Positions 1 through 64,000 of a stretch of DNA of 64,000 nt are shown in pieces. The notes below the pieces were generated by a model. It worked only from the letters and a program-made list of their open reading frames with translations, had not been told where the DNA came from and did not search any database. Within the stretch, counting starts at the first letter, position 1; each line of letters starts with the position of its first letter. The stretch is taken from positions 2,046,001 to 2,110,000 of the forward strand of contig NZ_CP046122.1 of assembly GCF_009707365.1 (NCBI RefSeq), written 5' to 3'. This DNA comes from Microlunatus sp. Gsoil 973. Its GTDB lineage: Bacteria > Actinomycetota > Actinomycetes > Propionibacteriales > Propionibacteriaceae. The translations under genes and the position numbers were made by a program.

Positions 1-120
1 TCAGAAGACCGGCCAGCTCATTGTGGAGACCGCGATGAGCACGATCCAGCTGACTCACATCCCCGATCGGCGCGGTCTCCTCGACCGGATAGGAAACTGC
101 TGCGAACTCACCGCAGATTG

Positions 121-1092
121 CTATCCAGAATCATCGGATGGGCACCGGGGACAGCAGGTCAGGACGTCCTGCCAGCCGCGGGCGGTGAGCACCATGGCGA
201 CCTGGCGGGCGACCGCGCAGCTGTTTCGTCGCACGTCGTAGAAGCCGTAACGCAGGGTCACATCGCCGAGGACCAGCGCCGCGTTGTCCCGCCGAAAGTC
301 GCGGAAACGGTCCTCGCCGGTGTGGCCGACCTGCCCGTCGAGTTCGACGAGCACTCGGTAGGCGCGGTAGTAGACGTCATGGCGCACACTCCGGCCCGCC
401 ATCCGCGCCGCAGCCTGCCGGATGCCTGTCGGAAGCCCGTGGGCCAGTTCGACGTCGTGGAGGTAGTGGTATTCCAGCGGCGACTCGACTCCGTCCTCGG
501 CACAGGCCAGGATCTCCAGCAGCTCCTGCCGGTTGGCCAGGCGTTCGCGTCGTCGCAAGGCCGTCATCAGGCGCTCCGGTGTGGTCAGCCGCTGCTGGAT
601 CGCCAGACTCACCCAGTGCAGCGGATCCTGGTTCGCGCCACCGAGATCCGTACCGGCAAGGTCGAGTACGGTGTCGTCGATCTTGGTCCGGCGCAGGCTG
701 CCGATCGACGACAGGCGGCCGACGCTCTCGCGCTCCTGGTGAAACCTCCAGTGCTCGGTCGGCGGCCGGCGCAGGCCATGGGGGTGCAGGATGTCGACCC
801 GCTCCGGCGGATCGGTGATCATGCCCTCGAGGTAGGCCGCTGCCCGGCCCGCGAGCCGGGCTTCGTCTCCAGCCCTGAGCAGTCCGGCCCAGGCCCACGC
901 GTCCCACTCGGGACGGGCTGAGTGACTGAGCATGATCCCGCTGGCGAGGCGCTGCCACTGTCCGCTGGTCACCAGCCGCCGTTGGACATGCCGACTGACG
1001 CCGTACGCCTCCGCCTGTTTGGCGGTGATCACGCCCGCGTGCGCGGCGGCGATGGCCAGCAGCTGATCGGACGGTTCGACGCGTTCCCTCAC
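121..1092 (-). CDS. AbiEi-like winged-helix / DUF559 endonuclease-fold protein
   Basis: Predicted 323-residue protein of a group common in Actinobacteria. The first ~90 residues look like the winged-helix DNA-binding region annotated as the AbiEi antitoxin domain (AAHAGVITAKQAEAYGVSR, then a basic LVTSGQWQRLASG). The C-terminal part (about 225-310) resembles the Vsr-like DUF559 fold: VLVELDGQVGH with candidate acidic ligands E and D, followed by RDFRRDNAALVLGD. The start is GTG at 1092. No AbiEii-type toxin gene lies next to it: the gene upstream is nrdJ, and bases 1-120 downstream show nothing recognisable. The two-domain assignment is by eye; the cellular role (antitoxin, restriction-like nuclease or neither) is unknown. 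Confidence 0.7.
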   Translation of the reverse strand: MRERVEPSDQLLAIAAAHAGVITAKQAEAYGVSRHVQRRLVTSGQWQRLASGIMLSHSARPEWDAWAWAGLLRAGDEARLAGRAAAYLEGMITDPPERVDILHPHGLRRPPTEHWRFHQERESVGRLSSIGSLRRTKIDDTVLDLAGTDLGGANQDPLHWVSLAIQQRLTTPERLMTALRRRERLANRQELLEILACAEDGVESPLEYHYLHDVELAHGLPTGIRQAAARMAGRSVRHDVYYRAYRVLVELDGQVGHTGEDRFRDFRRDNAALVLGDVTLRYGFYDVRRNSCAVARQVAMVLTARGWQDVLTCCPRCPSDDSG

Positions 1093-1230
1093 ACCCGAAC
1101 GATGGAACCTTTTGCACCCGAATTGTTCAGGCCGACGACGGGCCTGTGGACAGAACTTTCTGAATCAGTCTCAAGGGATTGGAAGCTGCTGCATAGTCGC
1201 CGCAAATTCCCATCCAGAAATCCGAGCCAG

Positions 1231-1270
1231 CTGAAAACGAACAGGCCCCGGGCAGTTCGCCCGGGGCCTG
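1231..1270 (-). terminator. Rho-independent terminator of nrdJ
   Basis: A perfect 12-bp GC-rich stem (1242-1253 with 1259-1270) closes a 5-nt loop. Read on the minus strand it starts about 14 nt after the nrdJ stop codon and is followed by a T-rich run (TTCGTTTTC, 1233-1241). This is a textbook intrinsic terminator and separates nrdJ from the DUF559-like gene. Confidence 0.85.
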
Positions 1271-1283
1271 CTTGGGAGGCTGA

Positions 1284-4220
1284 TCAGCTGCAGCCGCTGG
1301 TGGAGCCGCAGCCCTCGCAGACGTAACAGCTGCCGCTCGGCCGCATCTTCGTACCGCAGGTGAAGCAGAGCGGTGCGTCGACGCTCATCCCGGAGATCGA
1401 CTCCATCAACTCGGCGGTGGTGTGCGCCGCCCTGGGTGCCTCAGCCTTGGGTGCCTCAGCCTTGGGTGCCTCAGCCTTGGGAGCCGCGGTCTTCGGGGCC
1501 GCGGTCTTCGGAACCTCGACCTTGGCGGCCTCTGCCGAATCCGCCAGCTTCGCCTCGGCCTTCAGCGCGTCGGCCTCGCTGGCGTCATCCTCCTCCGGCT
1601 CCGGCGGCAGGTAGGACCCCGTCTCGACCTGGCGGGCGCGCTCGGCCGCGGTGTAGATGCCGAGCTCGGCCCGCTCGTCGAAGCTCAGGTAGTCCAGCGC
1701 CAACCGACGGAACACGTAATCCATGATCGACTGCGACATCCGAACGTCGGGGTCGTCGGTCAGGCCCGCCGGTTCGAACTTCATGTTGGTGAACTTCTCG
1801 ACGTAGGTCTGCAGCGGAACGCCGTACTGCAGGGCGACCGAGACCGCGATCGAGAAGGCGTCCATCACACCGGCCAGCGTCGAACCCTGCTTGCCGAGCT
1901 TGAGGAACACCTCGCCGAGCTCACCGTCCTCGTGGGCGCCGGAGATCATGTAGCCCTCGGCACCACCCACGGAGAAGGAGGTGGTACGGCTCTGCCGCGA
2001 CTTCGGCAGCCGCTTCCGCACCGGCTTCTCGATGATCTTGACCGTCTCGGCCGGGGTCTCGTCGGCCTTGGCCTCGGCCTTCTTCTTGCCGTCGCTGAGC
2101 GGCTGGCCGACCTTGCAGTTGTCTCGGTAGACGGCCAGCGCCTTCAGCCCGAGCTTCCAGCCCTCCAGGTACACCTCGGCGATCTCCTCAACCGTCGCCG
2201 ACTCCGGCAGGTTCACTGTCTTGGAGATGGCGCCGGACAGGAACGGCTGAGTGGCAGCCATCATCCGTACGTGGCCCATCGGCTTGATCGCACGGGTGCC
2301 CATCGCGCAGTCGAAGACCTCGTAGTGCTCCGGCTTCAGCCCGGGTGCGTCGATCACGTGACCGTTCTCGGCGATGTACTCGACGATGGCCTCGCTGGTC
2401 TCGGTGGTGTACCCGAGCTTCTTCAGCGCCCGCGGGATCGTCTGGTTGACGATCTGCATGGAGCCGCCGCCGACCAATTTCTTGAACTTGACCAGCGAGA
2501 AGTCCGGCTCGATGCCGGTGGTGTCGCAGTCCATCATGAAGCCGATGGTCCCGGTCGGCGCCAGCAGCGAGGCCTGCGCATTGCGGAATCCTTTCTGCTC
2601 ACCGATGCTGATCACCTTCGACCATTCCTCGGTGGCCAGCTTGTGGATGTCGCTGTCGAAGGCGGACAGCGTCCGCAGGTCGTCGTTGGCCGCCTGGTGT
2701 TTGCGCATCACCCGCTTGTGAGCCGTGGCGTTGCGGGCGTAGCCGGAATACGGGCCGACAACGCCGGCCAGTTCGGCCGAACGGCGGTAGGCAACGCCGG
2801 TCATCAGCGACGTGATCGCCGCAGCAACCGCCCGCCCGCCGTCGGAGTCGTAGCCGTGGCCGGTGGCCATCAGCAGCGCGCCGAGGTTGGCGTACCCGAT
2901 GCCCAGCTGGCGGTAGTCCCGGGTGGTCTGGGTGATCTTCTCCGTCGGGAAGTCGGCGAAGCAGATCGAGATGTCCATCGCGGTGATGATCAACTCGACG
3001 GCCTTGGCGAACAGCGGCGCGTCGAAGGTGTCGTCGTCCCGCAGGAACTTGAGCAGGTTGAGGCTGGCCAGGTTGCAGGAGCTGTTGTCAAGGCTCATGT
3101 ACTCCGAGCACGGGTTGGATCCGGTGATCCGTCCGGACTCGGGGTTGGTGTGCCAGTCGTTGATCGTGTCGTCGTACTGCAATCCGGGATCGGCGCACTC
3201 CCAGGCGGCCTGGGCGATCTTGCCGAACAGGGTCCGGGCATCGACGGTCTCGATCACCCGGCCGTCCATCCGCGCCTTGAGCCCGAACTGGCCGCCCTCC
3301 TCCACCGCCCGCATGAACTCCTCGGACACCCGGACGGAGTTGTTCGCGTTCTGGTACTGGACCGAGGCGATGTCCTTGCCGCCGAGATCCATGTCGAAGC
3401 CGGCGTCGCGGAGCGCGCGGATCTTGTCCTCCTCGCGCGCCTTGGTCTCGATGAACTCCTCGATGTCGGGGTGATCGACATCGAGCACGACCATCTTGGC
3501 GGCACGCCGGGTGGCTCCCCCGGACTTGATCGTTCCTGCCGAGGCGTCTGCGCCGCGCATGAACGACACCGGACCCGATGCGGTGCCGCCGGAGCTGAGC
3601 AGTTCCTTGGACGAACGGATGCGGGAGAGATTCAGGCCGGCGCCGGAGCCGCCCTTGAAGATGAAGCCCTCTTCCTTGTACCAGTTCAGGATCGAGTCCA
3701 TCGAGTCGTCGACCGACAGGATGAAACAGGCGCTGACCTGCTGCGGAGCGTTGGTGCCGACGTTGAACCAGACCGGGGAGTTGAAGCTGAAGTACTGGTG
3801 CAGCAACATCCAGGTCAGCTCGGCCTCGAAGGTCTCGGCGTCGGCCGGAGTGGCGAAGTAGCCGTTCTCCTCCCCGGACTGGCGGTACTTGCCCACCACC
3901 CGGTTGATCAACTGCTTCAGGCTCCACTCGCGGGCATCGGTGCCCACCGCACCGCGGAAGTACTTGGTGGTGACGATCGTCGAGGCATTGACGCTCCAGA
4001 AGTCGGGGAACTCGGTCCCCTTCTGCTCGAAGACCGTCTCACCGGTCCTCCAGTTGGTCTGGACGACGTCCCGCGTCTCCCAGGTGACCTCGTCATAGGG
4101 GTGCACGTCTTCGGTGGTGAAGACGCGCTGGATGGTCAGCCCGGGCTTGGATGAGGCGGCCTTGACCTGTGCTCTGGTCGCGGCCTCCGTCTTCCGGTCC
4201 GATCGGGTCGTTTCGGACAT
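1284..4220 (-). CDS. nrdJ: Class II vitamin B12-dependent ribonucleoside-diphosphate reductase
   Basis: About 978 residues, the normal size for adenosylcobalamin-dependent NrdJ, which reduces ribonucleotides to deoxyribonucleotides without an oxygen-dependent radical subunit. Family signatures include SMRGADASAGTIKSGGATRR, the NPCSEY...SSCNLASLN active-site region, LLAPTGTIGFMMDCDTTGIEP-type finger-loop sequence and a cysteine-rich zinc/thiol tail (LCFTCGTK, CYVCEGCG). A Lys/Ala/Pro-rich linker of five-residue repeats precedes the tail. ATG at 4220 is chosen because AGGAG lies just upstream on the minus strand and the protein starts MSETTRSDRK; in-frame codons up to 4400 encode nothing conserved. 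It lies 202 bp after nrdR in the same direction and ends at an intrinsic terminator. NrdR boxes upstream of nrdR probably control both genes. Confidence 0.96.
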   Translation of the reverse strand: MSETTRSDRKTEAATRAQVKAASSKPGLTIQRVFTTEDVHPYDEVTWETRDVVQTNWRTGETVFEQKGTEFPDFWSVNASTIVTTKYFRGAVGTDAREWSLKQLINRVVGKYRQSGEENGYFATPADAETFEAELTWMLLHQYFSFNSPVWFNVGTNAPQQVSACFILSVDDSMDSILNWYKEEGFIFKGGSGAGLNLSRIRSSKELLSSGGTASGPVSFMRGADASAGTIKSGGATRRAAKMVVLDVDHPDIEEFIETKAREEDKIRALRDAGFDMDLGGKDIASVQYQNANNSVRVSEEFMRAVEEGGQFGLKARMDGRVIETVDARTLFGKIAQAAWECADPGLQYDDTINDWHTNPESGRITGSNPCSEYMSLDNSSCNLASLNLLKFLRDDDTFDAPLFAKAVELIITAMDISICFADFPTEKITQTTRDYRQLGIGYANLGALLMATGHGYDSDGGRAVAAAITSLMTGVAYRRSAELAGVVGPYSGYARNATAHKRVMRKHQAANDDLRTLSAFDSDIHKLATEEWSKVISIGEQKGFRNAQASLLAPTGTIGFMMDCDTTGIEPDFSLVKFKKLVGGGSMQIVNQTIPRALKKLGYTTETSEAIVEYIAENGHVIDAPGLKPEHYEVFDCAMGTRAIKPMGHVRMMAATQPFLSGAISKTVNLPESATVEEIAEVYLEGWKLGLKALAVYRDNCKVGQPLSDGKKKAEAKADETPAETVKIIEKPVRKRLPKSRQSRTTSFSVGGAEGYMISGAHEDGELGEVFLKLGKQGSTLAGVMDAFSIAVSVALQYGVPLQTYVEKFTNMKFEPAGLTDDPDVRMSQSIMDYVFRRLALDYLSFDERAELGIYTAAERARQVETGSYLPPEPEEDDASEADALKAEAKLADSAEAAKVEVPKTAAPKTAAPKAEAPKAEAPKAEAPRAAHTTAELMESISGMSVDAPLCFTCGTKMRPSGSCYVCEGCGSTSGCS
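1436..1525 (-). repeat. 15-bp tandem repeat inside nrdJ (Pro-Lys-Ala-rich linker)
   Basis: Six 15-bp units in phase with the reading frame. Three (1436-1480) are identical, GTGCCTCAGCCTTGG on the plus strand; the next three (1481-1525) are diverged. They encode the APKAE/APKTA-type linker between the catalytic domain and the cysteine-rich C-terminal tail. The unit length keeps frame, so copy number could vary without breaking the protein. Confidence 0.9.
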
Positions 4221-4372
4221 TGCTCCTGCCTGCCTCTCGATGTCGCTTGTCTGGAAGGTCTGGTCTGGGGATCTCGTCTGGGAGAACGTGTCGGGAAACT
4301 TCTGGGGAGAGCTGCTTCGGGGATTCCGTCGGGGAGAACTGCTCATCGCCCATCCCTGTCGATGACTGGTGG

Positions 4373-4418
4373 CCGGAACGGGCCGCGCACCCTTCCCCAA
4401 GTGCGGGGCCCGTTCCGG
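4373..4418 (-). other. Strong intercistronic hairpin between nrdR and nrdJ
   Basis: An 18-bp inverted repeat with one mismatch (4373-4390 against 4401-4418) and a 10-nt loop, beginning only about 5 nt after the nrdR stop codon on the minus strand. No T run follows it, so it is not a typical intrinsic terminator. It may be an attenuator, an RNA-processing site or a stabiliser that uncouples nrdJ from nrdR expression. The rest of the 202-bp gap (4221-4372) shows no B12-box-like sequence. Confidence 0.6.
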
Positions 4419-4422
4419 GGCT

Positions 4423-5007
4423 CTAGGGCGTTCCGCCGCCGCGTGCGCGGGGCGCTGCCTTGTTGACCGTCGTCGTGCCGGTCGTGCTGCGCTTGGCGCT
4501 GGCGCGACCGCGAGGGGCCGTGGCAGCCAGTTCGGGGATCAGGGGTTCGATACCCATCGGATCCTTCTCGATCCGCAGGGTCGCGATCTCCGCCTCGAAG
4601 TCGTCGACGGAGTTGAACTGCCGATAGACGCTGGCGAACCGCAGGTACGCGACCTGGTCGAGCCGCCGGAGCGGGCCAAGGATCGCCACCCCCACTTCGT
4701 CCGCTGGGACCTCCGGCTTGCCGGATGCCCGCAGTGCTTCCTCGACCTCCTGGCCGAGCTTGGCCAGCTGGTCCTCGTTGACCGGCCGACCCTTGCAAGC
4801 CTTGCGCACGCCACTGACAACCTTGTCCCGGTTGAACGGCTCGACCACTCCGGACCGCTTGATCACCGCGAGTTGCATCTGCTCGATCGTCGTGAAACGG
4901 CTTTCGCACTTCGGGCACTGCCGGCGACGCCGGATGCTGCTGCCGTCCTCGGCGACCCGGGAGTCCAGCACCCGGGTGTCGGTGTGCCGGCAATAGGGGC
5001 AGTGCAC
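4423..5007 (-). CDS. nrdR: Transcriptional repressor NrdR
   Basis: 194-residue nucleotide-sensing repressor of ribonucleotide reductase genes. The N-terminus is the canonical zinc ribbon: [17 protein letters not shown] with a second cysteine pair in [14 protein letters not shown]. An ATP-cone domain follows (about 49-140: [23 protein letters not shown]). Usual NrdR length is about 150-180, so the Ala/Arg/Thr-rich end after residue ~155 is an extension. ATG at 5007 puts the zinc ribbon at the very N-terminus. It is first in the nrdR-nrdJ pair; two NrdR boxes spaced 32 bp lie 115-160 bp upstream. Confidence 0.96.
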
Positions 5008-5121
5008 TGCAGCCTTCTTTCGGTGCGTCGATCAGCGGCGACTTGCGCGTTCTGGGGACAAGTCTGGGGATGACTTGTGGGTTGCGTTGTGGAAGCGATG
5101 TGGACGAGCTGTGGACACCGA

Positions 5122-5169
5122 CCACTAACTGTGGACGAAGCACACGTGTGTAACTACTAGATATTGATC
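5122..5169 (-). promoter_or_regulatory. Two NrdR boxes upstream of nrdR
   Basis: On the minus strand, 5169-5154 contains CAATATCTAGT, agreeing with the NrdR-box core CwAtATaTwGt at 10 of 11 positions. A weaker match (CCACAGTTAGTG, within 5137-5122) lies exactly 32 bp away, the three-helical-turn spacing typical of NrdR box pairs. The box identity follows the published consensus; autoregulation of nrdR-nrdJ is inferred. The same stretch holds three TGTGGAC words (see findings). Confidence 0.65.
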
Positions 5170-5272
5170 TTATGTCCGAACTCGGCAGTCGTCAACAACC
5201 GGCACGCCCACTCGGCCGGCTCACCGATCTCCCCCCTCGCCAGAGCCTCGAACCCGAGCCTCACTCCTCTTC

Positions 5273-5334
5273 CCGCACCAGGCACTGCATCCCGCACCGG
5301 GTGTACTCGGTGCGGGATGCAGTAGCTGGTGCGG
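5273..5334 (-). repeat. Long hairpin, copy A of a dispersed intergenic repeat
   Basis: A perfect 16-bp stem (5284-5299 with 5308-5323, 8-nt loop) is enclosed by a 9-bp outer stem (5273-5281 with 5326-5334). It lies 39 bp beyond the stop of the DUF2752 gene on the minus strand and may end its transcript, though no clean T run follows. The left arm and about 30 bp before it resemble 26975-27047, also just after a minus-strand gene. The remaining 5008-5372 gap holds the nrdR promoter region. Confidence 0.8.
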
Positions 5335-5372
5335 CAGCTTCGGCAGCACCGGGTGAAGAACTCGGTGACGCG

Positions 5373-5849
5373 TCAGACGAGGTTGCGGACGACCGTGTAG
5401 AGCACGGCGAATGCCACGATGAGCAGGCTCCACACCGTGGGATGCACCCGGGAGAGCCGAGCCGCGACGCGGCGCGGCGGACGGACCTTGGGACCGCCGA
5501 GCACCTCGACGGTCCAGAGTCCGCCGAGGATCGAGATCACCATCAGACCGACGAACACCACCGGGTTGGAGATGAACGCTTGGCCCAGGTGACCGTGCAG
5601 CAGCGCCGAGCCCAGTCGCGTACCGCCACATAGCGGGCATTCCCAGCCGGTCAGCGACCGGAGTGGGCACGGGAAACCGATTCCCGTTGTCGCATACAGG
5701 CCGCTGACTGCCACCCCGAAGCCGACGAACGTACCGAGGGCCTTGAGCGCCCGCGAGGGATCGAACGGCTGCATCCGATAACCGCCCACGGCCGCATTCC
5801 TGATCGGTCGGGGCATCGCCGGTACGCGTCCGCTTGCCATGCGCTCCAT
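5373..5849 (-). CDS. DUF2752 membrane protein
   Basis: 158-residue small integral membrane protein. The DUF2752 hallmark is present at residues ~58-90: GFPCPLRSLTGWECPLCGG followed by TRLGSALLHGHLGQAFISNP. At least three hydrophobic segments are visible: AVSGLYATTGI, VVFVGLMVISILGGLWTV and VWSLLIVAFAVLYTVV. The function of DUF2752 is unknown; the CP-x-CGG cysteines suggest a thiol or metal role. Start uncertain: ATG at 5849 or 5840; GGAG lies close to both. It follows the SOS-linked small membrane gene by 50 bp in the same direction, so the two could be co-transcribed. Confidence 0.85.
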   Translation of the reverse strand: MERMASGRVPAMPRPIRNAAVGGYRMQPFDPSRALKALGTFVGFGVAVSGLYATTGIGFPCPLRSLTGWECPLCGGTRLGSALLHGHLGQAFISNPVVFVGLMVISILGGLWTVEVLGGPKVRPPRRVAARLSRVHPTVWSLLIVAFAVLYTVVRNLV

Positions 5850-5899
5850 TCTCCACCCGACCGGCTCAGCTCAGCGGGACGCCCACCGAGCGCCGGCCC

Positions 5900-6319
5900 T
5901 CAGCGGTGGGCCAACGCCGAGCCGTGCGGGTGATAGCCCTCCGAGGTGACGGTGATCGCCGTTGCGGTGATCACCGTCAGCGCGGCGGCAGCCAACACGG
6001 CCCCTGCGACCAGGACGACGGCGATCCCCCGATTCGTCAGGTGCCAGCCGGCGGCGACCGATCCGGCAATCCGCGCGCTCGCCGTTGTCTGTCGGGAGCG
6101 GCCGATCTCTGCCGATTCGATGGCGTCTGCCTCCGGGCGACACCCTCTGGCGTCGACGCGGAGCCGGCGGCCGACCGCCGGCGCCGGCACGCCGGAGACG
6201 GATCGAGAGACCGGACGCGTTCCCCGACCGCCTCCGCGCCCCGGGCGGAGTTGCCGGGTGCGCGTGGTGCCCGCCGAACGAACTGCAACTGCCGGTCGCT
6301 CGAGGCTTGCTGCACTCAT
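5900..6319 (-). CDS. Small single-pass membrane protein under SOS control
   Basis: 139 residues. Residues 1-90 are Arg/Ala-rich and predicted disordered or cytoplasmic; one strong membrane segment follows (about 97-121, GIAVVLVAGAVLAAAALTVI) and a short tail (GYHPHGSALAHR). ATG at 6319 has AGGAG five bases upstream. Two tandem LexA boxes lie 22-52 bp before the start, so it is almost certainly DNA-damage inducible. In other Actinobacteria the gene between nrdR and lexA is an SOS-induced membrane cell-division inhibitor or cell-wall hydrolase (Rv2719c/ChiZ, DivS); the position and topology fit, but no LysM domain is present here. A role in SOS division arrest is inference. Confidence 0.75.
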   Translation of the reverse strand: MSAASLERPAVAVRSAGTTRTRQLRPGRGGGRGTRPVSRSVSGVPAPAVGRRLRVDARGCRPEADAIESAEIGRSRQTTASARIAGSVAAGWHLTNRGIAVVLVAGAVLAAAALTVITATAITVTSEGYHPHGSALAHR

Positions 6320-6341
6320 GGTGACTCCTGTTCTGCCGCAT

Positions 6342-6371
6342 CGAACGTCTGTTCGATAGAACGTATGTTTG
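6342..6371 (-). promoter_or_regulatory. Tandem LexA (SOS) boxes
   Basis: 6342-6355 reads CGAACGTCTGTTCG, a full match to the actinobacterial SOS box CGAAC-N4-GTTYG. 6358-6371 reads AGAACGTATGTTTG, one mismatch. The two are 2 bp apart. They precede the 139-residue membrane protein gene, the only gene in the window with paired LexA sites. Confidence 0.9.
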
Positions 6372-6532
6372 ATTTCTAGTCCACCAAGGCCCGGAACGCA
6401 AGCCCATTCGCAGGTCTGTTCCTATTTGTTATCGACCTGGACCAATGCCGCGTTTGCGACCCGGACCAAGCACAGCAGCCACCACTGACAGTCCTCGCGG
6501 CCGACCGACGCAGGTGGTATCAGGTTCGGCGC

Positions 6533-9244
6533 TCAGCGGCCGGACGCCTGTCGGACCCAGGCCGCGAGTTCGGTGCGATGGCGGAGTTGGAGCTTGCGAT
6601 AGATCCTGGTCAAGTGGGCTTCGACGGTGGAGGTGCTGACGAACAGCGCGGCCGCGATCTCTCGGTTCATCCGTCCGGCGGCCACCAGTTCGGCGATCTG
6701 ACGCTCCGCGACCGTCAGCACCCCCGAGCGCGGTGCGCCGGCGTCTGCCCGGACCCGCAGCTCCTCGGCCGTGACCGCCCAGGCGTGGGCTTCCACCTCG
6801 GTGAAATAGCCGGCCGCCCGGGTCGCCGCGGTGCGGGCGGCAGCGCGTCGCCCGTCCCGTAGCAGCGCCCGGGTGAGTGCCAGGCGGACCCGCCCGGCCT
6901 CGAACCGGTAGCCGAGTCGGTCCAACCCGTCGACTGCCCGGGCCAGGGCGGGTACGGCGTCCTCGTCGCGGAGCAGCGCCACCTGGCCCTGGGCCGCCGA
7001 GACCAGCGACTGCACCAACGGTGCCGCCAGTTCCGATGCCTGGGCGACGAGGCGGGCGGTGAGTTCGATCGCCGTCGGGAGGTCGCCGCGCATGGTGGCA
7101 GCCTCGACGACACGGCTCAGTGCCGGACGTGCACCGGGATGTTGGTAACCCATGGCGTCCAACTGCTCCAGCATGCGGTGGAAGCAGGCGAACGCCGTGT
7201 CCCAGTCGCCCGCGGTTGCGGCCAGATCGCCTCGTACCTCGTCGGCCATCGCCTGCCGTGGGGGCTGGTCGTTGGCCGCTCCCCAGCCAGCGAGCAATTC
7301 CGAGCACCACTGCGCCGTGGAGGTGTCGCGCTGCAATGCCGCGGCGAGACCGAGTGGATGGGCCAGCCAGGACACCGCCTGCTCGTTGCCGGCGTCGCGG
7401 GCCGCCTGAATCCCCGCCTCAGCTTCGGCGCGAGCGGTCCGCAGCTCTCCCGCACAGACCTCGGCGACCGCGAGATCGTGCAGTCGATACGGCCGTTGGA
7501 ACTCCGAACCGCGTTTGATCGCGTCGCTCTCGGCCCGCAGGAAGATCCGTCTGGCCTCGTCGAGACGCCCGCTCCACAGCAGGTGACGCGCCCAGAAGAC
7601 GCTCGGCCACCGGCCGAGCGGCGACAACCGCACGGTGTCGGCACGCCGGATCGATTCGGTGAACAGGTCCTCTCGCGGATGTCCGCCCAGGGACAGCGTC
7701 GCGGCGAGCGTTGCTCCTGCCTGGGCGACAACCTCGGCGTCGTCCAGGCGGCGGCCCAGGTCGAGCGCCTGTCGGCTGTACCGCACCCCGTCGGCGAGCC
7801 TGCCCTGATACAGGCCGTACTGCCAGCCGATCAGGTCGAGGATCCTGGCTCGCAACGCCTGGTCCTCACCCACATCGAGCAGGGCCTGATGGAGGAAGTT
7901 CTGGCTCTCCCCGAAATCGAGGAAGACCCGCTTGGCAAGCACCTGCGCCCGGCCCGGGCCGGGCGGAAGGCGAGCCAGCAGTCGATCGGCCAGGTCGATG
8001 GCGCGGGCGATCTCCCCTGCCGCCGCACGGTAGTCGACCTCGGCCCTGGCCCGCCGCCCGGCGGCATCGTTGTGGCCCGGTGGTGTCAGGCGTACGGCGT
8101 GACCGGCGAGATCGGCGGCCAGATCGGATCTGCCGCGATCGGCGCACTGCGCGGCGGCCGCCTCCATCTCAAAGGCCACCGACTCCTCGGGGAGCACGGT
8201 GGCCAGCGCCCGGTGCCGCGCAGCGTCGGCCGGGTCCGGATCTAGGTCGGACAACCGGGCGTGCACCGTGCATCGGTCGAGCGGGTTCATCCCGGCGAGC
8301 GCCGCGCGGGCCGCATGCTGGTCGACGAACCCGAGCGTGAGCTCCTCGCTGACGGCGATCAGGCCGGCGGCCTCGGCCTCACGGACGGCCCCGGCGAAGT
8401 CGTCGACACCTGAGGCCTGGGCGACCACACCGGCGACCACCCGTTGTGCTGCCGGGTCGGCGGCGCTCGGTGTGCTCAGCGCGAGAACTCGCAGAACGGT
8501 CAGGGTGTCGGGCGCCAGGTCGGACAGCAAGCGGTGATACTCGCTCGGCTGTTCCCGCCCGGAGTGGCCGGACCGGAACAGGTCGAGGGCCAACCCCGGG
8601 TTGCCGCCGGACAACTGGTGGGCCCGGACCAACTCGGGCCGAGACACCGTCGGGACGGTGGACGCGAGGATCTTGCGCAGCATGTCAGCGGCCAGTGGGC
8701 CGAGGTGTACATGGTGCCCGTAGCGGAGTCCGAGCGGCATCTCCGGGCCCGGCAATGCGGTGGCCATCGTCGACAGCACGCCGACCGGTTGCTCGGTCAG
8801 CCGCTGGATGGCGAACCGCAGGCCGTTGGCGCTGAGGGCGTCGAGCCATTGGGCATCGTCGACTGCCACCAGCACCGGGCCGTCTGCAGCCAGCCGTCGC
8901 AGGTTGTCCAGTGCCCGACGGCCGACGTCGAAACCCGGGGTTGCCGAGAGGTTCTCCGTTGCCGGATCGGGCCCACCGCCGAAGAGGTCGCGCATCGCGG
9001 TGCCGGCCACCGCGCGGTCCTCCTCAGCCGACCGGGTGGCCACCACGCGCAACCCCCGGTCTCGGGCCGCGGCTACCGCGTACCGCCAAAGACTGGTCCG
9101 GCCCATGCCGTGTTCGCCGCTGATCGTCAGGGTCACCGGACCGGCGGCAACCTCGTCGATGAACCGGTCGATCTGGTCCAAGGCGTCGGTCCGGCCAAGG
9201 ATGCGGCGTGCACGGTCGGTACTCCCAACGGTTCCCCCGGTCAC
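6533..9244 (-). CDS. LuxR-family ATP-binding transcriptional regulator (LAL type)
   Basis: About 903 residues. An N-terminal AAA/NTPase domain has a Walker A-like loop (ISGEHGMGRTSLWRYAV) and Walker B-like LVAVDDAQWLDAL. A long alpha-helical TPR-like middle follows, and a C-terminal LuxR helix-turn-helix (LTVAERQIAELVAAG, NREIAAALFVSTSTVEAH) ends the protein. GTG at 9244 is preferred because GAGGAGG lies six bases upstream; in-frame codons out to 9427 have no such site. LAL regulators are ligand/ATP-responsive activators of one or a few operons. It is divergent from the beta-sandwich/cysteine-desulfurase-like pair across 245 bp, the most likely target. Note GMGRTS in place of a standard GxxGxGKT loop. 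Confidence 0.88.
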   Translation of the reverse strand: MTGGTVGSTDRARRILGRTDALDQIDRFIDEVAAGPVTLTISGEHGMGRTSLWRYAVAAARDRGLRVVATRSAEEDRAVAGTAMRDLFGGGPDPATENLSATPGFDVGRRALDNLRRLAADGPVLVAVDDAQWLDALSANGLRFAIQRLTEQPVGVLSTMATALPGPEMPLGLRYGHHVHLGPLAADMLRKILASTVPTVSRPELVRAHQLSGGNPGLALDLFRSGHSGREQPSEYHRLLSDLAPDTLTVLRVLALSTPSAADPAAQRVVAGVVAQASGVDDFAGAVREAEAAGLIAVSEELTLGFVDQHAARAALAGMNPLDRCTVHARLSDLDPDPADAARHRALATVLPEESVAFEMEAAAAQCADRGRSDLAADLAGHAVRLTPPGHNDAAGRRARAEVDYRAAAGEIARAIDLADRLLARLPPGPGRAQVLAKRVFLDFGESQNFLHQALLDVGEDQALRARILDLIGWQYGLYQGRLADGVRYSRQALDLGRRLDDAEVVAQAGATLAATLSLGGHPREDLFTESIRRADTVRLSPLGRWPSVFWARHLLWSGRLDEARRIFLRAESDAIKRGSEFQRPYRLHDLAVAEVCAGELRTARAEAEAGIQAARDAGNEQAVSWLAHPLGLAAALQRDTSTAQWCSELLAGWGAANDQPPRQAMADEVRGDLAATAGDWDTAFACFHRMLEQLDAMGYQHPGARPALSRVVEAATMRGDLPTAIELTARLVAQASELAAPLVQSLVSAAQGQVALLRDEDAVPALARAVDGLDRLGYRFEAGRVRLALTRALLRDGRRAAARTAATRAAGYFTEVEAHAWAVTAEELRVRADAGAPRSGVLTVAERQIAELVAAGRMNREIAAALFVSTSTVEAHLTRIYRKLQLRHRTELAAWVRQASGR

Positions 9245-9489
9245 CGAACGCCTCCTCGGAAGCGCGATCAAGCGATGCGTGGCAGCCGGAAGCCGGGAGA
9301 GGTGGGGCAGCGCGGCATCGCGCTCTGGATAGAGCATCTCTCCGCAAATATGGAGACGGCAAGGGTCACTGGGGCCCAAATGTGGGGTCGATGGTGGGGA
9401 TTCCTCGCTCGCCGACCGGGACCGCAAATTTCTAGCGTCGTCGGTGAGCCGACCACAAGGGTCGGAAACAACCTGGAAGGACCGAACCG

Positions 9490-10044
9490 ATGAGTTCCAT
9501 CACCACCAGAGCGACGGTCTCCGACGTCCCCATCTCACCGCCGAGCAGCAGTCCCGCCAGCAGCGCGCCACCGCTGTTGGAGCAGCTGTCCGACGCCATC
9601 CACGACTACCCGAAGAGCTATCTGACCGTTGACATCTACTCGGTCAATCCGGTGGCCAGCGACGGCGACGTCATCAACACCGGCGACGAGGTCACGTTCC
9701 GGATACGGGTGAACAACACGGGCCCGTTGGCCATCGACAACCTGAAGTTGCTCGTCGAGGCCGAAGCCGGCGCGACCGGCGTCAAGAAGCACGGCGCCTC
9801 GACCTTCCAGAGCAATGTGACCACAGCACCGATCTCGGTCCCCGCGAACCAGTTCGAGAGCAGCTGGACCGAACTGCCCGATGACTATCACTTCATCGCC
9901 GGACCGGCGACCACCGAGAAGGTCGATCTGGTCAAGGTGCTCCTCTGGGACTGGGACGGCAATCTGAGCTGGATGCTGACCACCCACACGGGCCGGTCGG
10001 ACGAGACCGAGGACGTCTACTCCCACAAGGTGCTGGGGACATGA
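9490..10044 (+). CDS. Hypothetical beta-sandwich (CARDB/DUF11-like) protein
   Basis: 184 residues, not recognised as a named family. The first ~30 residues are Ser/Pro/Ala-rich. Residues ~45-150 look like an immunoglobulin-like beta-sandwich of the CARDB/DUF11 kind: SDGDVINTGDEVTFRIRVNN followed by TGPLAIDNLKLLVEA. No signal peptide or membrane segment is seen. A GGAAGGA motif precedes the ATG. The stop overlaps the start of the next gene by four bases (ATGA), so the two are translationally coupled and the product probably partners the PLP enzyme. Confidence 0.72.
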   Translation: MSSITTRATVSDVPISPPSSSPASSAPPLLEQLSDAIHDYPKSYLTVDIYSVNPVASDGDVINTGDEVTFRIRVNNTGPLAIDNLKLLVEAEAGATGVKKHGASTFQSNVTTAPISVPANQFESSWTELPDDYHFIAGPATTEKVDLVKVLLWDWDGNLSWMLTTHTGRSDETEDVYSHKVLGT

Positions 10045-11492
10045 GATTCCCGATCGCCCGGGTCCGGCCTCGGCCGGATCCGGGCAGCCACCCCACGGTC
10101 GACCGGATCCGGACCTTCGACGTCGAACTGCTCCGCAGGCACTTCGACTTTCCGCGGCTCGGCCGGGTCGTCACCAACAATGCGGCCAGCACCCAGCCGC
10201 CGCGGGAGCTGACCGCGCTGTACGCCGAGCTCGCCGCCGGTTACGAGAACGTGCATCGCGGGCAGTCGGACGCGTCCGTTCGGACCACTGAACGGTTCGA
10301 GCGCTCCTACGACACGGTCGCGAACTGGCTGAACGCTCCGAGCCGGCGCAGCATCGTGCTCTGTCGGAACACGACCGAGGCGATCAACACGGCGATGTAC
10401 AGCCTGCTCACCGAGTTCGTCGACGGCGACAACGTGGTCACCACACTGCTCGAGCACAACTCCAACTTCGTGCCATGGCACGGCCTGACCCGGGAGCTGC
10501 TGCCCCGGTTCGGACGACGGGTCGAGCTCCGGCTGGCCCGGTTCGACCATCAGACCGGCACCCTCGACCTTGATCATCTCAGCCGTCTGGTGGACAGTCG
10601 TACCAAGATCATCTGCTGCTCCGGTGCGTCCAACTTCCTCGGCAGCAAGCCGCCGATCGACCGGCTCCGGCAGATCGCCGACGCCAGCGGGTACGCCCAG
10701 CCGGACGGCTCCCGCCGTTCGCTGTTGCTGATCGACGGTGCCCAATTGGTGCCGACGGCCGCGGTCGACGTCCAGCAGAGCGATGTGGACTACCTGGCCT
10801 TCTCCTTCCACAAACTGCTGGCGCCGTTCGGGGTCGGCGTGCTCTGTGCCAAGGAGGATCTGCTGGCCCGGGCCAGGCCGTTCCTGTACGGCGGGGACAT
10901 GATCGCCGAGGGACAGGTCTTCCCCGATGCCGTCGGCTACAACCAGTTGCCGTGGAAGTACGCCGCCGGTACGCCCAACATCCTCGGTGCGATCGTCTCC
11001 GCCGAGGCGTTGCGGCTGCTGCTCGATCTGGTCGACGAGGCGACCGGGCGTGGCGGCACGGAAGGCCCGGCTACGCCCTGGTTCGGCTCGCCCGCGCCGT
11101 TCCCCCGGTCGGCGATCGAGCAGACGATGGCGGTGATCGCCGACCACACCCGACGGCTGACCTGCCACGCCCTCGACCAGTTGCAGCAGATCCCCGGAAT
11201 CACGATCTACGGACCGCGATCGGCCGCCGACCGCGCTCCTCTGGTCGCCTTCAACATCGCCGGGCGCCGTCCGATCGACATCGCCACGGCATTGAATCGG
11301 CTGGGCGTGGAATCGCGGGCCGGCTGTCATTGCGCGACACTTGCCCATCACGAGCTCGGCCTCGACCCGCCGGCCAGCTGTCGGTTGAGCTTCGCCGTCT
11401 ACAACACCCTCGACGACGTCGCCCGGGCCGTCGGCGCCTTGCGCCGCATCGTCGGCGCGACACGCCGGACCCTACATCGAACAATTGTTTGA
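10041..11492 (+). CDS. Class V aminotransferase, cysteine desulfurase-like
   Basis: 483-residue fold-type I PLP enzyme of the SufS/NifS group. The PLP lysine is in [13 protein letters not shown] (~residue 258). The C-terminal catalytic-cysteine loop is [15 protein letters not shown], equivalent to the RxGxHCA loop of SufS; two cysteines are present. No sufBCD/sufU genes are nearby, so a specialised sulfur or PLP reaction is more likely than general Fe-S assembly. It overlaps the beta-sandwich gene by 4 bp and is divergent from a LuxR regulator. The last codons contain the LexA box of lexA. It is longer than SufS (about 410) because of an N-terminal extension (about 35 residues) and a Gly/Pro-rich insertion near residues 345-360. 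Confidence 0.85.
11478..11491 (+). promoter_or_regulatory. LexA box of lexA
   Basis: CGAACAATTGTTTG fits the actinobacterial SOS box CGAAC-N4-GTTYG and lies 33 bp before the lexA start, where an autoregulatory operator is expected. It overlaps the last codons and stop of the upstream aminotransferase gene, so the operator is inside coding sequence. Confidence 0.92.
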
Positions 11493-11524
11493 TTCACTCC
11501 TACGGCTTCCCTTACGGTGGACCC

Positions 11525-12472
11525 ATGGCCGAATCGAACAAGCCCGGCACCTCCCGCCGCACCGGAAAGAAGATCGCCGGCACGTCCGCGACACCGAAGT
11601 CGTCGCTGAGGTCAGCGGCGAATCCCCGAGCGGCGTCGACCTCGTCCTCGACGCCCAAGCGAGGGCGGCCGCGCAACGCCGACGTGGAGGCGCAGATCGA
11701 GGCTGCCCGGCAACGATCGGCACAACACGCCACCGTGACGCCACTGCCCGACGGACCGGCCGACGCGACCGGGCTGACCCCGCGCCAGCGGCGTGTCCTC
11801 GAGGTGATCAAGGACGCGGTGGAGGCCCGCGGCTATCCGCCGAGCATCCGGGAACTCGGCGAAGAGGTCGGCCTGGCCAGTTCCTCCAGCGTCGCCCATC
11901 AGCTCAAAGTCCTTGAACAGAAAGGTTTTCTGCGTCGGGACCCGAATCGCCCGCGGGCCATGGAGGTGTTCCTGCCGCAGGACTTCGGCGCCACGATCCC
12001 CGACCAGCCCGGCGAGCCTGCCTCGGTGCGCCGGATCGGCTTCGGTTCCGGGCCGGGTTCCACCACCGACGAGACGGCGATCAACGACGCCTTCCCGGCT
12101 CCGGTGCATGTCCCGTTGCTCGGCCGGATCGCCGCCGGCGGGCCGATCCTCGCCGAGGAACGTTACGAGGACGTCTTTGCGCTGCCCAAGCAGATCGTCG
12201 GCGACGGTGAGCTGTTCCTGCTCGAGGTGAGCGGGGATTCCATGATCGACGCCGCCATCTGCGACGGTGACTGGGTTGTGGTCCGGCGGGAGCAGACCGC
12301 CGAGAACGGCGACATCGTCGCTGCCCTGCTCGACACCGAGGCGACCGTGAAGACCTTCAAGCGGGCCGACGGCCATGTCTGGCTGATGCCGCACAACGAG
12401 GCGTACGACCCGATCGATGGTGACGCGGCCTCGATCCTGGGGATCGTGGTCGCCGTACTCCGGAGGCTGTGA
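11525..12472 (+). CDS. lexA: SOS repressor LexA
   Basis: 315-residue repressor and autopeptidase. The winged helix is at ~78-140 ([40 protein letters not shown]). The RecA-stimulated cleavage site is the Ala-Gly in GRIAAGGP. Catalytic Ser is in EVSGDSMID and catalytic Lys in [12 protein letters not shown] at 11525 is chosen because GGTGG lies upstream and the LexA box is 33 bp before it. The ~78-residue N-terminal extension is basic and contains TPKRGRPRN, an AT-hook-like motif; typical LexA is 200-240 residues. The stop codon begins TGATCACCGGT, the same word as the tandem array at 14.8 kb. Confidence 0.96.
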
Positions 12473-12499
12473 TCACCGGTCGGCGGTGCCGATAGACGA

Positions 12500-13534
12500 T
12501 CAGACCGCCTTGGCCAGTGCCTTCAGGTAGCCGTCGATCCCCCAGGGCAGCGAGAGCACGGTCGGGGGCGACACGGCGGCTACGAACTCCTGACCGACAA
12601 CCGGGGCAACGTGACCGGCCCTGACCTGCGGCATGGACTTCGCGTACGGCTTGCCGAGGAACGTGTCGATACCCTTCTGATCGTCTGCATAGACGACGAG
12701 GATGTCGCTGGTCAGCTGGCTGGTCTTCTCATAGCTCAACGTGTAGTAGAAGCTCGAGTCGCCGTTGGCCAGCTCGTCGACGCTCGGGGCCGACTCCAGC
12801 CCGAGATCGGTCAGGAACTGAACCCGCGAATCGGCCTTCTTGTAGACGTAGAAGGTGCCGCCGACGTCCCACACCGCGGCAACCGTCCTGCCGTTCAGTT
12901 GCGGATACTCAGCGGCCTTCTGCTTGATCGTGGCCACGATGTCGTCGATCAGCTTCTGCGCCTCAGCGGACCTGCCCAGCGCCTCACCGGTGGACTTCAC
13001 CACGTCCTGCCAGGGAGTGGACCAGGGCTGGTCCGGATAGGCGACCGTCGGCGCGATCTTGGTCAGGGTGTCGTACTGCTGCTTGGTGATGCCGGAGTAG
13101 TTGGCCAGGATCACGTCGGGTCGTGCCGCCGCGATCTTCTCGTACGGGACGGTGTCCGACCCGGACGGATTCGGCAGGATCGTCGGGGTCTCGGCGCCCA
13201 TCGCGGTCAGCTTGTCCTTGATCCACGGCAGCACCCCCTGTTTGTCGCCGCCGTAGGTCTGCTGCGGTATCGCCACCGGAACGACCCCGAGAGCCAGGGC
13301 GGCGTCAGTGCTGCCGAATCCCCAGGTGACCACCCGCTCGGGCTTCTTCTGGATCGTTGTCGACCCGAAGGCATGGGTGATCGTGACCGGGAAGCCGGAC
13401 GCCCCGTCGGCCGAGCCAGCCGGGCTGCTCGGTGTCGCCGCGCCGCGGCTGCCTGCCGACGATTGGCAAGCGGCCAACAGGGCGATGCACAGGACGCTCA
13501 GCGTTGCGACGAGGGTGCGCACGGTTCGGGTCAC
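12500..13534 (-). CDS. Iron-siderophore ABC transporter substrate-binding lipoprotein
   Basis: 344 residues, periplasmic-binding-protein-like class III fold (FecB/FepB/FhuD type). The lipoprotein signal peptide (TLVATLSVLCIALLAACQSS) has lipobox LAAC. The mature part shows typical FecB elements: ERVVTWGFGSTDAALALGV, ARPDVILANYSGI, TVAAVWDVGG. Start is GTG at 13534 with GGAAGA six bases upstream. An IdeR/DtxR-type box lies 43 bp upstream, so expression should rise in iron starvation. No permease or ATPase gene is adjacent, so it is an orphan binding protein that must use a transporter elsewhere. Confidence 0.9.
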   Translation of the reverse strand: MTRTVRTLVATLSVLCIALLAACQSSAGSRGAATPSSPAGSADGASGFPVTITHAFGSTTIQKKPERVVTWGFGSTDAALALGVVPVAIPQQTYGGDKQGVLPWIKDKLTAMGAETPTILPNPSGSDTVPYEKIAAARPDVILANYSGITKQQYDTLTKIAPTVAYPDQPWSTPWQDVVKSTGEALGRSAEAQKLIDDIVATIKQKAAEYPQLNGRTVAAVWDVGGTFYVYKKADSRVQFLTDLGLESAPSVDELANGDSSFYYTLSYEKTSQLTSDILVVYADDQKGIDTFLGKPYAKSMPQVRAGHVAPVVGQEFVAAVSPPTVLSLPWGIDGYLKALAKAV

Positions 13535-13576
13535 GACGTCTTCCGTTCAGATCGGGCTACTCAGCTCGGGATGCTA

Positions 13577-13592
13577 GTTAGGCAAGCCTAAC
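13577..13592. promoter_or_regulatory. IdeR/DtxR iron box
   Basis: GTTAGGCAAGCCTAAC is a perfect palindrome matching the core of the IdeR/DtxR operator (TTAGGTTAGGCTAACCTAA type). It lies between the start codons of the siderophore-binding lipoprotein gene (-) and the class V aminotransferase gene (+), so iron may control both. Confidence 0.88.
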
Positions 13593-13673
13593 CATAAACG
13601 ACGCAGCCGGAATGTCCGGCATCGTCCAGATCCGGCGGACCGGGCTGGCGGTGTGCCGCTTGGACCGGGAATC

Positions 13674-14831
13674 ATGGAGGCCGTGGATCTCGCGCTGCTA
13701 GAGGAATTCGGACTCGACCCTGACGTGCTGCACCTGAACCACGGTGCCTTCGGCGTCGCGCCGATCGCCGTCCGCCGGGAGGCCGAGGCCTGGCGCGACC
13801 GTGCGGAACGCAACCCGAATCACTTCAACTCCGTCGAGTTGCCAGGACACGTCGCGCAGGCCAGGAGCGATGCGGCGGCCTGGCTCGGCGTCGATGCGGA
13901 GGCGGTCGGCTGGGTGCGCAACGTGTCCGAGGGTGCATCGGCCGTGCTCGGCTCGCTTGATCTTGGACGGGGCGATGAGATCGTGGTCTGCAACCACGGC
14001 TACGGCGCGGTCCGGATGGCGGCCGAGCACTGGGCTGCTCGGCGTGGCGCGGCGGTCAGGGTGGCGAGCTTCCCGTTGGGCGCCGAGGACGACGAGATCA
14101 TCGCGGCCTTCGTCGCAGCCAGCGGGCCACGCAGCCGTCTGGTCATCGTTGACCAGATCACCTCCCCCACGGCGACCGTGCTGCCGGTCGCCGCCATCGC
14201 GGCGGCGGTCGGTGTGCCGGTGCTGGTCGATGCCGCTCACGTGCCGGGCAGCCTGCAGGTCGACATCGAGCACCTCGGCGTGGCGTACTGGGTCGGGAAC
14301 CTGCACAAGTGGGCCTTCACGCCGCGTGGCACCGCCCTGCTGTGGACCAGGGAGGATCTCCGCCCCCGGACGCCACCGAGTGTGCTGAGCTGGCAACTGC
14401 ACGACGGCTACGCCGAGGCGTTCGACCATCCGGGTACCGGTGATTACTCGGGTTGGCTCGCGGCACCCGCGGGCCTGGACTTCTGGACCCGGCTGGGCGG
14501 CTGGGAACAGATCGATCGGCAGAGCGCGATGCTGGACGCCGCTCAGAAGCAGCTGGCCGACGTCCTGGGCACCTCGCTGGACGGTCTGCCGGTCACTCCG
14601 GCGCCGACGATGCGGATGGTACGGCTTCCTGATCGGCTGTTCGGTGACGGCGACGACTCGGCTACCCGTGCCGAACGCCAGCGGTTGAGCTCTGAATACG
14701 GCATCCAGGTTCCGACCTCCCGCTTCGAGGGCGAACAGGTGATCAGAATCGCCGGCGCGGCCTACAACACACCCGAGGACTACGAGCGGCTGGCCGACGC
14801 CCTGGTCGCCATCCTCGCCGGTAATTCCTGA
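13674..14831 (+). CDS. Class V aminotransferase, isopenicillin-N-epimerase-like
   Basis: 385-residue PLP enzyme of the isopenicillin N epimerase/EgtE-like group. It begins with the family N-terminus LHLNHGAFGVAP; the PLP lysine is in WVGNLHKWAFTPRG; VLVDAAHVPG carries the Asp that pairs with the pyridine nitrogen. The family includes epimerases, lyases and desulfurases, and the substrate cannot be read from sequence. ATG at 13674 is used; an upstream in-frame GTG (13653) adds seven unconserved residues. It is divergent from the siderophore-binding protein over an iron box. Its TGA stop is the first three bases of a 13-bp tandem array. Confidence 0.85.
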   Translation: MEAVDLALLEEFGLDPDVLHLNHGAFGVAPIAVRREAEAWRDRAERNPNHFNSVELPGHVAQARSDAAAWLGVDAEAVGWVRNVSEGASAVLGSLDLGRGDEIVVCNHGYGAVRMAAEHWAARRGAAVRVASFPLGAEDDEIIAAFVAASGPRSRLVIVDQITSPTATVLPVAAIAAAVGVPVLVDAAHVPGSLQVDIEHLGVAYWVGNLHKWAFTPRGTALLWTREDLRPRTPPSVLSWQLHDGYAEAFDHPGTGDYSGWLAAPAGLDFWTRLGGWEQIDRQSAMLDAAQKQLADVLGTSLDGLPVTPAPTMRMVRLPDRLFGDGDDSATRAERQRLSSEYGIQVPTSRFEGEQVIRIAGAAYNTPEDYERLADALVAILAGNS

Positions 14832-14919
14832 TCACCGGTCATGATCACCGGCCATGATCACCGGTCATGATCACCGGTCATGATCACCGGTCATGATCAC
14901 CGGTCATGATCACCGGTCA
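14829..14919. repeat. 13-bp tandem repeat, seven copies
   Basis: Seven head-to-tail copies of TGATCACCGGTCA (copy 2 has GGCCA), starting at the stop codon of the plus-strand aminotransferase gene and ending 13 bp before the stop of sthA on the opposite strand. Each unit contains the palindromes TGATCA and ACCGGT, and unit junctions make TCATGA. It fills the convergent intergenic space. No T run, so not a standard terminator. Confidence 0.97.
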
Positions 14920-14931
14920 TGGGTCGGTTGA

Positions 14932-16401
14932 TCAACTGCCGACCAGGCCGGTCCGATCGGTGACCAGCATCGAGTCGGCCAGCCGATCCACCGCACGCAG
15001 CTTGTTGGTCACGTCCAGTGCCGCGACCTTGTACGCCTCGGACAGCGTCGGATAGTTGAGCACGGTGTCGACCAGATAGTCGATCGTTCCCCCGCAGCCC
15101 ATGATCGCCTGGCCGATGTGGACCAGTTCGGTGGCGTTCGTGCCGAAGACATGGACGCCGAGGATGTGCCGGGTCTCGGCATGCACGACCAACTTCAGCA
15201 TCCCGTACGGGTCACCGATGATCTGGCCCCGGGCCAGTTCCCGGTAGCGCGAGATGCCGACCTCGAAGGGCACCGATTCCTTGGTCAACTCCGCCTCGGT
15301 CTTTCCGCAGAAGCTGATCTCCGGGATCGTGTAGATCCCGATCGGCTGCAGCGCGGCAAGATCGTGAGCCGGCTCGTCGAAGGCGTGGGCGGCGGCCAGC
15401 CGACCCTGATCCATCGACGTAGCCGCCAGAGCGGGGAACCCGATCACGTCGCCGACCGCGTAGATGTGCGGAACTGCGGTCCGGTAGTGCTCGTCGACCA
15501 CGAGGCGTCCGCGCTCGTCGGCCTCGAGACCAGCTTCGGCAAGATCAAGTCGGGCGGTGTTGCCCTGCCGTCCAGCCGAGTACATCACCGCCTCGGCCGC
15601 GATCCGCTTGCCGGAGGCGAGGGTGGTGATGGTGCCGCGCTCGCCGGACTCCACCTGGGCGACCTCCTCGCCGAAGCGGAAGGACATCGTCTGGTCACGC
15701 AGGTGGAACTTGAGGGACTCGACGATCTCGGGATCGCAGAAGTCCAGCATGTTCGGGCGTTTCTCGACCAGTGTCACCCGGGTGCCGAGTGCGGCGAAGA
15801 TCGACGCGTACTCCACACCGATCACCCCGGCGCCGACGACGACCAACGAATCGGGGACCTTGTCCACGCTGAGGATCTGGTCGGAGTCGAGCACCCGGAT
15901 CCCGTCGAAGCGAATGTGAGACGGCCGGGCCGGCATGGTGCCGACGGCGACGATGATCTTGTTCGCGGTGACGGTGCGGTGCTCGGCGGCGTGCAGTTGC
16001 ACCGGTCCGTCGACAGTGACGTCCAGGCTGTGTTCGTCGGCGAACCGGGCAACGCCGGGAATCAGCTCGACGTGGTTGCGCAGCAACTGGGATCTGATCA
16101 CCTCGACCTCACGGCCGATCACATGCTGGAGCCGGCCGAGCAGATCGGTGACGGTGATCTCGTCCTTGACCCGGTAGCTGGCGCCGTACAGCTCGCGAAG
16201 CTGCATCCCGGTGAGATAGAGGACGGCCTCGCGGAGGGTCTTCGACGGAATGGTGCCCGTGTTGACGCAGACCCCGCCGACCATGGTGCGGGCGTCGATC
16301 ACGCAGACCCGCTTGCCGAGCTTGGCGGCCATGATCGCGGCTCGTTGCCCGCCCGGCCCCGACCCGATGACCGCCAGGTCATAGTCGAATTCGTGCTCCA
16401 T
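14932..16401 (-). CDS. sthA: Soluble pyridine nucleotide transhydrogenase
   Basis: 489-residue FAD flavoprotein of the disulfide-reductase family, normal length for SthA, which transfers hydride between NADPH and NAD+. The FAD motif is at the N-terminus ([21 protein letters not shown]). Instead of the CxxxxC redox pair it has [19 protein letters not shown], the one-cysteine SthA signature. A second Rossmann motif binds the nicotinamide nucleotide ([20 protein letters not shown]), and the dimerization domain ends the protein. Start is ATG at 16401. It stands alone, converging on the tandem repeat. A lipoamide or mycothione reductase is unlikely without the second cysteine. Confidence 0.92.
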
Positions 16402-16459
16402 GGTTGCACGATTCCAGACCTGTCGGCGACGCGCCAGCTCTGCCGACGGTGCGGAACCG

Positions 16460-18448
16460 TCAGGGTGTGATGGTCAGCACCTCGAAGAGGTCGATCCGCG
16501 GCAGCTCGATGACCAGACCGGCTCCCTCGACGGTTGTCCGGCAGCCACCCTCGGTGACCAGGCAGCGGACCCGGCTGCCGACGTCGGCCGGCAGGTGCAA
16601 CCGGGCGCCGTCGATCGGCACCGGCGGGCCGAACCCGCGTCGTCGGGCGCTGCCGACGTTGATCAGATGGACCACCAGACCGGTGTCGTTCCGTGCCATG
16701 ATCAATTCGAGCTGCTCGGGAAGTTCGCTGCCCTCGGTGATCGCCGGACCGACCGCGTCGTGGACCGCGTCGAGCATCACCCGGCGGATGTCGGCGGTGC
16801 CGAACTCCCGCAGGCTCCGCCCGATCGTCCAGGCGATGCGGACCGTCGGACGACCGTTCGTCCGCGTGATCATCATCGCCGGGACCCGGCTGACCCGGTG
16901 GCCGTAGGCCTTCTCCGGCGGAGCGAACGGCGCCTGCGGCATCAGGCTGAACCGGCGTTCGCTGTCGGGCCGAGGCTCGAGTTCCAGCAGCGACCCGTAC
17001 ACCGGCAGCAGCCGGCTGCCGTCGGTCACATAGCTGGATCGGGTCGCGGTGAATCCGTGGTGTTCGGCCAGTACGCGTTCATCATCGATCCGGGTTGACC
17101 CGCTGACGATCAACGCCGCGGACCTGCTCGTCAGCGTGGTGATCGTTCGGGCCTCCACCTCGCCGAGCTGACCGAGATCGGGCAGCACGAGGCCGTCGAA
17201 CCGGTCGAGGACGCCGAGCTTCCCGGCCTCGGCCAACCGGTCCAGCGGCAGGACGTCGAAGGGCACGTGACCCTCCTGCAGGGCCGTATACCAGCCACGG
17301 AACTCCTCAACCGCCGCCTGATGATCATCGGGAGTCATCGCGGCCGGGTCGGGACGGACCAGGCCGATCGGAGCGGCCGGCCGCAGGTGGCCGTACACCG
17401 AACTCCACCGACGATGGAATCGGGTGATCTGTCCGGCGACCTGCAGCCCGTCATAGCGGATCGCGCCCGTGGGTCCCATCAGATAGGTCGACGGGTTGGC
17501 ACCCCTGGCGATCGCCTGCACGAAGTACTGGGCAACGTGGTTGGGATCCTCGGCCGCCATCCGGTAGGGCATGTCGACGAACATCGTCGCGTTCACCAGC
17601 ACGGGGACGTCGGGCCGGGCTGTCTTCGCCGCACTCACCGCCTCCGCCGTGGCATGCGGCCAGAGTTCGCGGCCGACCTTGTTGTTCGCCTCGTGGAAGA
17701 CGATGTCGGAGCGCTTGCCGAGGATCAGCGCGGCATCGGGCCGGCCGGCCGCGATGTGGTTCCGGATCCGGCCGGTCAGGTCGTCCAGCACGTCCCGGCA
17801 GAAGGCCTGCCATCGCGGATAGGTCGCCGACTCCGGGCCGGTCGGCAGCTCCTGTCCGCCGGTCGCGGCAGCGAACCCAACGGCGCAGCGATCGCAGTGG
17901 CAGACGCCCCACCGGACGCCGTTGTAGTCGATCTCGTTGAACCCGAACCAGTTGAAGAAGAACCCGTCGACCGGGTACCGATGGAGGACCTCGTCGATGA
18001 TGTCGAAGGTACGGCGCTGGTAGTAGTCGCCGTTCGGGCAGACGCTGACCAGGCTGTGGATCGTCTGCCGCCGCCCGTCCGTCGTCCGGAAGCACCAGTC
18101 CGGATTGGCGTCGGCGATCGGTTCGGCGACCTTGGAGAAGTCCATCCGCGCCATCAGCCGCATGCCGCGCCGATGGGCGGCCCGCAATGCGTCGCCGACC
18201 AGGTCGCCGCTGGGCCGCTGGGCCAGCCACGGGTTGCGAGTCTGGAACGCCAGGTCACTGGGATGGAAGGCGAGGATGCCGCCGACACTGATCAGCCAGG
18301 TGTCGGCGCCGTGACGCTGGATGTCGTCCAGCGTCTTCTCCACGTCCAGTCCTGCGTCGATCTCCCGCAGGTTGGTCTGCAGCATCCCGAACGGCCGCGT
18401 CCACCAACGGCTGTGGGCGGCAACCTCGGCATCGATCTCGGCCGTCAT
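16460..18448 (-). CDS. Glycoside-hydrolase-like TIM-barrel protein with beta-galactosidase-type C-terminal domains
   Basis: 662 residues. The N-terminal TIM barrel (about 15-340) resembles the 'hypothetical glycosyl hydrolase 6'/GH42-like group: [53 protein letters not shown] cysteine motif GVCHCDRC follows the putative acid/base strand. Residues ~390-520 look like the beta-galactosidase trimerization (amidotransferase-like) domain: [16 protein letters not shown]. The C-terminal ~140 residues are beta-rich. No signal peptide, so it acts on imported sugar. ATG at 18448 has GGAGAG upstream. It is divergent from the plus-strand sugar-utilization genes over a shared control region. Substrate unknown. 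Confidence 0.75.
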
Positions 18449-18527
18449 CGGCTCTCCTGTCGCCGGCCGACTCGCGTCGCCCGGGTCTGACCTCGGCTGT
18501 CGTGAACTCTAGCAGTGGCTCGGCAAT

Positions 18528-18575
18528 CTTGTCTGACTGGAGTTCTTGACATGCAAATTGGCCGTCCGACATACT
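18528..18575 (+). promoter_or_regulatory. Promoter and GntR-type operator of the sugar locus (site 1)
   Basis: TTGACA (18546-18551), an 18-bp spacer and CATACT (18570-18575) form a plausible -35/-10 pair for the gene starting at 18631. Just upstream, CTTGTCTGACTG (18528-18539) matches, in reverse orientation and at 11 of 12 positions, the site at 22678-22689. FCD-type GntR proteins commonly bind TTGTC-N-GAC-like palindromes. Confidence 0.6.
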
Positions 18576-18630
18576 CCGAAGCAGCCTGCTCTTCCGGCAC
18601 CGGTCGCCGTTCGAAGGGAACATCTGCGCA

Positions 18631-19941
18631 ATGCCTCTCGACGAGGTCGCCGCAAGCCTGTACGCCTGGGATCTTGCGGACGAGACCACCGAACGCTGTC
18701 TGGACAATCTGCAAGCGCTGGCGGGGGTGAACTCGGCCTATCTCGTCGGCCTCATGCACAAGGAGAAGCGCCCGTTGCATGCGCGCTTCTATCCGCACAA
18801 TCCGGTGCGGAAGTACTACACGCCCGAGGACAGCCGGGTCTACTGGCGCCCGGCGCCCGACCGCTATTCGGGCCGGATCAAGCCGCTGACCTCCGAGCGC
18901 GAATTCCTTGCCGGCACCGACTGGCTGGACACCTTGATCTCCGACGCCCGGCGCCGCGGCATGAAGACCGGCTGCGAGATCTCCCACACCGTGATCGATG
19001 CCGACGTCGCCCGGGCGAAGTATCCCGACGTCCTGCAGCGCGACGTCTTCGGCAACATCGTCGGCACCTTCGAGGCGGTTGAGGCCCAACGGGCGCTGCC
19101 CTGCCTGAACAATCCCGATGTCGGCGAGTACCTGGCGGCACTGGTCACCGACCTGGTGGCCAACCACGACATCGACTTCGTCCAGTCCTGTCTGGTGATG
19201 TTCGGTTCGGGATTCTCCCGGTCCAACACCGTCGGCGGAACCCGGTCCGGATGGACCGACCTGATCGCAACCGCGACCGGCGGCTGTTTCTGCGACGCCT
19301 GCCGGGAGAAGGCGGTCAAGGAGGGGCTCGACTGGGACGCCGTCGTCCGCGAGGTCCGCCACCTTGCTCTGGTCTCCCGCGGCATGGGGCTGGAGGAGTC
19401 GCACGAGGCCCAGGTGCTCCGGGAGAGCAACTACAGCGAGGCGGAACTGCTGTTGGAGCACGAGTCGTTCGCCGCCTGGCTGGCGTTCCGCCGGCACAGC
19501 ATCGACGACCTGTTCGCGCTGATCAGCAGCGCCGCGCATGCGGTACGTGACGACATCGACTTCCGCTACAACACCTACATGAGCCGGCCGGAACTGGCCG
19601 GGCTGAACTTCGCCTCCGCGTTCGCCCACGTCGATTCGGTACGCGAATCCGACTACTCCGACCAGCTCGGCACCGCCGAGGGCGTCGCGATCAAGCGGGC
19701 CAAGCTGATGCGCGCCCGACGTGCCCTCGGCTACGACAAACCGCTGATCGCCGCCCTTGGCGTACGCCCCAATGCCACACCGGAGATCCTGCGCGCGTCG
19801 GTCAAGGCTGCCGTCGACACCGGCTGTGACGGACTGTCACTCGGCCACTACGACGGCGCGACCATGGAAAGGTTGCGCGCCGTCAAGGACGGCGTCGCGG
19901 AATGGGAGGGCACCGAGGCCGACTGGATCAACCGACCATGA
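18631..19941 (+). CDS. TIM-barrel glycosidase-like protein with CxCxxC motif (paralogue 1)
   Basis: 436 residues, family not securely recognised. Features point to a TIM barrel of the GH10-like/GHL group: a strand ending TDLVANHDIDFVQSCLVMFG, TGCEISHTVIDADVARAKYP, LPCLNNPDVGEYLAALVTDL, and a final GCDGLSLGHYDGATMERLRA. It has the cysteine motif GGCFCDACREKA also found in its neighbours. No signal peptide. It is first in a plus-strand run, overlapping the enolase-superfamily gene by 4 bp. Likely hydrolyses or isomerises an imported oligosaccharide or glycoside; this is inference. Confidence 0.7.
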   Translation: MPLDEVAASLYAWDLADETTERCLDNLQALAGVNSAYLVGLMHKEKRPLHARFYPHNPVRKYYTPEDSRVYWRPAPDRYSGRIKPLTSEREFLAGTDWLDTLISDARRRGMKTGCEISHTVIDADVARAKYPDVLQRDVFGNIVGTFEAVEAQRALPCLNNPDVGEYLAALVTDLVANHDIDFVQSCLVMFGSGFSRSNTVGGTRSGWTDLIATATGGCFCDACREKAVKEGLDWDAVVREVRHLALVSRGMGLEESHEAQVLRESNYSEAELLLEHESFAAWLAFRRHSIDDLFALISSAAHAVRDDIDFRYNTYMSRPELAGLNFASAFAHVDSVRESDYSDQLGTAEGVAIKRAKLMRARRALGYDKPLIAALGVRPNATPEILRASVKAAVDTGCDGLSLGHYDGATMERLRAVKDGVAEWEGTEADWINRP

Positions 19942-21092
19942 TCACCGCCGTGTCGCCGACCCGGACGGCGACCATGATCAGATCGGTCACCGTCACCGAG
20001 TTCGAGTGGGTTCCCGACGGATCACGGCACCCGCTGCGCAAGTTCGCCGTGGACATCACCACCCATGATCACCAGCAGGGCAGCTATGTCGCCCTGTGGA
20101 GTGCTCCGCCGCTGGCCGTACCGCAGGTGATCTCCGCCGCTCGGCTGCTGATCGGACAGGATCCACGCGACCGGGAGCGGTTGTGGAACCTCGCCGCCCG
20201 CAGCCTGGCCAAGCATGACCGGATCGGCTACGGCGCCCTGGACATCGCCCTCTGGGACCTGGCCGGCCGGTCGGTCGACCAACCGGTCTGGGCCCTGCTC
20301 GGCCGGCAGCGCGACCGGCTGCCGGCCTATGTCAGCACGGTTTCGGGACGCAAGGGCTCCGGCGCCCTCGGTTCCGCGGCGGCCTACGCCGACTATGCCG
20401 AGGACTGTGTCAACCGCGGCGCGCTGGCGTACAAGTTCCACAGCTTCCCCGGCTCCGATGTCGCCGACGAGATCGCGATCCTGCGCGCTGTGGGCGAGCG
20501 GCTGCGCGGCCGTGCGGATGTGATGACCGATCCGGGCAAGGGGCTCGACACCCTGGCCGATGCCTTGCGGCTTGGCCGGGTCTGTGACGAAGTGGACGCG
20601 TTCTGGTGGGAGGATCCGTTGCGCGGAGATGCCGCGCCGGCACACCGGATCCTTCGCGAGCGCGTCCGGACACCGTTGTTGATCACCGAGTTCGTCCGTC
20701 CGCTCGAGCATCGGATCGGGCTGGCCCACCAGGGTGCCACCGATCTGCTCCGCGCCGACCCGGAACTCGACATGGGGATCACCGGGGTGATCAAGACCGC
20801 GCACGCCGCCGAGGCGCTGGGCATCGATCTCGAGGTGCACGCGGCCGGACCTGCGCAGCGACACTGCATGGCGGCGATCCGGAACACCAACTACTACGAA
20901 CTCGGGCTGCTCGATCCTGAACTGGGCAATCCCCTGATGCCGCCGGTCTACGCCGACGGCTACGCCGAGGACCTGTCGGCCATCGGCGCCGACGGTTGCG
21001 TTCCGGTGCCGCCCGGGCCGGGCCTCGGCGTCGCATACGACCGCGACTGGATCGACAGCCATGCCGTGGCAACACACACGATCGCCGATTGA
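19938..21092 (+). CDS. Enolase-superfamily (mandelate racemase/muconate lactonizing) enzyme
   Basis: About 384 residues. The capping domain is followed by a barrel with superfamily residues: candidate catalytic Lys in ALAYKFHSFPG, metal ligands Asp in VMTDPGKG, Glu in FWWEDPL and Glu in LLITEFV, and a His in EVHAAGPAQRH near the end. The usual DANQ after strand 3 is DPGK here. The family acts on carboxylate sugars (sugar-acid dehydratases) or related acids, so it probably handles an aldonate or uronate made by the neighbouring glycosidases. ATG at 19938 overlaps the previous stop (ATGA), indicating coupling; 19974 is an alternative start. Confidence 0.82.
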   Translation: MITAVSPTRTATMIRSVTVTEFEWVPDGSRHPLRKFAVDITTHDHQQGSYVALWSAPPLAVPQVISAARLLIGQDPRDRERLWNLAARSLAKHDRIGYGALDIALWDLAGRSVDQPVWALLGRQRDRLPAYVSTVSGRKGSGALGSAAAYADYAEDCVNRGALAYKFHSFPGSDVADEIAILRAVGERLRGRADVMTDPGKGLDTLADALRLGRVCDEVDAFWWEDPLRGDAAPAHRILRERVRTPLLITEFVRPLEHRIGLAHQGATDLLRADPELDMGITGVIKTAHAAEALGIDLEVHAAGPAQRHCMAAIRNTNYYELGLLDPELGNPLMPPVYADGYAEDLSAIGADGCVPVPPGPGLGVAYDRDWIDSHAVATHTIAD

Positions 21093-21125
21093 CCCATCCT
21101 CCCCACCGCGAGACTGGAGATGATC

Positions 21126-22595
21126 ATGACTTCGCAGGACCCGCTCGTCGCCATCCAGATCGGCGCCGCCTCGTTCGCCGACGAGGGGGTGAAACCGGTG
21201 CTCGACATCCTCCAGGAGCGCGGCGCCGTCAACGCTCTCTTCCTGGCAACGCCTACCTGGACCCGGGGCACGGGTGGTCGGCAGATTCCTGGCCACCCGC
21301 TGCCCGACCACGGCGAACAGGAGTACGACCTGGACTGGGTCGGTGGGAATTACGGCACCGTCCATCCCGAGTACTACGGCAACACCGTCCTCGGCCCGGT
21401 GGGGCGGGCGACCGACTACGAGGGCGATCTGATCGAGGACGTACTACCGGTCGCCGCCGACCGAGGTATCAAGACCTACGCCTGGATCGAGGAGAGCTCC
21501 TACGCTCAAGCACTGCGCAACTACCCGAACTTCCCCAAGTGCCTCGAGGTCGACGTCTGGGGCCGACCGGCACCGCGACCGTGTTTCAACAACCCGGACT
21601 ATCGCAACTGGCATCTGAGCATCGTCGAGGACTACGTCAAGAACTACCCGCTGGACGGTCTCGCCTGGTGTTCTGAGCGTCCCGGCCCGCTGAACATCCT
21701 GCTCAAGGGACCGAGCGCGGCCGAACTGGCGACCTGCTTCTGCCGGCATTGCCGGCAGATCGCCGAAGAATCGGGCATCGACCCCCGGCGCGCCCAGCTC
21801 GGCTATCGCGAGCTGCTGGCCTGGAACGCGTCGGTCCGCTCCGACAATCGCCCGGCCGACGGCGCCTTCGTCACGTTCTGGCGGCTGCTGCTGCGCTATC
21901 CGGAGATCCTGTCCTGGCAGAACCTGTGGACCCAGAGCCAACGCCAGCTCTACCGCGACATCTACGGCACTGCGAAGGCCTGCCGAGCGTCGGTCCAGGT
22001 CGGCTGGCATGTGTTCCACGAGATCTCGTTCAGCCCGTTCTACCGGGCCGACCAGGACTACGCCGAGCTCAGCGAGCTCTCCGACTTCCTCAAGGTCGTC
22101 GAGTACAACAACTGCGCCGGCCCACGGTTCCACACCTGGATCGCCAACATCTGCCAGAGTCTGTTCGCCGATGCCGATCCCGAGCGGGTCTATCCGCTGA
22201 TGCTCGCGCTACTGGGGCTCGACGAAGCGGCGTACGACGAGTTGCCGAGCACCGGATTCACCGCGGAGTACGTCCGCCGGGAGACAGTGCGCGCAGTCGC
22301 CGGCGTCGGTGACCGAACCAGGATCTACCCCGGCATCGACCTCGACATCCCCGTCGGACAGGTGCCGGCGGCGGTCGAGGACCGACGGCGGCGCGCCGAG
22401 GGCGCTTCCGGGGCGAACGCCGACAGCACGCAGGGACCGGAGCTGACCCAGTGCACGCGAGAAGGCGTTCGAGACGCCGTGCTCGCTGCCTTCGACGGCG
22501 GCGCGGACGGCGTGGTGCTGAGTAGGAAGTACTCCGAGATGCGGTTGGACATCTTGTCCGGTGCCGGTGACGCGATCCGACAACTCCCCGTCTGA
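21126..22595 (+). CDS. TIM-barrel glycosidase-like protein with CxCxxC motif (paralogue 2)
   Basis: About 489 residues, clearly related in layout to the gene at 18631: ALFLATPTWTRGTGG, TYAWIEESSYAQALR, the shared C-FNNPDYRNWHLSIVEDYVKN segment (compare CLNNPDVGEYLAAL) and the cysteine motif TCFCRHCRQIA. Near the end DGGADGVVLSRKYSEM matches the closing GCDGLSLGHYDG barrel strand. ATG at 21126 has GGAG six bases upstream; an ATG at 21120 lacks that spacing. No signal peptide. It follows the enolase-superfamily gene by 33 bp in the same operon. Substrate unknown. Confidence 0.7.
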   Translation: MTSQDPLVAIQIGAASFADEGVKPVLDILQERGAVNALFLATPTWTRGTGGRQIPGHPLPDHGEQEYDLDWVGGNYGTVHPEYYGNTVLGPVGRATDYEGDLIEDVLPVAADRGIKTYAWIEESSYAQALRNYPNFPKCLEVDVWGRPAPRPCFNNPDYRNWHLSIVEDYVKNYPLDGLAWCSERPGPLNILLKGPSAAELATCFCRHCRQIAEESGIDPRRAQLGYRELLAWNASVRSDNRPADGAFVTFWRLLLRYPEILSWQNLWTQSQRQLYRDIYGTAKACRASVQVGWHVFHEISFSPFYRADQDYAELSELSDFLKVVEYNNCAGPRFHTWIANICQSLFADADPERVYPLMLALLGLDEAAYDELPSTGFTAEYVRRETVRAVAGVGDRTRIYPGIDLDIPVGQVPAAVEDRRRRAEGASGANADSTQGPELTQCTREGVRDAVLAAFDGGADGVVLSRKYSEMRLDILSGAGDAIRQLPV

Positions 22596-22648
22596 GACGC
22601 CCACGACTCCGCATCGAGAGCCCCACGTCAAGGACTTGATCAAGGTCA

Positions 22649-22689
22649 TTGACCGCAAATTCGTACGACTGCTATAACAGTCTGACAAG
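22649..22689 (+). promoter_or_regulatory. Promoter and GntR-type operator of the sugar ABC genes (site 2)
   Basis: TTGACC (22649-22654), 18-bp spacer, TATAAC (22673-22678). CAGTCTGACAAG (22678-22689) overlaps the end of the -10 and the likely transcription start; it is the reverse complement of the 18528 site with one difference. GACTG-N6-CAGTC (22667-22682) also spans the -10. A repressor bound here would block initiation. Confidence 0.6.
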
Positions 22690-22840
22690 TACTCTAAGTT
22701 ACTCTGTCATTCAAGTGTGTGATTGAAGGTCCGGCCTTGCCGCTCGGCGGCAACCTTCGGACCCTGCCGTCGCCGATTGGTCGCCGACGGTGTCAGCTCC
22801 AGGCACTCAGTGCACCGCCGCACGTGAGGTGAGGACCACG

Positions 22841-24133
22841 ATGAGCACGACCACGATGAGCACAGAGACGCGATTCAGCCGGCGCACCCTGATTGCGGCC
22901 GGCGGAGCGACGACCGCCGCGATGTTGACCGGATGCGGGATGACCGCCAAGGGCGACAAGAAGTCGATGACGTTCCTCAACGACTCCGATGTCAAGAGCA
23001 CGCCGTTCGGCAAAGCGATCGAGGCATTCCAAAAGAAGAGCGGGATCACCGTCGACGTCCAACCGGTGCCCTCCGACTACGACACGAAGTTCCGGACAGT
23101 GCTGTCCAGCAGCAAACCGCCGGACCTGATCAAGATCAACGACGACTACGTGCGCGGCATGTCCCGGACCGGCGCCCTGATGGACCTCAACGATTTCATC
23201 AAGCGCGACAAACTCGACATCTCCCACTTCCCGAAGAATTTGTACAACTTCCCGGTGCAGGCCGACGGCAGCCACACGGCCTGGGTGATCGCCCACTCGC
23301 CGCGACTCTTCTACTACAACGTCGACGTCTTCAAGGAGGCCGGTGTGCCACTGCCGCCGACCACCTGGTCCTCGGACGGTTGGACCTGGCAGGACTTCAC
23401 CGAGACAGCGAAGAAGCTGACCATCCCGGGCAAGCGATTCGGCGCCCTGGTCTACCTCGACACGGGATTCGAGCAGACCTTCGCGATCAACAACGGCAGC
23501 CCGACCGGAATCTTCTCCGACGACGGCAGCACCTTCACGCTGTCCGAGCCGAAGGCGGCGGAGGCCATCCAGTGGGCCACCAATCTCACCTGTGTTGATC
23601 ATGTCCAGCCGGCCTGGGGCGACTTGCAGACCGCCGATGCCGACCTGCAGATGTTCACCCAGGGCCGACTGGCGATGTTCTTCAGCCAGTTCAGCACGCT
23701 CCCCTATCTGGCGCAGAACGTGAAGGACTTCACCTTCGACGTCGCTCCACCGCCGGCCGGTCCCGCGGACCAGCTGACCGAGTCCAGCGTCGTCACCTAC
23801 GCCATTCCGGCGAAGGCGGAGAATCCCGACGCCGCCTGGGAGCTGCTGAAGTTCCTGACCAGCGTCGAGGGCGGCAAGATCTTCGTCGAGGGCAACATGT
23901 GGCTCGGCATGGACGACCGGACACTCGACGCGCTGCACAGCCCGCCCGAACACGTCGAACTGTTCGCCGAGGCGGTCAAGCATTCGACCCTGCCCAACCA
24001 GACCAACAACACCCTTGGGGCGCGCGACATCTACCGACCGTTGCTGGACGACGTCTACACCTGTCACAAACAGGCGTCGGACGTGCTCACCCAAGCCAAG
24101 CCGAGGGTGGACGCCGCACTCAATCAGAAGTGA
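22841..24133 (+). CDS. Sugar ABC transporter substrate-binding lipoprotein (family 1)
   Basis: 430 residues. The N-terminus combines a twin-arginine motif (FSRRTLIAAGG) with a lipobox (MLTGC), so it is probably a Tat-exported lipoprotein. The rest is a family 1 extracellular solute-binding protein (SMTFLNDSDVKSTPFGKAIE, YDTKFRTVLSSSKPPDLIKI, VTYAIPAKAENPDAAWELLK). ATG at 22841 is preferred because GAGGTGAGGA lies about six bases upstream; in-frame codons from 22790 are not signal-like. It is followed by two permease genes; the ATPase gene is absent, as usual for carbohydrate uptake systems that share a common MsiK/UgpC-type ATPase. Confidence 0.93.
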   Translation: MSTTTMSTETRFSRRTLIAAGGATTAAMLTGCGMTAKGDKKSMTFLNDSDVKSTPFGKAIEAFQKKSGITVDVQPVPSDYDTKFRTVLSSSKPPDLIKINDDYVRGMSRTGALMDLNDFIKRDKLDISHFPKNLYNFPVQADGSHTAWVIAHSPRLFYYNVDVFKEAGVPLPPTTWSSDGWTWQDFTETAKKLTIPGKRFGALVYLDTGFEQTFAINNGSPTGIFSDDGSTFTLSEPKAAEAIQWATNLTCVDHVQPAWGDLQTADADLQMFTQGRLAMFFSQFSTLPYLAQNVKDFTFDVAPPPAGPADQLTESSVVTYAIPAKAENPDAAWELLKFLTSVEGGKIFVEGNMWLGMDDRTLDALHSPPEHVELFAEAVKHSTLPNQTNNTLGARDIYRPLLDDVYTCHKQASDVLTQAKPRVDAALNQK

Positions 24134-24158
24134 CCGACGGTGAGGACCTGATCAACAG

Positions 24159-25106
24159 ATGACCGCCGTGCGAGAGCCTGTACGCCTGCCGCGCGCCGCT
24201 CCGGCGAACGGTTCGCCTACGCGATTGCGCCGGATCAAGCTGTGGCGCCGGTACGAGGGACTGCTCTACATCTTTCCGGTGTTCGGCGGGATCCTGGCCT
24301 TCCAGGCGATCCCGATCGTGGTGTCGATGTATCTGTCGTTGGCCGACTGGAACGGGATCCAGCCACCCGAATTCGTCGGGTTGGGCAATTTCCGGACGAT
24401 GTTCACGGATGACCCGTTGTACTGGCAGACGCTGCGCAACACGGTGCTCTTCACCCTCGGCGCGATCCCGGCGACGACCGTCCTGGCCTTCCTGCTCGCG
24501 CTGCTCTGCAACCGCAACGTGCCGGGGATCGCGATCTTCCGGGCCGCCTACTTCGCGCCGTACATCACCAACATCGTGGCGATCGGTTACATCTGGTACT
24601 GGATCTACAAACCGGACCAGGGCGTACTCAACGGGATGCTCTCCGTCTTCGGTATCCAGGGACCGGACTGGCTCTCCAATCCCAATCTCGCACTGATCTC
24701 GGTGATCATCGTCAGTGTCTGGCAGGGTGCCGGCTATCCGATGGTGATCTTCCTCGCCGGCCTGCAGGGAATCCCCAATGATCTTTACGAGGCGGCAAGC
24801 ATCGACGGCGCGAGCCAGAGCAGGAAACTGTTCTCGATCACCATCCCCCTGATGACACCGAGCATCTTCTTCGTGCTGATCACCCAGTTCATCACCTCGT
24901 TCCAGGTGTTCGGGGTGATCTACATCATGACCCAGGGTGGCCCCGGACACAGCACGAGTGTCTACATCTACTACCTGTATCAGGTGGCCTTCTCGTTCGG
25001 CCAGTTCGGCTACGCGGCCGCGATGGCCTGGGTGCTCTTCGTGATCCTCGGATTGATCACGCTGATCCAATGGCGGCTGCAGAGACGGTGGGTGTTCTAC
25101 GGATGA
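24159..25106 (+). CDS. Sugar ABC transporter permease (MalF/UgpA type)
   Basis: 315-residue inner-membrane permease with six predicted membrane segments, starting with YIFPVFGGILAFQAIPIVVS. The ATPase-docking EAA loop is DLYEAASIDGASQSRKLFSI (~residues 208-227). It pairs with the next gene to form the channel for the sugar bound by the lipoprotein at 22841. It ends in a 4-bp overlap with the second permease. Start ATG at 24159. Confidence 0.93.
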   Translation: MTAVREPVRLPRAAPANGSPTRLRRIKLWRRYEGLLYIFPVFGGILAFQAIPIVVSMYLSLADWNGIQPPEFVGLGNFRTMFTDDPLYWQTLRNTVLFTLGAIPATTVLAFLLALLCNRNVPGIAIFRAAYFAPYITNIVAIGYIWYWIYKPDQGVLNGMLSVFGIQGPDWLSNPNLALISVIIVSVWQGAGYPMVIFLAGLQGIPNDLYEAASIDGASQSRKLFSITIPLMTPSIFFVLITQFITSFQVFGVIYIMTQGGPGHSTSVYIYYLYQVAFSFGQFGYAAAMAWVLFVILGLITLIQWRLQRRWVFYG

Positions 25107-25969
25107 GTACACGGACGGTCGAGTCGGTCGGCGGACTCCGCCGGGTCGGACCGACCCAGCGGATGCTGAACATCGTGCTGTACATCTTCATGATCGTTCT
25201 CGGCGTGCTCTTCGTCATCCCGCTGTTGTGGATGGTCGGGGCCTCGCTGAAGGAGGAGGGCCACGTCCTCAGTACGCCGCCGACGCTGTTCCCGCTGCAC
25301 CCGCAGTGGAGCAACTACGGCCAGGTGCTGGCGTTGATCCCGCGGTTCTTCTACAACAGCGTCAAGCTCGCGTTCATCAATGTCGTCGGCGTACTGGCTG
25401 TCTCCGCCCTGGCCGGTTTCGCGTTCGGCAGGCTGCGTTTTCCCGGCCGCAACGTGCTCTTCGTGATCCTGCTGGCGACGGCGATGATCCCGGGGGTGGC
25501 CTACCTGATCCCGCAGTACATCATCTTCGAGCGGATCGGCTGGGTTGACACCCAGTTGCCGTTGTGGGTTCCGCGGGTGTTCACACCGGTGTTCGCAACC
25601 TTCCTGATGCGGCAGTACTTCGTCAGCCTGCCCCAGGAACTGGAGGACGCCGCCCGGGTCGACGGGGCCGGAACCTTCGCCGTGTTCTGGCGGATCCTGC
25701 TCCCAGAGACCAAGCCGGCGCTGGGAGCCATCGCGATCTTCACGTTCCTGGACTCCTGGAACGATCTGCTCGGGCCGCTGATCTACATCAACTCCAGGGA
25801 ACTGCAGACCCTCCCGGTGGCCCTGGCCCAGTTCCAGAACGAGTACTTCAGCGAGATCACCCTCCTGATGGCCGGCGCGACGATCGCGGTGCTGCCGGTG
25901 ATCCTGGTCTACCTCGCAGCGCAACGGCAGTTCATCCGCGGTATCACTCTGACCGGGATCAACCGGTGA
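25103..25969 (+). CDS. Sugar ABC transporter permease (MalG/UgpE type)
   Basis: 288-residue permease with six membrane segments (IVLYIFMIVLGVLFVIPLLW first) and the EAA loop ELEDAARVDGAGTFAVFWRI. ATG at 25103 overlaps the preceding stop (ATGA), so the two channel subunits are coupled; the frame is open further upstream but without a better start. The stop reads TGATCAC. No ATPase gene follows; the next gene is the divergent-facing GntR regulator. Confidence 0.93.
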   Translation: MSTRTVESVGGLRRVGPTQRMLNIVLYIFMIVLGVLFVIPLLWMVGASLKEEGHVLSTPPTLFPLHPQWSNYGQVLALIPRFFYNSVKLAFINVVGVLAVSALAGFAFGRLRFPGRNVLFVILLATAMIPGVAYLIPQYIIFERIGWVDTQLPLWVPRVFTPVFATFLMRQYFVSLPQELEDAARVDGAGTFAVFWRILLPETKPALGAIAIFTFLDSWNDLLGPLIYINSRELQTLPVALAQFQNEYFSEITLLMAGATIAVLPVILVYLAAQRQFIRGITLTGINR

Positions 25970-26040
25970 TCACACCTACCGCTGATCACGATCACTGACC
26001 CACGCAGAATAGGTCGCCGCCCGCATCGGGCCGTCATCAC

Positions 26041-26799
26041 TCAGGCGATCGATGCATCCTTGCCGTTCGTGGCGACGGTGTCGTCGGCAACGTCCTCCGT
26101 GTCGCCGGTTGTCGTCGAGCTGGTCGTCGCGCCCGCCTTGGTCGCCGTCTTCTCGGCGACGTCGGCCAACAAGGTTTCGCGGCAGACGTCCAGGTCGCTA
26201 CGCAACGCGGTGACGGCCGAGTCCGGGTCACCGGCGCGGATCGCGTCAAGGATCGCCGCATGCGACGCGGTCAACTCGGTGAGGTCGAGACCGACGTGGC
26301 GGCGCACCTGGGCGATACACAGCTGGGCCTCCCCCATCACCGTCTCGTGCATCCGCTGCAACCGGACACTGGCGGTCGCGGCGACCAGCGCGCGGTGCAG
26401 ATTGATGTCTGCGCCGGTGTGCTCGGAATGCTGGTTCAGCTGGGCCGCGACACCCATCAGCGCCAGCGCCCGGTCGGCGGCCGGCGGGACGTAGGAGCGT
26501 TCGGCCAGGGTGCGGACCGCCCGGGACTCGATCGGCTCCCTGGCGAAATAGATGTCAGTGACGTCGGCGGCCGACATCTGCGGCACCACGGCCGTCTGTC
26601 GGCGGCCACGGCGCAGCAGGCCCTCGTTGGTCAGCCGATCGAGCCCCGCCTTGGCGGTCGGACGTGCCACGGCGAAGTAGCTGGCCACCCAGGCCTCGGA
26701 CAACTTCTGGCCCGGAGCAAGCTCACCCGAGATGATCTGCTGGCGCAGTGCCTCGCAGAGCGAGTCCGTGAGGGACGTGTTCTGGAGCGATACGGTCAC
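26041..26799 (-). CDS. GntR-family regulator with FCD domain (sugar locus)
   Basis: 252 residues. N-terminal GntR winged helix (DSLCEALRQQIISGELAPGQ, KLSEAWVASYFAVARPTAKA), then an all-helical FCD ligand domain (IYFAREPIESRAVRTLAERS; conserved His candidates in DINLHRALV and ASHAAILDAI). The last ~38 residues are a Thr/Ala/Asp-rich low-complexity tail. GTG at 26799 has GAGGAGGA just upstream. It converges on the ABC permeases. Similar operator-like sites at 18528, 22678 and in its own upstream region suggest it represses the locus and itself, with a sugar acid or metabolite as inducer. Confidence 0.9.
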   Translation of the reverse strand: MTVSLQNTSLTDSLCEALRQQIISGELAPGQKLSEAWVASYFAVARPTAKAGLDRLTNEGLLRRGRRQTAVVPQMSAADVTDIYFAREPIESRAVRTLAERSYVPPAADRALALMGVAAQLNQHSEHTGADINLHRALVAATASVRLQRMHETVMGEAQLCIAQVRRHVGLDLTELTASHAAILDAIRAGDPDSAVTALRSDLDVCRETLLADVAEKTATKAGATTSSTTTGDTEDVADDTVATNGKDASIA

Positions 26800-26895
26800 C
26801 AGTCCTCCTCGGGTCGGATCGTCGATTCAGTGTCCACAAGATCGCAGTCCATAGCGCTACGTGGTATTGAGGGTAACGGATCGGCACATGTGGCA

Positions 26896-26918
26896 CTTGC
26901 CAGACAAGAGTTCTTGCC
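26896..26918 (-). promoter_or_regulatory. GntR-type operator near the GntR gene (site 3)
   Basis: CTTGCCAGACAAG (26896-26908) is an imperfect palindrome sharing CAGACAAG with the other two sites; a further half-site CTTGCC is at 26913-26918. It lies about 100 bp before the GTG start of the GntR gene, fitting autoregulation. The gap 26800-27113 otherwise holds the dispersed repeat copy B. Confidence 0.5.
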
Positions 26919-26974
26919 ACACCGTCGCGTAGCTTACCCGGCGCAGGCCACCACTTCCCCCTTCGTGCCTTCCG

Positions 26975-27047
26975 CTTCGAACCCGCGTTCTCCTGCTTCC
27001 GCGGCTAGGCACAGCATCCCGCACCGGTGGTAAATCGGGGCGGGATG
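26975..27047 (-). repeat. Copy B of the dispersed hairpin repeat
   Basis: Contains CATCCCGCACCGG as at 5289, preceded by an AGGCAC-like word and a TTCGAACCCG word in the same order as near 5248-5290. The arms GCATCCCGC (27013-27021) and GCGGGATGC (27039-27047) can pair. It lies about 67 bp past the stop of the PurO-like gene on the minus strand, the same position relative to its gene as copy A. Confidence 0.65.
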
Positions 27048-27113
27048 CACCGAAACTCCCGGCCGGGGTCGACGCGCCCCCACTCGTGCCGGGTCGCCCG
27101 GCTCAGCCGGTGT

Positions 27114-27803
27114 TCAGCCGGCGGCGTTGATCAACAGCGGATCGGCGAGGTGCTCGCGGGGGGCGAATCCGGCAGCCAGTACCCGGCGCTCGGCGTCGAG
27201 ACCGTCCCAGAGTTGCCGGGCGAGTTCGGTGTGCGATCCGGCTGTTGTCGTGATCGGCACCGGCACCTTGTTGGTCACCGGTTCAGCCACCGGCCCTCGA
27301 TAGGTGGACAGCAGCAGTCCATCGCCCACCGCCAACTCACCGGCCCGGGTGACGATCGTGTCGGCCGAGGCCCTCGCTGCCGACCCGCGATGGGCCGCGG
27401 CCAACCAGACCCAGTCGTCGTCGGCGACCACAGCGGTGATCCGCGGCGTGTAGATGGGCGGGTCCGGCTCGTACTCCAGATCCTCGAGCGCGACCGCCGG
27501 TACCTCGCCGGCAGCGATCCGATCGGCGACCGGATCGACCTGGCTGCCGTTGCCCAGGACGAAATGCCGATCGGTCCGCCGGACGGCCCGGTAGTGCCGC
27601 AGCGGATCGGAGGCATCACCGACGGTCGGCTCGACCAGCAGGTCTCCGTCGCCGGTCAGGCGGATCCTGCGTTGCCGGGAGGCCTCGCTCCGTCCGGTGG
27701 CGGCGTAGGCGCAGACCAACCCGGTGGGCGTTCTGGCGACGATGATCACTCGGCCCGGGTACGGACGATCGGACAGCACAGCTTCCAGTGCATCGGAACT
27801 CAT
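27114..27803 (-). CDS. IMP cyclohydrolase-like (PurO-family) protein
   Basis: About 229 residues. The start PYPGRVIIVARTPTGLVCAY and the segments SEASRQRRI and RHYRAVRRTDRHFVLGNGSQ fit the IMP cyclohydrolase-like family (PurO fold, NTN-hydrolase-like), which in archaea closes the purine ring of IMP. Whether the bacterial members do this is unclear, as most bacteria use PurH. ATG at 27803 has AGGA eight bases upstream; ATG at 27812 is the alternative, while the in-frame upstream part to 27887 runs into the repeat array and is not protein-like. It is downstream of dinG beyond the repeats. Confidence 0.65.
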   Translation of the reverse strand: MSSDALEAVLSDRPYPGRVIIVARTPTGLVCAYAATGRSEASRQRRIRLTGDGDLLVEPTVGDASDPLRHYRAVRRTDRHFVLGNGSQVDPVADRIAAGEVPAVALEDLEYEPDPPIYTPRITAVVADDDWVWLAAAHRGSAARASADTIVTRAGELAVGDGLLLSTYRGPVAEPVTNKVPVPITTTAGSHTELARQLWDGLDAERRVLAAGFAPREHLADPLLINAAG

Positions 27804-27845
27804 GGCCGACATCCTGTCGTGTCGTCCCCGACCAGGAGAAACCGG

Positions 27846-28335
27846 CCAACTGGTGCGCGGGGCGCCACCGCCGGGTGGTTCGCGCACCAGTTACTCGTTC
27901 CCGCGGCCCCTACTCGACCCCGCACCCGCTGCAGCCGGTGCGGCGCCGACAAACTGGTGCGCCGCCGACAAACTGGTGCGCCGTCGGCCAACTGGTGCGC
28001 GGGGCGCCACCGCCGGGTGGTTCGCGCACCAGTTACTCGTTCCCGCGGCCCCTACTCGACCCCGCACCCGCTGCAGCCGGTGCGAGGCCCACAAACTGGT
28101 GCGGCGCCGACAAACCGATGCGACGCCGACAAACTGGTGCGCCGTCGGCCAACTGGTGCGCGGGGCGCCACCGCCGGCTGGTTCCCGCACCAGTTACTCG
28201 TTCCCGCGGCCCCTACTCGACCCCGCACCCGCTGCAGCCGGTGCGAGGCCGACAAACTGGTGCGGCGCCGACAAACCGGTGCGGCGCCGACAAACTGGTG
28301 CGGCGCCGACAAACTGGTGCGGGGGCGAGTACATG
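27846..28335. repeat. Nested GC-rich repeat array (142/161-bp units with internal 19-bp units)
   Basis: Three large units begin at 27846, 27988 and 28149, each with CCAACTGGTGCGCGGGGCGC. Each starts with a hairpin whose 11-bp arms are AACTGGTGCGC and GCGCACCAGTT around a 23-nt loop, then a CCGCGGCCCCTACTCGACCC segment and GCAGCCGGTGCG. Each ends in a run of 19-bp units of the type ACAAACTGGTGCGGCGCCG: two in the first, three in the second, about four in the last. Unit spacings of 142 and 161 bp are not multiples of 3, so the reading frame shifts at each copy and the array is not coding. It fills the space between the dinG stop and the PurO-like gene. Confidence 0.95.
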
Positions 28336-28403
28336 GTGCGGCGCAGAGCTTGTGGGCGCGGCTCCGTCAGGGGAACCGGGCAGGAGCAGCCGGTCCTGAC
28401 GGT

Positions 28404-30719
28404 TCAGTTGCCGTTGAGCCGGCGGAGTGCGCCGATGACGAGTTCGCGGTCCGTCGTCGGCCACATGTCGGGCATGGATGCCCGCAGGAAGCTGCCGTAG
28501 CGTGCGGTTGCCAGCCGCGGGTCCAGGACGGCGACCACGCCGCGATCACTGGTCCGCCTGATCAGCCGCCCGGACCCCTGGGCGAGCAACAGTGCGGCGT
28601 GGGTCGCGGCAACGGCCATGAACCCGTTCCCGCCGGCCTCGGCCACCGCGCGCTGTCGGGCGACCATCAGCGGTTCGTCCGGCCGCGGGAATGGGATCCG
28701 GTCGATGATCACCAACTGGCAGGTGGCACCCGGCACGTCGACGCCCTGCCACAACGACAGCGTACCGAACAGGCTGGCGTCGGTCTGCTCGACGAAACGC
28801 TTGGTCAGCTCGGGAAGTTGGGCGTCGCCCTGACAGAGGATCGTCATCTTCGGCAACTGGTTGCGCACGTGGACCGCAGCGGCCTCGGCGGCGCGTCGGG
28901 AAGAGAACAGTCCGAGGGTCCGACCCCCGGCGGCCCAGACCAGCTCCGCGATCTCGGCCAGAACCTCCTCGCCCAGTCCGTCGCGTCCGGGCTTCGGCAT
29001 GTTCCGCGCCACGTAGATGATGCCCTGTCGGCGGTAGTCGAAGGGCGTACCGACGTCCAGTCCGCGCCAGGTCAGCGGCCCGGTCTGCCGTCTGCTGCCG
29101 GAGTCCCCACCCCGTTCGCGATCATCGTGATCATCATCGTCATCATCATTGTGATCATCGTCATGATCGTCGCCGTCGCGAACCTGGTCAGGGTCGGCGA
29201 ACCCGTCGGCGAAGCCAAGATCCTCTTCGATGCCGTCCTCGAGGTCGTCGTGGGCATCGGCATGCTCCCCGGCCCGCACCGACGCCTGCCGAGCAGCTGC
29301 TTGTTGATCACGGGACCGGGGGGCGTCGTCACGCTCATCGGCCCGTAACCCGACCGATGCAGCGACACCGGCGAAATCTCCACCGAGCTTCAGCGTGGCC
29401 GACGTCATGATCACCGTACGATCGCTGAAGACCCGGTCCCGCATCAGGCCGGCGACGGTGAGCGGAGCGACCCGGACATCGCGACCGGTGCGATCGGAAT
29501 CAGCCACCCAGATGACGTCCTGATCATGGAGTCTGACGATCCGGTCGGCCACATCGAAGATCTCCTTGACGGCGGCAGCCGCCTGTTTGCGATCGCTCTC
29601 CTCGCTCCTGGCCGCACCCTCGTTGGCCAGCGCCGTGACCACGCGTCTGGACGTGCCGCGGATCGCGTCCACCGCGGCGATGACCGGTGACGAGGTGTCC
29701 TCGATGCGGTCCGCCGGCACGGAGTCCAGGGCCTCGCGCAGATCGTCGGCAGCCTCCATCAGGTCCAGCGCAAGATCATCTTCAAGATAGTTCAGCGCGC
29801 GACGGGACACCCGTTCGATCGCCGTCGGGTGCAGTTCCGCCGAGGCAGCGCCGGTCACCCGGGACACCAGTTCGTGTGCCTCGTCGATGATGATCACCGA
29901 ATGGTCCGGCAGCGCGGTCCGGCCGTGCATGGCATCGATCGCCAGCAGGGCGTGGTTGGTGATCACCAGCTCTGCGTTGCGCGACTTCTCTCGCGACCGT
30001 TCGACGAAACAGGAGTCGCCGAACGGGCAGGCCTGGATACCGAGGCATTCGCGGACCGGGATCGAGACCTGCTGCCAGGCGCGGTCCGTGTGCGGCGGCG
30101 CGTCGTCCCGGTCGGCCAGTCCACCGTGCTCGTGCTCGGCCTCGGCCCATTCGCGCAGCGCGAGGACCTCCGCCCCGAGCGCGGTGGACGGTGCCGCGCC
30201 GTCATCGTCGGCCGGTTGTCCGGTCATCGCCGTGCGCAGGCTCTCGGCCAGCTCCGCCGCATCGATCAGTGATTGCTGGGCGCTCTCCGCCCCGCCGTTG
30301 ACCCGCAACCGACAGGCATAGTTCGTACGCCCTTTGAGGATCGCTGCGGTCGGCCGTCGCCCGATCGCCTGCTCGGCGGCCTCGAGTGCCGCCGGGATGT
30401 CCTTGGTGGCGAGCTGCCGCTGCAGCGCCAACGTCGCCGTGGCGACAACGATCCGCTCCGGCTGTCCCGTGGCCAGCGCGACCAGCGACGGTGCGAGATA
30501 GCCCAGGGACTTGCCCGTACCGGTGCCGGCCTGCACCAGGAGATGCCGGCCGCTGTTGATCGCCTCGGTGATCGCAGCCGCCATCGCAGCCTGGCCGGAA
30601 CGACGTTGGCCATCGATCTGCCGGACCGCGGCGTCCAGGACATCCTGGGCGGTCGGCGTAGGGGCCGGGCCGCCGCCCGTGCTTCTGGCGGACGTCTTGC
30701 CGGTCGCGTGGCTGGTCAC
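28404..30719 (-). CDS. dinG: DinG/XPD-family ATP-dependent DNA helicase
   Basis: 771-residue superfamily 2 helicase. Motif I is LLVQAGTGTGKSLGYLAP; the DEAH box is in VIIIDEAHELVSRVTG; the Fe-S cysteines are in NYACRLRV and ECLGIQACPFGDSCFVE; motif VI is QGSGRLIRRTSDRGVV. The product unwinds forked or R-loop DNA during repair. Within the second helicase half (about residues 460-545) is a non-conserved acidic insertion rich in Asp and His, encoded by GAT/CAT-type repeats. GTG start at 30719, with GGGGA six bases upstream. No LexA box was seen in front of it. Confidence 0.93.
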   Translation of the reverse strand: MTSHATGKTSARSTGGGPAPTPTAQDVLDAAVRQIDGQRRSGQAAMAAAITEAINSGRHLLVQAGTGTGKSLGYLAPSLVALATGQPERIVVATATLALQRQLATKDIPAALEAAEQAIGRRPTAAILKGRTNYACRLRVNGGAESAQQSLIDAAELAESLRTAMTGQPADDDGAAPSTALGAEVLALREWAEAEHEHGGLADRDDAPPHTDRAWQQVSIPVRECLGIQACPFGDSCFVERSREKSRNAELVITNHALLAIDAMHGRTALPDHSVIIIDEAHELVSRVTGAASAELHPTAIERVSRRALNYLEDDLALDLMEAADDLREALDSVPADRIEDTSSPVIAAVDAIRGTSRRVVTALANEGAARSEESDRKQAAAAVKEIFDVADRIVRLHDQDVIWVADSDRTGRDVRVAPLTVAGLMRDRVFSDRTVIMTSATLKLGGDFAGVAASVGLRADERDDAPRSRDQQAAARQASVRAGEHADAHDDLEDGIEEDLGFADGFADPDQVRDGDDHDDDHNDDDDDDHDDRERGGDSGSRRQTGPLTWRGLDVGTPFDYRRQGIIYVARNMPKPGRDGLGEEVLAEIAELVWAAGGRTLGLFSSRRAAEAAAVHVRNQLPKMTILCQGDAQLPELTKRFVEQTDASLFGTLSLWQGVDVPGATCQLVIIDRIPFPRPDEPLMVARQRAVAEAGGNGFMAVAATHAALLLAQGSGRLIRRTSDRGVVAVLDPRLATARYGSFLRASMPDMWPTTDRELVIGALRRLNGN
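29104..29345 (-). repeat. Asp/His-rich low-complexity insertion in dinG
   Basis: The stretch encodes an acidic insertion including GDDHDDDHNDDDDDDHDDRE, from near-repeats of GAT, CAT and GAC codons (plus-strand 29113-29170 is a run of atcatcgtcatc-like triplets). The rest is charged and Ala/Gly/Asp-rich. It keeps frame and interrupts the conserved helicase domain between blocks that are normally contiguous. Confidence 0.85.
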
Positions 30720-30753
30720 GGCAGGTCCCCGGGCGAATCAGGGCTGCTCCGGA

Positions 30754-32232
30754 TCACCGCGCCAAGCTATCGGCACCCTCGGACAGTCGGTAACAGCCCA
30801 ACTCGGCGGCGAGTCCCTCGTGTACCCGGGCGACCACGAGGGTCCCCTGCGCGGTGTGTTCCAGGGTGTCGAACTCGCCCTCGTGATGGATCCGGTCGAT
30901 CAGGTCACCCCGGTCGTACGGCACCATGGCGTGCACCTCGACGCCCGGCCGGGGCAGGCGCTCGTCGATCTTCGCGCGGAGTTCGTCGATGCCGTCGCCG
31001 GTCCAGGCCGACACCACCAACGCGTCGGGGAACTGATGCCGCAACACCGTCAGGGTCGCGGTGTCGGCGCGGTCGGCCTTGTTGATGACCAACTGCTCGG
31101 GGACGTGGGCCGCTCCGATCTCCCGGAGCACCTCGCGGACGGCTTCGATCTGGCCCTGTGGATCCGGATCGGATCCGTCGACGACGTGCACCAGCAGGTC
31201 GGCGAGCACCGACTCCTCCAGAGTGGACCGGAACGCCTCGACCAGGTCGTGCGGCAGATGGCGGACGAAGCCGACGGTGTCGGTGAGCGTGTAGTCACGG
31301 CTGTCGGCCGTTTGGGTACGCCGGGTGGTCGGGTCGAGGGTCGCGAAGAGCGCATCCTCGACGAGCACGCCGGCGCCGGTGAGTCGGTTGAGCAGCGACG
31401 ACTTGCCGGCATTGGTGTAGCCGACCAGCGCCACCGACGGGATCTTGTTCCGTCGACGCCCGGCCCGCTTGGTCTCACGGGTGGAGTCCATCTCGCGGAG
31501 TTCGGCACGCAGCTTGGCTATGCGGCTGTTGATCCGCCGCCGGTCGGTCTCGAGCTTGGTCTCACCGGGACCGCGTCCACCGATCCCGGCACCGCCACTG
31601 GTCCGGCCGCCGGCCTGGCGGGACAGATTGCCGCCCCAGCCCCGAAGTCGCTGTTTGAGGTATTGCAGCTGGGCCAGTTCCACCTGGGCCTTGCCCTCGG
31701 CGCTCTTGGCGTGCTGGGCGAAGATGTCGAGGATCAGCGCTGTCCGGTCGATGACCTTGACCTTGACCTTGTCCTCGAGATTGCGCAGCTGGGCCGGTGC
31801 CAGTTCGCCGTCGCAGATCACCGTGTCGGCGCCGGTCGCGACCACCACGTCACGCAACTCGGCGACCTTGCCGCTGCCGATGTACGTCGAGGGGTCGGGC
31901 CGGTCCCGTCGTTGCACCAGGCCCTCGAGCACGTGCGAACCGGCAGTCTCTGCCAGCAGTTTCAGCTCGGCGAGGGCGTTGTCGGCGTCGACCTGACTGC
32001 CCGAGGTCCAGACGCTGACCAGGACGACCCGCTCCAGCTGCAGCTGCCGGTACTCGACCTCGGTGATGTCGGTGAGTTCGGTCGACATACCGGCGACACG
32101 GCGCAGTGAGATGCGGTCGGCGAGGTCAAGCTGGTCGCCGTCGTAATTCACCGTCGGACTGCTCGTCGGAGTCGTCTCCGGTTCGCCGATCGTCGGCTGA
32201 TCGATGTCGCGGTTGGTGGAAGGTTCGGTCAT
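30754..32232 (-). CDS. hflX: GTPase HflX
   Basis: About 492 residues. The N-terminal nucleotide-binding domain (STYIGSGKVAELRDVVVATG; VICDGELAPAQLRNLED) and the glycine-rich GIGGRGPGETKLETDRR segment precede the GTPase domain: G1 VGYTNAGKSSLLNRL, G3 DTVGFVRHLP, G4 NKAD. HflX splits stalled ribosomes during stress. ATG at 32232 has GGAAGG four bases upstream; the in-frame extension to 32382 overlaps a neighbour and is not conserved. It belongs to the hflX-dapF-miaA-miaB order typical of Actinobacteria. Confidence 0.95.
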   Translation of the reverse strand: MTEPSTNRDIDQPTIGEPETTPTSSPTVNYDGDQLDLADRISLRRVAGMSTELTDITEVEYRQLQLERVVLVSVWTSGSQVDADNALAELKLLAETAGSHVLEGLVQRRDRPDPSTYIGSGKVAELRDVVVATGADTVICDGELAPAQLRNLEDKVKVKVIDRTALILDIFAQHAKSAEGKAQVELAQLQYLKQRLRGWGGNLSRQAGGRTSGGAGIGGRGPGETKLETDRRRINSRIAKLRAELREMDSTRETKRAGRRRNKIPSVALVGYTNAGKSSLLNRLTGAGVLVEDALFATLDPTTRRTQTADSRDYTLTDTVGFVRHLPHDLVEAFRSTLEESVLADLLVHVVDGSDPDPQGQIEAVREVLREIGAAHVPEQLVINKADRADTATLTVLRHQFPDALVVSAWTGDGIDELRAKIDERLPRPGVEVHAMVPYDRGDLIDRIHHEGEFDTLEHTAQGTLVVARVHEGLAAELGCYRLSEGADSLAR

Positions 32233-32275
32233 ATTGCCTTCCAGCTTCTCACGGCACACCAACACCGGCACCTGA

Positions 32276-32566
32276 TTACCCGGACAGCCGGGAGCTCCGA
32301 GTGCGATTTCCCGGAAGAACCTCGGGCACGGCGTCGGTCGGCGCGGTCCGGTCGGTGACACTGCGCGCCCGGCGGAGGACATTGCCGAGCAGCATCATGA
32401 TGACCAATGCGTTGACGGCTTGCGGACCGAAGACCAGGCCGGCCACCGTGGTGCCCGCGCCCCCGGTGTTCTCGATCGCCTCCGCGACCATCGCGGTCAC
32501 GGCCTGGAGCGCAACCAGACCGGTGATCAGCCCTGCGCCACCGATCGCCGCCCGCCCGCACGACAC
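32276..32566 (-). CDS. Small hypothetical membrane protein
   Basis: 96 residues, not recognised. Two hydrophobic stretches (GLITGLVALQAVTAMVAEAI and VFGPQAVNALVIMMLLGNVL) suggest a two-pass membrane protein with a basic C-terminal tail. Start GTG at 32566 with GGGAG about ten bases upstream. It sits between dapF and hflX in the same direction, 82 bp after dapF. The overlapping frame at 32229-32561 is less protein-like. Confidence 0.5.
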   Translation of the reverse strand: MSCGRAAIGGAGLITGLVALQAVTAMVAEAIENTGGAGTTVAGLVFGPQAVNALVIMMLLGNVLRRARSVTDRTAPTDAVPEVLPGNRTRSSRLSG

Positions 32567-32648
32567 CGCCCGTACGCTCCCTCGACGTATCCGGAGCCTG
32601 GTTCCACCAGGCAGTGACGTCCCCTCCGCCGGGAAGGACTGATCCGGA

Positions 32649-33491
32649 TCAGTCGGGCAGGACCAACTCGCCGTTGGCGACGATCACCGCCGGCCCGGTC
32701 AGATAGCTCTGGTGATCATGGAGTTCCACCTCGACACTGCCACCCGGCACGTCGACGGTGTAGGTGAGGGGCCGGACCTGCTGCCCCGCCTCGGCGGCGG
32801 CGACCGCAGCCGCTGCGCAGGTTCCCGTTCCACAGGACCGGGTTTCGCCGGAGCCGCGTTCGAAGACCCGCATCGCGATGTGCTGTGGTCCGATCCGCCG
32901 GACGAATTCCAGGTTGACCCCGTCGGGGAACCTGGACCGCGGTGACCAGGTCGGCGGCGTACCGAGGTCGAGTGCGTCGAGATCGTCGACGAATGCCACG
33001 GCGTGCGGATTGCCGACATCGGCGGCCCGCGCCGCCAAAGGCGCCTTCGCACCCGCCGGCCGGACGCCGACCTCAGGGAGGTCCACCCTCACCGGTCCCA
33101 TCGCGACCCGGTATCGGCCGTCGGGCAGCACCTCTGTCGGTTTCACCCCGTGCCTGGTCGCGATGTTGATCGTCCTGCCCTCAGCCAGACCATTCTCGAT
33201 CAGGTACCGCGCGAAGACGCGTACGCCGTTGCCGCACATCTCCGCCACCGAGCCGTCGTGGTTGCGATAATCCATGAACCACAGGCCCGGATCGCCGTCC
33301 CAGTCGGGGACGTACTCGGACCGGACGATCCGAAGGACGCCGTCGGCGCCGATCCCGGCCCGCCGGTCACAGATGAAGGCCACATCGTCATCGGTCAGCT
33401 TGAGCGCGCCCTCGGGATCGGGGATGATCACGAAGTCGTTCTCGGTGCCGTGTCCCTTGGCGAAGCTGATCGCGCGGCCGGTCGAACCCAC
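32649..33491 (-). CDS. dapF: Diaminopimelate epimerase
   Basis: 280 residues, normal length. Converts LL- to meso-diaminopimelate for lysine and peptidoglycan. Both catalytic cysteines are visible: AEMCGNGVRVFARY and RSCGTGTCAAA. The N-terminus ISFAKGHGTENDFVI is typical. GTG at 33491 is the start that gives this N-terminus; the frame remains open to 33812 but overlaps miaA. It follows miaA by 32 bp in the same direction. Confidence 0.96.
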   Translation of the reverse strand: MGSTGRAISFAKGHGTENDFVIIPDPEGALKLTDDDVAFICDRRAGIGADGVLRIVRSEYVPDWDGDPGLWFMDYRNHDGSVAEMCGNGVRVFARYLIENGLAEGRTINIATRHGVKPTEVLPDGRYRVAMGPVRVDLPEVGVRPAGAKAPLAARAADVGNPHAVAFVDDLDALDLGTPPTWSPRSRFPDGVNLEFVRRIGPQHIAMRVFERGSGETRSCGTGTCAAAAVAAAEAGQQVRPLTYTVDVPGGSVEVELHDHQSYLTGPAVIVANGELVLPD

Positions 33492-33523
33492 CCGCCCAGT
33501 GTGCCAGCGCCGGCGTCGAATCC

Positions 33524-34477
33524 CTATCGGCGGGATCCTTCGCTGCGGATCAGCGTCAGCACCTTGTCGACAACGTGTGGATCCTGCGGATCGAACCAGG
33601 TGATCCGCGGGTCCTTCCGGAACCAGCCGTCCTGTCGCCGGGCGAACTTCCGGGTGGCGGTGATCGTCCGCTCCCGGGCCTCGGCCTCGGTGATCTCGCC
33701 GGCCAGGAAGTCCAGCACCTGGCGGTAGCCGAGCCCGCGGCTGGCCGTCAGTCCGTCTCGCAGGCCAAGTCGTTCCAGGGCCCGGACCTCCTCGACGAAA
33801 CCGGCTGTCCACATCTGCTCGACCCTGTCGGCGATCCGCTGGTCGAGCACCGGGCGCGGCAGGTCGAGTCCGATCTGGACGACGCCGTCGAGCGCGTAAC
33901 TGTGTTCAGGCAGGCGAGCGCTGAACGGCCGACCGGTCAGCTCGATCACCTCCAGTGCCCGCACCGTCCGGCGGCCGTTGCCAGGCAGGATCGCCGAAGC
34001 GGCCTCCGGATCGAGTTCGGCGAGCCGACGGTGCAATGCGTCGGGCCCGTGCCGGGCGAGTTCGTCCTCGAGCCGGGAGCGGATCGCCGGATCGGTGCCC
34101 GGGAACTCGAACTCGTCGAGGATCGCCCGGACGTAGAGGGCCGAGCCGCCCACGACAACCGGCACCACACCGCGCTGCCTGCAGTCGGCGATCGTCGCCC
34201 GGGCGAGTTGTTGGAACTCGGCGACCGAAGCGGTGTCGGTGATCTGCAGGATGTCGATCAAATGGTGCGGGACTCCGCCTTGTTCGGCCGTGCTCGGTTT
34301 TGCCGTGCCGATGTCCATTCCGTGGTAGATCAGCATCGCGTCGGCGTTGACGATCTCCGCAGGACGCCCTCCGGCGATCAGCCGCTGCGCGAGCCGGACG
34401 GCAAGCGAGGTCTTGCCCGATGCCGTGGCACCGACGAGTACCGGGACGGTGCCGGACGGTTGAACCCGGGGCGTCAC
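33524..34477 (-). CDS. miaA: tRNA dimethylallyltransferase
   Basis: 317 residues. Transfers an isopentenyl group to A37 of tRNAs reading UNN codons; MiaB, also in this window, then methylthiolates it. P-loop VLVGATASGKTSLAVRLAQ, DAMLIYHGMDIGTAKP, GGSALYVRAILD and GNGRRTVRALEV are family signatures. The GTG start at 34477 overlaps the upstream stop by four bases (GTGA), indicating coupling to the preceding gene. Confidence 0.96.
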   Translation of the reverse strand: MTPRVQPSGTVPVLVGATASGKTSLAVRLAQRLIAGGRPAEIVNADAMLIYHGMDIGTAKPSTAEQGGVPHHLIDILQITDTASVAEFQQLARATIADCRQRGVVPVVVGGSALYVRAILDEFEFPGTDPAIRSRLEDELARHGPDALHRRLAELDPEAASAILPGNGRRTVRALEVIELTGRPFSARLPEHSYALDGVVQIGLDLPRPVLDQRIADRVEQMWTAGFVEEVRALERLGLRDGLTASRGLGYRQVLDFLAGEITEAEARERTITATRKFARRQDGWFRKDPRITWFDPQDPHVVDKVLTLIRSEGSRR

Positions 34478-35171
34478 CGGGACTGCGATCCGATCAACCC
34501 GGCGCTGTGGTCGGTGACCGAGTCTGGCCGGCCGAGGAGGGCCAGGATCCTATCGAGTTGATCGGCAGTCTGCTGGACGACCTGCCGGGAAGCCGACCGG
34601 ATCCGGTCCGCCGTGTCCACCGCCTCGGCGATCGAACGATCCCGATCGGCAGCCTCCCGGTGCCGTCGTTCGACCTCGCGGCGGCGGGCCAGCAGGGTGC
34701 GTACGGCCAGGATGCCGGTGATCGCCGCCGCGGCCAGCAGCAATACGGCGAGCCAGGTCGCCCGTCCGGTCACCGCAATCACCAGCACGATGATCGCGCA
34801 GCCGGCTGCGGCACCGGCGAATCCGTGGAGCCGACCGCTCGCTGCCGCAGGGACGGCATGATCGCCGCACAGATCGCAGTCCTGGCCGGCGATGGCTGCA
34901 ATCTGGCATGTGCGGATCGGACAGCTTCGATCACCGGCAGCCGCCGGTCCGGCTGCGCATCGTCGACCGGCGTCGGGTTGCCGTCGGGATGCTCGATCGT
35001 CGTCCGCAGCTGATGTGCACTGGACAGCAACTCCTTCTCCTCGCGGTATCCGGACGCCGCCGCCGCTCCGCCCGCCTCCAGTGCCTCCAGATTCTCTCGC
35101 AGGACGGAGTCCCGGTCGCGGAACCACCAATCGAAGCCACTGATCTCACTCACGTGCCGATCATCCGGCAT
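34474..35171 (-). pseudogene. Probable frameshifted hypothetical gene upstream of miaA
   Basis: Two reading frames together look like one protein. The first (from ATG 35171, GGTGG seven bases upstream) encodes SGFDWWFRDRDSVLRENLEA and EEKELLSSAHQLRTTIEHPD with strong G/C third-position bias. Around 34910-34940 that bias passes to the other frame, which continues CPIRTCQ, DCDLCGDHAVPA (a possible zinc-binding cysteine set), a membrane hairpin (GCAIIVLVIAVTG, LAVLLLAAAAITGILAV) and a charged helix. The second frame has no good start of its own before 35130. It ends in a GTGA overlap with miaA. A single-base sequence error or a real frameshift are both possible; alternatively two overlapping genes. 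Confidence 0.5.
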
Positions 35172-35364
35172 CGACGGGCCACCGGCCACCCCGACCCATC
35201 GGCGGGCACGCTCACCCAACCTGGTCACCGGACCTGACGTTCGGTACTAACGTGGCCGATAGGCAGCCACGCCGGCCGGGAACAGCGCCCCCACCTTGCA
35301 CCTTCCGGACGCGAACGGAAGCCCCGCCGATGGTCGACCGGGAGGAGCAAGGAAAGGTGGTCCG

Positions 35365-36258
35365 ATGACCGACGACCCCGCACTGCGGTATGCCGAAGAG
35401 TTCGCCCGGTTGAGCCAGGACCTTCATCGGGGGGACCGGCCCTCGACCATGGAACGCATCGTCGAAGCCGCCGTGGAATCGATCGAGCCTTGTGACTGGT
35501 GCACGGTCACCGTCTGGCATGCCGACGGACGGATGGACATCGCCGCCAGCACCGAGCCACTGGCCTCAAGGGCCGACCAGCTCCAGTGCGAGCTGGGTGA
35601 GGGACCCTGCCTGACCTTCGGCCGTTCAGGGGAGACGACCTGGCGGATGGGACTGTTCGCCGTCGAGAACGTCGCGGAGGACACGCGGTGGCCGGCCTGG
35701 GCTCCGCAGGCGGCCGCTCTGGGTATCGGTTCGGTGTTGAGTGTCCGGATCGACACGTCCGGCTCGCAGGACCGGGCAGTGCTGAACCTCTACTCCGCCG
35801 CGGCGAGCAGCTTCGACCACGGTGACCTCGCCGTCGCCACGATCTTCGCCCGGCACGCGTCGTCGGCCCTGGAGGGGGCACGCCAGCAGGACCAACTACG
35901 AGCTGCAGCTCAGTCCCGCCTGGTGATCGGCGTCGCGGAGGGAATCCTGATGCAGCGCTTCGGATTGACGCTTGACCAGTCGTTCGAGCTTCTCCGGCGC
36001 TACTCCCAGACCCACAACGTCAAGTTGCGGACCCTCGCCGAGAATCTGGTCGCCGCAGGCGGTATCCAGGAGAGGGGCGACCTCGATGCGGAGGCAGCCC
36101 TGCACCTCTCGCTCGGGCTCGATCCCGACGCGCTCCGCCTACGGTCCGAACCCGCCGAGGTCTCCTTCGCCCACGGCGAGAAGCACCGTGAGAACGCGGC
36201 CTCGACGGGTACCGGCCTGGCTGGGACTGACCGAAATCCTGATCGAAGTCCTGGTTGA
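35365..36258 (+). CDS. GAF-ANTAR regulatory protein
   Basis: 297 residues. GAF sensor domain (about 25-170; CDWCTVTVWHADGRMDIAAS, GEGPCLTFGRSGETTWRM) followed by an ANTAR RNA-binding domain (about 185-240; SRLVIGVAEGILMQRFGLTL, DQSFELLRRYSQTHNVKLRT). ANTAR proteins act as antiterminators on paired RNA hairpins. The last ~50 residues are unconserved. ATG at 35365 follows GGTGG; the codons before it to 35296 are not conserved. It is divergent from the frameshifted gene and lies 73 bp before a second GAF/ANTAR-like gene. Confidence 0.88.
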   Translation: MTDDPALRYAEEFARLSQDLHRGDRPSTMERIVEAAVESIEPCDWCTVTVWHADGRMDIAASTEPLASRADQLQCELGEGPCLTFGRSGETTWRMGLFAVENVAEDTRWPAWAPQAAALGIGSVLSVRIDTSGSQDRAVLNLYSAAASSFDHGDLAVATIFARHASSALEGARQQDQLRAAAQSRLVIGVAEGILMQRFGLTLDQSFELLRRYSQTHNVKLRTLAENLVAAGGIQERGDLDAEAALHLSLGLDPDALRLRSEPAEVSFAHGEKHRENAASTGTGLAGTDRNPDRSPG

Positions 36259-36331
36259 CCCAGACCCGCGCATAACCACGTGTAGCGTGTTTGCGAAGCC
36301 GCCCTGTTGACCTGAGGGATGTGACGTCGCG

Positions 36332-37342
36332 ATGGTGAGCGGACGAGTCGTACTGGCCGCCGACCGGCTCGCGGCGCTGGATGACCGACTGAACGAACTA
36401 CAACAGCGTTTGAAGCGGATCGCCGCCGGTGAAGGATCATCACCGACCGACGTCCGGGATGCGCGGATCCACGCGGATCGCCAGCGTGCCCGGGCCGCTG
36501 CAGCCGAGGCCTTGCTCAGCCGCTACCGCCGGAAACCGGTGACCGGTACCGCTTCGCCCACTTCATCCAGCACCTGCCCGGCCGACGGGCCGGGCATGGA
36601 CCGGGGCCCGGCAGCAGGCACCGCCCCGGGCGGTCGGCCAACCACGGCGCATCGGGCCGGAGTGGACCGCATCCGGCCGACCGCCGATCAGTACTGGCGA
36701 GTCGTCGTCGACCACGCACGGAGGACGGGTTGGCGCAACTGGACCGAGGCGCTGTGCCGGGTCGGCGCCGCGACATTGCCGTCGGTCCGCGGAGTTGCCG
36801 TCTCGGCATTCACCGAGCAGTTGCCCTGTCCAATGGCGGCCTCCGACTCCCGGACCCAGCGCATCGAGGAGCTTCAACAGGTCCTCGGAGAGGGTCCGGC
36901 GATGTCTGCGTGCCGCGACGGCAGACCCGTTGATGTCCGACTCACCCAACGGGTGGATGCCGGCTGGCTCGGCTGGGTGCAGGCCGTCCAGCGGTCGGGA
37001 GTGATGGCCGTGTGGTCGTTCCCCTACCGCTGGCCGGGAATCGGCTGCGCCGCGGTGACCTTCTACCGCGGAACCGACGGGGACGCCGCCGACGAATATG
37101 CCGAGGGAAGCCTTCTCTCGCGGCTTGCCGGCAAGGCGCTGCGGCTCGACCTCGATCGGAACAACTCCTCGGGTCTGGACGTGCTGGAGACGGTGCACGT
37201 CGCCGCCGGCATGTTGGCCGAACGCATCGGGGTCACTGCGGTCGACGCATTCGCCCGGATCAGAGCCTGCGCCTTCGCTGACGACCGCGACTTGATGGAG
37301 GTCGCGACCGGCATCATCACCGGCGGTCTCCGACTGGACTAG
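36332..37342 (+). CDS. GAF- and ANTAR-like regulatory protein
   Basis: 336 residues. An N-terminal coiled coil (AADRLAALDDRLNELQQRLK) and a Pro/Thr-rich linker precede a GAF-like domain (about 120-265; WTEALCRVGAATLPSVRGVA, LGEGPAMSACRDG). The end resembles an ANTAR helix bundle (VLETVHVAAGMLAERIGVTA, VDAFARIRACAFADDRDLME). It follows the first GAF-ANTAR gene and probably arose from a related protein. ATG at 36332; no strong ribosome site is close. Its RNA targets and signal are unknown. Confidence 0.75.
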   Translation: MVSGRVVLAADRLAALDDRLNELQQRLKRIAAGEGSSPTDVRDARIHADRQRARAAAAEALLSRYRRKPVTGTASPTSSSTCPADGPGMDRGPAAGTAPGGRPTTAHRAGVDRIRPTADQYWRVVVDHARRTGWRNWTEALCRVGAATLPSVRGVAVSAFTEQLPCPMAASDSRTQRIEELQQVLGEGPAMSACRDGRPVDVRLTQRVDAGWLGWVQAVQRSGVMAVWSFPYRWPGIGCAAVTFYRGTDGDAADEYAEGSLLSRLAGKALRLDLDRNNSSGLDVLETVHVAAGMLAERIGVTAVDAFARIRACAFADDRDLMEVATGIITGGLRLD

Positions 37343-37357
37343 CCCCGATCCAGCGGG

Positions 37358-39157
37358 TCAATGGCCTCGTTCCGGCTGCACCTCGAACAGGACAAGAGCC
37401 CTCGCGCGCGAGCGGGCGCCCGTCAAGGAAGTGAGCGTCATCCGCAGCAGGATGCTGCGGCCTCGCCGATTGATCGCCGGGATGAGCTCGGAGTGGCCGA
37501 CTCCGGCCTCTTGTCCGTCCACGACCCGGCGCAGGAGGGCGTTGAGTCGTTCGGTCGGCATGCCACTGTCCAGATCCACGATGTGTCGGCCGACGGTCTC
37601 GCTCTCCCGCAGACCCCACAGCTCCTCGGCCGCTGTGTTCCAGACCTGGACGACCAGATCCTGATCGACGACCACCACCGCAATCTCCAGACCGTCCAGG
37701 ATCGCCTGCATCAGACCGCTGGCCTCACCGACGGCAAGGGTCTGGTCGCGGAGCCGCTGGTTGATCGATTGCAGTTCGTCGTTGGCCGCCTGCAATTCCT
37801 GGTTCGTCGTCTCCAGTTCCTCGACCGTGCTCTGCAGTTCCTGGTTGGTGGTCTCGAGCTCCTCATTGGTCGACCGCAACTCCTCAAAGGCAGCCTCCAG
37901 TTGCCGATTCGCGGACTCGACCTCGACCTGCAGGTTGTGATCCCGGGTCATGTCGGTGAAGGTGATCGACGCTCCGATCGCGCGATCGGCGCTGTCCACC
38001 AGCGGCACCAGCTGAACGTCGAGATAGACCGCGTCGGTGGCCGAGCTGCGCCACTCCGTGTCCCGTAGCGTCACAATGCTTCGGTTCTCGATCGTCGCTG
38101 CCAGCCCGGACTGCAATTCAAGCGACCGATAGGACTCTTCGAGATCGGAGATCGGTCGTCCGATGTCGCGTTCGGACAGGCCGAGCATCGCAGCTGCTCG
38201 ACGATTGACCGTCACCAACCGGCCGTCGGCATCAACCGCTATCTGGGCGACCGGATTGCTCATGATCAGCTGGTCGCGCAACTGGCTGTCCTCCGCCACC
38301 GATTCCGTCCTGCCGTGGGGCCGCCGCGGCTGCGCCGGCGCAGTGCGATCCTCCTCGAGGCTCGTCGTCCGGAAGAACCGCCGCTTCAGATCGATCGGAT
38401 CGAAGACCCCCGCGTGGTCGAGCAACATCTCGGCCTTGCCGAGGAACAGCACGCCCCCGGGTCGCAGAGCGAACCCCAGCCTGGACACGACTCGCGCCCG
38501 GGTCTCGGCATTGAAGTAGATCAACGTGTTCCGACACAACAGCAGGTCGATCCGGGAGAGCGGCGCATCCTGGGTGAGGTCGTTGCGACCGAAGATCACT
38601 GTTCGTCGGAGATCCGGTGAGACGACCCAGCGTGCTCCGATCCGGTCGAAGTAGCGGTCCCGGTAATGATCCGGCACAGCGCGTATCTCACGCTCGCTGT
38701 AGGAGGCCTCCCGCCCTGCCTCCAGCGCTGCCTCGTCGACATCGGTGGCATAGATCTTGACCCGCTCCCGGTAGCCGCTGCCCATCACCTCGTGCAGCAG
38801 CATGGCGACCGAGTACGCCTCCTGCCCGGACGCGCAGCCGGCGCTCCAGACCCGGATCGGCGCGCCGGTGGCGTCACCGAGGATGTCCGGAAGAACCTCC
38901 GCGGCGAGCTGGTTCCAGGACTCCCGGTCCCGGAAGAAGCTGGTGGCCTTGATCAGAATGGTGTTGAACAGGGCGGTGAACTCGTTCGGGTCGAGCTGCA
39001 GGCGATCGCGGTACTCGTCGAACGCGCCGATGCCCAGCTCACGCATCCGGTAGCGAACCCGGCGGGCAAGACTCGGGCGCTTGTATCCGGTGAAGTCGAA
39101 GGCCCGGTTCTCCCTGAGGAAGGTCAACAGCCGTTCGAACGCCGGATCCTCCTGCAT
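37358..39157 (-). CDS. CheR-type methyltransferase with two PAS domains
   Basis: 599 residues. Residues 1-260 are a CheR SAM-dependent methyltransferase (RVWSAGCASGQEAYSVAMLL; IDLLLCRNTLIYFNAETRAR). A PAS domain (about 290-410) follows, then a long heptad coiled coil of EELETTNQELQ-type repeats (~420-485), then a second PAS domain (GLEIAVVVVDQDLVVQVWNT). This is the architecture of CheR-PAS signalling proteins usually found with CheB or histidine kinases, but none is nearby and no chemotaxis genes are seen. ATG at 39157 has GGGAGGA seven bases upstream. It converges with the GAF/ANTAR genes. Confidence 0.9.
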   Translation of the reverse strand: MQEDPAFERLLTFLRENRAFDFTGYKRPSLARRVRYRMRELGIGAFDEYRDRLQLDPNEFTALFNTILIKATSFFRDRESWNQLAAEVLPDILGDATGAPIRVWSAGCASGQEAYSVAMLLHEVMGSGYRERVKIYATDVDEAALEAGREASYSEREIRAVPDHYRDRYFDRIGARWVVSPDLRRTVIFGRNDLTQDAPLSRIDLLLCRNTLIYFNAETRARVVSRLGFALRPGGVLFLGKAEMLLDHAGVFDPIDLKRRFFRTTSLEEDRTAPAQPRRPHGRTESVAEDSQLRDQLIMSNPVAQIAVDADGRLVTVNRRAAAMLGLSERDIGRPISDLEESYRSLELQSGLAATIENRSIVTLRDTEWRSSATDAVYLDVQLVPLVDSADRAIGASITFTDMTRDHNLQVEVESANRQLEAAFEELRSTNEELETTNQELQSTVEELETTNQELQAANDELQSINQRLRDQTLAVGEASGLMQAILDGLEIAVVVVDQDLVVQVWNTAAEELWGLRESETVGRHIVDLDSGMPTERLNALLRRVVDGQEAGVGHSELIPAINRRGRSILLRMTLTSLTGARSRARALVLFEVQPERGH

Positions 39158-39374
39158 GGCGCTGTCCTCCCGGCCTGTCACGGCGCGTCACCTGTCCAAC
39201 GACGACCCCGGCAACACTCCCGGACGTGAACGGGCACCAACTCGATCCATGGTTCGATCCTTCGCCTTCGCGTTCGGAGCTGTCGTGACGTTCCCGGGTG
39301 GGGACTCGTGGACGTGGTACCCAGGCAGATCGGTGATCATCACGCGACGCGTCGGCCAGGTGGTGCCGACCTGC

Positions 39375-40898
39375 TCAGTCGTCGATTCCGCAGGCAGCAA
39401 CGATCGGCTGCGGCTCCGGTACGCCTATCCTCGGCATGCCCAGGCCGACCGCGTTGGGAGCATGATCATCCTGGGCGTTGTGTCCGGCCTGCCAGGCATC
39501 ACCGCCCTTGGTACGGCGCAGAGTGATCAGCGCCGATCCGCCGTCCGGCCCGTCCGCGGTGAGGTGGTGAGGGGCGGCATGAGTGATGATCACCTCACCG
39601 ATGTCCCCCGGCCGCGGGCGAAGATCGGGATCATCCCCGACCGCGACGTGGACCAGGCGGTTGTCCCGGGCGCGTCCGGACATCCGGTGGGTGGCCGCGT
39701 CCTTCCGCCCCTCACCGTCGGCGAACATCACCTCGACCCGCCGGCCCTCGAGCCTGCGGTTCTCCTCCCAGGAGATGTCGTTGACCAGCTCGACCAGCCG
39801 CTCGTAGCGCCCCTGCACCACCGGTGCGGGGACCTGGTCGGGCATGGTGGCCGCCGGCGTACCGGGTCGGATCGAGTACTGGAAGGTGAAGGCTGCGGCG
39901 AACCGGGACTGGGCTACGACCTCGAGCGTGTCCTCGAAGTCCTGCTCGGTCTCACCGGGGAAGCCGACGATGATGTCGGTGGTGATCGCCGCGTCCGGCA
40001 TCGCCTCGCGGACGTCGGAGATGATCTTCAGATAGCGTTCGCTCCGATAGGACCGCCGCATCGCCTTCAAGATCGAATCCGAACCGGACTGCAGCGGCAT
40101 GTGCAGTTGCGGCATGACATTCGGGGTTTCGGCCATCGCCGCGATCACGTCGGAGGTGAAGTCCTTGGGGTGCGGCGAGGTGAAGCGGACCCGTTCCAGT
40201 CCGTCGATGCCACCGCAGGCCCGAAGCAACTTGGCGAACGCCTGCCGGTCCCGGAATTCCGTTCCGTAGGCGTTGACGTTCTGGCCCAGCAGGGTGATCT
40301 CCTGCACGCCCTGGTCGACCAGCATCCGGATCTCGGCCAGGATGTCACCGGGCCGCCGGTCCGTCTCCTTGCCGCGCAGCGCCGGGACGATGCAGAAGGT
40401 GCAGGTGTTGTTGCAGCCGACGCTGATCGACACCCAGGCCGCGTAGGCGGAATCTCGCCGGGTCGGCAGCGTCGACGGGAAACGCTCCAGGGATTCGGCG
40501 ATCTCGACCTGGGCCTCCTGCTCGATCCGGGCCCGCTCCAACAGGCGGGGCAGCTGGCCGATGTTGTTGGTGCCGAAGACCACGTCGACCCAGGGGGCCT
40601 TCTGCGTGATCAGGCCGCGGTCCTTCTGTGCGAGGCACCCGCCGACGGCGATCTGCATCCCCGGGTGCGACTTCTTCACCGGAAGCAACTGTCCGAGATT
40701 GCCGTACAGCCTGTTGTCCGCGTTCTCCCGGACCGCGCAGGTGTTGAAGACCACCACGTCGGCGTCCTCACCCGTGGCCCTGCGATAGCCGGCGTCCTCC
40801 AGCAGACCGGCGAGCCGTTCGGAGTCGTGCACGTTCATCTGACAGCCGTGGGTGCGGATCTGGTACGTCCGCGGGCTCGCCTGGGTATCCACCGACAT
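39375..40898 (-). CDS. miaB: tRNA-2-methylthio-N6-dimethylallyladenosine synthase
   Basis: 507-residue radical-SAM methylthiotransferase. N-terminal UPF0004 domain with [24 protein letters not shown] and GGCLAQKD (three cluster cysteines); radical-SAM cluster [18 protein letters not shown]-terminal TRAM domain. The tail after ~470 is a lineage-specific extension. ATG at 40898. It acts after MiaA on A37 of tRNA. Divergent from the aldose-epimerase gene across 83 bp. Confidence 0.96.
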
Positions 40899-40981
40899 GA
40901 TCGCCCAGCCTAATCCGCCGGGCGTGTCCGACAGGAATCCCCTGCGGTCGGCGCCGCGGGTCCGCCGTTAGAGTCACCACC

Positions 40982-41902
40982 ATGAGCGTCAGCGGTGCCC
41001 AGAGCCCGACCGGTGAGCAGTACGAGATCAGCAGCGGACCGTACCGGGCGGTCGTCACCGAGGTCGGCGCGACGTTGCGGCAGCTCCGTGTCGACGGCCG
41101 CGACATCCTGGCCGGGTTCGGGCCGGGCGACCGGATCTCCGGCGGTCACGGGCAGCAGCTGCTGCCCTGGCCGAACCGGCTCCGTGATGGCCGGTTCACC
41201 TTTCGGGGCACCCGATATGAGTTGCCACTCAGCGAGCCGGAACGGCACAACGCGATCCACGGTCTGGTCCGTTGGTCCGGGTGGGAGCTGGTCGGGCACA
41301 CCGAGGATTCGGTCAGCCAACGGATCACGCTGTTTCCGCAGAAGGGCTGGGACACCACCCTGCGGTCGACCATCACCCACCGCCTGTCCGACCGCGGCCT
41401 GACGGTGAGGGTCGAGGCGGAGAACATCGGCGACCGGGCGATGCCCTTCGGATACGCCGCTCACCCGTACTTCACGCTCGGTGAGCGTGCCGTGGACGAG
41501 ATCGAGGTCACCGCCCCTGCCGCGAGCTACCTGGAGGTCGACGATCGACTGCTGCCGACCGAGCTCAAGCCGGTCGACGGCACGACCCGGGACCTGCGGT
41601 CCGGCACCCCGATCGGTGAACGCAATCTGGACACGGCCTTCACCGACCTGCAGATCGATCCGGAACACCGGGCCTGGCGGATCCGGTTGGCTCTCGGCGA
41701 ACGGGAGACGTATGTATGGGCCGACGCGAACCATCGGTGGGTGCAGGTCTACACCGGCGCGGACCGCCGGGATCTGGGTGTCGCGATCGAGCCGATGAGC
41801 TGCGGTCCGGACGCGTTCAACTCCGCGATCACCAACGACGGGCTTGTCGTGCTCGAGCCGGGCGACACCTATCACGGCAGCTGGGGGGTATACGGCCGCT
41901 GA
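40982..41902 (+). CDS. Aldose 1-epimerase family protein
   Basis: 306 residues, galactose-mutarotase fold. Family residues are present: NAIHGLVRW and YAAHPYFTLG carry the two active-site histidines, and AIEPMSCGPDAFN the catalytic Glu. It interconverts anomers of an aldose or a sugar phosphate. ATG at 40982. It stands between miaB and the glutamate-transport genes with no sugar operon attached. Confidence 0.92.
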   Translation: MSVSGAQSPTGEQYEISSGPYRAVVTEVGATLRQLRVDGRDILAGFGPGDRISGGHGQQLLPWPNRLRDGRFTFRGTRYELPLSEPERHNAIHGLVRWSGWELVGHTEDSVSQRITLFPQKGWDTTLRSTITHRLSDRGLTVRVEAENIGDRAMPFGYAAHPYFTLGERAVDEIEVTAPAASYLEVDDRLLPTELKPVDGTTRDLRSGTPIGERNLDTAFTDLQIDPEHRAWRIRLALGERETYVWADANHRWVQVYTGADRRDLGVAIEPMSCGPDAFNSAITNDGLVVLEPGDTYHGSWGVYGR

Positions 41903-41998
41903 ACCGGCCACAACGACGGATGGTCGCCCGGCGGCCGTAACCGAATCTCAACCCCGATATGTCGGCCGGATCGGCCAGGCTCGTTTAGGGTCAGCGCT

Positions 41999-42796
41999 AT
42001 GACCGAGTCCACGCCGGCTGATGATCTGCTGCCCACACCGCATACGTCGGTCGCCGTCGGCGAGCCGCTGGTGGTGCTGGCCGACGTCGACAAGTACTTC
42101 GGCGAGCTGCATGTCCTGAAGCACATCAACCTGTCGGTCGGTCGCGGCGAGGTTGTCGTGGTGATCGGCCCGTCCGGGTCCGGCAAGTCGACGTTGTGCC
42201 GGTCGATCAATCGGCTGGAGACGATTCAATCGGGATCGATCACGATCGACGGTGCGCCCCTGCCGAGTGAGGGCAAGGAGTTGGCGCGTCTGCGGGCGGA
42301 TGTCGGCATGGTCTTCCAGCAGTTCAATCTGTTCGCCCACAAGACGATCTTGGAGAACGTCACCCTCGGTCCTGTCCGGGTGCGCAGGAAGAGCAAGCAG
42401 GAGGCCCGGCAGCGCGGCATGGAACTGCTCAACCGGGTCGGCGTCGGAAACCAGGCCGAGAAGTATCCGGCCCAGCTGTCCGGCGGCCAGCAGCAGCGGG
42501 TGGCGATCGCCCGGGCGCTCGCCATGGACCCGAAGGTGATCTTGTTCGACGAGCCGACGTCCGCGCTCGACCCGGAGATGATCAACGAAGTGCTTGATGT
42601 GATGATCCAGCTGGCCGAACAGGGAATGACCATGATCGTCGTCACCCACGAGATGGGTTTCGCCCGGACGGCAGCCGACCGAGTGGTCTTCATGGCCGAC
42701 GGACAGATCCTGGAGGAAGCCGGACCGGAAACCTTCTTCACCAGCCCGACCAGCGCTCGGGCCAAGGACTTCCTGGGCAAGATCCTCACCCACTGA
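41999..42796 (+). CDS. gluA: Glutamate ABC transporter ATP-binding protein
   Basis: 265 residues. Walker [17 protein letters not shown] loop VFQQFNLF, signature [15 protein letters not shown], Walker [13 protein letters not shown], switch His VVTHEMGF. Closely follows the GluA/GlnQ polar amino acid type. With gluBCD it forms a glutamate importer, in the same recA/recX neighbourhood as in corynebacteria. The stop lies in a 12-bp palindrome CACTGATCAGTG (42791-42802). Confidence 0.93.
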
Positions 42797-42927
42797 TCAG
42801 TGCCCAGGGGGTGATTCGGGCGGGACATGCGCCCGGTCACCGCAAACACAAGAGTGCAAGCGGGATCGTACGAAGATCGCACGAGAGATCTCACGAAGAT
42901 CGCAATGATCGAAGGGAACAACGTCAA

Positions 42928-43767
42928 ATGCCCAATACGAAGAAGTTCGCGGCACTGGCCGCGGCGTCGTTGCTGACGGCCTCACTGGCCGCCTGTGCCA
43001 GCGACAACGGCGGCGGGGGCGGCAGCAGCGGAGACAACGACGCTGTCACCATCGGCATCAAGTTCGACCAGCCCGGTGTCGGCCAGCAGGTCGGCTCGGA
43101 CTACAAGGGCTTCGATGTCGACGTCGCCCGGTACGTGGTCAAGGAACTCGGCTACTCCAAGATCACCTTCAAGGAGGCGCCGTCGGCTCAGCGGGAGACG
43201 CTGATCCAGAGCGGTCAGGTCAAGATGGTCGTGGCCAGCTACTCGATCACCGAGGAACGCCAGCAGAAGGTGTCCTTCGCCGGCCCGTACCTGGTCGCCG
43301 GACAGGATCTCCTGGTCCGTGCCGACGACACGTCGATCACCGGCCCGGACAGCCTGAACGGCAAGAAGCTTTGCTCGGTGACCGGCTCCACCTCGGCTGC
43401 GAACGTCCAGGAGAAGTTCGCGAACAAGGTGCAGTTGCAGGAGTACGACACCTACTCCAAGTGTGTCGATCCGATCATCAACGGCACCCTGGACGCCATG
43501 ACGACCGACAACACCATCCTCGCCGGGTACGCCGCGCAGCCGCAGTACAAGGGCAAGTTGAGGCTGGTCGGCAAGCCGTTCAGCGAGGAGAACTACGGCA
43601 TCGGCATCAAGAAGGGCGACACCGAACTCTGCGGCAAGATCAACGACGCGCTGGACAAGATGGTCAGCGACGGGACGTGGCAGAAGGACCTGGACGCCAA
43701 CTTCGGCCCGGCGAACTTCAAGCCGGACCCGGCCAAGAACCCGCCGAAGCACATCCCCTGCAGCTGA
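42928..43767 (+). CDS. gluB: Glutamate-binding lipoprotein
   Basis: 279 residues. Lipoprotein signal peptide with lipobox LAAC (SLLTASLAACASDNG). The mature part is a polar amino acid binding protein (VTIGIKFDQPGVGQQVGSDY, GFDVDVARYVVKELG, KLCSVTGSTSAANVQEKF, with cysteines C-CSVTG and SKCVDPI). ATG at 42928 follows GAAGGGA. The 131-bp gap after gluA has CGAAGATCGCA-type direct repeats (about 42870-42912) of unknown role. Confidence 0.94.
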   Translation: MPNTKKFAALAAASLLTASLAACASDNGGGGGSSGDNDAVTIGIKFDQPGVGQQVGSDYKGFDVDVARYVVKELGYSKITFKEAPSAQRETLIQSGQVKMVVASYSITEERQQKVSFAGPYLVAGQDLLVRADDTSITGPDSLNGKKLCSVTGSTSAANVQEKFANKVQLQEYDTYSKCVDPIINGTLDAMTTDNTILAGYAAQPQYKGKLRLVGKPFSEENYGIGIKKGDTELCGKINDALDKMVSDGTWQKDLDANFGPANFKPDPAKNPPKHIPCS

Positions 43768-43855
43768 TCCGTAAGCCGATGCGGCCGGTCTGCTCCGGCG
43801 GACCGGTCGCATCGTCGGCTGATCGCAGCATCATGAACCGAGCACAGGAGGGCCC

Positions 43856-44545
43856 GTGGGCCAGCTAGCCGAGCTGATCAGCAAGTACCACGTCGCGCTG
43901 GCGTTCTGGATGACGATCAAACTGACCGTGTTCGGCGGCCTGGGTGCGCTGATCATCGGCACCCTCGTCGCGATCTTCCGGGTGGCGCCGATCAACGTGT
44001 TGCGCTGGATCGGCACCGGCTACGTCAACATCATCCGGAACACCCCGCTGACCCTGATCGTCTTCTTCTTCGCCTTCGGTGTGCTGAACACCCTCAACAT
44101 CAGTCTCGCCGACCAGCAGTCCCCCACGTCGATCGCCGACAACAACTTCCGGTGGGGTGTCGTGGCACTGTCGGTCTATCACGCGTCCTTCGTCGCCGAA
44201 GCATTGCGCAGCGGCGTCAATACCGTGCCGCAGGGCCAGGCCGAGGCGGCCCGCGCGATCGGCCTCTCGTTCCTTCCCTCGCTGACCCAGATCATCCTGC
44301 CGCAGGCCTTCCGCGGGGCCATCGCCCCGCTGGGGAACACTCTGGTGGCGCTGACCAAGAACACCACCGTGGTGTCCACCATCGGCGTGGCCGAGATCTC
44401 CTACCAGATGAAGAACATGATCGAATTCAGTCCGCAGCTGCTGTACGCGATCTTCCTGCTGGTGGCGATCTGCTTCGTGGTGCTCACGCTGCCGGTCGGC
44501 GCACTGTTCACCTACCTGTCCCGGCGATTGGCGGTGCAGCGATGA
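43856..44545 (+). CDS. gluC: Glutamate ABC transporter permease GluC
   Basis: 229-residue His/Glu/Gln/Arg-type permease with about five membrane segments and the docking loop GQAEAARAIGLSFLPSLTQI. GTG at 43856 has AGGAGG four bases upstream. It overlaps gluD by four bases (ATGA), so the two channel subunits are made together. Confidence 0.93.
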   Translation: MGQLAELISKYHVALAFWMTIKLTVFGGLGALIIGTLVAIFRVAPINVLRWIGTGYVNIIRNTPLTLIVFFFAFGVLNTLNISLADQQSPTSIADNNFRWGVVALSVYHASFVAEALRSGVNTVPQGQAEAARAIGLSFLPSLTQIILPQAFRGAIAPLGNTLVALTKNTTVVSTIGVAEISYQMKNMIEFSPQLLYAIFLLVAICFVVLTLPVGALFTYLSRRLAVQR

Positions 44546-45432
44546 CCGCACCGACAACAGTGCTGTTCGACGCGCCGGGTCCGAAGGCCCGGGTCCGGCA
44601 TCTGATCATCGGCATCGTCGGACTCGTCGTACTGTTGCTGATCCTCGGCCTGGTGATCAGAGGCCTGGCCAATCCGCGGAACAACCAGCTCACCGCGGAG
44701 AAGTGGTCGCCGTTCCTGCAACCGTCGACCTGGCTGGACTACCTGCTGCCGGGACTGCTGTCGACCCTGAAGGCGGCCGGTCTGGCCATCGTGCTGTCGC
44801 TGGTCTTCGGCATCCTGCTCGGGATCGGCCGGCTGTCTAAGATCCGAGTGGTCTCGATGGTCAGCGGTGTGTTCGTCGAGTTCTTCCGATCCGTCCCGGT
44901 GCTGGTCATGATGCTGTTCGCCTACTACTTCGCGTTGTATGTGCTGCACCTGGCCTCCAACCAACCGTTCTTCGGCGTCGTCGTCGGGCTGGTGTTCTAC
45001 AACTCGTCGGTGATCGCCGAACTGATCCGATCCGGGGTCGGGTCGCTCCCCAGCGGTCAGCGTGAGGCCGGCCTGGCCGTCGGCCTGACGGAGGGGCAGG
45101 CGATGTGGTCGATCCTGCTGCCGCAGGCGATCACGGCGATGCTGCCGTCGCTGATCAGCCAGCTGGTCGTTGTGCTCAAGGACACTGCGCTGGGCTACAT
45201 CATCGGCTATTACGACCTGGTCCGCGGCGGGCAGACGTTCTCTACGAACTTCGGCAACCTGATTCCGACCATGCTGGTGATGGCGGCGATGTTCATCGTG
45301 ATCAACTACGCCCTGACCAGGATCGCCCAAGGGGTCGAACATTCGCTGCAGCGCCGCGGCCGGGCCGGTGGCCAACCCGACGAGTCGCTCCCCGGTGAGC
45401 TGACCCAGCCGCCGGTGGTCGCCCAGCTGTGA
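44542..45432 (+). CDS. gluD: Glutamate ABC transporter permease GluD
   Basis: 296-residue permease. The first membrane segment (LIIGIVGLVVLLLILGLVI) and an ~50-residue external stretch precede the conserved permease core; docking loop SGQREAGLAVGLTEGQAMWS. C-terminal ~25 residues are Pro/Gly-rich. ATG at 44542 overlaps gluC. It converges on rny 37 bp away without an obvious terminator. Confidence 0.93.
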   Translation: MTAPTTVLFDAPGPKARVRHLIIGIVGLVVLLLILGLVIRGLANPRNNQLTAEKWSPFLQPSTWLDYLLPGLLSTLKAAGLAIVLSLVFGILLGIGRLSKIRVVSMVSGVFVEFFRSVPVLVMMLFAYYFALYVLHLASNQPFFGVVVGLVFYNSSVIAELIRSGVGSLPSGQREAGLAVGLTEGQAMWSILLPQAITAMLPSLISQLVVVLKDTALGYIIGYYDLVRGGQTFSTNFGNLIPTMLVMAAMFIVINYALTRIAQGVEHSLQRRGRAGGQPDESLPGELTQPPVVAQL

Positions 45433-45469
45433 GCCGTCGGACCCGTCCGGAGCTGTCGGCAGGCGGTCG

Positions 45470-47044
45470 TCAACGGGCCGTCTCGACCGCCCGGGACTCA
45501 CGGATCACGCTGACCTTGATCTGACCCGGATAGGTCAGCTCCTCCTCGATCTGCTTGGCGATGTCACGCGCCAGCACCTGGGCCTCGATGTCGTCGACAA
45601 CGTCCGGTGCGACCATTACCCGGAGTTCGCGGCCGGCCTGCATCGCGAACACCTTCTCCACGCCCTCGTGGGCCTGGGCGATCTGTTCCAACCGTTCGAG
45701 CCGCTTGACATAGGCCTCCAGGCTCTCCCGGCGGGCACCGGGACGTCCGCCGCTGATGGCATCCGCGGCCTGGGTGAGCACGGCCTCGACGGTGGTCGGT
45801 TCGACCTCGTTGTGATGGGCCTCGATGGCATGCACGATGTCGGGGTGTTCGCCGTAGCGGCGGGCCAGGTCGGCGCCGATCAGCGCGTGTGACCCCTCCA
45901 CCTCGTGGGTTAGTGCCTTGCCGATGTCGTGCAGGAAGGCCGCCCGCTTGACGGTCGCGACATCCAGGTGCAGTTCCGCCGCCATCAGCCCGGCGATGTG
46001 GGCCGACTCGACGAGGTGCTTGAGCACGTTCTGCCCGTACGACGTCCGGTAACGCAAGGTGCCGACGATCGGGACCAGGTCCGGATGCAGGTCGGAGATC
46101 CCGACCTCGGCCAGGGCGTCCTCGGCCGCCCGCATCACCCGTTCGGCGATCTTTGACTTGCTGCGTTCGTGGACCTCTTCGATCCGGGCCGGGTGGATCC
46201 GGCCGTCCTCGATGAGCTCAATCAGGGTGATCCTGGCGGTTTCCCGCCGCACCGGATCAAAGCTGGACAACAACACACTCTCCGGGGTGTCGTCGATCAG
46301 CACGTTGACCCCGGTGACCTGCTCGAAGGAGCGGATGTTGCGCCCCTCGCGGCCGATGATGCGACCCTTCATGTCGTCACCCGGGAGGTGGACGGCCGAG
46401 ACCACCGACTCCGCGGTCTGGTCCGAGGCGACCCGCTGGATCGCGCTGATGACGATCTCCCGCGCCCGGTCCTCGGCCTCCCGGCGGGCTGTGGTCTCGA
46501 TGTCGCGCGCCAGGATCATCGCCTGGCGCTTGGCGTCGTGCTCGACGGTGGCGAGCAGCTCCGCCTTGGCCTGCTCGGCGGTCAGCCCGCTGACCCGTTC
46601 CAGCTCCTGCTGCCGATCCGAATCGGCAGCCGCCAGCGCCTCGTTCCTTGCGACGAGATCGGACTCCAGCTGGTCCAGACGTTGCGCCCGGTCGTGCAGC
46701 GCCTTGCCCTCGTCATCGAGCCGGGTCTCCCGTTCGGTCAGCCGCTGCTCACGACGATCCAGTTCGGCTCTGGCGGTGCGCACCTCGCCGCGCGCCGTCT
46801 GCGCCTCTCGCAGCAGCACTTCGGCCCGTCCTCGGGTCTCGCGGTCGTAGGCGTCCGCCTCGGCCCGCACTTCGTCTGCTTGGGAACGAGCCTGCTCCGT
46901 CTGCTGACCGGTCTGGTCGTCGCCTGATCCGGTCGCGCTCTGGCGTCCCACAGGTCGGTGCCGGCGGCTGAAGACGGCCACCGAGGCGAGGGCGATGAGG
47001 ACGACCAGCCCGAAGAGCACCAGTACCTCGAACAGGTTGGGCAT
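45470..47044 (-). CDS. rny: Ribonuclease Y
   Basis: 524-residue membrane-anchored endoribonuclease that starts mRNA decay. N-terminal membrane segment (LFEVLVLFGLVVLIALASVA), a long coiled coil (~60-190), a KH domain (GRIIGREGRNIRSFEQVTGV) and an HD domain with HDIGKALTHE. ATG at 47044 is chosen because GAGGAG lies eight bases upstream and the protein then starts with its membrane anchor. The 272-bp gap to recX shows nothing definite. Confidence 0.95.
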   Translation of the reverse strand: MPNLFEVLVLFGLVVLIALASVAVFSRRHRPVGRQSATGSGDDQTGQQTEQARSQADEVRAEADAYDRETRGRAEVLLREAQTARGEVRTARAELDRREQRLTERETRLDDEGKALHDRAQRLDQLESDLVARNEALAAADSDRQQELERVSGLTAEQAKAELLATVEHDAKRQAMILARDIETTARREAEDRAREIVISAIQRVASDQTAESVVSAVHLPGDDMKGRIIGREGRNIRSFEQVTGVNVLIDDTPESVLLSSFDPVRRETARITLIELIEDGRIHPARIEEVHERSKSKIAERVMRAAEDALAEVGISDLHPDLVPIVGTLRYRTSYGQNVLKHLVESAHIAGLMAAELHLDVATVKRAAFLHDIGKALTHEVEGSHALIGADLARRYGEHPDIVHAIEAHHNEVEPTTVEAVLTQAADAISGGRPGARRESLEAYVKRLERLEQIAQAHEGVEKVFAMQAGRELRVMVAPDVVDDIEAQVLARDIAKQIEEELTYPGQIKVSVIRESRAVETAR

Positions 47045-47316
47045 GACTGTCGCTCCTCTCGCTCCTGGCGCACAGGCGTACGCCTCGTCGAGGGTTCGAC
47101 AAGTCACTCCGACACCCGACAGGAGTCAGGGTGCGCTGGTACTCGGTTGTGGCGTCAGTGACTGGTGGTACGACTCGCTTTCGGTGTGTGACGCGACAGT
47201 TCGGGTTATCTCAGACCGGCCTGCTGACCGGGTTCATTGCAATCATCAGGAGCACCCGCGGTGACGAGTGCTGTCAAATCCCTCAGTTCGAAGACTAGGA
47301 CCGGGCCAGAAGGTGG

Positions 47317-47891
47317 TCAAGAATCGAACGGGATCGAAACGTCAGGCGTGTCGTCCACGGGCGTGTTGTCGAGCACCTCGGCCAACACCCGGGAGATCGT
47401 GCCCGACCCGAAGCCTCGGCGGCCGAGCGCGCCGGCGAGCCGGCGGTAGGCAACCACACGGTCCAGTCCCGTAATGGAGCGAAACTTCTTCGTCGCCAGG
47501 TCGCGGGCGGCCGCGTACTCGTCATCGGGATCGATCTGTTCCAGAGCGTTGTCGATCTCGTCCCGGTCGACGCCCTTGCGCAGCAGTTCCTGTCGCAGCA
47601 CCCGCTTGGACAGATGCCGCCGGGACTGACGGGATCGGACCCAGGACTCGGCGAAGGCGGCGTCGTCGACCAGCCCGACCTCCTCGAACCGGTCCAGCAC
47701 CTCGGCCGCCGTCTGCTGCGGAACGTGTCGCTGGGCGAGCGCCTTGGCCAGTTCGCCGCGAGACCGCGCCTGCGCTGTGAGTTTGCGCAGCACGATCTCG
47801 CGGGCGACAGCCTCCGGGTTGGCGTCCGGTCCGAGGTCGCGGTCCTCCGCCGGACCGTCGGCCGGCTCAGAACCGCGTCGGCGCTGACGCA

Positions 47892-47892
<1 letters not shown>
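47317..47892 (-). CDS. recX: Regulatory protein RecX
   Basis: 191 residues, all-helical RecX repeats: LTAQARSRGELAKALAQRHV, VLDRFEEVGLVDDAAFAESW, KRVLRQELLRKGVDRDEIDN. RecX binds RecA filaments and limits recombinase activity. The ATG at 47892 shares its A with the recA stop (TGATG), so translation is coupled to recA. Confidence 0.94.
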
Positions 47893-48938
<1,046 letters not shown>

Positions 48939-49093
48939 GGTGGTAGTCCTCTCAAACCCTTGTTGTCTGCGTGTGGGTTGCTGTGTCCTGTGCCTACATC
49001 GATGACACTAAGCACGGGCACTGACATTCGTTCAGCACTCCACGCCGTCTGTGGACGACGCTTCGCAGCGCGGTCGAACGGTGGATAACTTAC

Positions 49094-49107
49094 CGAACAT
49101 CTGTTCG
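49094..49107 (-). promoter_or_regulatory. LexA box of recA
   Basis: CGAACATCTGTTCG, a full match to CGAAC-N4-GTTYG, 156 bp upstream of the recA start. The 462-bp space 48939-49400 also holds the operator-like site at 49288 for the transporter gene. Confidence 0.92.
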
Positions 49108-49287
49108 AACAACCAGGCCGACACGCCCGGCGCGGAAACATCGGACTGGAAATCCCTCATCGATCCGCGTACGGTCCCGTGACTATGTGCCGGCCGGGAG
49201 GATGCGCCCGCAACCGCAGATCCGGCCGGCCCGCGGGGTTGCGGCCCTGCACGGGGTACTGACCGATTGGTAAGGTCCCGGTCAGTC

Positions 49288-49301
49288 GATTGTCAACAAA
49301 C
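49288..49301 (+). promoter_or_regulatory. GntR-type operator of the transporter gene (regulon 2, site 1)
   Basis: GATTGTCAACAAAC differs from the perfect palindrome at 52168 (GATTGTCGACAATC) at two positions. It lies 100 bp before the transporter start. Related sites flank the other genes of the same catabolic region. Confidence 0.65.
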
Positions 49302-49400
49302 CTACGATCGTCGGGAGACGTACCCGCCCATCACAACCGATCAACACGCACAACCCGCCCGCGGTCAGCGGCCGCGGACGTGCAGAAGGAAAGGTCCCGG

Positions 49401-50756
49401 ATGAGCAGCGCAGAATCCACGCCCGCAGACGCGAGCGACGCGGAACCCAGTGTCCTGAGGAAAGCGATCGCGGCGTCCGCGGTCGGTAACTTCACCGAAT
49501 GGTTCGACTACGGCGTCTACTCCGTCGTCGCAACCTACATCGCAACCGCCCTCGTGCCGGGCGAATCAATCGCAGTCACGCTCGGGGCGTTCGCCGTCTC
49601 GTTCCTGATCCGACCGCTCGGCGGATTCGTCTGGGGTCCGCTGGGCGACCGCATCGGCCGCCGGAAGGTGCTGGCGACGACCATTCTGCTGATGGCCGGC
49701 GCCACCTTCTGCGTCGGGCTCATCCCCTCCCACGCGCAGATCGGGTGGGCCGCCACCCTAGTGCTGTACCTGCTGCGGATGATCCAGGGGTTCTCCACCG
49801 GCGGTGAGTACGGCGGCGCCGCAACGTTCATGGCCGAGTACTCGCCGGATCGCAAGCGCGGCTTCTTCGGCAGCTTCCTGGAGTTCGGCACGCTCAGCGG
49901 CTTCGCCGGCGGCAGCCTCATCACGCTGGCTCTGCAGTTGACCACCTCCGACAGCTTCATGCAGTCCTGGGGCTGGCGGATCCCGTTCTTCGTTGCGCTT
50001 CCGTTGGGTCTGATCGGGCTGTACCTGCGGACCCAACTCGAGGACACCCCGGCGTTCCGTGATCTGGAGCAACAGGGCGAGACCGAGGGCAAGGCGACCA
50101 CCGCTCTGAAGGATCTGATCACCGGCTACTGGCGGCCGATCCTGACCCTGTCCGGCCTGGTGATCGCCCTCAACGTGGTCAACTACACGTTGCTGTCCTA
50201 CATGCCGACCTACGTCCGGACCCGGCTCGGCCTGAGTGAGACCCAGGCGTTGGTGCTGGCATCGGTCGGACAGTTGTTCATGATGTGCTTCCTGCCCCTG
50301 TCGGGCGCATTGTCCGACCGGGTCGGGCGAAAACCGATGTGGCTGTTCTCCATGATCGGCCTGTTCGTGATGGCGATCCCGATGTACTTGATCATGCCGA
50401 TCAACTTCGGGCTGACGATCGTCGCGTTCATGGTGCTCGGCCTGCTCTACGTACCGCAGCTGTCGACCATCTCCGCGACCTTCCCGGCGATGTTCCCGAC
50501 CCAGGTGCGCTATGCCGGATTCGCCATCGGCTACAACGTCGCGACGTCGCTGTTCGGCGGCACCGCACCGTTGGTCAACGACGCCTTCATCTCCTGGACC
50601 AACATCGAGATCTTCCCGGCCTTCTACATGATGGCATCCTGTGTCGTCGGGTTGATCGCCTGGTTGTCGATGAAGGAGACGGCCGGCGCGTCGCTGAAGG
50701 GCACGGAGATTCCCGAAGCGCCGACCGTTGGTGGGATCAAGCCCGCCCAGGCATAG
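49401..50756 (+). CDS. MHS-family (ProP-like) MFS transporter
   Basis: 451 residues, 12 membrane segments. The metabolite:H+ symporter signature is clear: NFTEWFDYGVYSVVATYIA, GPLGDRIGRRKVLATTILL, GFSTGGEYGGAATFMAEYSP. Relatives carry proline, glycine betaine, ectoine or dicarboxylates. ATG at 49401 follows AGAAGGAAAGG; the in-frame stretch from 49290 is not conserved. An operator-like site at 49288 links it to the GntR at 55239, so the substrate is probably what the downstream enzymes degrade; ectoine is the best guess. Confidence 0.9.
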   Translation: MSSAESTPADASDAEPSVLRKAIAASAVGNFTEWFDYGVYSVVATYIATALVPGESIAVTLGAFAVSFLIRPLGGFVWGPLGDRIGRRKVLATTILLMAGATFCVGLIPSHAQIGWAATLVLYLLRMIQGFSTGGEYGGAATFMAEYSPDRKRGFFGSFLEFGTLSGFAGGSLITLALQLTTSDSFMQSWGWRIPFFVALPLGLIGLYLRTQLEDTPAFRDLEQQGETEGKATTALKDLITGYWRPILTLSGLVIALNVVNYTLLSYMPTYVRTRLGLSETQALVLASVGQLFMMCFLPLSGALSDRVGRKPMWLFSMIGLFVMAIPMYLIMPINFGLTIVAFMVLGLLYVPQLSTISATFPAMFPTQVRYAGFAIGYNVATSLFGGTAPLVNDAFISWTNIEIFPAFYMMASCVVGLIAWLSMKETAGASLKGTEIPEAPTVGGIKPAQA

Positions 50757-50780
50757 CCCGGTACATCATCGGACACGAGA
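50117..50780. terminator. Bidirectional terminator-like hairpin (spans 50780-50117 as listed; true span 50780 to 50 116+1000)
   Basis: See the following entry for the correct span; this entry is superseded. Confidence 0.01.
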
Positions 50781-50817
50781 ACGGTGCCGCCGAGGAGAAT
50801 TCCCGGCGGCACCGTTT
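50780..50817. terminator. Bidirectional terminator between converging genes
   Basis: A perfect 13-bp stem, AACGGTGCCGCCG (50780-50792) with its complement (50804-50816), and an 11-nt loop, lies 24 bp after the transporter stop and 24 bp from the aminotransferase stop on the other strand. A TTT follows on the plus strand. Its position suits termination in both directions. Confidence 0.8.
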
Positions 50818-50839
50818 CGTCGTGTTTCGGCGTCTCGGG

Positions 50840-52102
50840 TCAGCCCGGCTGCTCCAGTACAGCGTCCACGGCGTCCGCCCAGATCGCGGCCGCTTCCTTG
50901 ATCTGGTCACTGGTGACCACCAACGCGGGGATGAAACGGACGACCTGGCTCCAGGCACCGCAGGTCAACAGCAGCAACCCGCGCCGGGCCGCCTGCTGCT
51001 GCACCGCGCCCGCTGTCGCACCGTCCGGCCGACCCTCGGAGTCCCGGAATTCGTTCCCGATCATCAGCCCGAGACCGCGGACGTCGGTGATCTGATCATG
51101 ATCGGCTGCGATCCCGGCCAGTGCCGCCTTCAGCTCGGCTCCGCGCTCGGCCGAGTTCTGCACGAGCTTCTCGTCCTCGATCACGTCCAGCGTCGCCAGC
51201 GCGGCGGCACAGGCGACCGGGTTGGCGCCGTAGGTGCCACCCTGGCTGCCCGGCCAGGCCCTGGCCATCAGCTCACCCGACGCCGCGATGCCCGAGAGCG
51301 GAAAGCCCGATGCCAGCCCCTTTGCCGTCACCAGAACGTCCGGACGTACGTCGAAATGATCTTCGCCCCAGAACCTGCCGGTTCTGCCGAACCCGGTCTG
51401 CACCTCGTCGATGACCAGCTGGATCCCGTAGGCGTCCGCGCGTTCCCGCAATCCGGCGAAGAATCGCGCGTTACCGGGGACGTAGCCGCCCTCACCGAGC
51501 ACCGGCTCGACGAAGAAGGCCGCCGTGTCGTCGGGCTGGGTGAGCGTCTGCAGCACGTAGTCCAGCTGCTTGAGGGCGAAGTCGGTCGACTGCTCGACGT
51601 CCCAACCGAAGTAGGTCGGGTCCGGGAACGGTGACACATGCACCCCGGACATCAGCGGCGAGAAACCGGCGGAGAAACGGGTCCCCGAGGTGGTCATCGA
51701 CGCTGCCGCGACCGTTCGGCCATGGAAACCGCCGTGGAAGACGATCACGTTCGGCCTGCGAGTCGCCTGCCGGGTCAGCCGCAGGGCGGCCTCGATCGCC
51801 TCGGAACCGGAGTTGGCGAAGAACATCCGGTCCAACCCGGCGGGCAGCACCCCGCCGAGCCGCTCCACGAGATCGAGCAGCGGACGATGCATCACCGTCG
51901 TGTACTGGGCGTGGATCAGGTTCCCCACCTGGCGTTGGGCTGCCTGGACCACCCGCGGGTGGCAGTGCCCCGTGCTGGTGACGCCGATGCCGGCCGTGAA
52001 GTCGAGATAGCGCCGATCCTGCTCGTCATAGAGATGGACGCCCTCTCCGCGGGCGGCGATCACACCGGTTGCCTGCTTGAGGATCTGGGAGAGCTGGGCC
52101 AT
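50840..52102 (-). CDS. Class III aminotransferase (GABA/diaminobutyrate type)
   Basis: 420-residue PLP transaminase. DFTAGIGVTSTGHCHPRVV, MFFANSGSEAIEAALRLTRQ, VIDEVQTGFGRTG and the PLP lysine in LVTAKGLASGFPLSG are family signatures. It resembles 4-aminobutyrate transaminase and the DoeD aminotransferase that turns diaminobutyrate into aspartate semialdehyde in ectoine breakdown; sequence alone does not separate these. ATG at 52102 has GGAG eight bases upstream. Divergent from the semialdehyde dehydrogenase across a perfect GntR-type palindrome. Confidence 0.88.
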   Translation of the reverse strand: MAQLSQILKQATGVIAARGEGVHLYDEQDRRYLDFTAGIGVTSTGHCHPRVVQAAQRQVGNLIHAQYTTVMHRPLLDLVERLGGVLPAGLDRMFFANSGSEAIEAALRLTRQATRRPNVIVFHGGFHGRTVAAASMTTSGTRFSAGFSPLMSGVHVSPFPDPTYFGWDVEQSTDFALKQLDYVLQTLTQPDDTAAFFVEPVLGEGGYVPGNARFFAGLRERADAYGIQLVIDEVQTGFGRTGRFWGEDHFDVRPDVLVTAKGLASGFPLSGIAASGELMARAWPGSQGGTYGANPVACAAALATLDVIEDEKLVQNSAERGAELKAALAGIAADHDQITDVRGLGLMIGNEFRDSEGRPDGATAGAVQQQAARRGLLLLTCGAWSQVVRFIPALVVTSDQIKEAAAIWADAVDAVLEQPG

Positions 52103-52167
52103 TGGGGTCACTCCGATCGGTCTCGCTCGGGGTTTGGAGCTTCTCGGTCTTTGCGGGTTGGTTGTCT

Positions 52168-52181
52168 GATTGTCGACAATC
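52168..52181. promoter_or_regulatory. GntR-type operator (regulon 2, site 2)
   Basis: GATTGTCGACAATC, a perfect 14-bp palindrome, midway between the divergent aminotransferase (-) and dehydrogenase (+) start codons. It is the best copy of a motif also found at 49288 and 55897. Confidence 0.75.
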
Positions 52182-52205
52182 TGTCCGCGGCCTATGCTGC
52201 CACAT

Positions 52206-53663
52206 ATGGACGAGACCGCAGTCATCGATGCCGTACCCAAGCAGCTCTTCGTCGGTGGTTCCTGGACGGATGCGACCGGCGGCGCCACCTTCGACGTGCA
52301 CGATCCGGCCAACGGCTCGGTGCTCTGCTCGGTGGCCGATGCAACACCCGAGGACGGCATGGCGGCGATGCAGGCCGCGGTGAAGAGCCAGCCGGCGATG
52401 GCGGCGCTCACCCCTCGGGAGCGCGCCGATGTGCTGACGAAGGCCTTTCAGTTGCTTCACGAACGCATTGATGATCTTGCCCTGCTGATGACCCTCGAGA
52501 TGGGCAAGCCACTCGCCGAGGCACGCGGCGAGATCAGCTACGCCGCAGAGTTCTTCCGGCATTTCGCCGCCGAAGCCGTACGGATCGACGGCGGCTACCA
52601 GACCGCGCCGGCCGGCAACCAGCGGTTCCTGATCACCAAACAACCGGTCGGCCCGTGCATCCTGATCACGCCGTGGAACTTCCCGATGGCGATGGGCACC
52701 CGGAAACTCGGTCCGGCGATCGCTGCCGGCTGTGCGAGCGTGATCAAGCCCGCGCCGCAGACGCCGCTGTCGATGCTCGCCCTGGTCGACATCCTGACCG
52801 AAGCCGGGTTGCCCGAGGGCGGCGTCAACGTGATCACCTGCACCGATGCGAATGGCGTGATCGAGCCGATGATCAGGTCAGGGCTGGCACGCAAACTCTC
52901 CTTCACCGGTTCGACGAAGGTCGGCAAGATCCTGTTGGAGCAGTGCGCGGAGAAGGTGTTGCGGACATCCATGGAACTCGGCGGCAACGCACCCTTCATC
53001 GTCTTCGAGGACGCTGACCTCGACGAGGCGGTCGCCGGGCTGATGGTCGCCAAGATGCGCAATATGGGCGAGGCCTGCACGGCGGCCAACCGGATCTACG
53101 TGCACGAGTCGATCATCGATGAATTCGGACGTCGGATTGCGGACACGATGAGCGGTCTCACCGTGGGCCGGGGTACGCAGGAGGGCGTCAATGTCGGCCC
53201 GTTGATCGATCAGGCCGCGGTCGACAAGGTCACCCGGTTGGTCGACGACGCGGTCAGCAAGGGCGCATCGGTGATCACCGGTGGGTCGACGATCGACGGC
53301 GACGGTTACTTCTTCAGCCCGACCGTTCTGACCGGTGTCGCCAAGGACGCCGCGCTGAACGCCGAGGAGATCTTCGGACCGGTCGCCCCGCTGACGCCGT
53401 TCCGCGAGGAGGACGAGGTGATCACGATGGCCAACAGCACGCGGTACGGGTTGGTCGGCTACGTCTTCACCAATGATCTTCGCCGGGCGATCCGGGTGAG
53501 CGAGTCGCTGGAGTTCGGCATGGTCGGTCTCAACTCCGGCCTGGTCTCGAATCCGTACGCGCCGTTCGGCGGGGTCAAGGAGTCCGGGCTGGGCCGCGAG
53601 GGCGGCTCGATCGGCATCGACGAGTTCCTGGAGACCAAGTACATCGGCATCACCGTCTCCTGA
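52206..53663 (+). CDS. NAD(P)-dependent aldehyde dehydrogenase, succinate-semialdehyde type
   Basis: 485 residues. Cofactor-binding ITPWNFPMAMGTRKLGPAIA, general-base Glu in MELGGNAPF, catalytic Cys in MGEACTAANRIYVH, and KESGLGREGGSIGIDEFLET are typical of GabD-type succinate-semialdehyde dehydrogenases; the ectoine enzyme DoeC/SsdA is a member too. It would oxidise the semialdehyde made by the divergent aminotransferase. ATG at 52206 lacks a visible ribosome site and lies 25 bp after the operator palindrome, so the mRNA may be nearly leaderless; ATG 52194 is an alternative start. Confidence 0.92.
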   Translation: MDETAVIDAVPKQLFVGGSWTDATGGATFDVHDPANGSVLCSVADATPEDGMAAMQAAVKSQPAMAALTPRERADVLTKAFQLLHERIDDLALLMTLEMGKPLAEARGEISYAAEFFRHFAAEAVRIDGGYQTAPAGNQRFLITKQPVGPCILITPWNFPMAMGTRKLGPAIAAGCASVIKPAPQTPLSMLALVDILTEAGLPEGGVNVITCTDANGVIEPMIRSGLARKLSFTGSTKVGKILLEQCAEKVLRTSMELGGNAPFIVFEDADLDEAVAGLMVAKMRNMGEACTAANRIYVHESIIDEFGRRIADTMSGLTVGRGTQEGVNVGPLIDQAAVDKVTRLVDDAVSKGASVITGGSTIDGDGYFFSPTVLTGVAKDAALNAEEIFGPVAPLTPFREEDEVITMANSTRYGLVGYVFTNDLRRAIRVSESLEFGMVGLNSGLVSNPYAPFGGVKESGLGREGGSIGIDEFLETKYIGITVS

Positions 53664-53678
53664 CGGAGTCGGCCCCGG

Positions 53679-54557
53679 TCACCGGGACACGTAATCGACC
53701 ACGTCCTTGATCACCGTCTCGTCGCGCAGGATGCGCTGGTGGCCGAGGCCGTCGGTGGTGATCAAGTCTGCCGCCGGCCAGGCTTCGGTGAGGCTGACCG
53801 CATCGTCGTACGGGCACTCCTTGTCCTGCCGGTCATGGACGATCAACGTCGGCGGCCGAGGGTTGATCATCGTGCGCGGGTCGAAGTCGGACAACGAGCG
53901 GCCGGCCAGGCGCTCGATCCTGATGATCATCTCCTCCACCGTGCGCGGTCCGAAGCCGAATACCCGTTGGAGTCCGCGGACGTAGGCCAGCGGGTCGACG
54001 CCCGGTGCGACGAAGGCCAGACGATCGACGTCCAGACCGTCGCGAACCGCGGTTGTCGTGGTCGCACAGCCGAAGGAGTGGGCAATCACCGCATGGGGCC
54101 CGCCGTGCACCGCGGCGACGGCCCGCAGCGCCTCGACGAACTCCATCCCGTTGCCACGGCCGGCGCCGAGGCTGCCCGGGTCGGAGTCACCGTGACCGGG
54201 CGCATCGAGCGCCACCACCCGCACCCCGGCGTTCACCAGCGGGTCGACGAACCGCCCCAGTTGCCCGCGCCAGCCGCCCCACCCATGCACCAGGTAGACC
54301 GGTTCGCCACTCCCCCAGGTCTCAACGGCCACCGACCGCCCGTTCAGGCGCACCACGGAAAGTTCACCGTCGGCGGTGCGCTCGTCGCGGCGACGGCCGG
54401 CGTTGCCCGGAAGTGTCGCCCAGAGCCGCAGTGACCACCGGGATGCCTGCCGCGGCGCCACCCGCTCCAGGGCGGCGAAAGCGGCCCTGATCGCCCGGAC
54501 ACGTGGAGGTGTACGAACGGTCGTGCTTCTTCTGGTGCCGAGTGTTGTCGCGGTCAT
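53679..54557 (-). CDS. Alpha/beta hydrolase
   Basis: 292 residues. Oxyanion segment YLVHGWGGWRGQ, nucleophile elbow AVIAHSFGCAT (Ser), acid Asp in VHDRQDKECP and His in DGLGHQRIL form the triad. The nucleophile motif is A-H-S-F-G rather than G-x-S-x-G. The N-terminal ~60 residues are basic. It lies 18 bp after the TetR gene in the same direction, so TetR probably controls it. Substrate unknown; an ester or lactone is likely. Confidence 0.9.
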   Translation of the reverse strand: MTATTLGTRRSTTVRTPPRVRAIRAAFAALERVAPRQASRWSLRLWATLPGNAGRRRDERTADGELSVVRLNGRSVAVETWGSGEPVYLVHGWGGWRGQLGRFVDPLVNAGVRVVALDAPGHGDSDPGSLGAGRGNGMEFVEALRAVAAVHGGPHAVIAHSFGCATTTTAVRDGLDVDRLAFVAPGVDPLAYVRGLQRVFGFGPRTVEEMIIRIERLAGRSLSDFDPRTMINPRPPTLIVHDRQDKECPYDDAVSLTEAWPAADLITTDGLGHQRILRDETVIKDVVDYVSR

Positions 54558-54575
54558 CGGTCGTGTTTCTCCTGT

Positions 54576-55163
54576 TCAGGCCCGAGCGACGTCGAGCAAG
54601 GATTCGAAGGATCGGCGGGCGCGCGCCTCGGCGTCCTGGGCGCCGACGATCCGCACCCAGTGGTACGCAGCCAGCAACAGCCCGTTGAGATCGTAGGCGA
54701 ACTGCATCGGATCGGCGTCGGCCTTGAACTGCCCTTCGCTGATTCCGGTCCGGAAGATCTGGGAGACCGAGTCGTAGAGGTCCCGATGGCCCTGGACGAT
54801 CTGGTCGCGTACCGACCCGGTCTGTTCCTCGAATTCGTTCAGTGCTTTGACATAGAGGCAGACTCCGGCCGTCCGGTGGACGCCCGAGTGCAGCCAGTTC
54901 TCGAAGAGTGCGCGGACCCGCTCCTCGCCACGCGGTGCCCGCACCGCAGGACGCAACACAGTATCGGTGAACTCCTCCCGGGCCCGGGCGAGCACCTGGA
55001 GTTGCAGTGACTCCTTGGACCGGAAGTGGGCGAAGAGGCCGCTCTTGGACAGGCCGGTCGCCCGCGCCAGCTCACCGATGGTCAGACCGCCGAGTCCGAC
55101 TCGATACGCAGTCTCGACGCCTTGGTGCAGGATGACGCCCCGGGTTTCCTCACCCTTGGCCAT
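54576..55163 (-). CDS. TetR-family transcriptional regulator
   Basis: 195 residues. N-terminal helix-turn-helix (GGLTIGELARATGLSKSGLF, AHFRSKESLQLQVLARAREE), then a ligand-binding helical domain (TetR_C type with CLYVKALNEFEEQ). ATG at 55163 (MAKGEETRG) is preferred; the longer frame to 55223 crosses the operator. A perfect palindrome AGCACGATCGTGCT lies 11 bp upstream. It forms a pair with the alpha/beta hydrolase. Confidence 0.92.
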   Translation of the reverse strand: MAKGEETRGVILHQGVETAYRVGLGGLTIGELARATGLSKSGLFAHFRSKESLQLQVLARAREEFTDTVLRPAVRAPRGEERVRALFENWLHSGVHRTAGVCLYVKALNEFEEQTGSVRDQIVQGHRDLYDSVSQIFRTGISEGQFKADADPMQFAYDLNGLLLAAYHWVRIVGAQDAEARARRSFESLLDVARA

Positions 55164-55174
55164 GGGAGAAAAAT

Positions 55175-55188
55175 AGCACGATCGTGCT
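55175..55188. promoter_or_regulatory. TetR operator palindrome
   Basis: AGCACGATCGTGCT is a perfect 14-bp palindrome 11 bp before the TetR start codon; AnCACGATCGTGnT is a common operator form for this TetR class. It should mediate autorepression of the TetR-hydrolase pair. Confidence 0.85.
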
Positions 55189-55238
55189 GCCAACGACAGA
55201 CCTACGCGATGGGTTAATGCCATCCGGCGGTAGCAGGG

Positions 55239-55898
55239 TCAGGATTCGGCCGGCACAAGCCGCGCCACCGCATCCTCCATGTGCTCGATCATCAGCCGGT
55301 CGGCGGTTCGGGAGTCGCCACCGGTCACTGCCCGGGCAATGGCCCGATGCTCGGCGACTCGATCGTCGGACAGGGCATAGCTCTCGGCCAGGGCGTGGAT
55401 GCACATCCGCGTCTCGGTGATCACCGTCCGGTGCACCCGGCGCAGCCGCGGGCTCTCCGACAACCCGACCAGTTCCTCGTGGAACCTGATGTCGACCTCC
55501 GAACGGTCGTCCACGCCGGCTGCCCGGGCCATCTCGTCGCAGATCGCATCCAGGGACGTCCCGGCCGCCGTCGGATCCCGTTGGAAGATCAACTGCAGGG
55601 CGGCCCGTTCGACGGCACCGCGCACCGCGTACATGTCCCGGACGTTCTCGGCGGTCATCTCGATGACGAACACGCCGCGATTGCGAATGGCGACCAGCAG
55701 GCCCTCCTGGGTCAGCCTCTGCAATCCCTCCCGAAGTGGTCCCCGGCTGACGCCGAAGGTGCGGGCCAGTTCTGCCTCATAGAGCTGCGCTCCAGCCGGA
55801 ATGTCACCGTGCGCGATCGCGTCGCGGATCTTGTCCGCGATGATGCTCGGGGTCGACGCCAGAGCCAACGGCTCGAGGAAGCGGCTGCTCTTGTTCAT
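55239..55898 (-). CDS. GntR-family regulator with FCD domain (regulon 2)
   Basis: 219 residues. Winged helix IADKIRDAIAHGDIPAGAQL, YEAELARTFGVSRGPLREGL, then an FCD domain (YAVRGAVERAALQLIFQRD; metal-ligand His candidates in DIRFHEELVGL and AEHRAIARAV). ATG at 55898 lies inside an operator-like site, and only 22 bp separate it from the divergent cyclodeaminase gene. Matching sites at 49288 and 52168 suggest it controls the transporter, aminotransferase and dehydrogenase genes as well as itself. Confidence 0.92.
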   Translation of the reverse strand: MNKSSRFLEPLALASTPSIIADKIRDAIAHGDIPAGAQLYEAELARTFGVSRGPLREGLQRLTQEGLLVAIRNRGVFVIEMTAENVRDMYAVRGAVERAALQLIFQRDPTAAGTSLDAICDEMARAAGVDDRSEVDIRFHEELVGLSESPRLRRVHRTVITETRMCIHALAESYALSDDRVAEHRAIARAVTGGDSRTADRLMIEHMEDAVARLVPAES

Positions 55899-55909
55899 TG
55901 TCGACTATC
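55897..55909. promoter_or_regulatory. GntR-type operator (regulon 2, site 3)
   Basis: ATTGTCGACTATC matches the 52168 palindrome at all but one core position. It overlaps the GntR start codon and ends 12 bp before the divergent cyclodeaminase start, so one bound dimer could block both genes. Confidence 0.65.
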
Positions 55910-55920
55910 CTACGACCCCG

Positions 55921-56871
55921 ATGGCTCTGCTCTCCCTCGATGACACCAGCACCCGGTCGACGCTCACACCAGGCCGATTGATCGAGGAGATGCGTCGTGC
56001 CTTCATCGATCTGCGGGACGGTCGGTTCGAGCTGCCCCAACGGGTGGCGTTGGCTGATTCCGGCTATCTGGTGATGCCGACGCGGCACCGTACGGCCGAT
56101 TCCCTGGTGGTCAAGACCCTGTCCTTGGCCGCCGACCGCGATCCTATGATCAGCGGTCTGGTCAGCTGGTCCACTCGTGATCACGACCGAAGTGTGGTCG
56201 CCCCGGCCGAGACGATCACTGCCCTCCGCACGGGCGCGATCACTGGTCTGGTCACCGATCTGGTTGCCGACCCGGCAGCCTCGACTTTGGCGATCTTCGG
56301 CGCCGGCGCGCTGGCAGCCGACCAGGTCCGGTTCACGCATGCCGTCCGGTCGCTGACCGCAGTCCGGTTCGTGGCGAGGACGCCGTCCCGCGCCGAACCG
56401 CTGGTCGCACAGCTGCAGACCGAACTACCCGACACCAGTTTCATGATCACCACCCCGACGGATCGGCATCTGGCTGACATCGACCTGGTCTGCTGCGCCA
56501 CGACGAGTACCGCACCGCTGTTCTCCGCGACCGAATTGGCCGAGACCGTGCACGTCACGGCGGTCGGTTCCTACAAGTCGACGATGCATGAGTTCGGCGC
56601 CGACCTGATCGCGGCCGCCTCGGCGGTCCTGGTCGATGATCTGGCTGCCTGCATGATCGAATCGGGCGAGCTGATCGACGCGGTCGACGCCGAAGTGATC
56701 ACCCGCGACGACATCACCGAGTTGGTCTCGATCATCGACCGGCCGCAGCGTCGGGGGGGGGGGGACGGACGATCTTCAAGTCCGTCGGGGTCGCGGTCCA
56801 GGACTGGGCGGCCATGCATCTCTTGGCCCGAACCATCCTCGGCTGAGGCCGCCCACACCTCAGTCTGTTGA
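55921..56871 (+). CDS. Ornithine cyclodeaminase/EutC-like protein, frameshifted at a G12 tract
   Basis: Family of ornithine/lysine cyclodeaminases, alanine dehydrogenases and the ectoine-degradation protein EutC. Substrate part: LTPGRLIEEMRRAFIDLRDG and VKTLSL with the conserved Lys; NAD-binding LAIFGAGALAADQVRFTHAV; VTAVGSYKSTMHEF. After residue ~278 a run of twelve G (56753-56764) shifts the frame: the normal family C-terminus TIFKSVGVAVQDWAAMHLLA is intact but in another frame, ending at TGA 56844-56846. As read here the protein instead ends in an Arg/Ser-rich tail and overlaps the converging gene by 12 bp. Ten or thirteen Gs would restore it. ATG at 55921; no ribosome site. Confidence 0.85.
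   Translation: MALLSLDDTSTRSTLTPGRLIEEMRRAFIDLRDGRFELPQRVALADSGYLVMPTRHRTADSLVVKTLSLAADRDPMISGLVSWSTRDHDRSVVAPAETITALRTGAITGLVTDLVADPAASTLAIFGAGALAADQVRFTHAVRSLTAVRFVARTPSRAEPLVAQLQTELPDTSFMITTPTDRHLADIDLVCCATTSTAPLFSATELAETVHVTAVGSYKSTMHEFGADLIAAASAVLVDDLAACMIESGELIDAVDAEVITRDDITELVSIIDRPQRRGGGDGRSSSPSGSRSRTGRPCISWPEPSSAEAAHTSVC
56753..56764 (+). repeat. Homopolymer tract G12
   Basis: Twelve consecutive G bases inside the cyclodeaminase-like gene, the longest homopolymer noticed in the window, and exactly at the point where the reading frame is lost. Such tracts slip in replication and are also error-prone in sequencing. Confidence 0.97.
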
Positions 56872-57981
56872 GGCGACCGTGAGGCGTACAGCTTCCCCAG
56901 CGGCCATCCCCAGGCGACGGAGATCGTCGACCAACGGCGTGATCATGTGCAGTCCGGGGCGACGCGTCGGAAGACTCGCGACCTTCTCATCCAGAGTGGT
57001 CAGCGCCTGCTCGAGCGATTGATCACGATCTCCGACCGAGCCGCGCTGCAGCGCCTGCCGGATCGACTCGATCGCATCGGCGACACGGCACTCGAACTCC
57101 GCAGGCTCATCGGGCCGGCCGGTCTCCTGCGGATCGGCCAGATCTTCCAGACGACGCTGCAGGTCCTGCAACCGGAGCGCCACCCGATGGACCGCCCTTG
57201 CCTGCGCCAGCCGGGCATCGAGATCGGCCCGCCGGGACCTGCGTCGGATCCGTTGTGCTTCCGAGGCCTCGGCCAACCGGGTCTCGACCCGGCGCCGCAC
57301 GGTGTCCAGATCGACCGTGTCCGGCAGCCCGGTGCCGAAGGACGCCTCCCGGCCGCCGTCGCGAAGATCATCCTGCAGTTGACCCAGCCGTTCGATGATC
57401 GACAACCACAGCCGGTGCACCGCCTCGTCCAGTGGTGCGGTGATCAACTGTGGCATCAGGGTGACGACCGCGACCCCGATCGCCGCACCCAGCGAGGTCA
57501 GACCGGTGTAGGCGGTCGCGTAGGCCAGCGGCTGTCCCTGGCCGAGAACCATGGTGAAGATGGCCACCGTCGGAACCCAGGCACGCATCGTGCCCAACAA
57601 CTTCCAGCCCGCGATCAACACGCTGGCCGCGATCACCACCGCCACACTGACGGCGTCGGGCCGGACGATGGCCAGCGCCAGCAACCCGACAGCCGATCCA
57701 AGGGTCAGCGCCAACACCGACCTGAACAGTTCCCGGGCCGTCGCCAGGACGGTCGTCGACGTGACGACCACGGCGCCCATCGGCGCGAAGTAGGCGTGTT
57801 GTTGCGCTTCGTGCCCGGGAAGCAGTTGGGCCACCGCCCATGCCAGCCCGCCGGCGATCGAGGTGCGCAGTGCCAGGCCGAGGCGGGGGTGCATCCGCCA
57901 CCAGTGCCGCACCGGCCGGACCACGCGCGCCGCGGGTTGCGGCAGTTCCGGCGGCGGGCCGGCAGCACGATCTGTGAGCAT
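56860..57981 (-). CDS. FUSC-family (aromatic acid exporter-like) membrane protein
   Basis: 373 residues. About six membrane segments in the first 180 residues: LALRTSIAGGLAWAVAQLLP, YFAPMGAVVVTSTTVLATAR, VLALTLGSAVGLLALAIV, VVIAASVLIAGWKLLG. The C-terminal half is a charged helical cytoplasmic region (VRRRVETRLAEASEAQRIRR). This is the FUSC/ArAE group, implicated in efflux of aromatic or other organic acids. ATG at 57981. It converges on the cyclodeaminase gene and its end overlaps that gene's frameshifted tail. Confidence 0.85.
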   Translation of the reverse strand: MLTDRAAGPPPELPQPAARVVRPVRHWWRMHPRLGLALRTSIAGGLAWAVAQLLPGHEAQQHAYFAPMGAVVVTSTTVLATARELFRSVLALTLGSAVGLLALAIVRPDAVSVAVVIAASVLIAGWKLLGTMRAWVPTVAIFTMVLGQGQPLAYATAYTGLTSLGAAIGVAVVTLMPQLITAPLDEAVHRLWLSIIERLGQLQDDLRDGGREASFGTGLPDTVDLDTVRRRVETRLAEASEAQRIRRRSRRADLDARLAQARAVHRVALRLQDLQRRLEDLADPQETGRPDEPAEFECRVADAIESIRQALQRGSVGDRDQSLEQALTTLDEKVASLPTRRPGLHMITPLVDDLRRLGMAAGEAVRLTVASTD

Positions 57982-58099
57982 CCCGAACCGTTACCCAGGG
58001 AATCGAACGGCTACCTGGGCTGCCTGTCTCCGGCGTTTCCGGCCGTGGCGGATCGGGTACGTGGCGGGCACCGGACAACCATCGATGAAGGGCGAAGCG

Positions 58100-59278
58100 A
58101 TGCGAGCGGTCACCTGGCAGGGCCGACGAGAGATCGAGGTCAAGGACGTACCGGACCCCGAACTGATCGAACCGGACGACGTGATCATCGAGGTCAGCTC
58201 GACCGCGATCTGCGGCTCCGACCTGCATCTGTACGAGGCACTCGGGCCGTTCATGGATCCCGGCGACGTGCTGGGGCACGAGACCATGGGAACGGTTGTC
58301 GAGGCCGGTCCCGCCGTCGAACAGCTGGCACCGGGTGATCGCGTGGTGGTGCCGTTCAACATCTCCTGCGGTAACTGCTGGATGTGCCGGAACGGCCTGC
58401 AGTCCCAGTGCGAGACGACGCAGGTGAGGAAACACGGCACCGGGGCCGCACTGTTCGGCTATTCCCGACTCTACGGTTCGGTGCCGGGCGGCCAGGCGGA
58501 GCGGCTGCGGGTGCCGTTCGCCAACTACGGACCCATAAAGGTCGACAAAGCACCGCCGGACGAGCGATTCCTCTATCTCTCCGACATCCTGCCGACCGCG
58601 TGGCAGGCCTACCAGTACGCCGACCCCGAGCCGGGCGCCACGGTCGCGGTGATCGGTCTCGGCCCGGTCGGTCAGCTGGCCGCTCGGATCGCCCGGCACT
58701 TCGGTCATCCGGTGATCGGGGTCGATCCGGTGGAGCATCGCAGGGACGTGGCGGCAGCCCACGGGATCGAGGTCCTCGATCTCGACGACCAGACCATCTC
58801 GGCGGTCCTCGACCGGACCGACGGCCGGGGTGCCGACGCCACCATCGACGCCGTCGGGATGGAAGCCCACGGATCGGCGGCGAAACTGGCCTTTCGGATG
58901 GTCTCCGTGCTCCCGTCACCGGTCGGTCGCAAGCTGATGACGACCGCCGGCACAGACGCCCTGGGCGGGCTGATGCTGGCGCTGGAGACGGTTCGCCGGG
59001 GCGGCACGGTGTCCATCTCGGGCGTCTACGGCGGCAAGACCGATCCGCTGCCGATGATGGACATGTTCGACCGCCAGTTGCAGATCCGGATGGGCCAGTG
59101 CAACGTCAGGCGGTGGACCGACGACCTGATGCCGCTGGTCTCCGATCCGGACGATCCCCTCGATCTCCAGCGGCTGGCAAGTCACCGGCTGCCGCTGGAG
59201 GCGGCTCCGGACGCGTACGCGATGTTCCAGCAGAAGCGGGACAACTGCCTCAAGGTCGTTCTCCGGCCGAATCCCTGA
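58100..59278 (+). CDS. Zinc-dependent alcohol dehydrogenase
   Basis: 392-residue medium-chain dehydrogenase. Catalytic zinc ligands in TAICGSDLHLYE and LGHETMGTV; structural-zinc cysteines CGNCWMCRNGLQSQC (four Cys); NAD-binding IGLGPVGQLAARIARHFG. Resembles the glutathione-independent formaldehyde dehydrogenase/threonine dehydrogenase-like subgroup. ATG at 58100 has GAAGGG seven bases upstream; ATG 58085 is an alternative. It is divergent from the FUSC gene. Substrate unknown. The stop reads TGATCA. Confidence 0.9.
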   Translation: MRAVTWQGRREIEVKDVPDPELIEPDDVIIEVSSTAICGSDLHLYEALGPFMDPGDVLGHETMGTVVEAGPAVEQLAPGDRVVVPFNISCGNCWMCRNGLQSQCETTQVRKHGTGAALFGYSRLYGSVPGGQAERLRVPFANYGPIKVDKAPPDERFLYLSDILPTAWQAYQYADPEPGATVAVIGLGPVGQLAARIARHFGHPVIGVDPVEHRRDVAAAHGIEVLDLDDQTISAVLDRTDGRGADATIDAVGMEAHGSAAKLAFRMVSVLPSPVGRKLMTTAGTDALGGLMLALETVRRGGTVSISGVYGGKTDPLPMMDMFDRQLQIRMGQCNVRRWTDDLMPLVSDPDDPLDLQRLASHRLPLEAAPDAYAMFQQKRDNCLKVVLRPNP

Positions 59279-59366
59279 TCAACTCACCGAGAAGTGGTTG
59301 CTGGGAAGTTGCTGCTGGGTAGTCACAGCGCGATCTTCCCAGTTGATGTTGCCGACCAGCTCGCGG

Positions 59367-60074
59367 TCAGCCGAACAACCGTCCCGGGCCGGTCCCCGGT
59401 CGAAGGCCGTCGACCAGCCGGAGTCCTTCCCAGACCGTCACCTGGTTGGCGGTGAGCACCGGCTTGCCGACAGCTGCCTCAAGATCATCGATGATGCCCA
59501 GGGTGTGCATCGCCGTGTCCGGCACCAGGACCGCGTCCGCGGCGGGGACGTCGGCGGCACGCACCATGCTGATCACGTCGTCTGGTCCGAGTCGGCCGAC
59601 GTCGGACGCATGGAGGATGTCGGACGCGCCGAAGTTGATCACCGCGCAATCGGCCTGGTCGAGGAAGTCGACGAACAGGCGAGCGACATCGTCGGGGTAG
59701 GAGGCCGCCACCGCGAGCTGGTGCACCCCGAGTGCCGCGGCGGCACGCGCGAAGGCCAGTGAGGTCGAGGACGCCGGTCGGCCGCAGCGTTCGGAGAGCT
59801 CCGCGGCCTGGTCCTGGGCGCCCTGCCATCCGAAGACGAAGCTCCCGGACGTGCAGGCCCAGACGATGGCATCAGGCTGGTGTACCCGGAGTTCGGCAGC
59901 GCCCTCAGCGAGCACGGAGGCCTGTCCCCAGGCGCGAAGTTCGTCAGGCCGGTGTGCATCGCTGTCCATGGCGGTGTGCACCAGCGGCAACCGCAGACCT
60001 GCGAAGATCTGCTCCGCGACTAGGTAGTCGTCCTGAGCGCTGTAACCGGGATACAGCAGGCCGATCGTGGTCAT
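59367..60074 (-). CDS. Asp/Glu racemase-superfamily protein (EutA/maleate isomerase-like)
   Basis: 235 residues. The first catalytic-Cys loop is intact (AIVWACTSGSFVFG, Cys74). At the second position, where the partial paralogue at 63651 has VACTNVVTYDLI, this protein has VPDTAMHTLGII, so the second Cys is Asp. The end (KPVLTANQVTVWEGLR) aligns with the paralogue's KPVITANQATMWGLLR. A one-Cys member cannot do two-base racemization; it may be a decarboxylase or isomerase. ATG at 60074 overlaps the end of the M20 gene by four bases, so it is last in a five-gene minus-strand operon. Confidence 0.88.
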   Translation of the reverse strand: MTTIGLLYPGYSAQDDYLVAEQIFAGLRLPLVHTAMDSDAHRPDELRAWGQASVLAEGAAELRVHQPDAIVWACTSGSFVFGWQGAQDQAAELSERCGRPASSTSLAFARAAAALGVHQLAVAASYPDDVARLFVDFLDQADCAVINFGASDILHASDVGRLGPDDVISMVRAADVPAADAVLVPDTAMHTLGIIDDLEAAVGKPVLTANQVTVWEGLRLVDGLRPGTGPGRLFG

Positions 60075-61254
60075 GAGACTCCCAACAGATCGAGGATGAT
60101 CCGGGCGTACGTCCGGGCTGCGATCACCAGTTGGTCGATGGCGACCGATTCATCGGCCCGATGTGCCTGTTCCGACACCGATCCCGGACCGAAGACGACC
60201 ACGGGCAGCTTGGCGTCCCTGGCCAGGAAACCGCCGTCGCAGGCTGCTGTCCAGCCGCCGAGTGGCGGGTGTCCGGCGCCGGCCGCCGCGGCTGCGTCCA
60301 CGAGTGCACCGACCAACGGCGCATCCTGGTCGGTCTCGAAACCGGGCATGTCGAGTGTCAGCTCGGCCGTCACCTTGAGCCCGTCGCGCTCCAGGCCGAG
60401 GCATGTCAGTCTGGTCCGAAGTTGATCAAGCACCTCCGGGCCGGACTCGTGCGGGAGCAGCCGCCGGTCGGCGATCACCGTGCACTCCCCGGCACGATCG
60501 ACGGTCCGATGCCGCCGTCGATCCGTCCGACGCTGACCGTGGCCGGCCCGACCAGCGGATGGGCCGCGGCCGCCAACTCGGCGTGCCAGGCGCGCAGCTC
60601 CTCGACCACCCGGATGGCACCGTAGACGGCGTTCAGGCCGTCGTCCGGGTTGCCGGCATGCGCCGCCCGGCCGATGATGGTGATCTTCAGGTAGGCGTCT
60701 CCGCGGGCGGCGATGATCGGCTGCAGGTCGGTCGGTTCGGCGACCACACAGCCGAGGAAGTCGCCGCGGTCGCCGCTGTCCAGGTAGCGCCTGATGCCCA
60801 GAGCGTGATCCTCCTCGTCGACGGTGACCGCGAGTTCGACCGGTCCGGACAACTCGATGCCCGCCCGGTCGAGCGCGCCCAGTGCCACGACGCATGCGGC
60901 CAGTCCGCCCTTCATGTCCGCGGCGCCGCGACCGTGGAGCCGGTTGTCCCGGACCAGGCCGCCGTAGGGATCCATCGTCCAGTCGTCCCCCGGCGGGACC
61001 ACATCGGAGTGGCCGAGGAGCAGCAGTCCGGGACCCTGTCCACCGTCAAGCACCGCCCGCAGGTTGGGCCGGCCGGGAAGCACCTCGTCGATGATCGGAT
61101 CCAGTCCGCGGAGCCGACACGCGTCGGCCAGCACGCCGACGGTCGCCGCCTCCTGCCCGGGCGGATTGTGCCCGCGAGCCACCACAAGACCGGCAGCAAG
61201 TGAGGTGACCTCCTCGACGCCGATCGACTGCACGACGTCGGCCGGATCAACCAT
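60071..61254 (-). pseudogene. M20-family amidohydrolase (ArgE/DapE-like), frameshifted
   Basis: Two frames make one M20 protein. The first (from ATG 61254) has metal ligands in LLLGHSDVVPP, GRGAADMKGG and TVDEEDHALG, and runs to GIGPSIVPG; it stops after 60490. The other frame continues ECTVIADRRLLPHE to the final QAHRADESVAID (last metal-ligand region). The join falls at a run of four G on the minus strand (60487-60490); one extra G restores a ~394-residue enzyme. M20 enzymes remove acyl groups from amino acids; in this context deacetylation of N-acetyl-diaminobutyrate (the DoeB step) is plausible. It overlaps the aminotransferase gene by 8 bp and the racemase gene by 4 bp. Confidence 0.85.
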
Positions 61255-62425
61255 GATCAACGGCACGGGACAGGCGGGCAACTCCCTCACGGATCCGCTC
61301 AGGCGCGGTCGATGCGAAGCACAACCGGAGCGCGTCGGTGAAGCGATGCCCGGGTGAGAACGCCTGCCCGGGAATGTACGCGACGCCCTCGGCCAGCGCC
61401 GTCGCGAACAGACCCTGGGTGTCGACGCCGGGCAACGTCACCCAGATGAAGAAGCCGCCGTCGGGGTCGGTCCAGGAGGCCGTGTCACCGAAGTGATCGG
61501 CCAGGGCCTGCTGCATGGCGATCTTGCGTTCCCGGTAGCGATCCCGCTGGATCTGCAGGTGATCACTCAGGAAGCCGCCGGTGAGATACCCGGCGACGAG
61601 CCGCTGGTTGGGCAGGTTCGTGCAGGTGTCCATCGCCTGTTTGGCGTTGATCAGCAACTGTTGCAGTCCGGGGTCGGTGTCCACCCAGCCGACTCGCAGT
61701 CCCGGGGCGATGATCTTGGAGAAGGTGCGTACCGCGAAGACCAACGGATCGCCGTCGGCGAGCGACCGGATCGACGGGATCTCCTCACCGTCGAACCGGA
61801 GCATCGCATAGGGGTCATCGTCGATGATCATGCAGTTCCAGCTTCGGGCCAACTCGATCAGCCGCAAACGACGATCGAGACTCATCGTTGTGCCGGATGG
61901 ATTCTGGAAGGTCGGAATCACGTAGATCGCCTTGGGCGAGCGGCTGGCCCGTCCGACCGCGGCCTTCAGTTCGTCGATGATCATGCCGTCACCGTCGGTC
62001 GGCACCTCGAGCAGCTCGGCACCGTAGGACAGCGCCGTTGCGCTGCCGTTGGTGTAGGTCGGCGATTCCACCACCACCAGATCGCCCGGGTCGATGAAGA
62101 GCTTGCCGAACAGGTCCAGTCCCTGCATACCACCGGCGGTGACGGTCAGCCGTTCGCCGGTCGTCGCGTCCGGGGTATCGGAAAGCAGGTCGAGCAACGC
62201 GCCGCGCAACCACGGGTCGCCCTCGGTCGCCGCGTAGTCGAACGCGTCGGCGGTCAGCACCGCGGGCGCAAGGTCGTCGAAGACCGCTGTGGGGATCGCC
62301 TCCTCGGCCGGACTGCCGATGGCGAATCGGACGATGTCGTGACTCTGCTTCTGCAGCAGTGAGGTCGAGGAGTCGATCACCGACCCGACCAATCGGTTCG
62401 TCCGTCCTGCCAACAAACTCATCAT
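61247..62425 (-). CDS. PLP-dependent aminotransferase, 2-aminoadipate/MocR-domain type without HTH
   Basis: About 392 residues, fold-type I class I/II transaminase (PLF domain like LysN and the C-terminal part of MocR regulators). YTNGSATALSYGAELLEVP, FQNPSGTTMSLDRRLRLIEL, DDDPYAMLRFDG and the PLP lysine in RTFSKIIAPGLRVGWV are visible. No DNA-binding domain is fused, unlike EnuR, the usual regulator of ectoine genes. ATG 62425 overlaps the DoeA-like stop by one base (TGATG); ATG 62422 with GGAG at six bases is equally likely. Probably a catabolic transaminase of the same pathway. Confidence 0.9.
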   Translation of the reverse strand: MMSLLAGRTNRLVGSVIDSSTSLLQKQSHDIVRFAIGSPAEEAIPTAVFDDLAPAVLTADAFDYAATEGDPWLRGALLDLLSDTPDATTGERLTVTAGGMQGLDLFGKLFIDPGDLVVVESPTYTNGSATALSYGAELLEVPTDGDGMIIDELKAAVGRASRSPKAIYVIPTFQNPSGTTMSLDRRLRLIELARSWNCMIIDDDPYAMLRFDGEEIPSIRSLADGDPLVFAVRTFSKIIAPGLRVGWVDTDPGLQQLLINAKQAMDTCTNLPNQRLVAGYLTGGFLSDHLQIQRDRYRERKIAMQQALADHFGDTASWTDPDGGFFIWVTLPGVDTQGLFATALAEGVAYIPGQAFSPGHRFTDALRLCFASTAPERIREGVARLSRAVDHG

Positions 62426-63663
62426 CAACTCCGTCCGCGCTTGATCCACAGTGACTGGTCGACGTGGGTGAGCCGCTCGGCACCGGTGTCGGTGACCAGG
62501 ATGGGCTCGCTCAACTCGTAGCCCCAGCCGTCCATCCACATGCCGGCGATGACGTGGAAAGCCATGCCCGCCACGAGTTCGGTCCGCTCCTCGGCGCGCA
62601 GACTGACCGTCCGCTCACCCCAGTCCGGCGGATAGCCGATGCCGATCGAATACCCGATCCGGGACTCCTTGACCAGACCGTGCCGGATCAGCAGGTCGTT
62701 GAACGTGGCATGGACCTCGCCACCGGTCACGCCGGGCTTGATCATCTCCAGCAGGGCGGTCATGCCGTCACTGACGATCCCGGCGACCCGGGTCAGCCTG
62801 GGCTGCGGCGTGCCCAGCATCACGGTCCTGGCCAGCGGCGCGTGGTAGCGGTGGCAGACGCCGCTCAACTCGATGGTCGTCGCCTCGCCGGCGAGGAAGC
62901 GGTCGTCGGTCCAGGTCAGGTGCGGAACACCGGCCGACCTCCCGGTCGGCAACATCGGCACGATGGCCGGATAGTCCCCGCCCTGTTCGGGGGTTCCGGC
63001 GATCTGCGCCTCGCTGATCCGGGAGACCACGTCGCACTGCCGGACACCGACGGCGATCGCATCGAGAGCGACCACCATGGCCTGTTCACAGATCCGACCC
63101 GCCCGCCGCAGCTGATCCTGCTCGTACGGCGATTTGATCACCCGCACCCAATTGACCAGTTCGGCGCTGTCCACCAGGCGCTCGGCGCCGAATCGCGCCG
63201 CCAGCGCCAGATAGCCGCGGACCGGGAAGTAGTGCGCGTCACCCTCGACCGCGACCTGCCCGCCCGCGGCGAACAGGCCGAGCTCGGCCACCCGGTCAGC
63301 GATCCAGCTGTACGGATGGGTGTCCGGCTGGTGCACCAGCGACTCCGGATAGCCGTGCACACCGGCAGGGCGGTGTCCGAAACCCGCGCCGGCTGCGTCC
63401 ATCGCGCGGGCGAAGAAATGCGGCTCGCCACCGGCCGGAACGATCAGGCACTGCGGCGTGTAGAAGCTCCAGGCGTTGTAGCCGGTCAGGTAATAGATGT
63501 TGGCCGGATCGGCAACCACCAGCCCGGCCAGCGACCGGGCCGCGAGTGCCCGGTCGACCTGGCCCAGGCGTCGCCGGAACTCGGTTTCGTCGGGCAGCCC
63601 GGCGGACGGGCCCGGCGCGCCGGGTACCGGCGAGGGAGGTGCAGTACAGGTCAAGAGGCACAC
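62425..63663 (-). CDS. doeA: Ectoine hydrolase-like M24 protein (DoeA/EutD)
   Basis: About 412 residues with a creatinase/aminopeptidase P (pita-bread) fold. Segments recalled from DoeA/EutD are present almost unchanged: YLTGYNAWSFYTPQ, GGDYPAIVPMLPTG, HLTWTDDRF, YSIGIGYPPDWGERT. The aminopeptidase metal Asp residues are replaced (TIELSGVCHRYHAPLARTV), as in DoeA and creatinase, so it is not a metallopeptidase. DoeA opens the ectoine ring to N-acetyl-diaminobutyrate. Start uncertain: GTG 63663 or TTG 63654 (TTGA overlap with the upstream stop). It lies between the EutA-like gene and the aminotransferase in one operon. Confidence 0.85.
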   Translation of the reverse strand: MCLLTCTAPPSPVPGAPGPSAGLPDETEFRRRLGQVDRALAARSLAGLVVADPANIYYLTGYNAWSFYTPQCLIVPAGGEPHFFARAMDAAGAGFGHRPAGVHGYPESLVHQPDTHPYSWIADRVAELGLFAAGGQVAVEGDAHYFPVRGYLALAARFGAERLVDSAELVNWVRVIKSPYEQDQLRRAGRICEQAMVVALDAIAVGVRQCDVVSRISEAQIAGTPEQGGDYPAIVPMLPTGRSAGVPHLTWTDDRFLAGEATTIELSGVCHRYHAPLARTVMLGTPQPRLTRVAGIVSDGMTALLEMIKPGVTGGEVHATFNDLLIRHGLVKESRIGYSIGIGYPPDWGERTVSLRAEERTELVAGMAFHVIAGMWMDGWGYELSEPILVTDTGAERLTHVDQSLWIKRGRS

Positions 63664-64000
63664 CCGACCAGGCCATGTCCGGCGGAGAACAATCGCTGCC
63701 CCGGCCCGACCGGCGTCCGGCCGATCAACCGAAGGAGCCCCCACATCGTCGCCTGGTTCGCAGTGATCACCGGCTTGTCGATCACCGCCTCGACCCGACG
63801 GATCAGGTCGTAGGTGACCACGTTCGTGCACGCAACCAACAGGCACTCTGCCTCCGGCCGGTCCGCGGCCAGCAGCAGGTTCCAGATGACGTCGGGGTCG
63901 ACCCGCCAGATCTCCCGGGTGAGCCCAAGGTAGGTCGCTTCGACCACGTCGACGGCCGCCTCGTTGAGGTAGCGGACGAACGCGTCGGAGACCCGACGGT
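63651..64000 (-). CDS. Asp/Glu racemase-superfamily protein (EutA-like), partial
   Basis: Only the C-terminal ~115 residues are in the window; the gene runs off the right edge. It contains the second catalytic-Cys loop ECLLVACTNVVTYDLI and KPVITANQATMWGLLR, typical of maleate isomerase/arylmalonate decarboxylase/EutA proteins. It directly precedes the DoeA-like gene with overlap, as eutA precedes other ectoine genes. An internal GTG at 63947 is not a likely start because similarity to the paralogue continues upstream. Confidence 0.8.
   Translation of the reverse strand, partial: RRVSDAFVRYLNEAAVDVVEATYLGLTREIWRVDPDVIWNLLLAADRPEAECLLVACTNVVTYDLIRRVEAVIDKPVITANQATMWGLLRLIGRTPVGPGQRLFSAGHGLVGCAS

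Follow-up and report, generated by a model that had tools for sequence, protein, structure and literature searches.

The window, a stretch of 64,000 nucleotides from the genome of Microlunatus sp. Gsoil 973, ends inside a group of genes which the original prediction described as a rearranged, probably undescribed region for ectoine and hydroxyectoine degradation (Table 1). The same gene set is found in many Actinomycetota, and this region is one copy of it. The M20 deacylase, the aldehyde dehydrogenase of the succinate-semialdehyde dehydrogenase type (ALDH), the MHS transporter, the FCD-type GntR regulator, and the HTH-less class I aminotransferase (AT1) were all found where they had been placed. 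As also foreseen, EnuR is absent from the cluster, where the regulator is the FCD-GntR; AT1 (391 aa) contains only aminotransferase domains in Pfam; and genes for a hydrolase, a TetR regulator, a FUSC-like protein, and an alcohol dehydrogenase (ADH) interrupt the island. The M24 gene lies on the minus strand, which corrects the first reading. No eutB had been seen in the window, and reading to the right of position 64,000 had been advised. The remainder of EutA2 was found there, followed up to roughly 68.4 kb (window coordinates) by genes for a D-2-hydroxyacid dehydrogenase (D2HDH), an amidase, a DUF3830 protein, and a LacI regulator. EutB-family matches in the whole genome are distant (best 143 bits against a cut-off of 413), and EutE/DoeB had no match in the whole genome. 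Several of the genes that separate the island from the eut/doe systems lie outside the 64-kb window. The Rfam search of positions 44000-64000 returned nothing at gathering thresholds.

Table 1. Genes and operator sites at the locus, in window coordinates. Counts out of 80 refer to the best 80 of 263 M24 loci.
Feature	Coordinates	Strand	Evidence or remark
Operator-like palindrome before MHS	49289..49300	.	two mismatches to ATTGTCGACAAT
MHS (ProP-like) transporter, candidate ectoine importer	49401..50756	+	NCBIfam ProP 399/544 bits
AT3, class III GABA-transaminase-like aminotransferase	50840..52102	-	profile and identity comparisons
Exact operator ATTGTCGACAAT between AT3 and ALDH	52169..52180	.	
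ALDH, succinate-semialdehyde-dehydrogenase-like	52206..53663	+	TIGR01780 571/646 bits
Alpha/beta hydrolase, insertion outside the conserved set	53679..54557	-	0/80 loci
TetR regulator, insertion	54576..55223	-	0/80 loci
FCD-type GntR regulator, presumed island regulator	55239..55898	-	60/80 loci
Operator between FCD-GntR and OCD	55897..55908	.	one mismatch
OCD-family protein, insertion	55921..56871	+	3' end of frame disturbed by a run of G near 56755; 0/80 loci
FUSC-like protein, insertion	56860..57981	-	0/80 loci
Zinc-type alcohol dehydrogenase, insertion	58085..59278	+	1/80 loci
EutA1, EutA-like, accessory module	59367..60074	-	first cysteine only
M20 deacylase (ArgE/DapE type)	60071..61254	-	gene split by frame change at 60487-60490; 75/80 loci
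AT1, HTH-less class I aminotransferase	61247..62422	-	78/80 loci
M24, DoeA-like putative ectoine hydrolase	62425..63663	-	profile, PDB search, tree, alignment, fold
EutA2, EutA-like, accessory module	63651..64376	-	both cysteines; runs past the window end at 64000
Operator beyond the window	64402-64413		D-2-hydroxyacid dehydrogenase, amidase, DUF3830 follow

The M24 protein scored 367 bits against the DoeA profile (TIGR02993) and 77 bits against PepQ, and the PDB sequence search gave 305 bits to 6twk and 80 bits to the best prolidase. The first five Foldseek matches of its predicted fold were chains of Halomonas DoeA. By these three measures it is nearer to DoeA than to prolidases or creatinases, as had been claimed. 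The loss of the peptidase metal ligands was also borne out: in the alignment with 1pv9, the first Asp among the metal-ligand positions of prolidases is replaced by Glu265, and Pro276 takes the place of the second. Glu265 aligns with Glu255 of Halomonas DoeA and is kept in all 67 proteins of an alignment; Mais et al. reportedly assigned a catalytic role to Glu255 in 2020. The score is below the DoeA/EutD equivalog cut-off of TIGR02993 (367/613 bits), and in a quick tree with long branches, which combined 57 of the 80 loci with the window and 12 others, the M24 clade was separate (SH-aLRT 86). Between this clade and four canonical DoeA proteins 28 positions differ consistently, while the conserved motifs match DoeA; no ground for a call on regiochemistry was found in the 28 positions. 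Judged by its sequence, M24 is a DoeA-like candidate ectoine hydrolase that does not belong to the canonical DoeA equivalog. A Kribbella M24 is 66% identical to it. M24 is absent from the one genus mate and the one family mate sampled.

The class III aminotransferase AT3 is present as predicted, but its likeness to DoeD did not hold. It is GABA-transaminase-like, with GABA transaminases as its nearest relatives, it is 30% identical to a DoeD, and it falls in PRK08117, whereas Ensifer DoeD scores best in PRK07482 (871 bits); AT3 was rejected as DoeD because of this difference in subfamily. AT1 is nearest to aminotransferases of the 2-aminoadipate/kynurenine type. The supposed EutC-like cyclodeaminase is an OCD-family protein, but it resembles EutC weakly (64 bits against a cut-off of 472) and other OCD families are closer; its identity as EutC was rejected on this score and on its presence in 0 of the best 80 of 263 loci. 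Both EutA-like proteins were recovered, the second gene extending beyond the window, and both are below the TIGR02990 equivalog cut-off (83 and 103/318 bits). The two cysteines of Ensifer EutA, presumably the catalytic pair of the superfamily, are both kept in EutA2 (38/38); in EutA1 the first is kept in 31 of 31, whereas 30 of these have Asp at the second position and the remaining one has a gap. Counted with identity floors in the 66 of 80 loci exceeding 20 kb, the amidase, DUF3830, and the two EutA-like proteins constitute a nearly all-or-none accessory module, and 35 of these 66 have the conserved core but no EutA. The predicted structure of DUF3830 has low confidence (mean pLDDT 57.5), and DUF3830 gave no plasmid match.

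The surroundings of M24 were compared in 80 loci, the best of 263 confirmed, reaching at most 10 kb from M24. AT1 was found in 78 of these 80, M20 in 75, D2HDH in 71, FCD-GntR in 60, ALDH in 55, AT3 in 51, and MHS in 43; the count used an E-value limit with no identity floor, and a few amidase (AMID), MHS, D2HDH, and AT3 matches are therefore paralogues. In a separate count, an FAD/Fe-S enzyme was found in 53 of the best 80, EutB in two, and DoeB and EutC in none; since the loci extend at most 10 kb from M24, absence counts are upper bounds. The neighbour search left out 17 of the 80 loci as near-duplicates. Among the six actinobacterial genomes first examined, three have the wide gene set; L018 has M24 and M20 only, and L021 and L022 have a distant M24 with other neighbours. 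Two Rhodococcus-group loci (L068 and L087) share the order AT3, FAD/Fe-S, ALDH, FCD, M24, AT1, M20, MHS, D2HDH. The window retains the common island order with five inserted genes and without the FAD/Fe-S gene, and its order matches relatives such as L035, so the description as rearranged was dropped. The inserted hydrolase, TetR, FUSC, and ADH were ruled out as pathway members by co-occurrence (0-1 of the best 80 of 263). Two homologues of the FAD/Fe-S enzyme with 45-46% identity are encoded elsewhere in this genome, far from any of the seven operator sites identified.

The regulon is marked by the palindrome ATTGTCGACAAT. When one mismatch was allowed, 218 sites were found in the best 80 of 263 loci; two Markov shuffles gave 1 site each, and 12 permuted palindromes gave 0-2. 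Of the 218 sites, 174 are upstream of an island gene, versus 17% of random positions. Gene co-occurrence and the common operator are beyond chance. The neighbours of M24 form one predicted regulon, and the FCD-type GntR presumably controls the island through ATTGTCGACAAT. The gene set, the operator, the family assignments, and the Ehu linkage in relatives were computed directly.

EhuB-like genes are located within 10 kb of M24 in eight of the best 80 of 263 loci, seven of them with the palindrome upstream. The ectoine-transporter equivalog cut-offs were passed in relatives by EhuB (6/6 tested), EhuA (2/2), and EhuD (2/2), and two permease ORFs of relatives were under the EhuC cut-off (162 and 155/197). 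Some relatives carry a curated ectoine transporter within the regulon; no EhuB-like gene over the cut-off was found in the Microlunatus sp. Gsoil 973 genome. MHS, Ehu, and BCCT are families containing known ectoine importers, according to passages of PMC5924519. The substrate of the island is, from these sequence data, probably ectoine or hydroxyectoine. Another cyclic amidine or an N-acyl amino acid, for which M24 would have changed its specificity and which Ehu would carry in the few loci that have it, is an improbable substrate. The M24 score far under the DoeA cut-off, the 28 differing positions, and a Shinella plasmid on which ehu genes are coupled with sarcosine oxidase and two M24 genes would agree with it, whereas the Ehu scores, the DoeA-like motifs and predicted fold of M24, and the recurrence of ectoine importer families (MHS, Ehu, and archaeal BCCT; PMC5924519, in part) argue for ectoines.

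Taken as a whole, the region is likely to be an actinobacterial ectoine/hydroxyectoine utilisation island with FCD-type GntR control and an alpha-amino-first route, with a probability of roughly 0.6. We infer the substrate, the identity of the binding regulator, and each reaction step. The route itself, via a D-2-hydroxy acid and D-malate, is tentative, with somewhat less than an even chance; the grounds for proposing it are the lack of DoeB, EutC, and any true DoeD and the recurrence of AT1, D2HDH, and often the FAD/Fe-S enzyme. Ectoine would be taken up by MHS, or by Ehu in some relatives. M24 would open the ectoine ring to N-gamma-acetyl-DABA, AT1 would convert this to 4-acetamido-2-oxobutanoate, and the NAD-type D2HDH would reduce it to D-4-acetamido-2-hydroxybutanoate. 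M20 would then release 4-amino-2-hydroxybutanoate, although deacetylation may fall elsewhere in the order. AT3, acting on this hydroxy-GABA, would give malate semialdehyde, ALDH, acting on this hydroxy-succinate semialdehyde, would give D-malate, and the FAD/Fe-S D-2-hydroxyacid dehydrogenase would yield oxaloacetate. EutA1, EutA2, the amidase, and DUF3830 form an accessory module of their own, which may serve hydroxyectoine. In this genome, the broken M20 frame and the FAD/Fe-S gene unlinked to the island are points against the proposal. With H. elongata DoeA in E. coli, both N-alpha- and N-gamma-acetyl-DABA subsequently appeared, a point in favor; the isomer specificity was termed ambiguous (PMC3187862, in part). 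Passages of PMC8739950 report no role for gamma-ADABA with recombinant R. pomeroyi EutD/EutE and none in methylotrophs, which counts against the first step. No proposal of such a route was apparent in titles, term counts, and the opening lines of abstracts of the open literature on ectoine catabolism, subscription papers and preprints being outside this scope.

ALDH and AT3 could serve the canonical route. In that route with exchanged parts, M24 would produce N-alpha-acetyl-DABA, M20 and AT3 would replace DoeB and DoeD, ALDH would act as DoeC, and aspartate would be the product, with AT1 and the D-2-hydroxyacid dehydrogenases serving side reactions or redox balance. The DoeA-like M24, the M20-type DoeB2 model in NCBIfam, which is a precedent for M20 deacetylases in the DoeB role, and the EutD product reported as alpha-ADABA in part of PMC8739950 fit this explanation. 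It is nevertheless unlikely, as AT1 (78/80) and D2HDH (71/80; best 80 of 263), among the most constant genes, are left unexplained, and AT3 differs in subfamily from DoeD. Very unlikely is hydroxyectoine as the main substrate, degraded by M24, M20, AT3, and ALDH via 3-hydroxyaspartate, which AT1 would convert to oxaloglycolate; either this compound or hydroxypyruvate derived from it would then be reduced by D2HDH in the direction of tartrate or glycerate. Glyoxylate/hydroxypyruvate reductase relatives among the D2HDH matches, the EutA-like proteins, and hydroxyectoine in the name Ehu favor it, but it offers no clear step for the FAD/Fe-S enzyme (53 of the best 80 of 263 loci), and EutA does not accompany the core in 35 of 66 long loci.

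Ectoines are widely distributed, both as compatible solutes and as nutrients. A large survey defined ectoine consumers by the eutD-eutE pair, in 363 genomes, and organisms without eutE were thereby omitted (PMC8739950, in part). The marker set of M24, AT1, D-2-hydroxyacid dehydrogenase, and the ATTGTCGACAAT operator would flag a large group of likely ectoine consumers in Actinomycetota, and the island supplies a concrete pathway proposal open to inexpensive testing. What EutA, EutB, and EutC do in the breakdown of hydroxyectoine is termed unknown or without biochemical evaluation in the portions of the literature consulted; the accessory module and an archaeal dehydratase with Rid, described below, may offer a handle on them.

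Like the doeABCD and eutABCDE-ehuABCD systems of Proteobacteria, the island has a DoeA-like M24, EutA-like proteins, an omega-aminotransferase with a semialdehyde dehydrogenase, GntR-superfamily control, and, in some relatives, EhuABD over the cut-offs. It differs in the lack of DoeB/EutE, EutC, and EnuR, with EutB in 2 of the best 80 of 263 loci, and in the presence of M20, AT1, D-2-hydroxyacid dehydrogenase, FCD-GntR, and often the FAD/Fe-S enzyme. Neither of the canonical gene pairs was found, that is, eutD adjoining eutE/doeB (no EutE in the genome; DoeB in 0 of the best 80 of 263) and eutB with eutC (own EutB best 143/413 bits; own OCD 64/472). The EnuR operator consensus of the eut/doe systems is ATTGTnnnnnnACAAT, as given in a passage of PMC8739950, versus ATTGTCGACAAT in the island.

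"Undescribed" was too strong a word for the region, as putative ectoine clusters in Actinomycetota were already predicted in 2026 (PMC13188858, in part). The Gram-positive and archaeal clusters of that report share with the island a DoeA-like protein without eutE, an aminotransferase, an amidohydrolase, and variable transporters; EnuR is absent in Bacillota, Actinomycetota are named, and archaeal clusters have BCCT. The available text differs in presenting pucR-eutBCD-atf and abgB-thrA-adh in Bacillales; it does not contain the words hydroxyacid, GntR, M20, or amidase or describe the island layout. A Shinella plasmid module (L012, L013) has a MocR-like PLP aminotransferase, EutA-like, M24, and M20 genes adjacent to each other; its aminotransferase gene is longer, the L012 aminotransferase and M20 are 26-31% identical to the island group, and GST, Lrp, arginase, and ocd come next.

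Haloarchaeal plasmid clusters (L014, L106, L115-L120) resemble the island in M24, D-2-hydroxyacid dehydrogenase, an amidohydrolase, a class III aminotransferase, and mostly the FAD/Fe-S enzyme. They differ in having threonine ammonia-lyase, a BCCT transporter, in many cases Rid and GdhB, and in five cases aldehyde ferredoxin oxidoreductase, and no gene of the stretch is annotated as AT1; the amidohydrolase tested is of the TIGR01891 type, another M20 branch than the island M20. The 60 matches listed include 17 haloarchaeal records, and nine of these, two of them from one organism, were examined: threonine ammonia-lyase was found in nine, D-2-hydroxyacid dehydrogenase and amidohydrolase/M20 in eight each, BCCT in seven, and the FAD/Fe-S enzyme and Rid in six each. 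The archaeal dehydratase that was scored is over the general threonine ammonia-lyase cut-off (390/379 bits) and under that of EutB (248/413). Actinobacteria and haloarchaea might have in common a second ectoine/hydroxyectoine pathway, a suggestion that falls a little short of even odds, in which the alpha-amino group is removed first and a 2-oxo acid is turned into oxaloacetate by way of a D-2-hydroxy acid and D-malate. Ectoine would enter by transamination of N-gamma-acetyl-DABA, free diaminobutyrate and aspartate would be bypassed, and hydroxyectoine could join at that 2-oxo acid after an EutB-related threonine dehydratase, with Rid, had dehydrated N-gamma-acetyl-3-hydroxy-DABA. If true, such a shared pathway would suggest a role for EutB.

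Five minus-strand genes, overlapping or a few bases apart, are found in the region under study (Table), across the right end of the window (2,046,001-2,110,000 of a single-contig actinobacterial genome of 4.91 Mb). The original prediction looked for eutB and eutA to the right of position 64000. An EutA-like gene, EutA2, does reach 64376; outside the window and divergent from EutA2 lie genes for a D-2-hydroxyacid dehydrogenase (D2HDH), an amidase, a protein of the DUF3830 family and a LacI-type regulator. The left part of the region contains an FCD-type GntR regulator (FCD), an ornithine-cyclodeaminase family gene (OCD), an SSADH-type dehydrogenase (ALDH), a class III aminotransferase (AT3) and an MHS transporter, with hydrolase, TetR, FUSC-like and alcohol dehydrogenase (ADH) genes interspersed.

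Genes of the minus-strand run, in window coordinates
Gene	Description	Position	Strand
EutA2	EutA-like	63651-64376	minus
M24	DoeA-like protein	62425-63663	minus
AT1	HTH-less class I aminotransferase	61247-62422	minus
M20	deacylase	60071-61254	minus
EutA1	EutA-like	59367-60074	minus

The frame of M20 changes at 60487-60490, a stretch that is open in two relatives (L085 and L033). OCD is disturbed by a run of G at about 56755, and a distant EutB-family match at 0.916 Mb (G000:C1:915588-916492) is likewise split in two. These disturbances are likely assembly indels, with real decay as the alternative.

The profile search gave M24 367 bits against the DoeA/EutD equivalog (cut-off 613) and 77 bits against PepQ. 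The best PDB sequence matches were the DoeA entries 6twk and 6twj (305 bits), the best prolidase reaching 80, and Foldseek with a structure model of M24 (18 sequences, mean pLDDT 80) ranked five Halomonas elongata DoeA chains above dipeptidases, prolidases and creatinases. The predicted grouping of M24 with DoeA instead of prolidases or creatinases was thus borne out; because its score is below the curated cut-off, M24 is DoeA-like yet outside the canonical equivalog. Glu265 of M24 is aligned to Glu255 of Halomonas DoeA, which is reportedly catalytic, and this position is invariant across 67 DoeA-like proteins in the alignment. A quick tree of 70 rows, for which the tool warns of long branches, places the actinobacterial M24 proteins in a single clade (58 rows, SH-aLRT 86), next to canonical DoeA and the proteins of haloarchaea. 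The only match to M24 in its own genome is itself (E 0.001).

Relatives were screened in one genome per species from 84,980 species; 263 were confirmed, and the best 80, all labelled as actinobacterial, were fetched. Counted up to 10 kb from M24, at E 1e-10 and with no minimum identity, these 80 loci encode AT1 (78), M20 (75), D2HDH (71), FCD (60), ALDH (55), AT3 (51), MHS (43), amidase (40), EutA2 (37), DUF3830 (37) and EutA1 (30), while ADH and LacI occur in one locus each and OCD, hydrolase, TetR and FUSC in none. An additional island gene, found in 53/80 loci, encodes an FAD/Fe-S protein with D-2-hydroxyglutarate and D-lactate dehydrogenases as relatives; in the window's genome it is unlinked to the island, with two homologues elsewhere (45-46% identity). 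The gene order of one relative, L035, is DUF3830, amidase, D2HDH divergent from EutA2, M24, AT1, M20, FAD/Fe-S, EutA1, FCD, ALDH, AT3 and MHS. The window shows this order from the opposite end, minus FAD/Fe-S and with hydrolase and TetR inserted between ALDH and FCD, and OCD, FUSC and ADH between FCD and EutA1. Two Rhodococcus-group loci (L068, L087) carry a compact core of AT3, FAD/Fe-S, ALDH, FCD, M24, AT1, M20, MHS and D2HDH. In a class sample of 296 genomes, M24 was found at E 1e-124 or better in five, including the window's own, and a distant M24 in two; the single genus mate and the single family mate among those listed have none at E 1e-40. In two other actinobacterial families, a distant M24 (about 30% identical) has a class III aminotransferase on one side and an aldehyde dehydrogenase on the other (L021:8429-12199, L022:8216-11986).

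The palindrome ATTGTCGACAAT occurs with at most one mismatch at seven places in the window's genome, against one for the reversed pattern. Three fall in the AT3/ALDH, FCD/OCD and EutA2/D2HDH intergenic regions, and a two-mismatch site precedes MHS; the remaining four are at G000:C1:70837, 2377725, 2872054 and 4261200. The 80 loci contain 218 such sites over 73 loci (1 and 1 in two Markov shuffles), or 329 with two mismatches (27 and 22), while 12 control palindromes of equal composition gave 0 to 2 sites each. Of the 218, 174 lie at -60 to 350 bp upstream of an island gene start (random positions, 17%), 28 within island genes and 16 elsewhere. Counting one site for two divergent genes where applicable, and close-kin loci separately, the operator precedes AT3 in 49 loci, D2HDH in 46, EutA2 and M24 in 36 each, EutA1 in 27, ALDH in 18 and EhuB in 7. 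Kribbella loci also carry copies at M24 and AT1 coding positions (L024:10831; L032:10831, 11604; L036:10831, 11661). Judged from these sites, the island genes are a predicted single regulon, and the frequent presence of FCD in the loci suggests it as the operator's binder.

An EhuB-like gene is present in 8/80 loci, preceded by the operator in seven. All six EhuB proteins scored pass the cut-off of 190.9 (245-264 bits), as do two EhuD (256 and 244; cut-off 205.2) and two EhuA (366 and 346; cut-off 345.4); no EhuB over the cut-off was found in the window's genome (best 31 bits). For the MHS protein the closest family is ProP (399 of 544 bits), an importer of ectoine in E. coli (PMC3187862, excerpts), and importers of ectoines include MFS (ProP) and BCCT members (PMC5924519, excerpts). 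On a Shinella plasmid (L016:6003-16795), ehuABCD adjoins two M24 genes and sarcosine oxidase subunits, possibly reflecting another substrate for a DoeA-like enzyme.

The canonical route, as excerpted from PMC3187862, proceeds from ectoine to N-alpha-acetyl-DABA (DoeA), DABA (DoeB), aspartate semialdehyde (DoeD) and aspartate (DoeC). EutE/DoeB has no match in the window's genome; among the 80 loci, DoeB and EutC were found in none and EutB in two. M20 could act as the deacetylase. The closest families for AT1 are aminotransferases that act on alpha-amino groups, namely the archaeal multi-substrate, 2-aminoadipate and kynurenine types. AT3 has GABA transaminases as its closest kin and falls outside the DoeD subfamily, and ALDH most resembles succinate-semialdehyde dehydrogenase. 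D2HDH and the FAD/Fe-S enzyme both belong to D-2-hydroxyacid dehydrogenase families. A path using each core enzyme once may be proposed, every step being conjectural: N-gamma-acetyl-DABA would be converted to 4-acetamido-2-oxobutanoate, its D-2-hydroxy acid, 4-amino-2-hydroxybutanoate, malate semialdehyde, D-malate and oxaloacetate. This path would require the gamma isomer of acetyl-DABA. According to excerpts of PMC3187862, both isomers were present at a 2:1 ratio with H. elongata DoeA in E. coli, and its authors call the specificity ambiguous. Excerpts of PMC8739950 describe gamma-ADABA in ectoine-fed R. pomeroyi cells, recombinant EutD/EutE reported to leave it no role, and methylotrophs without it.

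Of the loci that exceed 20 kb (66), 26 carry the full set of EutA1, EutA2, amidase and DUF3830, 35 carry none of the four and five carry some of them. EutA2 retains both cysteines (38/38); EutA1 retains the first (31/31), with Asp at the second in 30/31. From the name EutA, one might guess that this accessory module serves hydroxyectoine use.

Of 17 haloarchaeal rows among the matches listed, nine plasmid loci carrying a DoeA-like M24 were examined with flanks of 12-15 kb. They encode threonine ammonia-lyase (9/9), D-2-hydroxyacid dehydrogenase, amidohydrolase or M20, and class III aminotransferase (8/9 each), BCCT transporter (7/9), FAD/Fe-S enzyme and Rid (6/9 each), and aldehyde ferredoxin oxidoreductase and GdhB adjoining M24 (5/9 each); of these genes, L107 carries the dehydratase and BCCT alone. 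Against the NCBIfam model DoeB2, a name not found in the literature search, one amidohydrolase from these clusters reaches 96 of 550 bits. Identity to Ensifer EutB is 37-39% for three of the dehydratases, and the one scored cleared the 379-bit cut-off of a threonine ammonia-lyase equivalog (390) and stayed below the 413 bits of EutB (248). In the boldest reading, dehydratase and Rid would bring hydroxyectoine-derived N-gamma-acetyl-3-hydroxy-DABA to the same 2-oxo acid as the ectoine path, as a candidate reaction.

On two Shinella plasmids (L012:12636-17338, L013:9639-14338), a PLP aminotransferase-family gene, an EutA-like gene, M24 and M20 are adjacent, a proteobacterial variant without doeB. 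Excerpts of PMC13188858 (2026) predict ectoine clusters, termed provisional, in Bacillota, Actinomycetota and archaea, and report haloarchaeal EutD clusters with BCCT. The region was originally predicted to be undescribed; since Actinomycetota clusters are among these, its kind is already known. The available text of that paper, figures aside, does not use the words hydroxyacid, GntR, M20 or amidase, and as far as literature searches show, the gene set, the operator and the proposed route are new.
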